From positions 1-64,000 of the forward strand of contig CAXARO010001009.1 of assembly GCA_963971305.1 (NCBI GenBank): a stretch of 64,000 nucleotides of DNA, read 5' to 3'. The translations under genes were made by a program, and so were the position numbers. Origin of the DNA: Arcuatula senhousia (lineage: Eukaryota > Mollusca > Bivalvia > Mytilida > Mytilidae). The notes beneath the pieces are model-generated. The model ran no database searches. It was not told the origin of the DNA and saw only the letters and a program-made list of their open reading frames with translations. Positions 1 through 64,000 of this stretch are shown here, in pieces. Position 1 is the stretch's first letter; each line of letters opens with the position of its first letter.

Positions 1-545
1 TTGTGCATATTACCAAATTTTTTTAGCTGCAAATTTTTTGTGGGAGTTAAGGCCCTTTGGACTTAGAAATTTTAACAAAATCCTGATTTTAGTTTGTGAA
101 CGCAACTCTTCTTAAACTTCTGAACAGAATTTAATGAAACTTAGTATGAAAGAAGTACATCATATGTAGTTGTGCATATAACCAAGAATTTTTTATCTGC
201 AAATTTTTTGTGGGAGTTGAGGCCAATTGAACTTAGAAATTTGCAGAAAATCCTAATTTTAGTTTGTGAACGCAACTCCTCTTAAACTACTGAACAGAAT
301 TTAATGAAACTTGGTATGCAAGAAGTACAACATATGCAGTTGTGTATATTACCTGGAATTTTTTATCTGCAAATTTTTGTGAGAGTTATGGCCCTTTGGA
401 CTAAAAAAATTCGCATAAAATCCTGATTTAAGTTTGTGAATGCAACTCTTCTTAAACTACAGAACAGAATTGAATGAAACTTTGTGTGCAAGAAGTACAC
501 CATATGTAGTTATGCATATTACAAGGAATTTTGTATATGCTAATT
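1..545. repeat. ~160-bp satellite block, left end
   Basis: At least three tandem units carry the recurring phrases GAATTTAATGAAACTTGGTA, AAGAAGTACA and CCCTTTGGACTTAGAAATTT. The same unit makes up 38025-42022, 46410-46490, 49777-52035 and 54423-56790. This is the outermost layer of the nested insertions in the window. The block stops inside a unit at about 545 and resumes at about 38025, where the enclosing insertion ends. No coding content. Confidence 0.9.
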
Positions 546-787
546 TTTATGCTACCGCAAAAAAATTGTGAATGCATGATGGTATGATGCTGTCGTTGTT
601 GTTGTCGTCGTCTTCGTCGTTGTCTGTTAACTTTAGTGTATACACGATAACTTTATTTCTAGTTATCCAAATGCAATGAAATTTGACAATAATATTTCTT
701 ACCATTAAAGGATGGATGGGATTGATTTTGGGAGTCCCCCTTTTTTTCGTTTAGATATAAGGGCCAAAAGGGGCCAAATTGCAACTT
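546..787 (+). mobile_element. Left part of interrupted repeat B (ACCGCAAAA...GTTGTCGTCG family)
   Basis: This matches the beginning of the complete copy at about 59486-60866. Both share an ACCGC-plus-A-run start, TGGTATGATGCTGTCGTTG, a GTC/GTT microsatellite, GTCTGTTAACTTT and a GGGATTGATTTTGGG box. The matching 3' end is at 37715-38024. The element is therefore split by everything inserted between 788 and about 37700. No coding capacity is seen. Confidence 0.75.
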
Positions 788-1679
788 TTTTAGCTCACCT
801 GATCCGAAGGGTCTTGTGAGCTATTGCCATCACTTTGCGTCCGTCGTCCGTCATCCGTTAGCTTTTTTCAAACATCTTCTTCTCTGAAATTGCTTGGCCA
901 AATGCAGCCAAACTTGATATGGTTGTTCTTTAGTGTATTGTGCAAAAAGTATGCGTTGGGATTTTTGATACATCAAAAAATATGGCCGCTGTTACTAAAA
1001 ATAGAACAGGAGGGTCAAATACAGTTTTTTGCAAATAACTCAAAAACGGTGACAGATATCAAATTTCTGGCGTATGGTAAAAGTGATCAGCAGTTCAAGA
1101 TCTACCTGCCCTGAAATTTTCAAGAAGATCCAACAACCAATGTAGGAGTTATTGCCCTTTTTCTGGATTTTTTCAAAATTTTGCACTTATTTAGTCCTAT
1201 ATCTTAAAAACTATACAAGATATTTTGAAAATTCAAATTGAATATGATTAAGCACATTAAGATCTAAATTTCATGTAATTTGGTCAAAGCTGTGGAACCA
1301 TATTTGTTAGGAGTTATGGCCACTTTTTCCTTGATTTTCAAAGATTAACTTGTATGACACCATACATCCAACTTCAACCAAACTTGGCACAGTTGTTTAA
1401 TAGCATAAATGCTACAAGTGTATTGTTCAGATTTTCGATTCGTCAAAAAATATGGTCGCCATGGCTAAAAATAGAACATAGGGGTAAATTGCAGTTTTTT
1501 GCTAATAACTCAAAAATGGTTACAGATATCAAAATTCTAATAAGAGACAAAAGTTATCAGCATCTCAAGATCTACCTGCTCTGAAAGTTTCAAGAAGATC
1601 CAACAATTGATGTAGGAGTTATTGCCCTTTTTCAGGATTTTTTCAAAATTTTTCACTTATTTAGCCATATATCTTGAAA
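788..1679 (+). mobile_element. Left part of MITE family A, split by the giant transposon
   Basis: It starts with TTAGCTCACCTGATCCGAAG and a run of CGTCCGTCGTCCGTC, which is the usual end of this MITE family (other copies at 13570-14575, 47483-48632 and 61973-63065). The body holds two imperfect direct repeats of a ~450-bp unit containing AAAAATAGAACA and TTTGCAAATAACTC. It breaks off at 1679 and resumes at 36199, so the giant unit sits inside it. Short ORFs here are not genes. Confidence 0.8.
1672..1679. repeat. Left 8-bp target-site duplication of the giant transposon
   Basis: TCTTGAAA directly before the left inverted repeat; its partner at 36191-36198 is TTTTGAAA (one mismatch). A paralogous uninterrupted segment of the host MITE near 1200 reads TATATCTTAAAAACTATA, consistent with a single copy of this octamer in the empty site. 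Confidence 0.8.
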
Positions 1680-1739
1680 CAGGTTCCAGTTGTAAATGAT
1701 CATTTCCATTTGATCAAATTGTAGAATACATCGGATAAT
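1680..1739 (+). repeat. Left terminal inverted repeat of giant transposon
   Basis: It starts CAGGTTCCAGTTGTAAATGA and is identical to the reverse complement of 36131-36190 for 53 bases, then has one G/A difference and six more matches. Further inward matching is patchy. Confidence 0.92.
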
Positions 1740-1974
1740 TTACAATAAAGCAGCAATTGGAGTGCTTTATTGATAACATGGTAAACGTGTTTGAATTAAT
1801 AGTTCCCGTAGAAGACACCGATATATCCACCACTGATGAGCAAAGAAAGTTAAACAAATAAAATGTCTTCAGAATAAAAAAAGAGCGTGCACAAGAATAT
1901 TATTTGAAGTCCGTTTATCATTTTTATGTGAAAGTTGGAAAGCTTCTTAGGCTTCTGCAAGTAAAGCAAACTGT

Positions 1975-2690
1975 GGAATCTTATCAGAAGCTGCTATCAC
2001 TTATCAGAACTCGCATAAGCTCAGTATGTTATAAGTCTAGATAAGGGATGAATGCTTATCGGAATTCTGATAAGAATAGCTGCAGCAAATGGTACTTTAC
2101 CAGAAATGTAATTAATATAGCAACAAAGGGGCTTTTATCAGAATTCTGACAAGACTAGCAACAAGCTGGACTTTACCAGAATTGTGATTAGAATAGCAAC
2201 AAAAAGGGAACTTTTATCAGAATTCTGATAAGGATAGCAAGGTACAGAACTTTAGCAGCAAACAAGACTTTTATCAGAATTCTGATAAGGATAGCAAGGT
2301 ACGGGACTTTAGCAGTTTACAAGAATTTTATCAGAATTCTGATAAGAGTAGCAAGGTACAGAATTTTAGCAGCAAATAAGACTTTTATCAGAATTCTGAT
2401 AAGGATAGCAAGGTACGGGACTTTAGCAGTTTACAAGAATTTTATCAGAATTCTGATAAGAGTAGCAAGGTACAGAATTTTAGCAGCAAATAAGACTTTT
2501 ATCAGAATTCTGATAAGGATAGCAAGGTACGGGACTTTAGCAGTTTACAAGAATTTTATCAGAATTCTGATAAGGGTAGCAAGGTACGGGACTCTTGCAG
2601 TTTACAAGAATTTTATCAGAATTCTGATAAGGATAGCATGGTACGGAACTGTAGCAACTAACAAGACTTTCATCAGAATTCTGATAAGGT
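1975..2690 (+). repeat. Left subterminal array of 18-bp palindromes
   Basis: There are eight perfect copies of TTATCAGAATTCTGATAA between about 2214 and 2630, spaced about 54-58 bp apart, with degenerate copies at each side (for example near 2060, 2139 and 2670). Spacers are themselves repetitive (GGATAGCAAGGTAC, GGGACTTTAGCAG, TTTACAAGAATTT). The motif is fully self-complementary, so a dimer could bind it. The mirror array is at 35180-35940 in opposite orientation. The likely role is transposase or accessory-protein binding near the ends (inference). Confidence 0.9.
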
Positions 2691-3998
2691 AACCTCAACA
2701 ATCTATAAAACCGTTTATTAAACCTCTCACATTATTGGAATTATCACAAAAGAGCAACCTCATACATGTATTTGTTGCCTTCTCATAAATCTAACAAAGT
2801 TTTGACAAAAACGTATTACAACATCATTTTCCATGGCCAAAAACAGAAAAGCAAAGTTATTTGGAATGAAAGTTCACTAGAAAAAGAAACTACAGCTACA
2901 CAAATTCCGATACAAGGATGTCAGAGTTAGAGTTTATGTTATTTATTGCCTACATAAACAACGGCACATTTTTATAATGCAAAACCAATAAGATATTCGT
3001 TCCCACAATTTATTAGTAATAACAAAGAAGCAAATTTTAACAATACAACAAATACAAACAACTTATAAACTTATAAAGATAGATTAACATTCTAATGCAT
3101 GCTCATACGTTTGGACATATGTTGTAATACAAAACAGACCAATAATAGCGATATTGCATATTTGTTCAAGTGGACTACAAAATATTTGCACAATAAATAT
3201 TTTAAATGTATTTTACCATCAAATACAATTTGCTAACAATTTAATGTCATACTGTTACATGAAACTATTTTTTGTCTTTTTTTATATAAACAAACGAAGC
3301 TTGGGACAAATTTCTCTGTAACTTGCATGATAAAGATGCTATTGTACACATTTCATTTCGTGACTCACCCTAAATTCTCTCACTCTTAATATGATAATAG
3401 GCACAACCTAAAATGGGACCCAGCTTAAGAAAATGTACGCGCTTAAGCATTAAAAGACAAAGCTAAATAAAAGTACTTAAAAGAAAAACAATTTGTTCTT
3501 TATAAAATGGAAGGATAAGGCACATATTTGTGTTTTGTTTGTATTCATGCAGTAATATATACACTTATTTATGATTTGATCATTTGAAAGACAAATACAT
3601 TTAAAAATTGCCAGTTTCAAAATTATAGCAAAGAAGTTGCAATGGGGCATTCAAATATCAAGTCTTATAAGGGCTTAGCAAAGAAAAATCACTCAAACAT
3701 TTGACACAAACGTGTGTGTTTTAAAGGGATTTTCAAAAAAAAAGTGTCATTCAATCTAAAGATTGATTTGATAAGAAATTTACATATTCATTGACCCGTT
3801 TAATCACTGTAAGCTGAACACTCGGACTCTTGGTCCCTATTGTATTAAAAAAAACAAAGATCTTAAAAGACTTAATATGTATGCATACAAATAGCAGAAC
3901 AGCTATTCAGTTACCACGATCTGACTTTATTGTGTTTACTCCACCCGCTTGAATATTTGTGAAGAAATGTATATTGACACGATCAACAGTAGAAACAA
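2691..3998. other. AT-rich stretch without recognisable gene
   Basis: I see no long open frame, no convincing exon and no repeat shared with other parts of the window. Many short A/T runs. It lies between the left palindrome array and the tandem-repeat element at 3999. Confidence 0.6.
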
Positions 3999-5295
3999 GA
4001 AATCTGTGAGCCAATGCTCACTAGTGATACCCCCGCTTTCACAACTATGACAGTAAGTATTTTGTCATTTGTGGGGTGGGGCATGACCTCCTTAAACCCC
4101 TCTATGGGACCAAATTATCTGTCTTACCATAAGAACTAAGAATATATATGATTATAGGGTGGGGATCTCAATAGTTGCTCAGTGGTTTTCGGGATATTAA
4201 GTATTTTGTCATTTGGGGGGGGGTGACCCCCTCAGACCCCTTTATGGTACCAAATGATCCGTCTTACCATAAGGACTAAGAATATATATGGTTATAGGGT
4301 GGAGATCTCAATGGTTTTCAAGATATTTGTACTTTGTCATTTGAGGGGGGTGGGGCATGACCCCCTCAAACCCCTCTATGGTACCAAATGATACGTCTTA
4401 CCATAAGGACTACGAATATATATGGTTATAGGGTGGGAATCTCAATGGTTTTTATGATATTAAGTATTTTGTCATTTAAGAGGGGTGGGCATGACCCCCT
4501 CAAACCCCTCTGTGGTAGCAAATGATCCGTCTTACCATAAGGACTAAGAATATATATGGTTATAGGGTGGGGATCTCAATGGTTTTCAAGATATTTAGTA
4601 TTTTGTCATTTGAGGGGGGGGGTGGGGCATGACCCCCTCAAATCCCTCTATGGTACCAAATGATTTGTCTTATCATAAGGACTAAGAATATATATGGTTA
4701 TAGGGTGGGGATCTCAATGGTTTTCAAGATATTAAGCATTTTTCATTTGAGGGGGGTGGGGCATGACCCCCTAAAACCACTCTCAGGTACCAAATGATTT
4801 GTCTTTACATAAGGACTAAGAATATATATGGTTATAGGGTGGGGGTCTCAATGGTTTTTGAGATATTAAAAAAAAATCAATTTTTGATATATTTGGAGGG
4901 GCGTGGCACGGCCCCTGGGGACCCCCTACATTTAAAAAATGATTAGGACCCACAACTCATAGGGTTCTATCATTGTGCAAAATTTGAACAAAATCTGTCA
5001 GGTATAACATGCATATAAGTACAAAAGTACAAAAAGCGGGACGGAAAATTCAATTTTTAAGATTTTTGGAGGGGCATGGCACGGCCCCTGGGGGTCCCCT
5101 ACATTTAAAAAATGATTAGGACCCACAACTTATAGGGTTCTATCATTGTGCAAAATTTGAACAAAATCCCTCAAGTATAACATGTATAAAGTACAAAAGT
5201 ACAAAAAGAGGGACGGAAAGTGGGACGGACGGACGGAATGACGGAACCTCGGACACAGGTAAAACAGTATACCCCCTCTTCTTCGAAGCGGGTAT
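3999..5295. mobile_element. MITE-like element with internal ~140-bp tandem repeats
   Basis: Six or so units contain GGGGCATGACCCCCTCAAAC, TATGGTACCAAATGAT and AAGGACTAAGAATATATATG, followed by two longer units with ATTTGGAGGGGCGTGGCACG. The left end has CTGTGAGCCAATGCTCACTAGTGATACCCCCG and the right end has a run of GGACGGACGG and CTTCTTCGAAGCGGGTATA, so the ends are complementary around the GCGGGTAT/ATACCCCCGC motif. A related element occupies about 52505-53690 and a short one 29930-30215. Non-coding. Confidence 0.75.
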
Positions 5296-6059
5296 AAAAA
5301 GGTAGGAATGCTTAATTATGCATCGACTTGTGTCATATATTGATGCATGTATAGTGTACATTTACTTGGCGGATATATAGATGTACCTATTGGTTTAGAC
5401 AACATGTATAACTGCTTTAATTATAAGAACAATGAAAATAAAAATAACTAATATCAATGTTCTATTAGAGATCATCTTGTTGGAATATCAAGATGCGTAA
5501 AAAAAGTGAAAAAAACAAAAAAATGATTGGTTATATAGGAAAAAATGTGTCGGAAAATTTCCCCGTACTTTTCACTGTACAGTGAAACTAAATATCTCAT
5601 AATCCCAATATGACTGAAAAATTTAGTGGTCAAATCAAAGTTTCTGGTTTTGTTTTTAAAATTATCTAATTCTATTAATTTTTTTGAGTGTATTTACTAT
5701 GATGTGAAAATCTATTAATTATATCTGCCTTATTCTTAGAAAAAAGTAGTACTAAAAATGTTATAAGGATTTTGATGTAAAATCAAAGTTGGTCTACATT
5801 AAACATTATCAACCTCGGAAAATCTGAGCTTCTCTCGCTTACTCATTCATCACCCCTGGGTCATTTCGTATGATTTTCTTTGGTTTGTGCGCTCAGAATC
5901 TGAACTTGAACTTCATTAAATTTATACACAGAAACATGTTTGATGGCATAAGTAAAATGTAATGCAGCTAATCAGAAGTGTCAAAAAACGATGTGTAGTG
6001 GCCCAGGGGTGATCAATGAGAGAGGAATCCCTTAGTGTCTGAAAATGTTACATAATCAG
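5296..6059. other. Downstream region of the minus-strand gene, nothing further recognised
   Basis: AT-rich sequence that would hold the 3' untranslated region of the 6060-9690 gene. I see no clean AATAAA on the minus strand close to the stop and no repeat shared elsewhere. Confidence 0.4.
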
Positions 6060-6377
6060 TTAGTGGACAGGTGATCTATTTGCATCTAAATAGTAGTCCA
6101 GGTTTGAATAAATAAATTTAACAATTTCTTCATAATTTAAATTAACTTTGTCGGATGTAATTTGACACAACAATGAACATAAGATAAAATTGTAGTCCAG
6201 TTCTTGTACGTCTTTTTTGTCTAGAGTAAACATACTGTCGTTAATTGGTAATGGATGAAAAGTTTCATCCTCTATCTTGCCAATAGGTTTCTTGCAAAAC
6301 ACAAGCATGTCTTTGCCCTGTTGAACCGAGACATACGCCTTTCCATTCCATTCGGCTACATGAACCATTTTCTTTTT
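6060..6377 (-). CDS. Last coding exon of the minus-strand gene
   Basis: The exon starts after TTTTTTCTTTAG and reads KKKMVHVAEWNGKAYVSV, then FCKKPIGKIEDETFHPLP, and ends DYYLDANRSPVH and a stop. Length 106 codons with no internal stop. The pattern of tryptophan, glycine and alternating hydrophobic residues at the start suggests beta structure, followed by helices rich in Leu, Ile and Asp. No family recognised. Confidence 0.65.
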   Translation of the reverse strand, partial: KKKMVHVAEWNGKAYVSVQQGKDMLVFCKKPIGKIEDETFHPLPINDSMFTLDKKDVQELDYNFILCSLLCQITSDKVNLNYEEIVKFIYSNLDYYLDANRSPVH

Positions 6378-9300
6378 CTAAAGAAAAAATATACATGTAC
6401 ATAAATTAGGTTTTTATAAAGGACTCCTATTTTTGTCAAATAAATATAGGCTTTTATACCATAAATAAATTGAACACAAGTTTTTTTTTTTAAATAAGAC
6501 GTTGGTTCTGATATAAATTTATCTAAATGACGAACTTATCTAAATGGCTTATAGTTTAATATATGTTTCCGTGATGATTTTAATGTCTACCAATTTTGTC
6601 TTTGGTTTTATTTTTTGGATAAATGACATTTACATGTATTAACATCATTACTTTGTTCAAAACATAGCTAAAAATAACAAAATTACATACTTCTTCCTTA
6701 TTTGATGTGATGGAATGGCTGTCCTTCTGATCAGACTGAAATGTTAAGATAAAAGCTGATCACAAATAACATACATATAAGGGTATTCGTCTAGATAGAA
6801 TAGATAAATACATGTATGTGTTAACAAAATGTAAAGGACTGTGTTGTAAGAATTGTGTTAGAATGGTGTAACATTTCCGCTCGTTTTTTCAATAACAAGA
6901 AAAAAAAAATTTATGTGTGAGATTTCCCGTGTTTTTTCTTTGCTCGAGAATATGACCAAGTGGCCATTAAGTATGTGAAGGTTACTTGTTATTAAGTATC
7001 CATTCCAAATTGTAGGGTTTTTTTTTCTATGGTGTCACTTATTCTCAATTCTCAACTCTACAGTCATGATTAGACTAAGAGGTACACAAACTTCTTTTTA
7101 CACTTTATATTTACTTATTATATGTCTTACTTATAAATGCAGACGTTAGTATCCAAGGCGTGTGAAATGTTTGCTGTCTTTTCAAAAGGTATAATCCTAT
7201 AATACAAAATCATTTACCTGTACTGCCGAGCATCCAGGAACGGGGAAAGGTAAAGAACTTTGCTGTAAAAATAGACATGTCTTTACATTAGACAGAAGCA
7301 ACAACACAATAGATGTTAATATTTATGATATAAAACAATGATTCTATGTGTTCTACTTTTCAATAAAGATTAATTGTCCTTTAGTAAGGCCAATCTGCTT
7401 AGATTTTGGGTACTTTTTTTAAAAATACACTTTTAAGAAGTAAACACGTTCAGTGAACTATTTTGAGATTTTTGTTAAATGTTTTGAATCAAACAGTTAT
7501 TATAGGAAAACAGAGGTTATCTTTTTTACCATCAACCCCTTGTCTTTTTTACATCAAAAGAAATCATTATGTGTTTACTATTATCAACATAATGTTCTTA
7601 GCGTTATTCAAAATATGCTTACCTTATTTGGTGGTTCGCTTGAAATGGATACGTCTTTCTCCTTTATAGTATTTAGTGCCTAGAATGATATATAAAAACA
7701 GCAAAATTAAAAGCCACTCTGAACATTTCCTATAATATACAATTCATTATCAGTGATTATAGTAAAACTGTAAAGTAATCAAAAACCAACAAACTTAGCC
7801 ATTTTCTACTTTATTAATTCCTGGACGCTTCTCCAAAATAAATAAGATAAGTAGGTAAAAAGCTTTTTTTCTTATATAATTTCTGTAAAACAAGTATTAC
7901 CTGGTCTCCTTTATCTGTTCTATTCTTTTTTTTACTAGGCTCGGAAATGAAATCCTCCCTTATGGTTGGCTTGATTGTTCTCTTGTTTGTCTGAAAAATG
8001 TGACAATATTTCTAAGGCTGATACTTGTTGTTAAAACATAAATTAAATGATCAAAACAAAAACAAAACATTTACTAAAATTCTAAATTATCTTTTCCTAA
8101 AATATTTGAAATCATGGTATCATATATTTAACAGAATCAAACACTATCATTGACTACAGTTGTACGTTCTCCAATGAAGAGAAATCAATAATAAAGCCTA
8201 GCATCGCCTCTCTCACAGTTTCCAGCAAATATAATTGAACAGAAACTACAAATTCACAGAGTTATCACAAGATGGTATCATATTTTTTTTTATGATGTCA
8301 AACATAATAAAACGCTAACCTTTCAAAAACTGGTCAATAGGACGGCCATCAAGAGTAACAATGATAGTCCCATTATCTTCTTCTCTTACACTCCACCACT
8401 TAAACCCCATATGCCTCTTGGTTTTCTCATAATTAGCAAGCATGGAATCATCTGATAAAAATACAAATATTTGAAACATGTTATCATTAACATTAAAACA
8501 AGGCTGTTCCCGTATTCAACGACGTATTGAAATTGGCATTTTAAAAACATAGTGTTGTCCTTGTTTAAGAATATATTGTACTACATGTACATTTCTGTTT
8601 GTTGTTTAAAATTGTTTTCAACAGGTACATGTATACTATGTATATAGGCGTACAAGAGGAAATTATCGTGTCTGAGATAGAGTTAAGATCGAGTTTTAAG
8701 TTCTATTAACGTTTTTTTAGAGTTCCAGATGCGGTGGTGGATCAAGACGGAGCTGCGGGGGTTGGAACCCCCACCCTCTTTTCATTGGACAAAATTGTTA
8801 TTTTCACGCAGATTTTCGGCGAAATTAACCTGTAACCTCCCCCCCCCACACACACACGCACACTTTCTCGTGTTCTGTAGTCTGTAAGTAAAAATGACCT
8901 CCATCATTTATAGAGGCTGGTTTGAGATCGCATTTGTACTTGTTAGGACTGGACACAAGGCCGACATTTTTTGGATGAATTTACCATCTGACAGTGTGTT
9001 TAGTCAATATATTTTTTATGTATTCCAATTGTAGTGTTTTTAATTATTCTTTACAGTTTCTTAAAGGAGAAAAAACGCGAGGGTATATAAATCAATACAA
9101 CGTTTAAGTGTAACTTTTTAATTTTTAATTATTAAACATGCTAGCAAGGTAAAAAACTAAAATAAAAAAAATTCCGAGCTCTCACCCTGTTTTTGCCCAA
9201 AGTGTCCGACGAACGAGAATCAAATTCGGGTGGACCAACGAGAATGTTTATACATGTTATATATGCAGAATAAAGCATATTGCCAAAAAGGCAAGAAAGA

Positions 9301-9690
9301 TTGATCGAATGAAAATTTAAAACTATATCGTCCTTGTAAACAATTATTTCAGCTTGTTACAAGCACTGATATTACGCAACACATTGAGAAAAAAGTATAT
9401 ATATTATGCAAATGGCATGTATGAAGTTTGTTATATTTAAAATACAGATTTAAACCACTTTTAAGTAAGCAACATATTTATACAAACAAAATATCAAAAT
9501 TTGTCCGTTCTATTAAGTTAAAAAATGATGATAAATATTGATCCGACATGGCTCTTTTTGCTAAAATGGCTTAAAAAATACAACTTTCTTATAGAATAAA
9601 ATTACCTTCATCGTCCGAGTCACCCCTTTCACTGTTTACTTCTACTTCGTCTTCAAAATCATAGACGCATGCTCTAGAACTTGAATCCAT
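6060..9690 (-). CDS. Unrecognised multi-exon gene, divergent partner of the DUF7869 gene
   Basis: Exons read on the minus strand: 9606-9690 (start codon at 9690, in-frame TAG just upstream), 8320-8451, 7901-7990, 7623-7679, 7218-7262, 6691-6735 and 6060-6377 with the stop at 6060. Every boundary has GT/AG. Exon 1 encodes an acidic N-terminus (MDSSSRACVYDFEDEVEV then SDDE). Exon 2 encodes RHMGFKWWSVREEDNGTI and LDGRPIDQFLK. Exons 3-6 are short, phase-0, lysine- and serine-rich (30, 19, 15 and 15 codons). The last exon encodes about 105 residues including MVHVAEWNGKAYVSVQQGK. One problem: exon 2 ends in phase 1 but exon 3 reads open in phase 0, so a small exon is missing between them, or exon 2 ends the protein by reading through to a TAG two codons after the donor. 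I do not recognise the protein. As the second gene of a mobile unit it could be an accessory transposition or DNA-binding protein (inference only). Confidence 0.6.
8320..8451 (-). CDS. Second coding exon of the minus-strand gene
   Basis: It is bounded by TTTTTATCAG acceptor and AAAG|GTTAGC donor. It joins exon 1 in phase 1 to give SDDEDDSMLANYEKTKRHMG. The segment FKWWSVREEDNGTIIVTLDG looks like a small folded beta-rich domain. Reading on past the donor gives Gly then stop, so a ~73-residue product is possible. Confidence 0.6.
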
Positions 9691-9935
9691 GACCTAAAAG
9701 ATTCAAAATCGTCTCCAATCAGAAAAGTTTATTTGTGAGCGCAATTTTTTAACATTTAGACATTTGAAGGAACATTTGAATGAAAATATAGTGCCAGAAA
9801 CGGGGCTACAGCAATGATAAAGTGTCATAAGTTTTTATTGAAATAAGTGATGTAAAAGTGATGTAAAAGTTTTATTGAAAGACATAATCATATCATGTGC
9901 ATTTTTTATTACTTTATTAGAGACCTAAAAAGACA
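9691..9935. promoter_or_regulatory. Probable bidirectional promoter between the two transposon genes
   Basis: Only 245 bp separate the two divergent start codons, each preceded by an in-frame stop (TAG at 9694-9696 read on minus; TAG at 9918-9920 on plus). The spacer contains CCAAT at about 9714 and a direct repeat GTGATGTAAAAGTGATGTAAAAG at about 9848. No clear TATA box for either direction. Shared regulation of both genes follows from the layout (inference). Confidence 0.5.
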
Positions 9936-10038
9936 ATGTCCGGTAATTTTTTGTTCGATGTTTTTGTCAAGAAGAAGAATTCTATTAACAACAACAATCA
10001 TGGACCCCCACAAGATATGGAAATTGCTGATTCAGAAG
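9936..10038 (+). CDS. Exon 1 of DUF7869-type gene
   Basis: It encodes MSGNFLFDVFVKKKNSIN and ends DMEIADSE in phase 1 at GAAG|GTAGGT. It is followed by the longest intron (10.2 kb), which holds MITEs and retroelement fragments. It joins exon 2 at ATGATTC, the same seven bases that open exon 2 of the divergent gene. Confidence 0.65.
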
Positions 10039-13000
10039 GTAGGTACAATTATCTTTTTTTGATATTTTATTAAGTTACAAAAATGTACCAATTTTTATAA
10101 AAAAATCATTTTAAATAGCTGTGGAATAAATTATATATCTTTAAATTTTAATAAAAGTAAAAACAATCGTTCATATGATTTGCTGCTTTAAACATCCTAG
10201 TATAATATAAAACATTTGATTGATTGATTAATCAATCGATTGATTTTTGATTGTTGTTGTTGTTGTTTTATGTTCTTGCGGTGATATACATACCCTTGTT
10301 TAGAAGTACATGTTTTTATAGCTACATCATTGATTAATCATTTGAATTTATTGCACTTACATTTGTAAAACGCAATGTGAATAAAGATATAGAGGTGTAT
10401 TCGAATTATATTAATCAGAGAAACTTTTTAAAATGTATATTATCTTTTTTTAATTTTTACTTTTTAAAGTTCATTTATGATGTTAGATATGTTTTACGTG
10501 TTAAATGTAAATATGTAATTTCATAAAGTATCTATTATACAAATAAAACAAACATTAAGAAATAAAAAAAGAAGTAAAAAATAAAACTAAAAAAATAATA
10601 AAATTTCAACTAATAATGTTTACAAGTGTTTAATAAATCCCTACTACTCTGTCCCTTCTATAAAATACACAATTAACTTATCATAATTCATAAACCATAT
10701 AATTTCAGCCTTCAGATGTGAGTGCACTAATTAGGTAAAAAAATATTTCAAGTTGCTGTATAAGAAGATATAAACAAAACTGTAATACATAAATATAATT
10801 CGAAATCCGTAAGGAAGCATTAATTGTCGTTAATGATTTTCAGATTCATATGTAATTCATATTAGCAAGTCGACAATAAAGATAAATTTGCATGCTATAT
10901 GTGTCTTTTTATTTCATCTGTTTTACATAATTTCTTTTTTGTCAGTTATTCTTTAAAAAGTACACACACACACACAAAAAACAAACTAAAAAACAAAACA
11001 AAACAAAAAAAAAAAAAAAAAAAAAAAAACGGAATAAAAAAATAAAACTAGTTTAATTACTAGTATCTCGGACAAAATTTAAAGTTAATCATAGCAATAC
11101 CTGATAAAATAAAAAAAAAATCTTTCAGTTTTTAAATAAAATAATATGACAAAACAAAACAAAAAACAAAAAAAAAAACAAAAACGGAATACAAAAATTA
11201 AAACTAGTTTAATTTCTATTATCTCGGACAAAATTTTAAGTTAATCGTAGCAATACCTGATCAAATAATTATTTTTTTCTTTCAGTTTTTAAATAAAATA
11301 TTACGTATCTTTAAAATATAGTGCATAATTAAGATATTACAAGAAAAAATCTTACCGTAAAGCAAAAAATCTCTAGTTGTGATATATGAACACTATGCGA
11401 TCCGCAATCGTTTACCAAAACAGCGCGAAATGAAAGCGTTATGTTGGACATAACGGTATCAGTTCGACGTCCCGTTGTGCTCTTGTTCAATCTTCAATCA
11501 TGGACAACGCCACCTGTTTTTTGATGATAACAATGTGCTATTTGTTTCGTCTTTTGAAGTATTTTGGGGATTCTCAACGGCCAGAACAATTGATAATGAA
11601 TTTCCAGCTGAAAGTAAACACGCGTCCATATTTCTTAGGAATGGGATTACATAAGAAACATTTAATAAGTCAATGCAGTATGTGTGCTAACAATATAGGT
11701 CTGTCGTGCTAATTACACGTGACTTTGAAGGTCAAAAGCTAAAGAAAAAACAATAAAAGTCATGAAAGTATTGTTTCATTCTGTAGGAAATCATTGACCA
11801 CACCCCATAACTATTCCCAGTAGGCCATGTTTTAAAAAGCGTCTTACATTTAGATGCATATAATCAAACAATATATCAAAATCAATCAATCAAATCAAAA
11901 GCCAAAGAGTTTGTCATTTTTTTTTAAATTTAAAGAGTACAACCAAGACTTTCACTTCAATTTCGCCAGATTAAACTTTAAGAAACCCAAACAATCAATA
12001 TAATAACTTTATACATCAAAGCGTGTGTAGAAAAGTAAAACGAATAAACTGAATAGCGAACAGACGGACGGACAAAGACAAAACACCAATAGTACAATTT
12101 TCTCACTAGCAGTGAAACACAGATAATGATGGCCCGCTTCATAATGAACTCTATGTTTGGAGAAAAACCTAAGTCAAATTATATATACTAGTATATATCA
12201 ATGATATCTTTAAAATAAAGCGGGGGTATCTGCATGATGTTTTTGTTCCATACAAAGTTTTATCAAATATATCAAGGAGTTTAGGAATACAAATGTAATT
12301 TCGTCTGCACAGACGGACAGGGACAAATAAACCAGATACACAAGACTTTGTAAGCGGGTGTATATACAAATACAAACTGTAATAATTTTAGTTTGTTTTG
12401 TTTGTTAAATGTGTACAATTTGATACTTGTATAAAATTTACTTTTCTGTCATCTAATGTGTATGTGGACATTTTCATTTCGTTATCAAATATCCAATTTA
12501 TTTATGATTTTTTTGTTGACGTTCACTTAGGTTCGATTAAACAATAACCAAAGACTAAGTGAGCATTGAACTTATAAGCAAAAGTTTTGTGAACAGCCAG
12601 TAAATTCCAAGTTTTACCGACTTGGAGATGACATTTCAAGGCAAAAGGAAATCAAAATTGGCTTCAAATAATGACATTTTTTATTGAAGTGGCTATTTGG
12701 TTTTTTTTTTTGTTATTTAAGTTAGCACACAAACGGACAGCACATGCAATGCTTTAAAGTATAAAAAGTATTAAACTGTTAGCCGTAGAACGTATTTTTA
12801 TCGCCTGCTACGTGTTGCAAAGGGACATATAGGGGTAGCTTGACAATACCGTCGTCTTGCGTTGTCGTACTGCGCCCTGCAGCATAACGTTAACAAGCAC
12901 TTTCGTCGCATTTCCCCACCCAACTACAGGTCACAGCCTCGGCTTGATATTTGACATCAGTGTATAGCTTCCTTCTGTAGTACTATATGGTGTAAACGGC

Positions 13001-16000
13001 GACTTTATGTCCGTATTTCATCTACTGTTTATCGAATTTTAAGATGCAGGCGACATACATCTTACATGGAAGACGGCCATTCTAGTTAGTTAAATATCAA
13101 CACTTTTAAAATCCGAATTAGTACAAATTACGTGCGAAACGTCAGTACGAATTTTTCTTTAAAACCAGCTGTAAATCTCTCATTAAAAAACAAAAATATG
13201 TATTAATCACTATACAGAAATACTGAAATTTTTAGCATATTTAATTTCATAATTCTAATTACTAGTACTGTTAACTACCCTTCTTCAAATTCCATATACA
13301 ATGAGCTAATAATTGTAAAGGTAAACAAACAGAGTAAACAAATGTGCATATTAATGCTGTCAATAAACCATGAAGGTTAACGTTGGGCTGATTAAAGATA
13401 GTGAAAACATCTGGTCAGGAAGGAAATCAAATGACCTCAGATAGGGTCATTCCTCTCCCGCTTTATTTATTCATTTATTCAGTTATTTATTTTAATTAAT
13501 TTATTTATTTATCTATTTTTAAATATTTATTTGTTAACTTATATTTCCGTGCATCCATTTTTAAGGAATATTAACAAGAGGCTCCCAAGAGCCTGAATCG
13601 CTCACCTGATCTCTTATGCTAAAGCCTCATACCTAGTGTGCAACATGGTCTACCTAAACTTGGTATTCATAAAAGAAACTAGTTAGGATAGAAAACACTC
13701 TAAAGATCAGAATCAAGAATACGAAGTTACAAATCTTTCCCAAAAAAACTAAAACCAAACAAGTTAAAATTGATTGAATAAAGGTAATAACAAAACTACC
13801 GAACTTGAATGATCAATCTCATTGTCCAGAGAAAATGACAAAAACGAATCAGTCATACCGGAGAATTGGTGGATCGCAATGGTCCTGACTTGGTACAGGT
13901 ATTTCAAACGAAATGGTGGGTTAAACCAGGTTTTATGGCGCCAAACCTCCCTCTTCCATTGCGATCTTAGGATCCTGTAATGACCATAGAACACAACATA
14001 GTTGTGAGACACAATACATGTAGTTCAAAACAGTTAAAGGAGAAGAACTCTTAAAAGGTTGATCTGACAATTTTGACCCTGAAATCATTTAAGTACATCT
14101 CAATGAGCTGAACAATTTTGCAATGCTGACTCTTCCTCTAGCTCTTACGGATTTTTAAGATAGAGTTTAAAAAACTGTGAAAATGGTCAATTTTGACGAT
14201 TAAGGAGAAATAACTCCTATAAGGAGTCGTCCCACGACTTTGACTCAATAGAGAGTTTTGTAGAGCTTTTGATGCTGAAGAAGGAAGGTTGCTTCGGATT
14301 TTCTCTATCTCTTATACGTTTTTAGCTATAAGCTAAAAACTATGGTCTGACCCCCCTGTTCTATTTTTAGCAACGGTGGCCATGTTGGTTGTTCGGCATG
14401 CACAAATTTCACAAACTTGGTAGAAGACATCCTAAAGATCAAGTGTACAAAGTTTGAAAGTAATCCCTTTAGTGGTTTCATAGAAGAAGATCTTTGAAAA
14501 AAAATTGACGGACGGCGGACGCTTAACGATGACAATAGCTCACATGACCCTTCGGGTTAGGTGAGCTAAAAATAAGCTGCTCATTCTAAACAGTTTTATC
14601 AATACGAGTATTCATTCTCTTCATACGCTTTACATTAGCATTAAACACTGACTTTCGTCTATAAGATAAATAAGTATTGTCCCCATGCAAAGTGGTCAGG
14701 CGGTACATCAAAGCTTTGCATTACTGAATACCCTTTTTTGATCAATCACTGCGTCAAAATCAAGTAAACATATGTAACAAATTTTAAAAATTTTAATAGT
14801 CGCCAAGTGCTAACTAAATTTCGCATTAGTGACCACAGTCTAGAAATAGAAGTAGGTCGTTATAAAAAAGTTCCCAGAGAACAAAGAGTTTGTAAAATTT
14901 GTAAAATACTAGATGATGAACATCACTTTTTCTTTACATGTAAAACAAGTAATGAGAATCGAAATATATTGATAAATAAAATCGATAGGTTTTATCCCAA
15001 TTTTAACCAGCTTAGTTCAATAGAGAGACTTAAAATTGCTCTTGACCCTATATCAGATATCTTGCCCAGTGTTGTCAATCTATTGAATTGCGAAAATAAG
15101 GTCCATACTGGTCACTTATATCTATTATAATTATAAATTCATCTACATGTTGAATCATTTTGTTCTTGTATGTTTTATGTTTGTATTTTTTCATTTGTAT
15201 TTGCTTAACCCGTCAGGGTTTTATGTTTTGCAAATAAACTATTCGTGTTCAGTAACGAACAAAAAGGGTATAAATTTTCGAAAGGAAAAGGGGGGGTCCA
15301 CACACAGTCTACTTTGGACGAAAGGGGCCAGTTTTACCGCAAGTCTACAGGAAAATAACAAATAACGGAGGAAAGTGGGGTCCAACACCCCCGGAATATC
15401 GCGCCTGGTTCCGCCACTGCCTTTTTATGTATAAAAGCATCCTACATCAAAAGGTTGGTGTCGTTTCCGATTTAGCATTTTCTTTATTCCTTCATAATGT
15501 GCGGTTTAACATATTTTTCGTACTTCTGATTAGTTTTTAATAACGCCCCTTTATTGTTTGGTTAAAGACTAGATGAAATTTCAATTTCATATTTACCTGG
15601 TTTATGAATTAAAAATATACAGTCTCTTAGGCCTGTAACGTGTATGGCGAGAGAAATTATAATTTTTCAAGATAAGTTCTCCTAATTTTAAGTAAGAAAG
15701 CTTTCGACCCTATGGACGAAATTAACAATATTTCCCGAAGAATACGGACTTAGACCTCACGAATCCACACCTCTTGGGCAGTCATTCATTAATTTTTAAC
15801 TGTATTTATCAGAGGTGGTTTTAATTATACACAATTTGGAGGTGTAACATGCATGGGCGGTACTAAAAACACTACAGATTCTGCTATCCGCCCCTAATAA
15901 AAGCGGAGTCGGATATGCCACTTCAGGACACTTTCAATGTTTCCATAAAGATGTTTTCCTCCTTAAACATTAAATAAATTTTCTGTTTCTGTTCTTAGTT

Positions 16001-19000
16001 TCGTTTCAGCTTTTTTTTCGCCTACACTTGAACAATTCCGTCTCATGCATTCGGATAGAGAATAGGTTGACTCGCGACAGAATTTCAAGACTCGAACGAC
16101 AACTGGGTTCTTATTTGCCACCCAGTGCCGATGTAACATATTGGTTTTTCGACGAAGTATTTTCTGAACCCTTCAAGTCCAATATTTTTCTTCATCATTT
16201 AGTTTAGCCTGTGTTGGGAAACAAGCTTAATGCTTCTATAAATCCCTCTCCAGTTTACAGTTTGCGAATGTGGCCTTTGTAAACGGCCTAATTGAGCCCC
16301 GGGAATTGAGCCTACTCTTACCGAACTCGTCTACAAAGGGGTCTTTAAAGTGCACAGGGTATTGCGCTCCCTATATACATCTTTTTTGTCCCTTCCGAAG
16401 GACTAGCATCATTTCTTGAGACCATCCTTTGAAATGTGTCAATAGAGAGTCGCATAATTGGTTTCTTGTCATTTCATTATCATTTTATCATTCTTTTGAT
16501 ATCAATCGCCCTGATATGTCCTATACATTACACAAAGTAACTGTGAACTAGGGCCCGTGAACTCAACTTCATTTACTTGATCGAATTAAATATATTTTAT
16601 TAATACAGAAATATTGAGTAAATTATGTGAGAAATGGGAGGGGGGATCTAGTATGGCTTTGGCAAAGGGAGACAATACTTGTTTCCCCCATTTATATCTA
16701 GGGGGGGGTCTAGTATATACCTATTTTTCTGTGGATGGGGATCTCACTATATACTGATTTTTTTTTGGGGGGGGGATTAGTAACGAAAAAACTAGTATGT
16801 AACACCGGCACGACGTAGACACATACAAAAGACAAATTCGTACTATTTAGTATAATTTATAAATACATGCATCGATCGGCTAAGTCACAGCAATGAAGAA
16901 GTATGGTTTGCTGAACTTCTAACAAATCAGCTATGTTTCGCGCGCATTTTTGTTTCATTTTATGATATTCTGTCTGCGAAATACAATCAATTAGTGAAAG
17001 AAAGCATCATTTCCGATATTCTTATTGCAGTGCAAATGTAGTTTTAAAGACACGGTCTCTCTTGAGTATTCAAATACAGACCACATTAGTTGTAAAAGCA
17101 GAGAGAAGGCATTTGATGTTAAAATTGATTATTGATGGGACATCTGGATGATTTTTATCTGTGGAAAAACCGCCAAATTATTTTTGAGAAAAACAATATT
17201 ATTTTTTTAATTGTTACATAGTTTGCACTTTATGTCTTATTATTTTCATATTTCGTGATCATAAATATTTAATGTCACTCGTAAAAGTAACTGATAATCA
17301 TTTTGCAATCACCTTGTATGTCTGTCCGTCTGTCTGCTTGTTCAGAATTTCGTTACACATTTCGGCTTCCATTTAAGGAATTGATTTCAAATTCTGCACA
17401 CAGCTGTTGAAAGATGAAAGCCGTGTCCCTCTTTTCCATGTCAGTTGATCACCTGCATCCAGCTTTAAGAATGGTCGAGTGTTGTTTTTCTTAGCACGAC
17501 TTGGGGCAGCCTCGTTTATTGACAAAGATAGACAGGGGTGTTTAAAACTTTTAATACCGGTGGCGTTAACTTTCAATGTTAAAGTTTTATGAGCAGCTTT
17601 TAATCAACTGAAAAATACTTTTTCCAAAAAGTCAGTTTTACCTTATTGAACTTCATAAAGTTTATTTGTTATCGAAATCCTTAACCTATTTTCTTGCAGC
17701 TTTAATTTTTAATTGAGAAAAGCATCGGTTTTCGTTGAAGAGCTGCCTAAAAAAAGAACATATTGCAGACAAGAATTTAGAAGGTTTTCATTTAAAATCA
17801 TTTCGGTAATTAAAAAAAATCATTTATTTTGAGTGGACATTTTATGCCCGTCATTCTATATTCTCACTAATAACCCCGTCACACTGGGACGAAGACCGCC
17901 AAGTACTTATATGTAGTGCAGTGAAATTTCACTAAGATTTCTCTACATCCTAACAATGACCGCGCAACGACTTTAAAGTTTACAATAAGATTCTTTCTAG
18001 GTCTATCAAGTTTTTTCACACTATTCAGCCACCTAAGGTACAAGCTTGGTCCCACTGTGGGCTGAGCACTAACCCGACGTCAAAATCCCAAGACTCTTAG
18101 TTGCATCTTACGACAAGCTAGGCTCTGTTTCGGGCCTATGCGCTTTTGCCTTGTGGCGAGCGATACATAAGCGGTAGGACGGACTGTCAACGTAGTAAAA
18201 ACTATGAAGTCAGTTTTGATATGTTCTTTCCATGTTTCGACTGCGATCGGGCTCCTCAGTACATTTTTAATAGGTATTTACTACGTTTGACTTCTTTACT
18301 CCCTGGCCACGTTTGTTTTGAACATGTGCACTTGGCGTTCTTGGTCTATTACAAGTTTCTAGCATGTCTTTACAACGTTCAACAAAACCTTTCAATTTTC
18401 CGAGTATGACTGTTAAGTACTTTGTAAGAATGTATTACGGACTTTATCCAATGTGACGGTGGCATAATAAGCCATTAGTCATAAAAACGTGGAAAACTCC
18501 TATTGAAACTTACTTACAGATGTCATAGAAACGTGTATGGTCGTGGTGCATATTTAAAAACTTGATTTGACTTGGTTCCAAGTTTGTATTTGGTTCGCAG
18601 ATATTCGTATTTACTTTTTGTCTCGCCTGCGACGAATAGTCGCGGAAGGCTTAACATAGGTATTACTTTCCGGCGGCGGCGGCGGCGGTGGCGTAAACTT
18701 TTTTGTAAGACTTTTTTAGACGATGGATTCTTGAAAAGTATAAAAAGCTAGGCATCTGATATTTGGTATACAGACAGTTGAGGGTATGGTCTACGCAACT
18801 GTCACCATGCTGTGTGACCTTGATCCCATTTTAACGCTCCTGCAGTGACTCTGTGAACTTAGGTCTTTTTGCAGGGTGTAAACTTTTTTGTAAGATTTTT
18901 GTGGGCGATAAATTGCTTGAAAAGTATTATAGCTAGGCATCTGATATTTGGCATACAGACAGTTGAGGATATGGTCTACACAACTGTCACCATGCCGTGT

Positions 19001-22000
19001 GACCCTGACCCCATTTTAATGCTAGGTCTTTTTTCAGGGTGTAAACTTTTTTCTAAGACTTTTGTGGACGATGAATTCTTGAAAAGCGTAATAGCTAGGC
19101 ATCTGATATTTGGTATACAGACAGTTGAGGGTAGGTCTACGCAACTGTCACCATGCTGTGTGACCCTGACCCCATTTTTACGCTCCATTGACTTTGTGAA
19201 CTTAGTTCTTTTGCAGGCCATAAACTTCATTGTATTTTTTTTTTTGGAAAATGAATTTCTTGAAAAATATAGATAGGCATACTTTAGTGTTAACTCTTGT
19301 TTCGATTACAATCATATATACTCTTTTTGAATGTTATTTTTTTTTATTTCTAACAACTTCGGGACTTACTTAGCACAAAACATGTCCACATTGTACTTTT
19401 CGATTTTCATTGATGGTTTAAATATATAATACTATAACCACGATAACGATAGCTCATTATTGCTCACATTTTTAGACTACCTTCCTTCTGAAAAAAAAAT
19501 GTTGCTGCTCACGATACTTAAGGGAGTACGAAGCTGAGAAATTAAACATTTTCGGGATTCTCTGCCTTTATCCATTTAAATGCATTAAAAAATTCCAACA
19601 TGTTTGCTTACATTTTGTTCAGAATAAGTTAGAGAAGGTCCTTATAAACACCCTTTAAAATTTTAAATTTTTAAAATCAATTCTTACTACTATATCAATG
19701 TTAAAACTGAAGAAAAAGTTTCAGTGCATTTCCTATGAAAATATACGATAATGAGATGTTGAATAAGTGTACGCGACACAACAAACATAAAAAACGACAA
19801 ATTAAAAAATCACAACGGAAAACAGCGAGCAGTCTTCAACATGGCCAGAGGTCACTGCTCGCCGTCTTGCATTGGCCCAAAACTAAAAATAACATACAAA
19901 AGATTCAAAACCAATCCCTAAATTATCAACGAAAGACCCATTTCGGGACATAAAACAATAAACAAATAGAAGACAAAGACAAAAGTCTAGAGGAGTTTTA
20001 TTTCCCGCCATATTTTTAGGTGCTTATATCTTTTAAACGCGTCCATGTTTTTTAAAACTTTTTTTCATAAAGTCTAGCTTTTTTGAGTTATTCTTTCCAA
20101 TTAAATTATTTTAAAGACTTTTTAATTACAAAAAAATCTCAGGCTTGTACTCACTTAATGACTACATGAATACACGATTCGAGATTTTTACTTCGTTTTA
20201 ACTGAAATAAAACTTGCACAATTTTATTTGTTTTATTTCATTATCATTTTTGTTGGTTAATTCTGTGATGCTTTTGTTTTAGATGATTCAGAAAACACAG
20301 AACAAACCTCTCGCTCATCGCCTCAACAGAATCTCTTGAAATCACCAAGTCTTTATTGTAAAGGAAAAAGTATACGTGGTATGTACATGTACAAAAGGCG
20401 TTTGATTTTAATAAGTGAGTGAACAGACTCTCCAACTGACTTTTTTAAATCTCTTGCTGCAACACAGGTCATGCTCTTTCAAAATATCACCACCCTAATA
20501 AAATGTAAGATCACGTTTCTGATTGCAATTGCAATTGATTTTTTTTAGTTTTTAGTCTTGAGTTTTTATAGGTCTACAGATTTATTCTTGGCATTTTTTG
20601 AAAAACTTTGTATTTGTGTTTTTCAAGTGCTCTTTTGAAACAAAACGTTAGGTAAATATTATATTATTTACAAGAACTAATGACCGAGCTATTGACCGGA
20701 TGAATTCCTAGGTAGTGCGTTAAACGCTTGCACCCCAATCATTTCACAATGACAAAGTTGAATGATGTTTCATTACAAAATCTGTTTTTCAGCAGCACAT
20801 GCCCTTTTGAGGTTTATTCTTATTTATTGTAAACAGGGGGTGGGTGAAAGGGGGATCTCACCCCGCATTCCCGTTAAAATAAATACCAAATCCCGCTTTC
20901 CCGTTGACATGAACGACCATTCCCGGATCCCGCTACCTAAAAATTCCGAATTCCGCATTTTTATCTGTACAATCCCGAATTCCCGGCGAATAAATAAGCC
21001 TTTCCCGCTGCCCAGGAAAAGGTCCTACCGACCCTCTAAACACTTCAAAATGCAAATACATGTAGCAGTCATTGAGTGAATAAGTATAAAAATAATTTAA
21101 GAGCTTTAAAAATTACAAGTTATTCAAAAGATTGGATCATTAGCGGTATCAAATAACTTATACCACCTATTATATATATCGCAAAATTTCTATGTATATG
21201 GACTTGAGAATTAATTTCTATTGAAAGGTCTAACCTCAAAACGGCGATGGAAAGCACTAGACGCAAAGAGTGTACAGCAGCAGATGAACGAAAATTGTGG
21301 ATGTCTTCATGATTGCTATAAAAAGTTTTCGGTTAATGAAGTCCTCTACTGGAGAAACAGGGTCCATGGATTACCTGAGGGTCCAGAACGTATGGACAAA
21401 ATATGCCAATTAATAAGAATGGCTTCAGTTGAGTTAAAGAAGAATGACAGGGGTCAAATATTTAGAGTAGAACAGCGTAATATCTGCAGGTAGGTGAAAA
21501 TTATTTATGTTACAAACAACATAGACTTGTTTCTAAAATAAACAGGTATGTGAAAAAAAAAGAAATATTACAACATGTGACACGATATGCAATTACATGT
21601 AAATAGTTTGTAATTATTACATGAAAACTTATCCATATTAAATGTATTGTGTGTGGAGAGTGCCACGCTTCATGCACGTAAAAGATCACCTCGTGGACCG
21701 CCAAGTAGTGCACCACATAGGCTAAATTTTCCGCCTCCTACCCACCTCTCCCATTTTCCTGTGGTTCTTTAAAGTTTACTGTTCCTTGTTTCCCACCCCG
21801 TTCCCATATTTCATTTCTAATCAACGTTTCATGTTCTTTTTGCCATCCCTTTTCATGTTCATCGCCTTTAAATAACCTATATAGCGTTAAAGGACGTAAA
21901 ACACCAACTCACTCACTTACTCTCTCAGATGAATGCAGATGTTGGTTTGTCATAGGGTTATTGTTTGGGCTTTACCGTTTTGACACACTGAATTGGAAAT

Positions 22001-25000
22001 TGTCAGCGCGACGTATACCCAATATACCTGCTTTATGAATGCATAGTATTAGTGCATATTTTGTCCTACGCGCAAATTTGAAATAAGCAAAAAGGTACCA
22101 AAGACAAAACCAGTAACACAAACGAGAACATCACGGAGAAACAGACAACATAAAAACACAAAACAACTGAATAGCAACAATTCGAACGTAGGTCGTAACG
22201 AGAGTGGACTCAGCTTTGGAAGAGGAGTAAGCAACGTTGCAAACATCTGAAAGATACAATATATTGTCTGGACTAATGTAAAATGCAAGCTGATCTAGTT
22301 TTATTTTCAATGAAACAAAGGTATCATACAGCACATTGACCGAAAGTTTTATTAATATATGCTTTTTTTCAGAAAAACTTTCATATCGTTGATTCTTTTT
22401 ATATCTGTGGCAACGTTCACAAGAGCAAGAAGGCTGTCCCTAGCAAAGAAATCACCGCTGTCCTTACCAAAGCGGATAACGCATGGATCGAGAGGTGAGA
22501 TAAAAAATTGTTTAAAAAATAAAACTTTTTTGCTTTAATTTTGCTCTAACTAAAGGTTCGTTTTTACGTGACCTTAAATTACACCTGTTATCATAACGTA
22601 CATTTGCATGTAAGGTTGACCACATAAATACACAGACAGACCTGAACATATGCGTGTACAGTTTAAGTTCGAATACAGTCTGAAATATATATATAAAAAA
22701 CGTCTTGCACGTATTTGTAAAAGTTAGTACCATTTAGAATTTTCTGGCCTACACAGCAAAAAGTATGGCCTTAATGGTCAAAGTTTAAGTTTTAAGAGCA
22801 GGTTCATACCCGAAGAAATAAGGTATATTTCAAATCGGTTGATAATATGCCCTTTATCAATAAAAGAAGCAGAAAATTATTAAGTTAATGAACACACTTG
22901 AAATAATATAAATCTAAATCATTACTGTTTTCACAGGTAAAATTTGTGAAGGCTTCATAAAGTCTTATATTAATGGAGCATGTGATAATGATCCAACTAA
23001 ACCAAAATACCGAATGCCAAGTGGTATTACCAGGATAAGATTGTTCGACCTCTACCGTTGTATCCATAAAGAGGACGGTTTAGAGAAGAGCAAATTTTAT
23101 GACATACTGAAGGAAAAGTTTCCCGATTTGGCATTTAATAAGGTACAAAAAGTTTTCTTTTATAAAAACAACAACCATTCAAACCCAATGTAATTTCTGA
23201 TTCACTGCTCTGCTTTCATAAATGTTTTGTAATATTATACAAGAAGAAAGAGATACAAGTAGGACATTAAAATATCACAAGTCCGAAAGAAATATAGACA
23301 AAAACAGTAAACACTATCGAAAACAACGCATCAAAGCAAACCCAAGCCGTAATGGGAGTGAACTAAGCTGCCCCGGAAGAGTAAGCTGGTCTTGCTTACA
23401 ATAGCGAGTTTATATAGTATGCATGTATAACGGCATACTTGAAGATTTTCTTAGTGCAAACAAATTAGTAAACTGTTTATGTTTGACTTGACGATCTTGT
23501 ATGATAAATCAGAACAGTATTAATTTGTAGAACATCATTGATATTTGCTTAATTCCTCTTTATTTCAAAACATTTACGCATAGCATCCTTAAACTTCATG
23601 CATACTCAAATGAGATATACATCAAATACACTGTACCTTTGTGTACCAGAGCGAATGCAGAAATTCAAACATACGAATTAATCGAGCCCAGAAAAAAACA
23701 AATACCCGGCTCCTATTTAACTAATATATACATGTATTTGTGTTTAAACTGTTCTTTTTGTTGACATATGTTTTTGCATACATTGTGTAGGAACTATCTC
23801 GTGGCGCATAACTTTATGATAGAGTTTGGTTTTTGGTTTGGTCTTTCAAAGGTTTGATTCAAGTGCACTGCATATAACATAACCAAATTATTTAATTGTT
23901 TTATTTATACATGTTTTTGGTATTTGGTAATAATTTATAATTTATTTTTTTAGACTCAGCGATTTACTAAATGTACCCAGTGCAATGATATTTGTGAGTT
24001 AATAGATGCAGAGACAGATCCTGTTAAGTTGCGTGAGCTAGAAGAACTTTTAGACTGCCATCACAGACAACAACAGTAATGTTTTCACTTTACGTCACTT
24101 ATATATATGGTTGGGGGTCACTAATCCACTTTTAAATTTTCATGAAAAAGGCCGCCTTCGGAAATATTGGGCCGAAAACCTTTTTTGTCGGATCGTCTTG
24201 TACATATTGTTATCTGGGGAAAGTGGGTATGCTGATAATCATAACGCACACAAAGTTATTCTAAGACTTGCCAATTTTCGGCTTTTGGTCGCCAAATTTG
24301 CCAAAAATTCAACCGTTTCCAGTCATAATTATACCTTGTTAACATTATATCTTTATTTTTGTGTATGGTTTAAGTACCAATAGGACATTCGGATGTCGGA
24401 AGTTAACACAAAATAAGCTATATACAGAGAACAAGACGACATTAAAACACAGAACATTAACCAATCTGAAACCAGCACCAGGAATCAACTTGGTAACAAA
24501 AGATTTGCCTCATATGTACAGGAAGAGAACGTGGTTTTTGTTTGTTTCACGCTTGATGTGTTGCAATAATTAAATTCTTAACAATATTGCAAAAAACTTT
24601 AGAGATATAGAAGTCCCATATTTGTATACAAGCAGAAAATATCCTACATAAAAGTTACAGAGTGAATTCAAATCAAATGTTTACAAAAAATAGGGTACAT
24701 GTAATCTGATCAAGTAACGATGCAATAAACATTGCAAAGAATTGAATCATAATGTCTTTCCTTTAAAGATTGGAGAGAGAAGCCTACTACGTTCGTCGAG
24801 GACTGGCAGAAATGAGACCATCAGAATATTTGTCTGTTATCTTAGATGGAATGGATCAGAATAAAACAGATATACCACACTATGTCAAATGGAACAATCC
24901 AAATGTAAGTAAAACAGAACGCATAATAACGTCACAAAAATTTACGTTGCAGTTTTCCGGGAAACTACATGTAACAGCCTCTTGAAATTTACCATGTAGC

Positions 25001-28000
25001 TTTCTCCTGTAGTACTATATGTATATGGTGTAGGGCGATTTTATACCAGAAACTTTTTAGACAAACAAACAGATGGACGGACAATTTCAAAAGGAAAGCA
25101 ATAGGCGGAATTCTGCATCCTCGATTCGGGGGCCTAATTATTGTTATTTGACACTTGGTTTATAGGATAGCTTATATTATAATCTCATCTCTTTACGCGA
25201 TACAACCTATACGTAAACAAGATTCGCAATGGAAGACAGTCAGACTCACTTTGTAATTTGTAGGCGAAATATGTCCTGTCATACTTATAAGGCACTCGGT
25301 CTAGTCAGCACTTGTCAAAAGTTATATAAAAGCTTTTTATTGCGAATGAAAAACATATTAAAAAACACAGTGGTTACATTGTATTTATATTAGTGATGTT
25401 TGTGACTGCGAATGTACTTCGCTACCATTGTGTACATGTAATGTAAGTGTAAGTCATGTAATGTTTATAATATATATATAATTACTGCGTTTTCTAGCAC
25501 AGTCTTTTTTAAACGACCCCTTATCTTTAGATATGCTTCTAACATGAAATTTTGTTTGTATATTCTACAGGGAGCTGGTGCCCTCAAGTTGAGGACGCAT
25601 GTTACAGGTTGTATAGCCCATGGACGGGGGAAGCACTATTTCATCGACTATAATCAGATCCACCATGACACAAACTTGACATTGTCTTGTTTACTTAAAG
25701 TATTACAAGCCGAATCAACGAATGGCAAATTACCACCAACACTATTTATTCAGTTAGATAACACATGCAGGTAGTACTTTTTTAACCATACGGATATTTT
25801 AATTCTTTAAGGTAGATGGGGTGTCTATTACTGAGCATCTTTTTTGCACATCTATCATAACTTTAAACTTTATTATGCTAGCTATACTAATTGATTTCTA
25901 TTGGGCTTGGTAAACATCAAAATTGAAAATTACAACAATTTTTTTACAAATTACACTATTTTCACGTACTTTTTAAAGGGAGATAATTTGTATAGAAATA
26001 ATAGGGGAAAAACACATTTTCCACTTTTTCCAAAATTTTGATGGTGAACTTTATTTTTATTTAGTATATTTAAAAGTCCCTACAAAACAAAGATATACAC
26101 AAATTTTAAGAAAATCTGATGGTGAACTTTTAATTTTATTATCCAGATTTAAAGTACAAATCTAGGGCTAACTGTGGCCAAAATTTAAGAAAATTCTATG
26201 GATAAATATTTAGACACCCCATCTACCTTAACTGACAGTTATATTCAAAGTATATCGTAATTATACAAACCAAAAATAAAACCAACATATTTTTGCCATC
26301 TTGCATGTAAAATGTACTTTAAAACAACAAAACTGTCCAGATATACATTTGTAAAATGGTGTAAAATCTTTATCAGTAAATTGTTGTCCTGAAATGAACT
26401 TTATCTGTCTGCATTCATGGGTCTTATACACTACAATATAAAGTACTGATCCGCAACATTTGATCATTCACATAATTGCAATGTGTTTCAAACAAAAGCA
26501 TGACGTTATTGAATACAGTCTTGATTTATTGATACTGGGTTTTTTGACATGCATTAATGATTACTTTCTCCTGTTTATAATGCTAGATAAAATTAGTAAA
26601 GATTCTATACAGTCCGCCATAAGTTAAGCATCCACCCTATTTATTTTTATTAATACAATTTCAAAGTAAAAGCTGACTTTAAGATATGTTTTAAAGATGT
26701 ATCCTTAAAACACCCATTTAGATATATTGTTACACCAAAAGGTATGCGCCAAGAGATAGAAATCTAAAGTGACACTTCAAACAGAACATGATTTAACGTC
26801 TCAAATGGTTAAAACTTTGACGAAAACTTCAAATTTTGTGTAGTTTAAGTTGTGTGTTCTTTAAATTGGCTTGGTGTCCTACAGTAAAACATATTGTTAT
26901 AACATTTTCATTAAAAAGACCAAACAAAACCAAGCACAAATGGTTAAAAAGGGGATAAATCTTTTCTTGTCAAATTTTAGGCCGAAAACTGAAAGAAGGA
27001 TGCTGTCCCTATAGGAAATGGAATTGGTGTGGATTTTTTTTTTGCGGTTGAGACTTCAAATTTAATGTCGTATTAATTTGTGCGTGCAATGTTGTTTGTT
27101 CTCTGTCCGACAAATCACTTTTCTGAAATCTCATTTTCTGTTACATGTAAAACCCATTTTTGAAAGAAAGTGTCATTTCATTACTTAAAAACAAGTTCAC
27201 TGACATGTTTTCCTTCTTGGGACAAAACTGTTACTTCCAGACAATTTTGATGACAGAAATGTCTTAAAAGTTTCTGGAAACAGATTTTGCTCATTTTTTT
27301 GAGTTTTACGAAAAAATTACATTTTCTGAAAAACCATAAAAATTGTTTTTTGGCCTTACATCTCTGATAAACCCTATTAAACAAACCAATTTAATCATCA
27401 TCGAAATGTATAAGTTTTATTTCCATGCGGATTTAAGGAGAAATCAGCATTTGGAAATAAACATGGTCAGAAAGTCGGGGGGAAAGCAAACATTTTTAAG
27501 CAGGCCCTAAAAAACTGCAAAACACATTAAAAAAACTCATATGTGTCGTTTGATGTGATTGGTTAAAGAAGTGTCACGTGTAAGATTCTTTGAAAAAAAG
27601 ACTGGCTTGAATTCTCTACTTCTTCTATTGCTCTCCGAAACTTGAGATCGTGATCGGGTTTAATGTCACAATATTTTGTTCCAATATTTTAAAAATCTTT
27701 CTTTATTTTCAAATTTTGTAGGATGTAAAATTTTTCTAAAATCCAAAGGTTCTTGTGTGCAAAAGATCGGAATATTTCAATAAAATATAAAAAGAGGGTG
27801 CCATTTTAAAATGTGGTTATGCTTAACTTTTGGCGGACTATACATTATTGTAGGTAATGATCAAGGCGACACCAAAAACAAATTAGATCTTTAGAGTTTA
27901 GATATGTTACTTAAATATTAATAATTGAATATTTGCACGCTTTCCGACCCCTACTATTCAGAATGTTAAGGTAATACATTTTTAATTGATTTCTTGCAGA

Positions 28001-31000
28001 GAAAATAAGAACAAATATTTTATTGGAATGATCGGATACCTTGTTAAGAAGAAATTTGTTAAAGAGGTATATCCTTGTAATTTTATCGTGAGTGAAGGAA
28101 GCAGAGGTACCAATGGGGTATCCGAATGTCAAAAGTCCGAAAGGGCAGAGACAAAACCGGTAAACACCAACAAGAACGGGACAAAAACAGACAACATGTA
28201 AAACATGGAAACACAAAAATAACTGAATATCAATCAACAACGCGAACTTCAGTCGAAACGAGAGTGAACTCTGGTGCTCCGGAAGAGTAAGCAGTTCCTG
28301 CTTGTGTTATATGTTATCGTATCTACAGACATGTCGGATTCGTAAAAGACCATAAAACGATTATGTATGCCTTATAAATATATATATATCAACCTTATAG
28401 CTTATATTATTGGAATGTTCAAATACGTAATTGTGATAAAAATTGCACCCCAGATATCTCGATAGTGATTTTGAATTTCATATCTCTGATACATATATCT
28501 TACAACATGTACACCCATTAATTTATTTTTCAACAAAAGACAAATAACATGCATCATGTTTACACAGTTTAATCAGTTGATTATTAGAGCGTTGTTGTAA
28601 ATATTGTATTTGTAAACTATTTTCAGGCTTGGATATCCTTCCTCTTAGTTGGTCATACCCATGAGGATGTAGATCAGTCTTTTTCAAAGATCAGTCACCA
28701 TCTTAGCAAAACTGATGCCATTTCTTTGCCTGAGCTTATGTCGGCAATAACACAATCTCAAAAGCCTACCCCGACAGTGGAAGCATTACGAAGTGTTTGG
28801 GACATATCGTCGTGGCTTGAACCATTTATTAACCAGATACATAATGTAACCTTTCCAAAACTGTACAGGTAACCTAATTTGACAACTCATAAATTGGGAT
28901 AAGGTTCCAATATGGTCACCTAAACTTTCATAATAGTTAATAGAATTAGCTGCCCCCTTTTCGTGATTTAACGAGTAAACCTTACAGTGCTGTTAAAAAA
29001 TTACAAAAATCAAACAAGTTCTAGAAATATCAAACGAACAAAACCGTCACGGGAGATAAGGTGTTCGCAAAGATTCAATACCGAAATCATAACTCTAACA
29101 ATAATTAACATACTTAACTACATGTTATCTTTGGTTTTTCGCTTAGTAACCATACTGTATATTCTTGCTTGGTTAAAGATTGAGTTCAGACTTAAAATAC
29201 ATAGTATCACGGTGGTAATGTACATATGAGTGAATCAAGAGTAACCTCAAATCGGTCGTTTTTATTCTGAAGCTTTATATTTGTAAGTATTGTGGTTTGT
29301 ATTTCTAGAATTTTTAATGATGGAGTTGGTCACACAACTCTTCATTATAAATCCCTGTCTACAGAAGACGAGTGGCATCCAAAGGCCAACGAAAAGCCAC
29401 TGGAAATTTTCAAGATGCAGTCAGGGAACCAGATGATACCTCCTGGAGAGCCAGACTTGGTACTTCAGGAGCTTGACGAAGACTTTGTCAGTGATCTGAA
29501 GCGGTAATTACAAGTTCAATATAGAAAAAAAAACGTATTGAAACAAATCCCAACCACTACAAATCGACAGACCATGCAGATACAGCACAAATATTAAACA
29601 CGTCATTTACATCCATATATGCTTTTTATAAAGCTTAATTTCTGTAAAAGATCTAAGACATCACCCTTGTCCTTGTACTTCGCAGAGAAGGCGACAGCAA
29701 AGAGGTACCAATGAAGCATTCGAATGTCAAAATTCCTAAAAGACAAAAAGTAAACCAAACACGAACGAGAACAGCACGAAGAAATAGACAACATAAAACA
29801 CATAAAAACAGCTGAATTTCAAACAGCAACACGAAACAAAGTCGTAACGAGCTTGGACGCATACTTTTGGAAGGTAGTTTTAGCATTTTAACAATCTGAC
29901 GTATTATATGGGATGCCCGTCTGGAATATATAATTATACCCTCGCTTTGAACTTCGGAAGAAAAGGGGGTATATTGTTTTACCATTATCCGTTTGTACGT
30001 CCGTTTACATTATTTCCGTCACAGTTGTCTAAGCATTTACATGACTCAGAAGTCTGATTTTGGCATAAAGCTTTATCATATAGTACCATATGGTGTATAC
30101 TGCTTTTTGCTCCTAGGCAATATACTTCCTATTTACGTTATACTAAGGTTTTAACGCAAGGCATAATTTTTGGAGCGGGAGTATCACTAGTGAGCAGCTC
30201 GCAGATTTACTTGTTATTTTAATGACATTAGCGGTGTGTTTAAAAACTAAAAAACTATTGTGCTGTGAGCACAATATAGTATCTGTATATTTACATGCAG
30301 GTTCAGCATTTAAAAATGATATTTATCTTTTTTTTCCTTACAGATCTGTACAGAGGGATTTCCACCTGGCAAAGTTCAACCAGGAACGAATGTCATGGTG
30401 GAATAAATTCCTTAATAAGCCTATTGAGGAACCAACAGAAAGAGAAAGAGAGTGGCCACTTACTCGTTTATCAAACTACCAGGAAATCCAGCAACATTCC
30501 AGTCTGGGAGAAAAAGAACAGGAACTTGTCCAAAAATATCTTGATAAACGAAACGAATTTAAAGAGGTATGAGCTATTTGTTTGGTATTAATATATTTTT
30601 GTTAGATATATATATATACATGTATTAGAAATAAAATTATTGGCTTTACAAATACATGTATGCAACAAATTAGATAAAAAAAAAGAAATAAAAAAAGGTA
30701 AACTTTACGATTTATATTTCCTTTGTGCTTTGTTTGAGGCATACAGTATTAACACCTAATAATTGAAATCTGTTTTATTTTTGTTGAAACTTAAATGTCT
30801 TTGAGTTTCTTTTCAATTTCGAAAACTATAAATTGGCAGCAAAACTAACTAAGGCACTTGCGTCTTCTGTTGCCGCTGGTAATCTGGAAGCTGTTCAATT
30901 CTGACAATGCATGACTTTTGGTTGGAATTAAATAAAAGTACAAAAATACAACAAAGTTCTAGAATAGATCAAGTCTGACACCCTTTATCAGCGAAACGGT

Positions 31001-32290
31001 TAAGGACAAATTATCATTCTATGAAGACTTGAAGAGTACCATAGAAAACAAAATTGGATCCACAAATGATGCAAAACTTGATTCAATTACATGTATATTG
31101 AAGATCTTGTATATATTTTTTACACGTGGAAACACTGACTGTAAATTTTATAGAAATTCAAACTAATAAATAATGAAAGGTTACGTTACAACGTGCTATA
31201 TTTTATTGACACACAACTGTGATAAAAATGATATGTCCAGCTTTAGTCATAAATTATTGGAACTCATTGGCGAATTGAATGTTTGTATTTTGATGTTTCA
31301 TTGGCGTGTAAAACCGTTGACCGCGGTCTCACATTTTTAACATGAAGCGCTAGCGGGCTTTATTACAAATGTGCTACGGTCAACGGTTTTACAGGCCTAT
31401 GAAACATCAAAACATTAAATTATCATATTTGTAAGGTAATGACCTGCTTACGGTCATGTGATGCAAGTGGCATTTCATTGAGTCATGAAAGACGATTACA
31501 TTGGGCAATTAACAAATAGAATAAAGCATTTTAATTATATGCACGGTAAATTTAATTATTGATCAATCGAAAAAAAAAAGAATTTCCCCCCGAAAGTTCA
31601 TCAATTATAAAATATTAGGGACATATCAGAGTGGTCCATTCCATATGGCAGACTGTCTGCTACAAAACTTTGTACTTATAATTTATCTCTTAAATTAGAG
31701 CGGAGAGGTCAATGTCAGACACTTGTTGATATGTTAGTATCTACATGGCCCTACAAAACCTACTCGTACCGTAAGTTATGGGTTTCAAGGGTCATCAGGA
31801 CAGTTTGAACTTTGAACTAAATATAAAATGTCTACATCACAAAAACAAAAAGGTCACAATCTTAATTTGAATCTAAAAAGTTATAATGATTTAATGAACG
31901 TAAAATTAACGTTTGTGCTTTCCTGATTGGAAAATGCATGATAGGTCGTACTGTACATCAATACCATTTTCATTGCAGGTTTATACTAATCAACCAGAAC
32001 CAGGATGTTCTCGTGGAACACACCAGGACAGAAGGAGATTCATTAGTGGACAAATGATTATAGTTAAATCCTCAGAATCAACAGCTTTACTTGGAAGAAT
32101 ACTGTCACAAAAAGGGGCCACTCTTAATGTACAGATATATGAAAGAAAAGGACAAATGTTCTTAGCATCAAAAGATAACAGAGAGGTTGACATTAGTCTA
32201 TGCTTCCCAGGTTCCTTCGAACTTACTAAAAATGGTGATCTGCCTAGAGTTGAAAAAGTGAAACTGCAGACCCATAGTTTAAAATTATAG
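9936..32290 (+). CDS. DUF7869-type zinc-finger / RNase-H-like protein, candidate transposase
   Basis: Thirteen exons: 9936-10038, 20283-20378, 21228-21489, 22373-22494, 22937-23142, 23954-24075, 24769-24904, 25571-25770, 28000-28066, 28627-28868, 29309-29503, 30344-30566 and 31979-32290. All junctions are GT/AG and all phases agree, giving 2286 nt (761 aa plus stop). An in-frame TAG 18 bases upstream supports the start. Domains: acidic/serine-rich N-terminus (1-66); Cys-rich segment (CGCLHDC, 90-96); ICRKTF at 152-157 and HGSRGK at 191-196; CTQC finger with later CHH (270-300); core with LDGMDQNKT (D330), HVTGCIAHGRG (359-369), QLDNTCRENK (D412) and GHTHEDVDQ (E451, D452, D454); basic, charged C-terminal region. 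This order is that of DUF7869 proteins, common in cnidarians and molluscs. The acidic residues on predicted strands suggest an RNase-H fold like that of DDE transposases. Alternative: a domesticated host gene. The inverted ends around it argue for a transposon gene. Confidence 0.8.
10950..11320. repeat. Tandem duplication with poly-A tracts in intron 1
   Basis: Two ~165-190-bp copies share AACGGAATA, AAAACTAGTTTAATT, CTCGGACAAAATTT, GCAATACCTGAT and CTTTCAGTTTTTAAATAAAA (about 11025-11150 and 11185-11310). Each is preceded by an AAAAC-rich run. The two differ at several bases. Function unknown. Confidence 0.75.
12210..12365. repeat. Short MITE-like copy with GCGGG-type ends
   Basis: It runs from AAAGCGGGGGTATCTGCATG to ACTTTGTAAGCGGGTGTATA, with GACGGACAGGGAC in the middle, resembling the ends of the element at 3999-5295. 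Too degenerate to place ends exactly. Confidence 0.4.
13570..14575 (-). mobile_element. MITE family A copy in intron 1
   Basis: One end reads ACAAGAGGCTCCCAAGAGCC then TGAATCGCTCACCT (13573 on); the other reads CCCTTCGGGTTAGGTGAGCT (about 14550-14571). The copy contains a GGACGGCGGACGC run and the ATTTTTAGCAACGGTGGCC body motif of the family. A Penelope-like 3' fragment is embedded in it (13740-14015). Confidence 0.75.
13740..14015 (-). mobile_element. 3' fragment of the Penelope-like retroelement
   Basis: About 95% similar by eye to 46640-46880, the region just downstream of the reverse transcriptase at 46928-49684 in its own orientation. Shared landmarks include GGATCGCAATGGTCCTGACT, TGGCGCCAAACCTCCCTCTT and ACACAACATAGTTGTGAGAC. 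A third, more diverged copy is at 57525-57640. No reverse transcriptase here, so it is a truncated copy; the open frame across it is not a gene. Confidence 0.7.
14780..15240 (+). pseudogene. LINE ORF2 C-terminal fragment and 3' tail
   Basis: The translation at 14807-15130 reads LTKFRISDHSLEIEVGRYKK, then VCKICKILDDEHHFFFTC. This C-x2-C...DE-HF...C pattern is the C-terminal zinc knuckle found after the reverse transcriptase in Jockey/CR1-type LINEs. It is followed by an AT-rich tail ending CCGTCAGGGTTTTATGTTTT. Reverse transcriptase and endonuclease are absent, as expected of a 5'-truncated copy. Confidence 0.8.
15241..18650. other. Intron 1 sequence with no recognised gene
   Basis: A MITE remnant ends near 15420 with GGTTCCGCCACTGCC. 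A G-run-rich low-complexity stretch is at 16640-16790 (GGGGGGGTCTAGTATATACC and variants). Otherwise mixed-composition sequence with no exon I could support. The ORFs at 17373-17576 and 18146-18409 show no protein-like features. Confidence 0.5.
18660..19290. repeat. ~160-bp tandem repeat in intron 1
   Basis: Three imperfect units share GTAAACTTTTTTGTAAGA, GCTAGGCATCTGATATTTGG, ATACAGACAGTTGAGG, CAACTGTCACCATGC and GTGACCCTGACCCCATTTT. They are preceded by a (GGC)n run at 18672-18690 and TCTCGCCTGCGACGAATAGT. The open frames across it on both strands are by-products of the repeat. Confidence 0.8.
21228..21489 (+). CDS. Exon 3 of DUF7869-type gene: Cys-rich N-terminal region
   Basis: It enters in phase 1 after TATTGAAAG and leaves in phase 2 at GCAG|GTAGGT. 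It encodes RRWKALDAKSVQQQ, then ENCGCLHDCYKKFSVNEV and ends RVEQRNIC. The CxC...C pattern followed by a hydrophobic helix and then a Cys-Arg-Lys at the next junction is what N-terminal segments of this family look like. Confidence 0.8.
21650..21920 (+). repeat. SINE-like 3' portion in intron 3
   Basis: It contains GTGCCACGCTTCATGCACGT, GATCACCTCGTGGACCGCC and the tail AGCGTTAAAGGACGTAAAAC followed by ACCAACTCACTCACT. The tail matches the 3' end of the SINE at 63437-63710 (GGGCGTAAAACACCAACAAA). No tRNA-like head seen, so a truncated copy. Confidence 0.6.
22085..22240. repeat. Dispersed repeat E, copy 1
   Basis: It has AAGGTACCAAAGACAAAACC, ACAAACGAGAACATCACGG, AAACAGACAACATAAAAACA and GTCGTAACGAGAGTGGACTC. 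The family consensus starts GGTACCAATG and ends in a GGAAGAGTAAGC box. Antisense open frames here are translations of the repeat. Confidence 0.7.
23225..23405. repeat. Dispersed repeat E, copy 2
   Basis: Diverged copy with AGTAGGACATTAAAATATCAC, CAAGTCCGAAAGAAATATAG, AAAACAGTAAACAC and AATGGGAGTGAACTAAGCTG then CCGGAAGAGTAAGC. Confidence 0.6.
23954..24075 (+). CDS. Exon 6 of DUF7869-type gene: CxxC finger
   Basis: It encodes TQRFTKCTQCNDICELID and ends LEELLDCHHRQQ. The cysteines at residues 270 and 273 with C298/H299/H300 could make a zinc site. Exon 7 continues with LEREAYYVRR, a helix that leads into the core. Confidence 0.8.
24375..24495. repeat. Dispersed repeat E, copy 3 (partial)
   Basis: Begins AGTACCAATAGGACATTCGG ATGTC-like and continues AACAAGACGACATTAAAACA; strongly diverged and missing the 3' box. 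Confidence 0.4.
24769..24904 (+). CDS. Exon 7 of DUF7869-type gene: first core acidic residue
   Basis: It encodes RPSEYLSVILDGMDQNKT and DIPHYVKWNNPN. The hydrophobic strand ending in D330 (LDGMD) is the probable first catalytic or metal-binding acidic residue of an RNase-H-like core (inference from family pattern). Confidence 0.85.
25571..25770 (+). CDS. Exon 8 of DUF7869-type gene: central core
   Basis: It encodes LKLRTHVTGCIAHGRGKHYF, then HHDTNLTLSCLLKVLQ, and ends PPTLFIQLDNTC. D412 in the LFIQLDN strand is the second conserved acidic residue. Codon 416 is split with exon 9, which continues RENKNKYFIGMIGYLV. Confidence 0.87.
25811..26227. mobile_element. 417-bp MITE with TTAA duplications
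   Basis: Perfect inverted ends GGTAGATGGGGTGTCTA (25811) and TAGACACCCCATCTACC (ending 26227), each flanked by TTAA (25807-25810, 26228-26231). TTAA targets are typical of piggyBac and Kolobok elements. No ORF; non-autonomous. It sits in intron 8. Confidence 0.88.
26610..27840. mobile_element. 1.2-kb non-autonomous element with TA duplications
   Basis: Left end CAGTCCGCCATAAGTTAAGC and right end GCTTAACTTTTGGCGGACTA are inverted repeats with few mismatches, flanked by TA on both sides. The CAGTCCGCC...GGCGGACT end type and TA target fit a Tc1/mariner-derived element. No transposase frame is seen inside. Confidence 0.8.
28095..28305. repeat. Dispersed repeat E, copy 4 (best preserved)
   Basis: Carries GAGGTACCAATGGGGTATCC, GAATGTCAAAAGTCCGAAAG, GACAAAACCGGTAAACACC, ACAGACAACATGTAAAACAT and GTCGAAACGAGAGTGAACTC then GGTGCTCCGGAAGAGTAAGC. 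It starts just after the 28000-28066 exon. Confidence 0.7.
28627..28868 (+). CDS. Exon 10 of DUF7869-type gene: GHTHEDVDQ motif
   Basis: It encodes AWISFLLVGHTHEDVDQSFS and then an amphipathic, helix-rich region up to ITFPKLYR-like NVTFPKLYR. The acidic cluster E451/D452/D454 after the VGHTH strand is the hallmark that most strongly identifies the family. Confidence 0.87.
29695..29885. repeat. Dispersed repeat E, copy 5
   Basis: Carries AGAGGTACCAATGAAGCATT, CGAATGTCAAAATTCC, AATAGACAACATAAAACACA and GTCGTAACGAGCTTGGACGC. Its antisense ORFs resemble those of copy 1 because they translate the same repeat. Confidence 0.65.
29930..30215. mobile_element. Short MITE related to the 3999-5295 element
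   Basis: It has ATTATACCCTCGCTTTGAAC, AAAGGGGGTATATTG and, at the other side, GGAGCGGGAGTATCACTAGT then GAGCAGCTCGCAGAT, matching the ends of 3999-5295 in reverse order. It lies in the intron before exon 12. Confidence 0.55.
31288..31412. repeat. 125-bp fold-back repeat
   Basis: The arms TTTTGATGTTTCATTGGCGT...AAAACCGTTGACCG and CGGTCAACGGTTTT...GGCCTATGAAACATCAAAA are nearly complementary over about 36 bases, with a ~50-bp centre. Foldback MITE in intron 12. Confidence 0.8.
31979..32290 (+). CDS. Exon 13, C-terminal exon of DUF7869-type gene
   Basis: It opens in phase 0 after CATTGCAG and runs 103 codons to TAG. It reads VYTNQPEPGCSRGTHQDRR and then a beta-rich region (GQMIIVKSSES, LLGRILSQKGATLNVQIYER) that could be a small barrel-like domain. 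ATTAAA-type polyadenylation signals lie downstream (about 32375 and 32764), unproven. Confidence 0.8.
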   Translation, partial: VYTNQPEPGCSRGTHQDRRRFISGQMIIVKSSESTALLGRILSQKGATLNVQIYERKGQMFLASKDNREVDISLCFPGSFELTKNGDLPRVEKVKLQTHSLKL

Positions 32291-34508
32291 ACAATTCTGA
32301 GGAAGTCAGAAGTATGTTCTACAAATGTACATGTATCACACAATCATGACTTTACAAACTCTTAAAGACTGTAAAATTAAATGTAAAAATTTACATTTAT
32401 TATGATTTTGCTATAATTGCTTTGTAATTTAAAAATGCTCGTCCTTGTCGACATGATAACTACCATTGATAAGTTTTGTAAACTTAAAATAAGTTACAAA
32501 ATTCGCAATGCACATCTTTATATAAAAAGGACAGTGTTTATCATTTTATTTCCGTGTACTTCGAATATGCTTGACAAGTGGCTTGTGCGTGTGTGCGAGT
32601 CTTTTGCTGTTATTTTTGCTTTCGTGATGAAATATGTACAGAATGTTATTATAATGTGAGTGTGTGTGTAAGTCCTTCTGTGGTTGTAAGGTTGTACTTG
32701 TTGAGTGTATATTAATGTTAATATTGATGCATTGTTAAAATAATGTAAATGCCTGAACTCTTTATTAAATTAATATATATTTAATCATCTCTTTGTGATT
32801 AAATTCTTTAAGTGTTTATCTGTTATTGGCACAATGTACAATGTTAAGCCGTTTTATAATTTTGTTTTTCATTATCTTTTAAAATTGTGTGAAATATTTT
32901 ATAAAGCTCGTTAAATGGTAATGAAAAGGTAGAATAGAAAAAAATAGAAATTTATTTCAACACTTTAATAATGTATAAAAATGTAAAGAAAGGTTGCAAA
33001 TATCTTGGTGTAAAAGCTTCAGAAATAATGAGATTAACAAAAGGGATGTGTGACCTTTTTAAAACTTATTAAGTGATTTCAAAATTTGAAGATACTTAAA
33101 ATCTAACATTATTTTACTTATTTTACTTAAAAAATTAACATGCCAGAAAGTGAGATCTTAGGGATTTTAAATAACAAAAAGTAAAAACAAAATATTTTAA
33201 TTTTCCAGGGAGATTAAATGAACCTGTGAAATGAGTTTATTGCTAAAAAACTATTACAATATACAAAATAAAGTTGGAAAATGGGCATCGACCATGGTGA
33301 AATTTTAAAGATATGGCTTATTGAATGTAACTAATATAAAACGCTGTAAGAGATTTTAAACATTAGATACAAATTGTTTAAAAGTTGATGCCCTATTTGT
33401 CACATAAGTAATAAAATAAATGATATAAATTTTATAAAAAAAAACCTCATGAAGGTATATATTTAGAATATACATAAAAGTCTGCGTACAATAAAGGTAA
33501 CAAAATGAATTTTGAGATCGGATTTGTCAGATATTAGATTTGGAGGTTCGTGAGAAAATAAATAAGGCACTTATAGATTATTTAAAAGTAATTAAAATGC
33601 CGAGAATTATTCTGACAAACAACTGTGATACCAGTAAAAACGTTTATATTAAATAATATGTATACTATAAATATGTACTTTTATTATTTTATCCAAAGAC
33701 TACGTACATGTGTTACCCCATTGTCTCATCTATATATATATATATATGAATATTGTTTTTTTTTCACTTCACTTTTTATGCATTAATATGTTTTGAGAGA
33801 TGTTTACATGGTTTGTATTCTAATATGTTCATTTTTCAACATCAAACATTCGAAATCGATATATATTAGTGATTTATCTGTCCCATTAGTGGCGTCTTGA
33901 TTGACAATAAAATATTTGTTTGTTTGTTTTTGTTTGTTACAGTTACAAGTTCATACAGGTTTATAATTCTGTTAAATTGTATTGACCTAAGTGAACATTA
34001 AAACTAGAAGTTTTAAAATTTCCCAAATATTTTTATAAGATTGCCAGTAATAGACGATGTGTCCAACTTACTTTCTTTGTATTAACTAGGTTTGGTTACT
34101 GGAACTTGCCTTATTATAAAACTTTGCTTCGAATTTCTGATATTGATACAATGTATGAATTTTCAAGCTGACAATTCTGTTTTACTATGATTAGATGTTC
34201 AATATTTGTTTGGACATTCTTTTGTTGTCTTACAATGTTTGCCTATCGGAATACCATCAACAAAACCAACATGTTATCTAAGTTACAGGCTCATCACAGA
34301 CTTAAGCAAACCTTACAATCATATGGATTCTATTATAGAGCGCCTGTGTCTTTGCACAGTTTTAACAAGAAGGGATATGGTTAAAACCGTATCCATTGGT
34401 ACTCGAGTTACATATATATGTCACAGATAAAACGATGAAAAAATAAACATTTCTGGAAAAGTTCAATCTGTTTGAAAAATATGTTGCTGAGGAAAAAATA
34501 GTTAGCGC
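32291..34508. other. 3' flank of the DUF7869-type gene, no gene seen
   Basis: AT-rich sequence with candidate polyadenylation motifs and a TA microsatellite at 33736. Short ORFs at 34187-34430 have no coding character. No repeat shared with the rest of the window recognised. Confidence 0.5.
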
Positions 34509-34810
34509 AGTACACAGGAAAAAAAGTAACGCATGTTTTACGTATGAAAAACATATGTAAAACGTATGGTCATAACACATGTTAAACGTAGAAATAGTAC
34601 CACGCATGAAAAACATATGGTAAATTATAAATTGAAGATATTTGTTAAACGCATGTTTTACATGTGTTATAAAACATGCGAAAAACGCATATAATTCTAC
34701 AGGTGTTTTTCATGCGTTTGTCAAAACGCATGTAAAACATATGAAAAACATGTGAAAAACGCATGTTTTTTGAAACATGCGAAAAACATGTATTACTATT
34801 TTTCCTGTGT
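34509..34810. mobile_element. ~300-bp MITE built of ACGCATG/CATGCG motifs
   Basis: Inverted ends CACAGGAAAAAAAGTAA and TTACTATTTTTCCTGTG flanked by TA. The interior is a dense mix of AACGCATG, ACATATG, ACATGCG and AAAAACATG motifs on both strands, so nearly the whole element can pair with itself. Confidence 0.7.
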
Positions 34811-35179
34811 AATATAAGAAATTTAACTGCAGTAACAGCTATTAATGCACGATAATGCACCGGATGGTGACTTTTCGGTATTTTTAATTGATCATTGAAA
34901 AAATAATACACAGACTCTAATTTATTCACAAACTGGCATTAAAATCAATCATCATGACGAACTATTTTACATCACACTATGCAACATATGAATTGTTATG
35001 CAATAGACAACAGGGTGAATCTAAGTATACATCTAGAACAGATATTCGAGAATAGATCTCTCGTATGAAAATTCAACGGCGATGCCAGTTATTCAAAATA
35101 AATAGCCCAACCATCACAGGTAAAAATATGAGCCTGCAATATGGCAGAGATTTGATAAAAGGTCTCATGGATTGATAAA

Positions 35180-35940
35180 GTTACCTTATTAGAATTCTGG
35201 TAACATGTCTCGGTGGTTGTTAAGCTTATCACAATTCTGATAACGTCTCGTACGCTGCTATTTCCTATCAGAAGTCCCGTTTGTTGCTATTCTTATCAGA
35301 ATTCTGATAAAGTCACGTACGCTGCTATTTCCTATTAGAAGTCCCGTTTGTTGCTATTCTTATCAGAATTCTGATAAAGTCACGTACGCTGCTATTCTTA
35401 TCAGAATTCTGATAAAGGTTACGTTTGTTGCTATTCTTATCAGAATTCTGATAAAGGTCCAGTCTGTTGCTATTATCAGAATTCTGATAAATGTCCCGGT
35501 GGTTGTTATTCCTATCAGAATTATGACAAAGTCACGTACGCTGCTATTCTTATCAAAGTCACGTACGCTGCTGTTCTTATCAGAATTCTGATAAAGGTCC
35601 CGTCTGTTGCTATTCTTATCAGAGTTCTGATAACGGCCCCGGTTGTTGCTATTCTTATTAAACCATACTACAAGAATCTTATCATAATTTTTATAGGAAT
35701 CTATTCCCTTTCTATGCTTATTTGATAGTGTTGGGTAGGTAGGTAATTGTCACCTAATTCCATTAGCTTATCAGAATTCTGATAAAACGTCCAATTATCT
35801 GCTCCGTAGGCTTCTGTTCTTATCAGAATTCTGATACGCATTCATCCCCTTTCTAGGCTTATCTGAGAGTGCTTATGTCAATGAGTTTACCAGAATTCTG
35901 ATAAGTATTACCAGGTGAAAATATCAGAATTCTAATATAG
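35180..35940 (-). repeat. Right subterminal array of 18-bp palindromes
   Basis: Seven perfect TTATCAGAATTCTGATAA copies (about 35299, 35361, 35399, 35437, 35475, 35578 and 35768) with several degenerate ones. Spacers such as GTTGCTATTC and GTCACGTACGCTGC are the reverse complement counterpart of the GGATAGCAA spacer start in the left array, so the array is inverted relative to the left one. Confidence 0.9.
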
Positions 35941-36130
35941 TTTACAGGTTTACTTGCAAAAGCTTTAGGGCCTTTTCAACTTTCACCACAGAATTCAGAT
36001 ATTACTAGTCTTGTGCACATTCCATTATTTCTAAAAATCAAGACATTTTATTGGTTCTGTTTTCTTTGCTCATCAGTGCTGTATATGTCTTATATATATA
36101 TTATGCAATATAATTAGATATTTGTTTTAG

Positions 36131-36190
36131 ATTATCTGATGTATTCTACAATTTGATCAAATGGAAATGATCATTTACAACTGGAACCTG
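36131..36190 (-). repeat. Right terminal inverted repeat of giant transposon
   Basis: It ends CATTTACAACTGGAACCTG, the exact complement of the left end, with one mismatch in 60 bases. Further inward, 35945-36000 (TTACTTGCAAAAGCTTTAGG and TTTTCAACTTTCACC) is a degenerate complement of 1925-1985. Confidence 0.92.
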
Positions 36191-36198
36191 TTTTGAAA
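36191..36198. repeat. Right 8-bp target-site duplication of the giant transposon
   Basis: TTTTGAAA, against TCTTGAAA on the left; followed by ACTATATAAGATATTTC, which continues the interrupted MITE. Confidence 0.8.
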
Positions 36199-36806
36199 AC
36201 TATATAAGATATTTCAAAAATTTAAATTGCATATGATCAAGCACATCAAGATTTACATTTCATGTATTCAGGTCAAAGCTGTAGGACCATTTCTATTAGG
36301 AGTTGATGTCCTTAAAACAACAAAATTTTCCATTTTTCATTACTTTTTCCCTGAATTTCAAAGATAAACTTGTCTAACATCGTAAGACCAACTTCATCTT
36401 AACATGGCACACTTGTTGAATAGCTTATATGCTACTTGTCTATCGTTCATATTTTTGATTCGTAAAAAAACATGGCTGCCATGGCTAAAAATAGAACATA
36501 GGGCGTAAATTTCATTTTTTTTGCTAATAACTCAATATCAAAATTGTGCAAGAATCAATAGTGATCATCATATTTAGTACCTGTCCCGAAATACCGGAAA
36601 AGATCCGACTGCTGAAGTATAAGTTATTGCCCTTTTTCTGATTTTTTTCTAAATTTTGCACTTATTAAGCCCAATAACTTGAAAACTAACCAAGTTATTT
36701 CAGAAATTTAGATCGCATATGGTTAAGCACAATAATATCTACAAAACATATGTATCTGTGTAGTTCAGGTGAGCGATTCAGGCTCCTGGGAGCCTCTTGT
36801 TTGTTT
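36199..36806 (+). mobile_element. Right part of MITE family A, continuing from 1679
   Basis: It starts ACTATATAAGATATTTC, as expected after the TATATCTTGAAA break on the left, and ends CAGGTGAGCGATTCAGGCTC then CTGGGAGCCTCTTGT, the standard end of the family. Confidence 0.8.
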
Positions 36807-37714
36807 GTTCTAACAATAACTTTTTCAAAAATCTGCTCCTATGAAACTACTGAACAGAATTCAATGAAACTTGGTATGATTGATCATTAGGGTGTCCTGC
36901 ACTAAAGTTGTGTTTAGATTTATGATTCGTAAAAAAAAAATGGCCGCGGCGGCAAAAAATAGACCAGGGGGGTCAGACTACTGTTTTTGGCTTGTAATTC
37001 AAAAAGTATAAGAGATAGATGAAATCTGATGCCACCCTACTGCTTCAGGATCAAAAGTTCTATAAAAGTCTCCATTTGTTCCAAGTTGTCAGATGACGCC
37101 TTATAGGGGTTACGGCCCCTTAAAGGTGAAAAATAGCATTTTTTCATGTTGTTGCTCTTTAGTATGAAAACTATTGCAGATAGCAAAAAGCTGTTGCTTG
37201 CATAATTGTTCAGCTCATTTCGCTCTACAAAAGTCTCCATAGGGTCGAAGTTGTCAGATGACCCCTTATAGGGCTACGGCCCCTAAAATAATGTTTTTGG
37301 CCTATGGAATGAAAACTATAGCAGGTCGAGAGAAGCTGTTGCTTGCTTAAATGTTCAGCTCATTTAGCTCTACAAAAGTCTTCATTGGGTCGAAGTTGTC
37401 AGATGACCCTTTATAGGGGTTACGGCCCCTAAATTAAGTTGAAAAAAAAATATTTTTTTGGCCTATGGAAAGAAAAACTATAGCAGGTAGAGAGAAACTG
37501 TTGCTTGCTTAAATGTTAAGCTCATTTAGCTCTACAAAAGTCTCCATAGAGTTGAAGTTGTCAGATGATCCCTTATAGGGGTTAGGGCCCCTTAAAAGTG
37601 AAAAATTGTGTTTTTTGCTTTTAGAATGCAAGCTATTGCAGATAGAAAAAATCTGTTGCTTGCTTAAACATTCAGCTCATTTAGCTCTTCGAAAGTCCTC
37701 ATTAGGTCGAAGTT
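36807..37714 (+). repeat. Tandem ~190-bp repeats of a family-A-like element
   Basis: Four units contain TACAAAAGTCTCCAT, GGGTCGAAGTTGTCAGATGA, CCTTATAGGGGTTACGGCCC and GCTGTTGCTTGC. The same units occur in 62690-63010. It may be a second MITE truncated inside repeat B; ends not resolved. Confidence 0.6.
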
Positions 37715-38024
37715 TTCAGATGAATATATTTTTGTGACCCCCCCCCCTTTCCCTCTATTATGTAATTAGGGGCCAAAGGGGCAATTTCAAAACTATTATT
37801 TGTGGTCCAATTTTTGAAATTTATTTTTTTCCATTTGCTTTAAAAATAGTTAAAATCTAATGTGGGTAGAAAGTCCACCAAAGAAGGCATGTGTCAAAAA
37901 CCTTTGTCAGTCCACCATGGGCTGCATGTGTCCAGAGCAATGGACTATCCATATTAGGCTTAAAAAGTACAGGGTTCAACGTGTTGCGGTCGTATCATGC
38001 TGCGCTCGGAGAAGCTTTTTATTG
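37715..38024 (+). mobile_element. Right part of repeat B
   Basis: It shares TTTTTGTGACCCCCCCCC, TGTGTCAAAAACCTTTGTCA, CCACCATGGGCTGCATGTGT and TTGCGGTCGTATCATGCTGC with the end of the complete copy near 60700-60866. The satellite resumes right after AAGCTTTTTATT. Confidence 0.8.
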
Positions 38025-41000
38025 TAGGTGTTATGGCCTTTTGGACTTAAAAATTTGCATAAAATCATGATTTAAGTTTGTGAACACAGCTCCTTTTAAA
38101 CTACTGAGCAGAATTTAAAGAAACTTGGTATGCAAGAAGTACATCATATGTTGTTGTGCATATAACCAGGAACATATGTTGTTGTATGTTACAAGGAATT
38201 TTTTATATGCTAATTTTTGTGGGAGTTATGGCCTTTTGGACTTAGAAATTTTCAGAAAATCCTGATTTTAGTTTGTGAACGCAACTCCTTTTTAAATACT
38301 GAAGAGAATTTAATGAAACTTGGTATGCAAGAAGTACAACATATGTAGTTGTGCATATTACCAGGAATTTTTATCTGCAAATTTTTGTGGGAGCTAAGGC
38401 CCTTTGGACTTAGAAATTTTCAGAAAATCCTAATTTTAGTTTGTGAACGCAACTCCTTTTAAACTACTGAACAGAATTTAATGAAACTTGGTATGCAAGA
38501 AGTACACCATATGTAGTTGTGCATATAACCAGGAATTTTTAATCTGCAAATATTTGTGGGAGATATAGCCCTTTGGACTTAGAAATTTGCAGAAAATCCT
38601 AATTTTAGTTTGTGAACTCAACTCCTTTTCAAATACTGAAGAGAATTTAATGAAACTTGGTATGCAAGAAGTACAACATATGTAGTTGTGCATATTACCA
38701 GGAATTTTTATCTGCAAATTTTCATGGGAGCTAAGGCCCTTTGGACTTAGAAATTTTCAGAAAATCCTAATTTTAGTTTGTGAACGCAACTCCTTTTAAA
38801 CTACTGAACAGAATTTAATGAAACTTGGTATGCAAGATGTACACCATATGTAGTTGTGCATATTACAAGGAATTTTTATATGCTAATTTTTGTGAGAGTT
38901 ATGTCTTTTTGGACTTAAAATTTTTGATATAGGAGTTATGGCCCTTTGGACTTACAATTGAAGAAAATCCTGATTTAAGTTTGTGAATGCAACTCCTCTT
39001 AAACTACAGAACAGAATTTAACGAAACTTGGTATGCAAGAAGTACAACATGTTACAAGGAATTTTTTATATGGGAGTTGTGGCCCTTTGGACTTAGAAAT
39101 TTGCAGAAAATCCCTATTACAGTTTGTGAATGCAACTCCTCTTAAACTATTGAACAGAATTTGATGAAACTTGGTATGGAAGAAGTACAACATATGCAGT
39201 TGTTCATATTACCTGGATTTTTTTTATCTGCAAATTTTTGTGAGAGTTATGGCCCTTTGGACTTAGAAATTTGCAGAAAATCCTAATTTAAGTTTGTTAA
39301 CGCAACTCCTCTTAAACTACAGAACAGAATTTAACGAAACTTGGTGTACAAGAAGTACACCATATGTTGTTGTGTATATTACAAGGAATTTTTTATATGC
39401 TATTTTTTGTGGGAGTTATGGCCTTTTGGATTTAGAAATTTGCAGACAATCCTGATTTTAGTTTGTGAACACAACTCCTTTTAAACTACTGAACAGAATT
39501 TAATGAAACTTGGTATGCAAGAAGTACATCATATGTAGTTGTGCATATAACCAGGAATTTTTTATCTGCAAATATTTGTGAGAGTTAAGGCCCTTTGGAC
39601 TTAGAAATTTCCAGAAAATTCTGATTTAAGTTTGTGAACGCAACTCCTCTTAAACTACAGAACAGAATTTAATGAAACTTGGTATGTAAGAAGAACAATA
39701 TATGTAGTTGTGCATGTTACAAGGAATTTTTGATATGGGAATTGTGGCTCTTTGGACATAGAAATTTGTAGAAAATCCCTATTACAGTTTGTGAATGCAA
39801 CTCCTCTAAAACTACTGAACAGAATTTAATGAAACTTGGTATGCAAGAAGTACAACATATGTAGTTGGGTATGTTACAAGGAATTTTTTATGTGGGAGTT
39901 GTGGCCCTTTGGACTAAGTTTGCAGAAAATCCCTATTACAGTTTTTGAACCCAGCTCCTCTTTAACTACTGAACAGAATTTAATGAAACTTGGTATTCAA
40001 GAAGTACAACATATGTAGTTGGGTATGTTACAAGGATTTTTTTAAATGGGAGATGTGGCCCTTTGGACTAAGTTTGCAGAAAATCCCTATTACAGTTTTT
40101 GAACGCAGCTCCTCTTTAACTACTGAACAGAATTTTATGAAACTTGGTATTCAAGAAGTACAACATATGTAGTTGGGTATGTTACAAGGAATTTTTGATA
40201 TGGGAGTTGTGGCCCTTTGGACTTAGTTTGCAGAAAATCCCTATTACAGTTTGTGAACGCAACTCCTCTTTAACTACTGAGCCGAATTTAATGAAACTTG
40301 GTATGCAAGAAGTACAACATATGCAGTTGTGCATGTTACCTGAAATTATTAATGGGCTAATTTTTGTAAGTGTTATGACCCTTTGGACTTAGAAATTTGC
40401 AAAAAATCCTGATTTTAGTTTGTGAACGCAACTCCTTTTAAAGTACTGAACAGAATTTAATGAAACTTGGTATGTAAGAAGTACAATATATGTAGTTGTG
40501 CATGTTACAAGGAATTTTTGATATGGGAGTTGTGGCTCTTTGGACATAGAAATTTGTAGAAAATCCCTATTACAGTTTGTGAATGCAACTCCTCTTGAAC
40601 TACTGAACAGAATTTAATAAAACTTGGTATGCAAGAAGTACAACATATGTAGTTGGGTATGTTACAAGGAATTTTTTATGTTGGAGTTGTGGCCCTTTGG
40701 ACTAAGTTTGCAGAAAATCCCTATTACAGTTTTTGAACGCAGCTCCTCTTTAACTACTGAACAGAATTTTATGAAACTTGGTATGCAAGAAGTACAACAT
40801 ATGCAGTTGTGCATGTTACCTGAAATTATTAATGGGCTTATATTTGTAGGTGTTATGACCCTTTGGACTTAGAAATTTGCAAAAAATCCTGATTTTAGTT
40901 TGTGAACGCAACTCCTTTTAAAGTACTGAACAGAATTTAATGAAACTTGGTATTCAAGAAGTACAACATATGTAGTTGGGTATGTTACAAGGAATTTTTT

Positions 41001-42022
41001 ATATGGGAGTTGTGGCCCTTTGGACTAAGTTTGCAGAAAATCCCTATTACAGTTTTTGAACACAGCTCCTCTTTAACTACTGAACAGAATTTTATGAAAC
41101 TTGGTATGCAAGAAGTACAACATATGCAGTTGTGCATGTTACCTGAAATTATTAATGGGCTAATATTTGTAGGTGTTATGACCCTTTGGACTTAGAAATT
41201 TGCAAAAAATCCTGATTTTAGTTTGTGAACGCAACTCCTTTTAAAGTACTGAACAGAATTTAATGAAACTTGGTATTCAAGAAGTACAACATATGTAGTT
41301 GGGTATGTTACAAGGAATTTTTTATATGGGAGTTGTGGCCCTTTGGACTAAGTTTGCAGAACATCCCTATTACAGTTTTTGAACACAGCTCCTCTTTAAC
41401 TACTGAACAGAATTTTATGAAACTTGGTATGCAAGAAGTACAACATATGCAGTTGTGCATGTTACCTGAAATTATTAATGGGCTAATTTTTGTAGGTGTT
41501 ATGACCCTTTGGACTTAGAAATTTGCAAAAAATCCTGATTTTAGTTTGTGAACGCAACTCCTTTTAAAGTACTGAACAGAATTTAATGAAACTTGGTATT
41601 CAAGAAGTACAACATATGTAGTTGGGTATGTTACAAGGAATTTTTTATATGGGAGTTGTGGCCCTTTGGACTAAGTTTGCAGAAAATCCCTATTACAGTT
41701 TTTGAACGCAGTTCCTCTTTAACTACTGAACAGAATTTTATGAAACTTGGTATTCAAGAAGTACAACATATGTAGTTGGGTATGTTACAAGGAATTTTTG
41801 ATATGGGAGTTGTGGCCCTTTGGACTTAGTTTGCAGAAAATCCTTATTACAGTTTGTGAACGCAACTCCTCTTTAACTACTGAGCCGAATTTAATGAAAC
41901 TTGGTATGCAAGAAGTACAACATATGCAGTTGTGCATGTTACCTGAAATTATTAATGGGCTAATTTTTGTAGGTGTTATGACCCTTTGGACTTAGAAATT
42001 TGCAAAAAAATCCTGATTTTAG
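38025..42022 (+). repeat. Large ~160-bp satellite array with 323-bp higher-order units
   Basis: About 25 units. From about 40624 to 41750 the array is organised as near-identical 323-bp pairs (154 + 169 bp; phases at 40624, 40947, 41270, 41593), indicating recent amplification; units nearer 38030 are more diverged. The 60-82-codon ORFs reading MVCKKYNICSWVCYKEFF-type peptides are phases of the repeat, not genes. Confidence 0.92.
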
Positions 42023-42059
42023 GGCTATATCCTCATTCTTCCCCGTGTTCTTTAAAAGG

Positions 42060-44170
42060 GGGGAAACATTTTTTTACCCTTGATTTCTTCGCAATTGCCT
42101 TGTTCTTTTAAAGGAAAAACATAAACCAACTATTACCATTGAATTTAAACAAAGAAAGAATGAAAACATTACAATTTTTATGAGTGATAAACTTCCCCGT
42201 ATGAGTTACGGGACCAAAGATATAATTGACATTCTTCCCCGTATGTTATAAATACTGTTGACAAACTTCCCCGTACGGGGAAAAATCAGGACATTATATA
42301 AGAGCGTTTTCTATAGAAATGCGACATTATATAAGAGCGTTTCCTATAGGAATACAACAGTATAATTCGACATTTAGAAGCTTATCCTAGCGTCTGAAAG
42401 GGTTTTCTTTGGGGAGGACATATAAAAAAAGGGGGCTTGGAATATTTTGGGGGGAAAGAAAGAATGAAAACACTACATTTATAATGAGTGACAAACTTCG
42501 CCGTATTCATGAGTTACGGGACCAAAGATATAATTGACATTCTTCCCCGTGTGTTATAAATACTGTTGACAAACTTCCCCGTACGGGGAAAAATCAGGAC
42601 ATTATACAAGAGCGTTTTCTATAGAAATGCGACATTATATAAGAGCGTTTTCTATAGGAATACAACAGTTTAATTCAGCATTAACAAGCTTATCCTAGCG
42701 TCTGAAAGGGTTTTCTTTGGGGAGGACATATAAAAAAAGGGGCATGGAATATTTTGGGGGAAAGAAAGAATGAAAACACTACATTTATAATGAGTGACAA
42801 ACTTCCCCGTATTCATGAGTTACGGGACCAAAGATATAATTGACATTCTTCCCCGTGTGTTATAAATACTGTTGACAAACTTCCCCGTACGAGGAAAAAT
42901 CAGGACATTATATAAGAGCGTTTTCTATAGAAATGCGACATTATATAAGAGCGTTTTCTATAGGAATACAACAGTTTAATTCAGCATTAACAAGCTTATC
43001 CTAGCGTCTGAAAGGGTTTTCTTTGGGGAGGACATATAAAAAAGGGGCATGGAATATTTTGGGGGAAAGAAAGAATGAAAACACTACATTTATAATGAGT
43101 GACAAACTTCCCCGTATTCATGAGTTACGGGACCAAAGATATAATTGACATTCTTCCCCGTATGTTATAAATACTGTTGACAAACTTCCCCGTACGGGGG
43201 AAAATCAGGACATTATATAAGAGCGTTTTCTATAGAAATGCGACATTATATAAGAGCGTTTTCTATAGGAATACAACAGTTTAATTCAGCATTAACAAGC
43301 TTATCATAGCGTCTGAAAGTGTTTTCTTTGGGGAGGACATATAAAAAAAGGGGCTTGGAATATTTTGGGGGGAAAGAAAGAATGAAAACACTACATTTAT
43401 AATGAGTGACAAACTTCCCCGTATTCATGAGTTACGGGACCAAAGATATAATTGACATTCTTCCCCGTATGTTATAAATACTGTTGACAAACTTCCCCGT
43501 ACGGGGAAAAATCAGGACATTATATAAGAGCGTTTTCTATAGAAATGCGACATTATATAAGAGCGTTTTCTATAGGAATACAACAGTTTAATTCAGCATT
43601 TACAAGCTTATCCTAGCGTCTGAAAGGGTTTTCTTTGGGGAGGACATATACAAAAAGGGGCATGGAATTTTTTGGGGGAAAGAAAGAATGAAAACATTAC
43701 ATTTATATTGAGTGACAAACTTCCCCGTATTCATGAGTTACGGGACCAAAGATATAATTGACATTCTTCCCCGTATATTGTAAATAGTGTTGACAAACTT
43801 CCCCGTACGGGGAAAAATCAGGACATTTTATAAAAGCGTTTTTTATAGTAACAGTTTAATTCAGCAATAACAAGCTTATTCTAGCGTCTGAAAGGGTTTT
43901 CTTTTGGGGAGGACATATAACAAAAGGGGCAAGGATTTTTTTTGGGGAAAGAAAAGAATGAAAACATTAATAATGAGTGACAAACTTCCCCGTATTTATG
44001 AGTTAAGGGACAAAAGATATAATTGACAACCCCGTATATTATAAATACTGTTGACAAACTTTCCCGGACGGGGAAACATCAGGACAATATATAAGAGCGT
44101 TTTCTATAGTAGTACAACAGTTTAATTCAGCATTAACAAGCTTATCCTAGCGTCTGAAAGGGTTTTCAGC
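42060..44170. repeat. ~306-bp tandem array inside the 4.4-kb element
   Basis: Seven copies share AACTTCCCCGTACGGGGAAA, ATATAAGAGCGTTTTCTATAG (given here in part), TTATCCTAGCGTCTGAAAGG and GAGTTACGGGACCAAAGATA. Copies are highly similar in the middle and decay towards 44170. The CTTCCCCGTA box also forms the element's own terminal sequence. Confidence 0.9.
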
Positions 44171-46260
44171 TGACATTTACCTATAACAGTATACTTTCAG
44201 TACATTGTTACGTTTTATTCCGTTAATATTTGTTGTACATAGACATTATAAAATAAATGATAAAGCAACTAATTACATAATGTCAATCACGTACGCATTG
44301 TTTTCCATCTACCTAAACATTTTTCATATATATATATATACGTTTTATTCCGTTTACAGTGTTTGCTGCTTGTGCAAGGACGGAATAAACCTCATTAAAT
44401 ATATTGAAATAGATACAACAACCTTTTCAGTTTATTCATACGTTTTATTCCGTTAATATTTGTTTGTACATAGACATAATAAAATAAATGATAAAGCAAC
44501 CACTAGTACCGTAATTATACCTAATTTCAATCACTTACGCATTGTTTTCCATTCATAGGTTCCATCTACTCAAACATTTTTGTTTTCATAAATACTTTTT
44601 ATTCCGTTTATGGTGGTTGCTGCTTGTGCAAGGACGGAATAAACCTCATTAAATAAATTGATATGGTCATTATATTGGGAAAGATATAGCTTTTATATTT
44701 ATTAAATTTGTTAACACATAAATAGAGTGAGAGAGAGAGAGAGAGAAAGGGAGAGAGAGGTAGAGAGAGATTAAGAGTTTTCTTTTTATAATAATGATTA
44801 AAACACTAAACATACGTTTTATTCCGTTAATATTTGTTTGTACATAGACATAATAAAGAAAATGATAAAGCAACCACTAGTACTGTAATTACATAATTTC
44901 AATCAGGTACGCATTGTTTTCAATTCATTGGTTCCATCTACCTAAACATTTTTCATATATACGTTTTATTCCGTTTACAGTGTTTGCTGCTTGTGCAAGG
45001 ACGGAATAAACCTCATTAAATATATTGAAATAGATACAACAACCTTTTCAGTTTATTCATACGTTTTATTCCGTTAATATTTGTTTGTACATAGACATAA
45101 TAAAATAAATGATAAAGCAACCACTAGTACCGTAATTATACCTAATTTCAATCACGTACGCATTGTTTTCCATTCATAGGTTCCATCTACTCAAACATTT
45201 TTGTTTTCATAAATACTTTTTATTCCGTTTATGGTGGTTGCTGCTTGTGCAAGGACGGAATAAACCTCATTAAATAAATTGATATGGTCATTATATTGGG
45301 AAAGTTATAGCTTTTAAATTTATTAAATTTGTTAACACATAAATAGATTGAGAGAGAGAGAGAGAGAGAGAAAGGGAGAGAGAGGTAGAGAGAGATTAAG
45401 AGTTTTCTTTTTATAGTAATGATTAAAACACTAAACATACGTTTTATTCCGTTAATATTTTTTTGTACATAGACATAATAAATTAAAGGATAAAGCAACC
45501 ACTAGTACTGTAATTACACAATTTTAATCACTTACGCATTGTTTTCCATTCATATTCTATATCTACCCAAACATTTTTCATAAATACCTTTTATTCCGTT
45601 TATGGTGTTTGCTGCTTGTACAAGGACGGAATAAACCTCATTAAATATATTGATATGATCATTATATTCGGAAAGTTATAGCTTAAATATTTATTAAATT
45701 TGTTAACACATAAAGAGAGAAAGAGAGGGAGGGAGAGAGATAAAGAGTTTTCTTACTTATAGTAATGATTTTAACAGTAAACGTACGTTTTATTCCGTTA
45801 ATATTACTTTGTACATCATTTACCATACAAAATGTATAATACTAGTAGACCTTATTCCCCATATATGATAAATATAAGTTACATTCTTCCTCGTATGGGG
45901 TACATTCAGGACATTATACAAGTTATAAAAAGAACTTTAACAAAGTCTGCTTTGTGCAAGGACGGAATAAACCTCATTAACTAAATTGAAATTGATACAA
46001 CCTTTTCAGTTCATTCATGCATTTTATTCCGTTAATATATTGTTTGTACATAGACATAATTAAATAAATGATAAAGCAACCACTATAGTACTGTAATTAC
46101 ATAATTTCATTCACTTACGCATTGTTTTTTATTCATAGGTTCCATCTACCCAAACATTTTTCATAAATACGTTTTATTCCGTATTTATGTTTGTAACAAT
46201 TAATTATAAATGCGTTTTCATTCCGTTAATAACCCTTTGTACAAGGACGGAATAAACCTC
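44171..46260. repeat. Second tandem array (623-bp higher-order unit) inside the 4.4-kb element
   Basis: Units contain TACGTTTTATTCCGTTAATA, GTACATAGACATAATAAAAT, AAGCAACCACTAGTAC and GCAAGGACGGAATAAACCTC. A 623-bp unit is repeated (44438 to 45061; 44814 to 45437) and includes a GA-rich microsatellite (44728-44772, 45352-45395). TTTATTCCGT and ACGGAATAAA alternate, so each unit can fold on itself. Confidence 0.85.
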
Positions 46261-46639
46261 ATCATAAAATAGTATACTGATTGAATTAAACAAATTCCAA
46301 ACATGTTTTGAACTGTTATAAATCAAAAATATCATAAAAGATACAGAAAATACAGTTTAATTTTAATTGTGACAAATTTCCCCATACGGGGAAGAATGAG
46401 GATATAGCCGATTTTAGTTTGTGAACGCAACTCCTTTTAAAGTACTGAACAGAATTTAATGAAACTTGGTATGTAAGAAGTACAATATACAACCCGTCCG
46501 ATTTTACTATGGACTTTCGACTGTAGCATAAAGTGAAATGTGCAAACACAACAATGCAATTTACGTTGTCATGAACAAAGCCAATCGTTAACAAAAACCA
46601 CAAATTGTTACATTTGATGACATAAAAATACATTTGATT

Positions 46640-46885
46640 GATAAATAAAGGTAATAACAAAACTACCGAACTTAAATGATCAATCTCATAGTCCAGAGAA
46701 AATGACAAAAACGAATCAGTCATACCGGAGAACTGGTGGATCGCAATGGTCCTGACTTGGTACAGGCATTTCAAACGAAATGGTGGGTTAAACCAGGTTT
46801 TATGGCGCCAAACCTCCCTCTTCAATTGCGATCTTAGGATCCGGTAATGACCATAGAACACAACATAGTTGTGAGACACAATAGG
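46640..46885 (-). repeat. 3' untranslated part of the Penelope-like element
   Basis: Shared with truncated copies at 13740-14015 and 57525-57640. It lies between the reverse transcriptase stop and the left inverted repeat. The 187-codon ORF across it is not supported as a protein. Confidence 0.65.
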
Positions 46886-46927
46886 GATATTGAGGTGATC
46901 ATCTCAGTACAGCAGACCAGTCAAACA

Positions 46928-47480
46928 CTAATTAAAACAATTAACTATCATATCTTTTAACTCAATTTTGAACTTTTCTACTAGTGGCTGATAACGAAGA
47001 AAGAATTTTTTTAGTGATCGTATGAGACGTATTTTCTTATAGCCCTGCTTCAAAAGTCGGTCACGAAGAAACCGGTGTCTGATCAAAAAATCTGTGAAAT
47101 GTGTGCAAGCTCTGGCATATCGAATAAGTTGAGAAATATAAACACTGTATGCAGGAGGAGTAGGTATATTGCTCTGTAGATTAGGAAAATTAATAATTTG
47201 AAAATTAAAATCGTCTCGTTTATCGTAAATTTTTGTACTGAGATGACCACCTGGGTCAAATTCGAGGTGCAAATCCAAGAAAGACGTGAAGCAATTAGAT
47301 TCGGTGGTCTCTTTAATCTCCAATTCCGAAGGATATATTGAAGGAATCCAACTACCAAATGAAGTGTTATTGACAGAAAGGACATCATCAATATATCTGA
47401 ATGTAAGATTAAATGACCTTGCCTCTTTCATCTTCTTGTTCTTTACGAGTTCCTGAAGAAATTCAGTCTCGTAAGAGTAT
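46928..47480 (-). pseudogene. Reverse transcriptase, C-terminal part (motif C)
   Basis: Continuation of the frame beyond the MITE: LYSYETEFLQELV, FNLTFRYIDDVLSVNN (motif C, YIDD), SFLDLHLEFDPGG, TKIYDKRDDFNFQIINFP and a basic C-terminus ending NCFN. The catalytic aspartates are intact, and the disruption is the MITE and the lack of an N-terminus. Confidence 0.8.
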
Positions 47481-47482
47481 AA

Positions 47483-48632
47483 CTAGAGGCTCCCAGGAGC
47501 CTGAATCGCTCACCTTGCATTCGATGATACTTATATGCTGGATATAACAAAGGACTGCTACTCTGTGGAATTATCAATTTTAATGTTCTAAGGGAAACAA
47601 CTTCTATCAAGAAAGGTCTTACAACTTTGATCCCATTACATAATTTTTAGATCTTTATGTGCTTAACCATATGCAATTTAAATTTTTCAAATATCTTGTA
47701 TTGTTTTCAAGATATAAGTCTTAAAAGAGCAAAATTTGAAAAAAAAGAAAAAGGGCAATAACTCCTACAACTATTGTCAGATCTTCTTCAAAACTTCAGG
47801 GCAGGTAGATCTTTATGTGCTGATCATTATTACTCAAATAGAATTTTAATATCTGTTACCATTTTTGAGGAGTTTGCAAAAAACTGCAATTTACCCTTAT
47901 GTTCTATTTTTAGCCATGGCAGCCATGTTTTTTGTCGAATCAAAATTTCGAACGATAATTTTGTAGACCACATACTACTAAACAACCCTACTAAGTTTCA
48001 TTTCATTTGACTAAGCAGTTTCAGAGAAGAAGATTTTTGAAATGTTGAACAAAAAACTGTGAAAATGGTCAATTTTTACAATCCAAGGGATATAACTCCT
48101 AAACTAACGATCCTACAACTTTGACTCTGTTACAACTTTTGTAGATCTTGATGTGCTTATTCATATGAAATCTAATTTTTTGAAATATCTTGTATAGTTT
48201 TCAAGATATAGGGCTAAATAAGTAATTTTTTGGAAAAAATCCAGAAAAAGGGCAATAACTCCTACATCGGTTGTTGGATCTTCTTGAAAATTTCTGGGCA
48301 GGTAGATCTTGAGGTGCTGATCACTTTTACCCTATGCCAGAATTTTGATATCTGTTACGGTTTTTGAGTTATTTGCAAAAAACTGCAATTTACCCCTATG
48401 TTCTATTTTTAGCCATGGCGGCCATGTTTTTTGTCGAATCAAAATTTCGAACGATAAATTTGTAGAGGATATACTACAGAACAACCCTACTAAGTTTCAA
48501 TACATTTGGCCAAGCGGTTTCAGAGAAGAAGATTTTTGAAAAGTTGAACGACGGACGACAGACGACGGACGACGGACGACGGACGCCAAGTGATTGCAAA
48601 AGCTCACATTGCCTTCGGCAAGGTGAGCTAAA
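47483..48632 (-). mobile_element. MITE family A copy inserted in the reverse transcriptase
   Basis: It runs from CTAGAGGCTCCCAGGAGCCT to TTCGGCAAGGTGAGCTAAAA, with two internal ~450-bp repeats and a GACGGACGACGGACGACGG run. It separates motif B from motif C. Confidence 0.85.
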
Positions 48633-49684
48633 AACAAATCGGCGAGGAGAGGAGCACAGTTTGTGCCCATTGGAATGCCGATTTGTTGTTGAAAATCCTC
48701 TCCTCCGAAGGTGACAAATATGTTGTCAATGGGGAAATCAAGCATACTGCAAACTTGTTCCAGTGTGTAACACATTTTATCTTTGAAAGATGTTTTGGAA
48801 AAGAATGTAGAATTATAACCCAAAACAACAAAATTCCTTGAGTTTGAAAAGGCTTTTTCGAGAAGTTTTTTCAGGCGACATTTTAGTTTTTCGTGTGGCA
48901 AGGTAGTGTATAAAGTTGAAAAATCGAACGTTTTCAAAGAGTGAACCTCAGAAAATGATCTAGATTTAAAATGATCTAACAAATCTTTTGAGTTTTTCAA
49001 AATCCACATATGGTTAATTCCACTACGATTATAAATAGTGTCGCAGTATGCTTGTTGACCTTCTTTGACAGCAGACAAGATTTTAGTTAAATGAACGGAC
49101 AGCTCTGTAGTTGAACATGATGAAGATCCAGCTATATACCTTTCTTTGTACGGATTTTTGTGATGTTTAGGTATCCAGTACAAATACGGTAACTCTTTAT
49201 GTTCCTCTCTCATTGGAATATTGAAAGAAGACATAAAAGAGCTATGGTTGGCTATGATTTCATCTTTGTTAAATGTAGTCCGTGTGTATGTAGCACTAGC
49301 GGAATTATTACCATCAATGCCTAGTTCTTTTATTAGACAATTGTAATAATGTGCTTTACATACAAAAACTATATTATTGGAAGCCTTGTCTGCTGGCGTG
49401 ACAACATACCTGTCATGTAAGGAAGAGAGACAATTGAGAGCTTCACGATCTCTAAATACAGAAGAAGGCCAGGGGTTCACACATTTGCGAAGTTTGTCTA
49501 TTCGGCTTCGTACAAGTGATCGGATAGTCCTTACCCAGTCCGACAGTGATTCAAGCTCTGGTTCTTGGTCCTTTTCCCTCTTTATCCAGAATGAATGGGT
49601 AGTGCAAACATAAAATCTGATTGGATATTGATGAATAGTCTGGCTGACGTTGGTTTTTCCTACCGTGACGATTTGCGGTTTTTG
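48633..49684 (-). pseudogene. Reverse transcriptase, N-terminal and central part (motifs A and B)
   Basis: The frame is open from just inside the inverted repeat (stop at 49685-49687) without an ATG near its start, so the 5' end is missing. It reads VVTPADKASNNIVFVCK, LPYLYWIPKHHKNPY, KTFDFSTLYTTLPHEKL (motif A, Asp) and GIPMGTNCAPLLADLF (motif B), where a MITE interrupts it. The LYT.LPH and GIPMG signatures point to a Penelope-like reverse transcriptase; the exact clade is uncertain. No GIY-YIG endonuclease seen. Confidence 0.8.
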
Positions 49685-49776
49685 TTATCGATTGGCTCGT
49701 TCATAACGACGTAAATTTTCATTGTTGTGTTTGCACGCTTCAATCGAAAGTCCATAGTTAAATCGGACGGGTTGTA

Positions 49777-52027
49777 TGTAGTTGTGCATGTTACAAGGAA
49801 TTTTTTATATGGGAGTTGTGGCTCTTTGGACTTAGAAATTTGCAGAAAATCCCTATTACAGTTTGTGAATTCAACTCCTCTTAAACTACTGAACAGAATT
49901 TAATGAAACTTGGTATGCAAGAAGTACATCATATTTAGTTGTGCATATAACCAGGAATTATTATTTGCAAATATTTGTGGGAGTTAAGGCCCTTTGGACT
50001 TAGAAATTTGCAGAAAATCCTATAAATTTTAGTTTGAGAACGCAACTCCTCTTAAACTACTGAACAGAATTTAATGAAACTTGGTATGCAAGAAGTACAA
50101 CATATGTAGTTGGGTATGTTACAATACAAATGACAACAAAGTTCCAGACAATAAATTTTGCTACGCCTGACGCGCGTTTTGTCTATTCAAGATTTATCAG
50201 AGGCGCTCTACCAAATATATTGAAAATGCCAAACACTATATGAATATGAAGAGCATAAAATAAGAAAACCAAAAATGCCAAACTGGGGAACCAAATTATT
50301 ACTAAGATAATCAACCTATGTCTGGAGTAGGAAGAATCTTAGGGTTTAGACAATTTTGAAAATTGGACGGATAATTTATCTTTGATGTTTTCTCCAACTC
50401 AAAAGTGAATTTTTGATATGGGAGTTGTGGCCCTTTGGACTTAGAAATTTGCAGAACATCCCTATTACAGTTTGTGAAAGCAACTCCTCTTTAACTACTG
50501 AACAGAGTTTAATGAAACTTGGTATGCAAGAAGTGCAACATATGCAGTTGTGCATGTTACCTAAAATCATTAGTCGGCTAATTTTTGTAGGTGTTATGGC
50601 CCTTTGGACTTAGAAATTTGCAAAAAATCCTGATTTTAGTTTTTGAACGCAACTCCTTTTGAAGTACTGAACAGAATATAATGAAACTTGGTATGTAAGA
50701 AGTACAATATATGTAGTTGTGCATGTTACAAGGAATTTTTTATATGGGAGTTGTGGCTCTTTGGACTTAGAAATTTGCAGAAAATCCCTATTACAGTTTG
50801 TGAATTCAACTCCTCTTAAACAACTGAACAGAATTTAATGAAACTTGGTATGCAAGAAGTACATCATATGTAGTTGTGCATATAACCAGGAATTATTATT
50901 TGCAAATATTTGTGGGAGTTAAGGCCCTTTGGACTTAGAAATTTGCAGAAAATCCTAATTTTAGTTTGTGAACGCAACTCCTCTTAAACTACTGAACAGA
51001 ATATAATAAAACCTGGTATGCAAGAAGTACAACATATGTAGTTGGGTATGTTACAATACAAATGACAACAAAGTTCCAGACAATAAATTTTGCTACGCCT
51101 GACGCGCGTTTCGTCTATTCAAGATTAATCAGAGGCGCTCTACCAAAAATATTGAAAATGCCAAACACTATATGAATATGAAGAGCATAAAATAAGAAAA
51201 CCAAAAATGCCAAACTGGGGAACCAAATTATTACTAAGATAATCAACCTATGTCTGGAGTAGGAAGAATCTTAGGGTTTAGACAATTTTGAAAATTGGAC
51301 GGATAATTTATCTTTGATGTTTTCTCCAACTCAAAAGTGAATTTTTGATATGGGAGTTGTGGCCCTTTGGACTTAGAAATTTGCAGAACATCCCTATTAC
51401 AGTTTGTGAAAGCAACTCCTCTTTAACTACTGAACAGAGTTTAATGAAACTTGGTATGCAAGAAAATACAACATATGCAGTTGTGCATGTTACCTAAAAT
51501 CATTAGTCGGCTAATTTTTGTAGGTGTTATGGCCCTTTGGACTTAGAAATTTGCAAAAAATCCTGATTTTAGTTTTTGAACGCAACTCCTTTTGAAGTAC
51601 TGAACAGAATTTAATGAAACTTGGTATGTAAGAAGTACAATATATGTAGTTGTGCATGTTACAAGGAATTTTTTATATGGGAGTTGTGGCTCTTTGGACT
51701 TAGAAATTTGCAGAAAATCCCTATTACAGTTTGTGAATTCAACTCCTCTTAAACAACTGAACAGAATTTAATGAAACTTGGTATGCAAGAAGTACATCAT
51801 ATGTAGTTGTGCATATAACCAGGAATTATTATTTGCAAATATTTGTGGGAGTTAAGGCCCTTTGGACTTAGAAATTTGCAGAAAATCCTAATTTTAGTTT
51901 GTGAACGCAACTCCTCTTAAACTACTGAACAGAGTTTAATGAAACTTGGTATGCAAGAAGTACAACATATGCAGTTGTGCATGTTACCTAAAATCATTAG
52001 TCGGCTAATTTTTGTAGGTGTTATGGC
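49777..52027 (+). repeat. Satellite array with embedded 287-bp segment and ~930-bp higher-order unit
   Basis: Units of the ~160-bp satellite alternate with a foreign ~287-bp segment (50124-50408, 51056-51340). The segment carries TTTTGCTACGCCTGACGCGC, ATCAGAGGCGCTCTACCAAA and GGAGTAGGAAGAATCTTAGG. The whole ~932-bp block is duplicated, so the segment inserted once and was amplified with the satellite. Confidence 0.85.
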
Positions 52028-52035
52028 CCTTTGGA

Positions 52036-54422
52036 CAGGGATGGGGTAATTGCAATTGGTAATTGCAATTGATTGCAATCAATTACTTTTTCTTAAGAAA
52101 TTGAAAGTAATTACAATTGGGTCAATTATCAATTACATGTATTTGAAAGTATTTAAATACATTTCAAAGTAATTGGCTGTAGTTGCAATTACTTTTCAAA
52201 ATTTTACATTGCTAAAACAAAGTTTTTGTATTTTTTTCAATGTAAGTATGAGAATAAGATATCATTATTTATGTGCCCCTACACTATAAACCCCAATTTA
52301 TTTCATTAAAAGTATTAAAACATGAAGATTAATTTACATCTTTAGAATTCTAGGTAATAATTTAAACATTAAATATAAAATTCAAATTCAATTTACAAAA
52401 TTAAATTGAGAAAAAATGAAAAGGGAAAATTTGCTTAATTTTGTCAAATAGCCAGGAAAATTGTTTTTACAACCATTTAACCCCTGTCCACAAATCAAAC
52501 TAGAAAAACTGTGAGCCGCAGCTCACAAATAAATACCCCCCACCCCCCAAAAAATTAATCAGATAAAATTTTAAAATAGGAGATGCACATCTACGTTATG
52601 TCACAAAGATTGTGTATAAGTTTCATTAAAATCCATCAAGGGGTTTAGGAGGAGTAGCGGATAAGAGATGGGCACCCCCATGTAGTCGAATGGCTGAGTC
52701 CATGTATTGCTATGGGAAACCCCAAAATCATTCTGATCAAACTTTCAAATAGAAGGTGCACATCTATATTATGTTACAAAGATTGTGTAAAAGTTTCATG
52801 ACAATCCATCAAGGGGTTTAGGACAAGTTGTGGATAAGAGAAGGGTACCCCCATGTAGTCGAATGGCTAAGTCCATGTTTTGCTATGGGAAACCCATAAA
52901 ATCATTCTGATCAAATTTTAAAATAGTAGATGCACATCTACATTATGTCACACAGATTGTGTGTAAGTTTCATGAAAATCCATCAAGTGGTTTAGGAGGA
53001 GTTGCGGATAAGAGATGGGTACCCTCATGTAGTCGAATGGCTAAGTCCATGTTTTGCTATGGGAAACCCCAAAAATCATTCTGATCAAATTTTAAAATAG
53101 TAGGTGCGCATCTACATTATGTCACAAAGATTGTGTGTAAGTTTCATGACAATCCATCAAGGGGTTTAGGAGGAGTTGCGGATAAGAGATGGGTACCCCC
53201 ATGTATCAAGGGGTTTAGGATAAGTTGTGGATAAGAGAAGGGTACCCCCATGTAGTCGAATGGCTAAGTCCATGTTTTGCTATATGGGAAACCCATAAAA
53301 TCATTCTGATCAAATTTTAAAATAGTAGATGCACATCTACATTATGTCACACAGATTGTGTGTAAGTTTCATGAAAATCCACCAAGGGGTTTAGGAGGAG
53401 TTGCGGATAAGAGATGGGTACCCCCATGTAGCCGAATGGCCAAGTCCATGTTTTGCTATGGGAAACCCCAAAAATCATTCTGATCAAATTTTAAAATAGT
53501 AGGTGCACATCTACATTATGTCACAAAGATTGTGTGTAAGTTTCATGAAAATCCACCAAGGGGTTTAGGAGGAGTTGCGGATAAGAGATGGGTACCCTGA
53601 AGTGTAACGGAAGGACGGACGGAAGGACGGACGGACACCCCTATCACTATATACCCCCCACTTTTGAAGTGGGGGGTATAATGACACTTATATGGCTTCA
53701 ATTCATTGTTGACTATAAATTGTAAAACAAACAGCTGAATAATTAAGAGTTAAACTAATTGCAAGAGATTAAGAATGATTAATAAAATGGATTAGAATAA
53801 AATAGTTGAAACATTGATGATGATTAAAACAAATGCTCAGTGATAGTGCATTTTTCGAGGTCTGACTTTGTAATAGTTAATTTCTTTGTTACATTGTTTT
53901 GTGTATGCTACAACAAGCACAAAAATATTGAACACGTTCAGAAAAAATATGTCATAACAGGTATAAGTTGACTTTCCTCAATTGATCTAAAAAACCATTT
54001 CATTCCTAAATGAATGCAGAAAAAATGCTGCAGATATTAGTGAAAATTGGTGTTTGAAATTAAAGGCACTCATTCATTATGAATGCTATTTTCCTGGACA
54101 ATTAATAGACATTTCTATTTTATGACAGACAATTTGTCATACTTGTACTTGATAACTTTTGAGCATGTACCATGTGTACAGTAAGTTGTAACTCTTACAG
54201 TTTCTTTCCTCTTTCCTCTACAATTTGTTGCTCTAATATAAATAAATTTATGTTGATTAAAAAAATGTAATTGCAATTAAATCAATTACTTTTATAAAGT
54301 ATTTGCAATCAATCAAATACTTTTCTAAAATCCCTGTAATTGCAATTGCAATGTAATTGATGTAAAGTACATTGTAATTGAATGTATTTAAATACTTTTG
54401 AAAGTAATTGACCCCATCTCTG
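52036..54422. mobile_element. 2.4-kb hAT-like non-autonomous transposon
   Basis: The ends CAGGGATGGGGTAATTGCAA and (reverse complement) CAGAGATGGGGTCAATTACT are flanked by perfect CCTTTGGA duplications (52028-52035 and 54423-54430). CAGGG-type ends with 8-bp duplications are characteristic of hAT. Subterminal regions are packed with GTAATTGCAATTG-like motifs on both sides. No transposase; another MITE (52505-53690) is nested inside. Confidence 0.9.
52505..53690. mobile_element. MITE with ~175-bp internal tandem repeats, nested in the hAT-like element
   Basis: It begins ACTGTGAGCCGCAGCTCACA and an ATACCCCCCACCCC run, and ends with GGACGGAAGGACGGACGGAC and ACTTTTGAAGTGGGGGGTAT. Six or more internal units contain AATCATTCTGATCAAATTTT, TAGATGCACATCTACATTAT, GGGGTTTAGGAGGAGTTGCG and AGATGGGTACCCCCATGTAG. 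Same design as 3999-5295 with different repeats. Confidence 0.8.
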
Positions 54423-54430
54423 CCTTTGGA

Positions 54431-56790
54431 TTTAGAAATTTGCAAAAAATCCTGATTTTAGTTTTTGAACGCAACTCCTTTTGAAGTACTGAACAGAATT
54501 TAATGAAACTTGGTATGTAAGAAGTACAATATATGTAGTTGTGCATGTTACAAGGAATTTTTTATATGGGAGTTGTGGCTCTTTGGACTTAGAAATTTGC
54601 AGAAAATCCCTATTACAGTTTGTGAATTCAACTCCTCTTAAACAACTGAACAGAATTTAATGAAACTTGGTATGCAAGAAGTACATCATATGTAGTTGTG
54701 CATATAACCAGGAATTATTATTTGCAAATATTTGTGGGAGTTAAGGCCCTTTGGACTTAGAAATTTGCAGAAAATCCTAATTTTAGTTTGTGAACGCAAC
54801 TCCTCTTAAACTACTGAACAGAATATAGTAAAACCTGGTATGCAAGAAGTACAACATATGTAGTTGGGTATGTTACAATACAAATGACAACAAAGTTCCA
54901 GACAATAAATTTTGCTACGCCTGACGCGCGTTTCGTCTATTCAAGATTAATCAGAGGCGCTCTACCAAAAATATTGAAAATGCCAAACACTATATGAATA
55001 TGAAGAGCATAAAATAATAAAACCAAAAATGCCAAACTGGGGAACCAAATTATTACTAAGATAATCAACCTATGTCTGGAGTAGGAAGAATCTTAAGGTT
55101 TAGACAATTTTGAAAATTGGACGGATAATTTATCTTTGATGTTTTCTCCAACTCAAAAGTGAATTTTTGATATGGGAGTTGTGGCCCTTTGGACTTAGAA
55201 ATTTGCAGAACATCCCTATTACAGTTTGTGAAAGCAACTCCTCTTTAACTACTGAACAGAATTTAATGAAACTTGGTATGCAAGAAGTACAACATATGCA
55301 GTTGTGCATGTTACCTGGAATTATTAATGGGCTAATTTTTGTAGGTGTTATGGCCCTTTCGACTTACAAATTTGCGAAAAATCCTGATTTTAGTTTGTGA
55401 ACGCAACTCCTTTTAAATTGCTGAACAGAATTTAATGAAACTCGGTATGCAAGAAGAACTACATATGTTGTTGTGTATGTTACAAGGAATTTTTTATATG
55501 CGAATTTCTATGGGAGTTATGGTCCTTTGGACTTAGAAATTTGCAGACAATCCTGATCTAAGTTTGTGAACGCAACTCCTCTTAAAGTACTGAACAGAAT
55601 TTAACGAAACTTTGTATGCAAAAAGTGCAACATAGGTAGTTGTGTTTGTTACCAGGAATCATTTATGGGCTAATTTTTTTAGGTGTTATGGAGCTTTGGA
55701 CTTACAAATTTGCAAAATAATCCTGATTTTAGTTTGTGAACGCAACTCCTTTTAAATTACTGAACAGAATTAAATGAAACTCGGTATGCAAGAAGAACTA
55801 CATATGTTGTGTATGTTACAATGAAATTTGTATATGCGAATTTTGATGGGAGTTATGGTCCTTTAGGACTTTGTTTGTAGAAAATCCCTATTACAGTTTG
55901 TGAACGCAACTCCTCTTTAAGTACTGAACCGAATTTAATGAAAGAAGTACAACATATGCAGTTGTGCATGTTACCTGAAATCATTAATCGACTAATTTTT
56001 GTAGGTGTTTTGGCCCTTTGGACTTAGAAATTTGCAAAAAATCCTGATTTTAGTTTGTGAACGCAACTCCTTTTAAAGTACTGAACAGAATTTAATGAAA
56101 CTTGGTATGAAAGAAGTACAATATATGTAGTTTTGCATGTTACAGGGATTTTTTTATATGAGAGTTGTGGCTCTTTGGACTTAGAAATTTGCAGAAAATC
56201 CTAATTTTAGTTTGTGAATACAACTCCTTTTAAACTAATGAACAAAATTTAATAAAACTTGGTATGCAAGAAGTACATCATATGTAGTTGTGCATATAAC
56301 CAGGAATTTTTTATCTGCAAATTTTTGTAAGAGTTAAGGCCCTTTGGACTTAGAAATCTTCAGAAAATCCTAATTTTAGTTTGTGAACGCAACTCCTCTT
56401 AAACTACTGAACAGAATTTAATAAAACTTGGTATGCAAGAAGTACAACATTTGCAGTTGTGCATATTACCAGGATTTTTTAGCTGCAAATTGTTGTGGGA
56501 AATATGGACCTTTGGACTTAGAAATTGCAGAAAATCCTAATTTTAGTTTGTGAATACAGCTCCTTTTAAACTAATGAACAGAATTTAATAAAACTTGGTA
56601 TGCAAGAAGTACAACATATGCAGTTGTGTATGTTACAAGGAATTTTTGATATTGGAGTTATGGCCCTTTGGACTTAGAAATTTGCGGGGAAATCCTAATT
56701 TTAGTTTTGTGAACGCAACTCCTTTTAAACTACTGAACATAATTTAATGAAACTTGGTAGGCAAGAAATATAACATATGTTATAACTGTC
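54431..56790 (+). repeat. Satellite array, right block
   Basis: Continuation of the satellite, with a third copy of the 287-bp segment at 54878-55162. Units decay in similarity towards 56790, the right edge of satellite DNA in the window. Confidence 0.88.
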
Positions 56791-57524
56791 ACAAAAGTTT
56801 AAGCTCAAGGTTAATTTCTGTAGTCAAAAAGCAGAACGCGTGTTTCATTTGTCCTTTTTGATTAAAATTATGATCTTATAACTAGACCTCAGCTTACACT
56901 GTAATGTAACTATTCCTGCACGGTTATTTTTATGTCTTGTCCATGAAAATACAGAGGGCATAGAGCTTTTTGGTCCTTTCTTCTGTCTGTCTTGAATTAT
57001 TTTTACCCTCGGGTCTGAGTTTCTTTTCCATAACACTTTACATGCACATGCATCACTCTACTCCTAACAGTACCTTCATGGTTCAGAGATAATGATAATA
57101 ATAATACAAGAGATTTATAGCGCCCTATCTATATACAATACCCTAAGACGCTTTACAGTGACAATAAAACAAAATGATAACAGATAACAGCAAAATAGGC
57201 AATGTTTCTTGTCTCTGGACTCACGTCAGCTATTGTCATCACTATGCATCTGTCCATAAACTTTTTTGTGGCCCAAACATGTATAGGTTTACCCTTGTGT
57301 GTTCGTATATATGTATCACTTCATTTAAGTTCGTTGTTATTAAATTAAGGTCCATTACTCGGACACTTGATGTTGAAGGTCAATGATATTTCTCCTATAG
57401 ATGTGTTTGGGTAGGGCTACACTACCCTCTAGAACATAAAGGTAAAAACAAAATGACTGAACTTAGAGGATTAATTTCAATGTTCAAGAGAAAAGACAAA
57501 ACATGGAAACACTGGAAAAGTTAG

Positions 57525-57640
57525 AGATCGCAATGGTCCTGACTTGGTACAGGCATTTCAAATGAAATGGTGTGTTAAACCTGGTTTTATGGCGCGCCAA
57601 ACCTCCCTCTTCCATTGCGAGCTTAGGGTCCGGTCTATGT
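57525..57640 (-). repeat. Third, diverged copy of the Penelope-like 3' fragment
   Basis: Shares GATCGCAATGGTCCTGACTT, GGTACAGGCATTTCAAATGA and CCAAACCTCCCTCTTCCATT with 46730-46830. Flanking 56800-57520 shows only short repeats (TAGCGCCCTATCTATATAC near 57118) and no gene. Confidence 0.6.
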
Positions 57641-57807
57641 GTTTGAGCCTAAACCAATTATTGTTATTGAGTTCGGGCTATAAATAAAATTTGTAATGAT
57701 TTTGTCTGTTCACATCCTGATGTATAAATTACATGGTATATGTGTTACAAAGTTTCATGATGATACCAAACTTTTTTAATCAAAAACTAACTTCAACTTG
57801 TAGGCAC

Positions 57808-57908
57808 AATCGCTTGAATTTCTAGGTAAAAAAAAACCAGACAAAAATAGATCGAAATACCTCTATAATATATTTGTTTTTGACCTAGAAATTCAAGCGA
57901 CTGTGTTG
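57808..57908. repeat. ~100-bp fold-back repeat
   Basis: Arms AATCGCTTGAATTTCTAGGT and ACCTAGAAATTCAAGCGACT are complementary, with a ~58-bp A/T-rich centre. Small palindromic MITE. Confidence 0.8.
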
Positions 57909-58216
57909 TACTAATACTAATACTAATATTTATTTGTTTAACACATTTACAATAAATGGTTATAACACATACATAATGACATATTAAAGATTGAGACATA
58001 ATGCAAACAATAGATACTGGGTCTTGATGCAACCCTACACCCATTCACTACAATTGGTAAATAAGTAAGTACAGAATCGCACCAAGACGCAGCCCCGAAA
58101 ACAATATTTGACGACAGAGATAAAAATAAAAGAAAATTAAGAACTATATACCTGGAGCGGTAGTGACGTAGAGAAAAGTACATATTCATTTATACTTATT
58201 AAATTAAATGTTTTGG

Positions 58217-58490
58217 TTAATTTAACTCTTGACATTTTTTTATATACTCAATTACTGCTTTTATTATTATTAAAGAGTTGCTGTTCAATATGAAAGACAT
58301 TTTGTTTTCAGTTATAGAATTGAAATCTTTATGAACATTTTTGACCTTTTGAGTAAGCTCTTGTCTAAATATATTGTAGGCAGGACAGTGGATGAAAAAG
58401 TGCATTTCATCTTCGATTTGTGACAAATTACATGTAAACCTGATTTGGGACGGACAGATGAACAGACCCGAACACAATATGCCCTAAGGG
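58217..58490 (-). pseudogene. LINE ORF2 C-terminal fragment
   Basis: Reads RFTCNLSQIEDEMHFFIHCP then AYNIFRQELTQKVK, the same DE-HFF..C pattern as at 14807-15130 but from a different copy. Reverse transcriptase domain absent. Confidence 0.75.
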
Positions 58491-59110
58491 CTTACTTTCG
58501 TAAATGGGGCATGAAAACAACAAAATGCATATAATTTAATGTTTCATGGAGCCTCTTTTTTACTTGCAGACGAATATTTTCCAGACCTTACCGTAATCGG
58601 TTTTTGATATATTTTGTAGACTCTTAATCTCCTTAGTGTTTGTAATATAAGAATTTATTGTGTAGAAGCTCCTTATTGACATAGATCAATTAAAGATGAC
58701 GTGAAACGAAAAAAATAATGATTTTGGAAAAAAAGAACGATATTAAACCTCCTGATCCTAAATACTGGTCAAGGTAATTATCTCCAGGTAGTCACAGATA
58801 GTTGTATCCATTTATTTTAACGTTTCGTATGGTTGAAACATGAAGCACTTGGTTCTCTTAGTACAAATGTAACTATGTCCTTCTGCCAGAAAAAAAAATC
58901 TGTTTCTGTTTGGTCACAGGGACTTGCTCCCCTCTATCAATATTTTGTTAGAGTCAATTTGCTGTACGAAAAAAAAAAACAAGGGAGATACTACTTTCAC
59001 CACCCCCCCTCCCCCATTTCTTTAATTCGATTTTCTTTTAATAAAGCATTGATCTCGTACCTTTTCTTATATTATTTGTTTCACAGATGATTTTCCTTTC
59101 CAAAACACCC

Positions 59111-59410
59111 AAATATATTTTCATTCATTGAATTTCGGCCTCAAAATCGGGCTTTGTTCGGGCAATTTTGTAAAATTTGGCAATCGCTTGGACATGAAAA
59201 TGAAAGTACATGTACTCAGGATTTTACCAATATTAAATTTAAAGTAAAACGAAAGTAAAAACGTCATTAAAATTCAGTCAGATTTCTTTCGAGTTGCGAG
59301 ACTTTTCCTTCACGTAATGCTTTTCATGTCCATGCGATTGCCAAATTTTACAAAATTTTCTGAACAAAGCCCGATTTTGAGGCTGAAATGCAATGAATGA
59401 AGATATATTT
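59111..59410. mobile_element. 300-bp MITE with ~90-bp inverted arms
   Basis: Arms from CAAATATATTTTCATTCATT to GCTTGGACATGAAAA and from TTTTCATGTCCATGCGATTG to GAATGAAGATATATTTG are complementary with a few mismatches, sharing GGGCTTTGTTC and GGCAATCGC. The centre is about 115 bp. Confidence 0.85.
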
Positions 59411-59540
59411 GAATCTCATACCCAATGTGTCTGCCCATTTTTCTAGCTCCTTAAGGTCATTTTGTAGTATGGTGTGGTCTTCTTCCTTTTTATACGACCG
59501 CAAAAAATTTGCGGACGTATTATGGTATGATGCTGTCGTT

Positions 59541-59579
<39 letters not shown>

Positions 59580-60965
59580 GTTGTCGGTGTCTGTTAACTT
59601 TTTAGTGTTTCCACAATAACTTTAGTTCCAGTTATCCGATTGCTATGAAACTTTACAATGATATTCCTTACCATAAAAGGATGCATGGGATTGATTTTGG
59701 GGGTCCCCCCATTTTTCGTTTAGAAATTAGGGGCCAAAAAAGGGCCAAAAATACTACTTTTTTGTTTGTTTCCACAATAACTTTAGTTCTAGTTATCCAA
59801 TTGCTATGAAATTTGACAGTGATGTTCCTTACTATACAAGGATGAATGGGATTGATTTTGGGGGTCCCCCCTTTTTTTGTTTCGAAATTAGGGGCCCAAA
59901 AGGGGGAAAAAATTCAAATATTTTACTTGTTTCCACCATAACTTTGGTCCTAGTTGGCCTATTGCTGTGAAATTTGTCAAGAATGTGTCTTACAATAAAA
60001 TAATGAACCTGATGAATTTTTGTGCCCCCCTTTTTCTCCGTTGTGTAATTAGGGGCCAAAAGGGGCCAAAATAAAAACTTTTTTATTTGTGGTCCGATTT
60101 CGAAATTTTTTTTTACATGTTTGTTCTTGTCAAATAGCGGATACAAAATTAAGAATTAATTTTTGCGACCCCCCTTTTCCCCCCTATTACGTAATTAGGG
60201 GCCACATGGGGCCAAAATCGAAACTTTTATTTGTGGTCCGATTTTGAAATTTTTTTTTGCAAGTTTATTTTTGTCAAGTAGCGAATCCAAATTTGAGAAT
60301 TTATTTTTGCGACCCCCACCCCCTTTTTCCCCTTATTACGTAAATAGGGGCCAAATGGGGCCGAAATTTAAACTTTTTTATTTCTGGTCCGATTTTGAAA
60401 TTTTTTTTGCATGTTTGTTCTTGTCAAATAGCGAATACAAAATAAAGAATTAATTTTTGCGACCCCCCCCTTTTTCCCCCTATTACGTAATTAGGGGCCA
60501 AATGGGGCTTTTTTATTTGTGGTCCGATTTTGAAAATTTTTTTTGCAAATTTATTCTTGTCAGGTAGCGATTCTAAATTTAAGAATAAATTTTTGGGGCT
60601 GTAATCATAATTTAAAAAAAAATTCTGGTTTGATTTTTAATTTTTTCCCCAAACATTATTCTTTTAAAGAGTAGAATACAACATTCAAAATTTATATTTT
60701 TAGCCCCTGGGTTGAAAGTCCATCAGAGAAGCATGTGTCAAAAACCTTTGTCAGTCCACCATGGGCTGCATGTGTCCAGAACAATAGACTATCCATATTA
60801 GGCCTAAAACGTACAGGGTTCAACATGTTGCGGTCGTATCATGCTGCGCTCGGCGAAGCTTTTTATTAATTGTTCTATAGAGCAGGCAATCATCTGCGAA
60901 TAGTCTCACTGCAGATTTGACACTGTCAGGCAGTTCATTTATGTGGAATAAGAACATTAGACATT
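59408..60965 (-). pseudogene. LINE reverse transcriptase fragment split by repeat B
   Basis: On the minus strand 60870-60963 reads FHINELPDSVKSAVRLFADD then CLLYRT, with the FADD catalytic motif. After repeat B, 59412-59483 continues EEDHTILQNDLKELEKWADT then LGMRF, the segment that normally follows FADD within about ten residues in Jockey/RTE-like reverse transcriptases. Both sides are truncated. Confidence 0.8.
59486..60866 (+). mobile_element. Repeat B, complete copy
   Basis: It starts TTTTTATACGACCGCAAAAA and ends GCGGTCGTATCATGCTGCGC then AAGCTTTTTATT, so CGGTCGTAT/ATACGACCG forms an inverted terminal motif. It has a (GTC)n run at 59535-59590 and four or five internal units with TTATTTGTGGTCCGATTTTG and GTAATTAGGGGCCAAAT. 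It is the reference for the interrupted copy at 546-787 plus 37715-38024. ORFs over the GTC run are not genes. Confidence 0.85.
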
Positions 60966-60969
60966 ATTT

Positions 60970-61970
60970 TATTTCAGCCAATCAAGGACCTTTGCAGGCA
61001 ATGACAATAAACATTTATGATTTAAAACAGAACATAACAGACATAGCTTAGCAATTCTAGCAATTATTCATATAATCTCACAGGGTGGGAACGGAAATTG
61101 TATAGTTTCCGGAAGCGCCGTTCTTATGACAAGGAAAAGGTAGCGCCAAGTTCAAATCCCACGGACTCGTTGATAAAAGTACTTCTTATTTAGTTAAATA
61201 CACAATAACGTTCCACCATTGCTATCAATATAGTGTACATATAAGCTTTATGTAGTTACAAGTATCTGCATTAAATGCGTTTTATTTGTATGTTTGCGTT
61301 TAAGCATGGATTTTCTAACAAAAATAGTAGCTCGAACATCTCAAAAATACAAGACCATCTTCTTTTTTCGATCGTTTTTAAAGAAAACACACATTGAACG
61401 AATGTCGATTTGTATTTTTTGTAGCCTCTTAATATTGAACATTAAAAATCATATGCATTTATAGAGCAGATATCAGTTGTTTAGTGATAATTTATGATAT
61501 TGTCTCAAAATCTTGAAATCAAAAGTGAACGGGTAGCGTCAAGGTAAGAAAAAATGTATGAATAGGTAGCGCCGAAATTATTTTAAATACATACAACCTC
61601 TCTAACTCATCACAAGTCGATATAGGAATATACATAGAAGTTCATTCGATGTAAACTAACGTTTGGTAACTTTATTCATGACTTTGTGGCATCAAGTTGT
61701 GCAACTAATTTCCGAGTCTATATTTTTTTTCAGCCTTGAGAGGTTACCCTTCCCCCATTTCCCCGGTCTAATCATTGTACCCTTGTTGATATTGTTTCTT
61801 TAATTTTAGTTTTCTTATATTTTCAGTTCTTTTTTAGGGGGGGTATATTTTGTATACAAATAACCCCTTTCTTTAAGCTCGAACTGCTCGTCTTAAACCA
61901 CTTGGTAAATCTTTATTTAAGACTTTACACACGACATTTTTTTGTCAAGTCAAGTACTAGTAGTGGTCCT
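60970..61970. other. No recognised feature
   Basis: Mixed sequence without a convincing exon, long ORF or repeat shared with the rest of the window. Two weak boxes, GGTAGCGCCAAG near 61140 and GGTAGCGCCGAA near 61566, are too short to interpret. Confidence 0.45.
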
Positions 61971-61972
61971 TA

Positions 61973-63262
61973 AAAGCTCACCTTGCTAAGGGTCAATTGA
62001 GCTTATAAATACCAACACTATGCGCCTTCCGTCCGCCGTCGTCAATTTAAAAAATCCTCATTTCCTCTGAAACTACAGATCCAATTTACTAGTAACAGAA
62101 ACTTTGCAGGAATGATACATGACATGTTGGCAACAAACGATTCTCATTTTGAACAGATTTGATAAAAAAAACGTGACCGCTGTAACTAAAAGCAAAACAT
62201 AAGGTAAAATCACTTAAAATGGCTTTTATAATTCAGCAACTATAACAGATAAAAAGAAATCCGAAAAATCTATACTGACGATAAAACCGGAACAGGTTTA
62301 CTTTTACGGAGTAAAAAAATAATAGGGACGGAGCAAGTAAACAATCAACCCTCTGGGCTTATAAAAAATACATCACCACCTGTTATGCAAAAATATAAAA
62401 ATTGAAATTCAAAAACAGTGATAAAACCCTCATTCATCCACTTGTTTATTTTTACACACATATTTTTATTTAAACACCATTCGGTCTTTTCCGCTGAAAA
62501 ACGAGTTTCCGGAAATTACCGAGCTAGCTTTTGGCAACATCGTCCCAATGACTAGTCATACAAAATGCATGATACTGACCAAGCTTTGTTAATTCTAAGT
62601 AAGATAAAATAAGATAAAGAAATACATAAATTTACTGAATAAAACCTACCCATAATAATAAACAAAAGGTTCTTTAAAATTATAAGCTCTACAAAAGTCC
62701 ATTGGGTCGATGTTGTCAGATGACCCCCTATGGAGTATGGCTTCTAAAGGTAAAAAATGGCGGTTTTTTTCATGTTTTTGCGTCGTAAAATGAAAAATGT
62801 TGAAGATAGAGAAAAGCTTAAGCTTGCTTAAACCTTTAGTTCATTAAGCTCTACAAAAGTATTCATTGGGATTATGTTGCCAGATGACCCTTTATAGAGG
62901 TTAACAGGTTATGGGCCTTTAAAGGTCAAAAATAGTGTTTTCATGTTTTTTTTATAGAATAAAAACTATTGCTAATATATGAAAGCTGTGACTTCCTTAC
63001 GCCTTTGTCAGATGGCCCTAAAGACCAGGTGAGCGATTCGGGATGCAGGGAGCATCTTGTTCATGTTTTTGTTCCATAGAATGACAGCTATTTTGAGATA
63101 AAGACATGAAAGAAGAGCTATTACTTTCTTAAACATTCAGCTTTTTAAGCTCTATAATTGTATCTTTTGGACAAAAATTGTCAGATGACCCCATACAGAA
63201 GAGATCCTTGGTGCCCTTAGTACTACATGAGTGATTTAGGTTCCTAGGAGCCTCTTCTTTGT
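61973..63262 (+). mobile_element. MITE family A copy, composite
   Basis: It starts AAAAGCTCACCTTGCTAAGG with CCGTCCGCCGTCGTC. A first end is at about 63015-63060 (CCAGGTGAGCGATTCGGGAT) and a second at 63235-63262 (GGTTCCTAGGAGCCTCTTC), suggesting two overlapping or tandem copies. It has the TACAAAAGT...TTGTCAGATGACCC units of 36807-37714. Confidence 0.7.
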
Positions 63263-63436
63263 ATAAAAAGAAGTGCAAAAAATGTTTGCCTTTTCTGTTT
63301 GTTTTATGCTTGTTGGTTTTATTGTATATTCAGTGGCGGATCAAAGAGGTTGCTCGTCTGTTGGAACCCCATATCAACTAAAATGTTATTACTATCTGCT
63401 TGATATTTGCAATTGGCAGTTGCATATCTACTTCTG

Positions 63437-63710
63437 GGGCCTGGTTGGCCGAGTGGCCGAGTGGAAAAAGGCTCAGATTCAAATACCACACTATTGGTCA
63501 CTAGCCGATCACCTCTTAGCTGGTGTTCGACTCGCATTTGTAATTTACAAAAACGGATGTTCCCCAACTGTATGTGACTTGGTTTGTCAGTTACTTGCCC
63601 AAGGTCGGTGGTTTCCTCCGGGTACTCCGGTTTCCTCCACCATTTAAACTGACCGCCATACATGGACCGGATGCGTCGATAAAGGGCGTAAAACACCAAC
63701 AAACACACGC
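63437..63710 (+). repeat. tRNA-derived SINE
   Basis: The head reads GGGCCTGGTTGGCCGAGTGG (A-box-like TGGCCGAGTGG) with a B-box-like GGTGTTCGACTC about 85 bp on. The conserved core GGTGGTTTCCTCCGGGTACT then CCGGTTTCCTCCACC follows, with a tail GGGCGTAAAACACCAACAAA. The head derives from a Leu/Ser-type tRNA, but an inserted second GGCCGAGTGG and lost pairing rule out a working tRNA. ORFs on both strands across it are not genes. Confidence 0.85.
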
Positions 63711-64000
63711 ACATCTACACCCTGTTTTTTTTAGCCGACTTAGACTTTTTTTAGATAGAAAAAAAATTGTAAGTAAACCGATTTCTTCGCTTCTATTAAA
63801 TGGTTTGAATCAAAATTTGATGCAAAGATTTATTACTATGAGTTATAACGTGCCCCGCCCTTTTCAGATCAGTAGGGCTGTATCCTTAGCTCAACTTGGA
63901 GCAAACTGTTGTTATGAACTATCATCCCTAAAATGCAGTCAAATAAGTCAGGATTAAAGATAATGTTGTTATCAAAAAGACACAAAAGAGGGAGGACTGG
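63711..64000. other. No recognised feature
   Basis: The last 290 bases show no splice-supported exon; the ORF ending at 63957 begins inside the SINE. Confidence 0.4.

Follow-up and report, generated by a model that had tools for sequence, protein, structure and literature searches.

Target-site duplications of 8 bp are found in the Novosib, Merlin and P superfamilies of DNA transposons. In Zisupton a Ulp1 protease domain is combined with the transposase, and Pfam holds a model for KDZ; hAT transposases carry a large insertion domain between the second aspartate and the glutamate, together with a hAT dimerisation domain; and Merlin/IS1595-type and Tc1/mariner-type transposases have a D-E spacing in the 30s, mariner duplicating TA. 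Among very large mobile units, Teratorn duplicates TTAA and the captain gene of Starships encodes a tyrosine recombinase. Published accounts give Teratorn, of the piggyBac superfamily, a length of 180 kb, and describe Starships as likewise very large. Zisupton has 8-bp duplications and inverted ends, and 8 bp is also usual for hAT, according to PMC12730594. Polintons reach 40 kb (PMC6431247), and the same 2019 review singles out the enlarged En/Spm elements of Chondrus crispus, of 16-20 kb. For molluscs, the survey in PMC10294476 used profiles of 17 known superfamilies to detect DDE elements; its repeat annotation places Novosib, Zisupton and Merlin in cephalopods and hardly elsewhere, and its ORF-based survey credits bivalves with at least one element of every counted superfamily.

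Here we describe a locus in a window of 64,000 nucleotides (the whole stretch of DNA analysed) from the bivalve Arcuatula senhousia. Positions 1680-36190 most probably (probability about 0.8) constitute a 34.5-kb class II DNA transposon, apparently full-length and intron-rich, for which a DUF7869 protein would serve as its own DDE transposase. This reading rests on the inverted ends, an 8-bp target-site duplication, three related empty sites, palindrome arrays and an 11-exon DUF7869 open reading frame. The lineage may be one not yet described, as judged from searches of open-access literature.

Termini and target site

The element is bounded by paired inverted ends in which 59 of the 60 outer bases match, beginning CAGGTTCCAG... 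at 1680 and finishing ...CTGGAACCTG at 36190. A first-pass annotation of this DNA had reported just such 60-bp ends with one mismatch; its description was incomplete in that it missed a longer, imperfect inverted similarity, running on to about 400 bp (on the left side to about 2100), and the palindrome arrays. A search of the window for the outer 23 bases, allowing up to three mismatches, finds them at two places only (0.00 expected). The 18-bp palindrome TTATCAGAATTCTGATAA recurs close to both ends, 13 times on the left and 14 on the right, against 0.14 matches expected in the window, and the inner nine copies on the left are spaced at 57 bp.

1672..1679, no strand: left target-site duplication TCTTGAAA, from flank comparison and empty-site alignment
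1680..1739, + strand: left terminal inverted repeat, outer 60 bp, starting CAGG
2001..2687, no strand: left subterminal array, 13 matches to TTATCAGAATTCTGATAA (at most 3 mismatches, 8 exact)
35186..35938, no strand: right subterminal array, 14 matches to TTATCAGAATTCTGATAA (at most 3 mismatches, 7 exact)
36131..36190, - strand: right terminal inverted repeat, outer 60 bp
36191..36198, no strand: right target-site duplication TTTTGAAA, from flank comparison and empty-site alignment

The target-site duplication is 8 bp long with one substitution (TCTTGAAA on the left, TTTTGAAA on the right), as the first-pass annotation had read it. The same site is present in three related repeat units of the window, as TCTTGAAA in two and TCTTAAAA in one, so that a C-to-T change in the right copy, TTTTGAAA, is probable. 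For an empty-site test the element and one 8-bp copy were removed, 120 bp of each flank were joined, and the product was aligned within the window. The joined flanks aligned, ungapped at the junction, with units 1095-1318 (197/225, 88%), 48317-48088 (198/234, 85%) and 47813-47585 (189/234, 81%), in agreement with the earlier claim that the flanks rejoin when the element is taken out; with 600-bp flanks, the junction was spanned by two of the nine matches listed. These three empty sites are related repeat units and not allelic. Because the flanks rejoin and the duplication is common to both sides, they point to a single insertion event.

Gene content

Two divergent spliced genes had been proposed, and both were recovered: the exons on the + strand lie within 21227-32290, and those on the - strand, within 9690-6060, come from a hand-fitted model with no homologue as a check.

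21227..32290, + strand: DUF7869 putative transposase gene, 11 exons found, 695 open codons plus stop
21227-21489, 22373-22494, 22937-23142, 23954-24075, 24769-24904, 25571-25770, + strand: DUF7869 gene, exons 1-6
28000-28066, 28627-28868, 29309-29503, 30344-30566, 31979-32290, + strand: DUF7869 gene, exons 7-11
24845..24847, + strand: first putative catalytic aspartate codon (ILDGMD)
25757..25759, + strand: second putative catalytic aspartate codon (QLDN)
28663..28665, + strand: putative catalytic glutamate codon (GHTHED)
6060..9690, - strand: divergent accessory gene, 8 exons, 283 aa, hand-fitted model
9690-9606, 8451-8320, 8245-8166, 7990-7901, - strand: accessory gene, exons 1-4
7679-7623, 7262-7218, 6735-6691, 6377-6060, - strand: accessory gene, exons 5-8

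Two exons of the + strand gene score 79.8 and 102 bits against DUF7869 (PF25273; gathering cut-off 26). The gene model has a weak first border, and no 5' exon carrying the start codon was found. The element's own protein has a putative catalytic triad, D-81-D-38-E, whose two aspartates and glutamate are kept among its relatives; a relative 64% identical to it is predicted to adopt an RNase H fold, on which the triad sits, and the 50 VIA-align structural matches listed are all retroviral integrases or DDE transposases, Mos1 and SETMAR among them. Given the triad kept in relatives and the integrase-type predicted fold, DUF7869 is probably a DDE transposase. A PDB sequence-profile search returned two rows at chance level. 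In a viral structure library, only an XkdF-like phage protein and a record of a giant-virus helicase matched at E <= 0.001, two entries of a heterogeneous list that is given no weight here.

The joined coding sequence of the accessory gene has a higher coding score than 162 of 163 non-exon ORFs of at least 60 codons, and its last exon alone exceeds 157 of the 163; exon 8245-8166, scoring below the null median, is the least certain. None of 468 candidate homologues of the 283-aa protein reached E <= 1, Pfam returned one row (MobC_2, E 0.075, below its cut-off), and a PDB search one row at chance level (E 0.15). The predicted fold of the last exon alone has a pLDDT of 41.8.

Pfam scans in six frames, covering most of the element (E <= 1 in some parts, E <= 0.1 in others), recovered the DUF7869 exons as a positive control and gave DUF7869 as the sole match above a curated cut-off, although short, intron-split exons may be missed; the scans left out 1680-2998 and about 30001-30298 on the - strand, 9601-9690 and 30003-32300 except two ORFs on the + strand, and the last 90 bases. 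Rows below threshold were RING (E 0.21, far below its cut-off) and Sigma_reg_N, MobC_2 and DUF7189 (E 0.025-0.13). The scanned parts yielded no further transposase domain. A reading based on viral hallmark genes was rejected, since nothing but DUF7869 exceeded its Pfam cut-off there; the first-pass annotation had seen no hallmark genes of Polintons, Teratorn or Starships, and within the limits set by short exons the scans likewise give no sign of them. An Rfam search gave no match, and NCBIfam two unrelated single-member rows only. Part of the 34.5 kb consists of repeats and probable nested insertions, and the bulk appears to be mostly introns, spacer and some nested repeats, with no recognisable cargo genes.

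Relatives of the DUF7869 protein

DUF7869 is spread across animals, a liverwort and algae, is multicopy in some genomes, and occurs in six bivalve genera. Alignment A1 comprised 60 of 72 relatives matched. A tree was built from 123 of 173 sequences (172 proteins and the element), after removal of those in which GHTHE was missing or was preceded by fewer than 130 residues, and it places a bivalve group nearest to the element's protein. No Pfam transposase model matched any of 60 DUF7869 relatives (E <= 0.1). Three queries against viral contigs yielded no confirmed relatives. Among genome contigs, 15 stretches gave two relatives, each on a contig catalogued under a Bacteroidetes MAG that is probably eukaryotic contamination; neither has an obvious element boundary among the inverted repeats listed, so they neither support nor oppose the transposon reading. 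No paper using the term 'DUF7869' was found in the open-access literature searched, and of 36 matches there to the motif GHTHED the 20 listed are unrelated.

Discussion

Among described systems, Zisupton/KDZ shares the 8-bp duplication and inverted ends with the element, and its combination with Ulp1 resembles some amphioxus DUF7869 proteins, which also carry that protease domain; it differs in that the KDZ model matches 0 of 60 DUF7869 relatives (Pfam, E <= 0.1), and GHTHED is not known as a KDZ motif. The 8-bp duplication is shared with hAT too, but there is no hAT Pfam match among the 60 relatives, and the element's D-E spacing of 38 residues leaves no room for the large hAT-type insert. 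That spacing belongs to a compact DDE core like those of the Merlin/IS1595 and Tc1/mariner types, from which the element departs in its 34.5-kb length and in the lack of IS1595 or mariner Pfam matches among the 60 relatives. Novosib is alike in its 8-bp duplication. Polintons/Mavericks, Teratorn and Starships are likewise very large; in the scanned parts, however, the element has no DNA polymerase B, capsid or retroviral-type integrase domain as in Polintons, no piggyBac or herpesvirus domain as in Teratorn (and its duplication is TCTTGAAA), and no tyrosine-recombinase domain as in Starships. The En/Spm elements of C. crispus are likewise oversized class II elements but, as the review describes them, have 4-5 ORFs and belong to CACTA, whereas the present element is larger, yielded two genes and has a different transposase.

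It is tentatively proposed, at somewhat under even odds, that DUF7869 represents an undescribed eukaryotic DDE superfamily, present in animals (sponges among them), in liverworts, in green and other algae and in plankton, and marked by 8-bp duplications and palindromic subterminal binding arrays, whose bivalve elements exceed 30 kb, are intron-rich and carry a second, lineage-specific gene. Little more than one chance in three attaches to a reading that is compatible with the transposon itself, in which Repbase already has this superfamily by a different name (Novosib, Zisupton/KDZ, Merlin or a hAT offshoot) and size is the sole oddity. The 8-bp duplications of Novosib, Merlin and P agree with it, as do those of Zisupton and, usually, hAT (PMC12730594), and a cross-reference to DUF7869 may simply never have been made; the Pfam results and the D-E spacing oppose it, while leaving room for distant kinship to KDZ or the IS1595 type. 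A weaker objection is that the mollusc repeat annotation has Novosib, Zisupton and Merlin nearly confined to cephalopods, against DUF7869 in six bivalve genera; its weight is reduced because the ORF survey of the same paper (PMC10294476), as far as its counts extend, gives bivalves every superfamily.

We consider it improbable that a host DUF7869 gene and its neighbour were captured as cargo by an element that truly depends on a different transposase, encoded elsewhere. An intron-rich, host-like gene with bivalve proteins as its nearest relatives would suit such capture; yet the DDE triad of the DUF7869 protein is complete and sits on a predicted fold of integrase type, the scanned parts hold no rival transposase domain, and the family, found across animals, liverwort and algae, has multiple copies in some genomes. 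Less probable still, and disfavoured, is a composite or chance structure, be it an assembly join or two short end fragments of a small element that happen to lie on either side of host DNA: only one copy is seen and its size is large, but rejoining flanks with a common duplication indicate one insertion event, the outer ends have no further copies in the window, and the same palindrome arrays stand at both ends.

If the element is indeed a transposon mobilised by its DUF7869 protein, the N-terminal part and a CxxC...H metal site of that protein could bind DNA, with dimers seated on the subterminal palindromes and the outer ends. The RNase H core (D-81-D-38-E) would then cleave at the CAGG ends, which would be joined to target nicks staggered 8 bp apart; a C-terminal beta-barrel might help to hold the DNA, and the - strand product would be an accessory factor. 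The ends and Pfam uphold the first-pass interpretation of one transposon with intact ends and DUF7869 as its hallmark gene; the cut-and-paste route that it also named, as opposed to another DDE route, we only infer.

Should DUF7869 prove to be a DDE transposase, a family of 'unknown function' in animals, plants and algae would gain a probable role and three testable residues, and the annotation of DUF7869 genes currently taken for host genes could be revised. Surveys using profiles of known superfamilies, such as that described in PMC10294476, would miss the family unless one of the 17 is DUF7869 under another name. The element is not the largest DDE-linked unit, published accounts giving 40 kb for Polintons and 180 kb for Teratorn; those units carry viral genes, whereas in this one two genes were found.

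Ends and insertion site

The element at 1680–36190 is real. Its inverted ends and 8-bp flanking duplication had been proposed in the first-pass annotation and stand as described there, and the outer 23 bases of the ends have no other occurrence in the window at up to three mismatches.

Features of the element and its insertion site
1680–36190: element, both ends inverted, outer 60 bases with a single mismatch
Adjoining both element ends: flanking 8-bp duplication, left TCTTGAAA, right TTTTGAAA
2001–2687: left palindrome array, 13 matches with at most 3 mismatches
35186–35938: right palindrome array, 14 matches with at most 3 mismatches
21227–32290, + strand: DUF7869 gene, 11 exons, single open frame, 695 codons
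9690–6060, − strand: second gene, 8 exons, 283 codons plus stop
1095–1318: related empty site, 88% against the fused flanks
48317–48088: related empty site, 85%
47813–47585: related empty site, 81%

When the element was removed and the flanks fused with a single copy of the 8 bases, the product aligned gap-free at the junction to three units of its own host repeat family in the window, longer flanks also being compared; the interrupted repeat does rejoin, as had been claimed. Because these units are related sites at other loci, they give the pre-insertion sequence order and not a polymorphic allele.

The earlier account was correct for the outer 60 bp and missed what lies further in. The inverted similarity, interrupted by indels, reaches roughly 400 bp inward (bases 71–420 of both ends align with a score of 103.6, whereas the best of 100 mononucleotide shuffles gave 20.6), and its inner part already contains the first copies of a palindrome, TTATCAGAATTCTGATAA, that is arrayed at both ends. 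Exact copies account for 15 of the 27 array matches; one additional match lies outside the element, the expectation for the window being 0.14. Similarly distant inside both ends, the arrays fit putative protein-binding sites for assembly of a transposition complex.

Gene content

The two divergent spliced genes of the first-pass annotation were recovered, the − gene by a hand-fitted model. All internal exon borders of the + gene are GT-AG; its first listed exon has a weak upstream border, and an exon carrying the start codon was looked for and not found. Pfam DUF7869 (PF25273) matches two of its exons (E 2.6e-22 and 3.9e-29), and a 722-aa Mytilus edulis relative, P0001, is 64% identical across the entire query and matches all 11 exons from its residue 27 onward (tblastn). 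Modelling of this relative predicts an RNase H fold, the element protein has a putative D-81-D-38-E triad, and DUF7869 is probably a transposase family.

One − gene exon (8245–8166) is weak, and no relative of the protein was detected. Scored on + gene codon usage, the joined sequence outranks 162 of the 163 non-exon window ORFs compared with it. Position and apparent intactness are what suggest an accessory role for the product.

Relatives of the DUF7869 protein

Further bivalve relatives come from Solemya, Magallana, Mercenaria, Sinanodonta and Mya; other animal sources are acorn worms, amphioxus, echinoderms, nemerteans, sponges and one sea anemone, and non-animal sources are Chara, Heterosigma, the liverwort Riccia and an alga under the label Tetstr, read here as Tetraselmis, with many metagenome contigs besides. 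These relatives point to a bivalve as the probable host. Riccia sorocarpa contributed 17 and Tetstr 7 of the 111 rows of one search. Three amphioxus relatives (P0023, P0025, P0027) have DUF7869 fused to a Ulp1-type protease domain, a fusion also known from other transposases. Two relatives (L001, 1–5162, and L002) lie on contigs assigned to Bacteroidetes MAGs, with eukaryotic contamination as the probable source; a gag-like-looking ORF adjoins that on L001.

In a 123-sequence FastTree phylogeny the element protein pairs with P0001 (support 0.987), nested among bivalve proteins plus one metagenome protein (0.972). Other Mytilus and Solemya copies are distant from it, a pattern that is transposon-like and part of which gene families could yield.

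Mechanism and classification

Ends, duplication, empty-site order and open genes are established by the sequence. The element would work like a DDE DNA transposon. We regard it as an apparently full-length DNA transposon with DUF7869 as its DDE transposase (probability roughly 0.8). The DUF7869 protein would bind the palindromes and ends, draw both ends together, cleave at CAGG and insert the element into target nicks staggered by 8 bp; binding, cutting and insertion of this kind are the most likely mechanism, presumably by cut-and-paste rather than another DDE route. The bivalve grouping of its nearest relatives also fits DUF7869 as a host gene carried as cargo; that fit makes cargo slightly likelier and the transposase reading slightly less so, and we consider cargo very improbable.

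Membership of Polintons, Teratorn, Starships and hAT was rejected, the tested features failing in each. Among 60 relatives, Pfam gave neither a KDZ match at E ≤ 0.1 nor an IS1595-type one; a distant kinship with KDZ/Zisupton or Merlin is conceivable. A 2019 review (PMC6431247) puts enlarged En/Spm elements at 16–20 kb, the Pack-MULEs it cites at no more than 7 kb and Polintons at a maximum of 40 kb, against 34.5 kb here. That DUF7869 represents a new superfamily is a tentative proposal; that the element belongs to a known superfamily under another name, such as Novosib, Zisupton/KDZ or Merlin, is conceivable and somewhat less probable. A mollusc study (PMC10294476) bears on both: its repeat annotation nearly confines Novosib, Zisupton and Merlin to cephalopods, whereas in its ORF survey each superfamily counted is represented in bivalves by one element or more. 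The study is ambiguous on this point, which renders a new superfamily slightly less likely and a known one slightly more so. The largely open-access literature searched yielded no mention of DUF7869, PF25273, GHTHEDID or GHTHEDVD. The finding is of value chiefly because it marks DUF7869 as a probable transposase family, for which an apparently complete element with ends and duplication offers test material.

Size, probable nested insertions and neighbouring repeats

Exons of both genes together occupy less than 3 kb of the 34.5 kb, and about 3 kb is sequence in tandem or repeated within the window. The element probably holds several nested insertions, among them 3994–5288, 13769–14572, 25807–26231 and 29952–30215; given these and the repeats, the unit that moved may have been somewhat shorter than 34.5 kb, unless the insertions were already inside. 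The segment at 25807–26231, in a + gene intron, has inverted 21-base ends starting TTAA; it is probably a MITE nested there, about 425 bp long and flanked by TTAA duplications. Oppositely oriented pieces of one repeat family lie at 3994–5288, a stretch taken up mostly by tandem units of roughly 134 and 173 bp, and at 29952–30215; 31288–31412 (125 bp) is self-complementary at 80%. Nested copies of repeats also found outside the element make up 13769–14572, including stretches related to repeats close to the insertion site and a part 97% identical to 46637–46883. Long minus-strand ORFs at 46316–49684 resemble retroelement proteins in appearance and have no Pfam match at E ≤ 0.01. Large tandem arrays, with units of about 154/323 bp and 306 bp, adjoin the element at 38171–43848.
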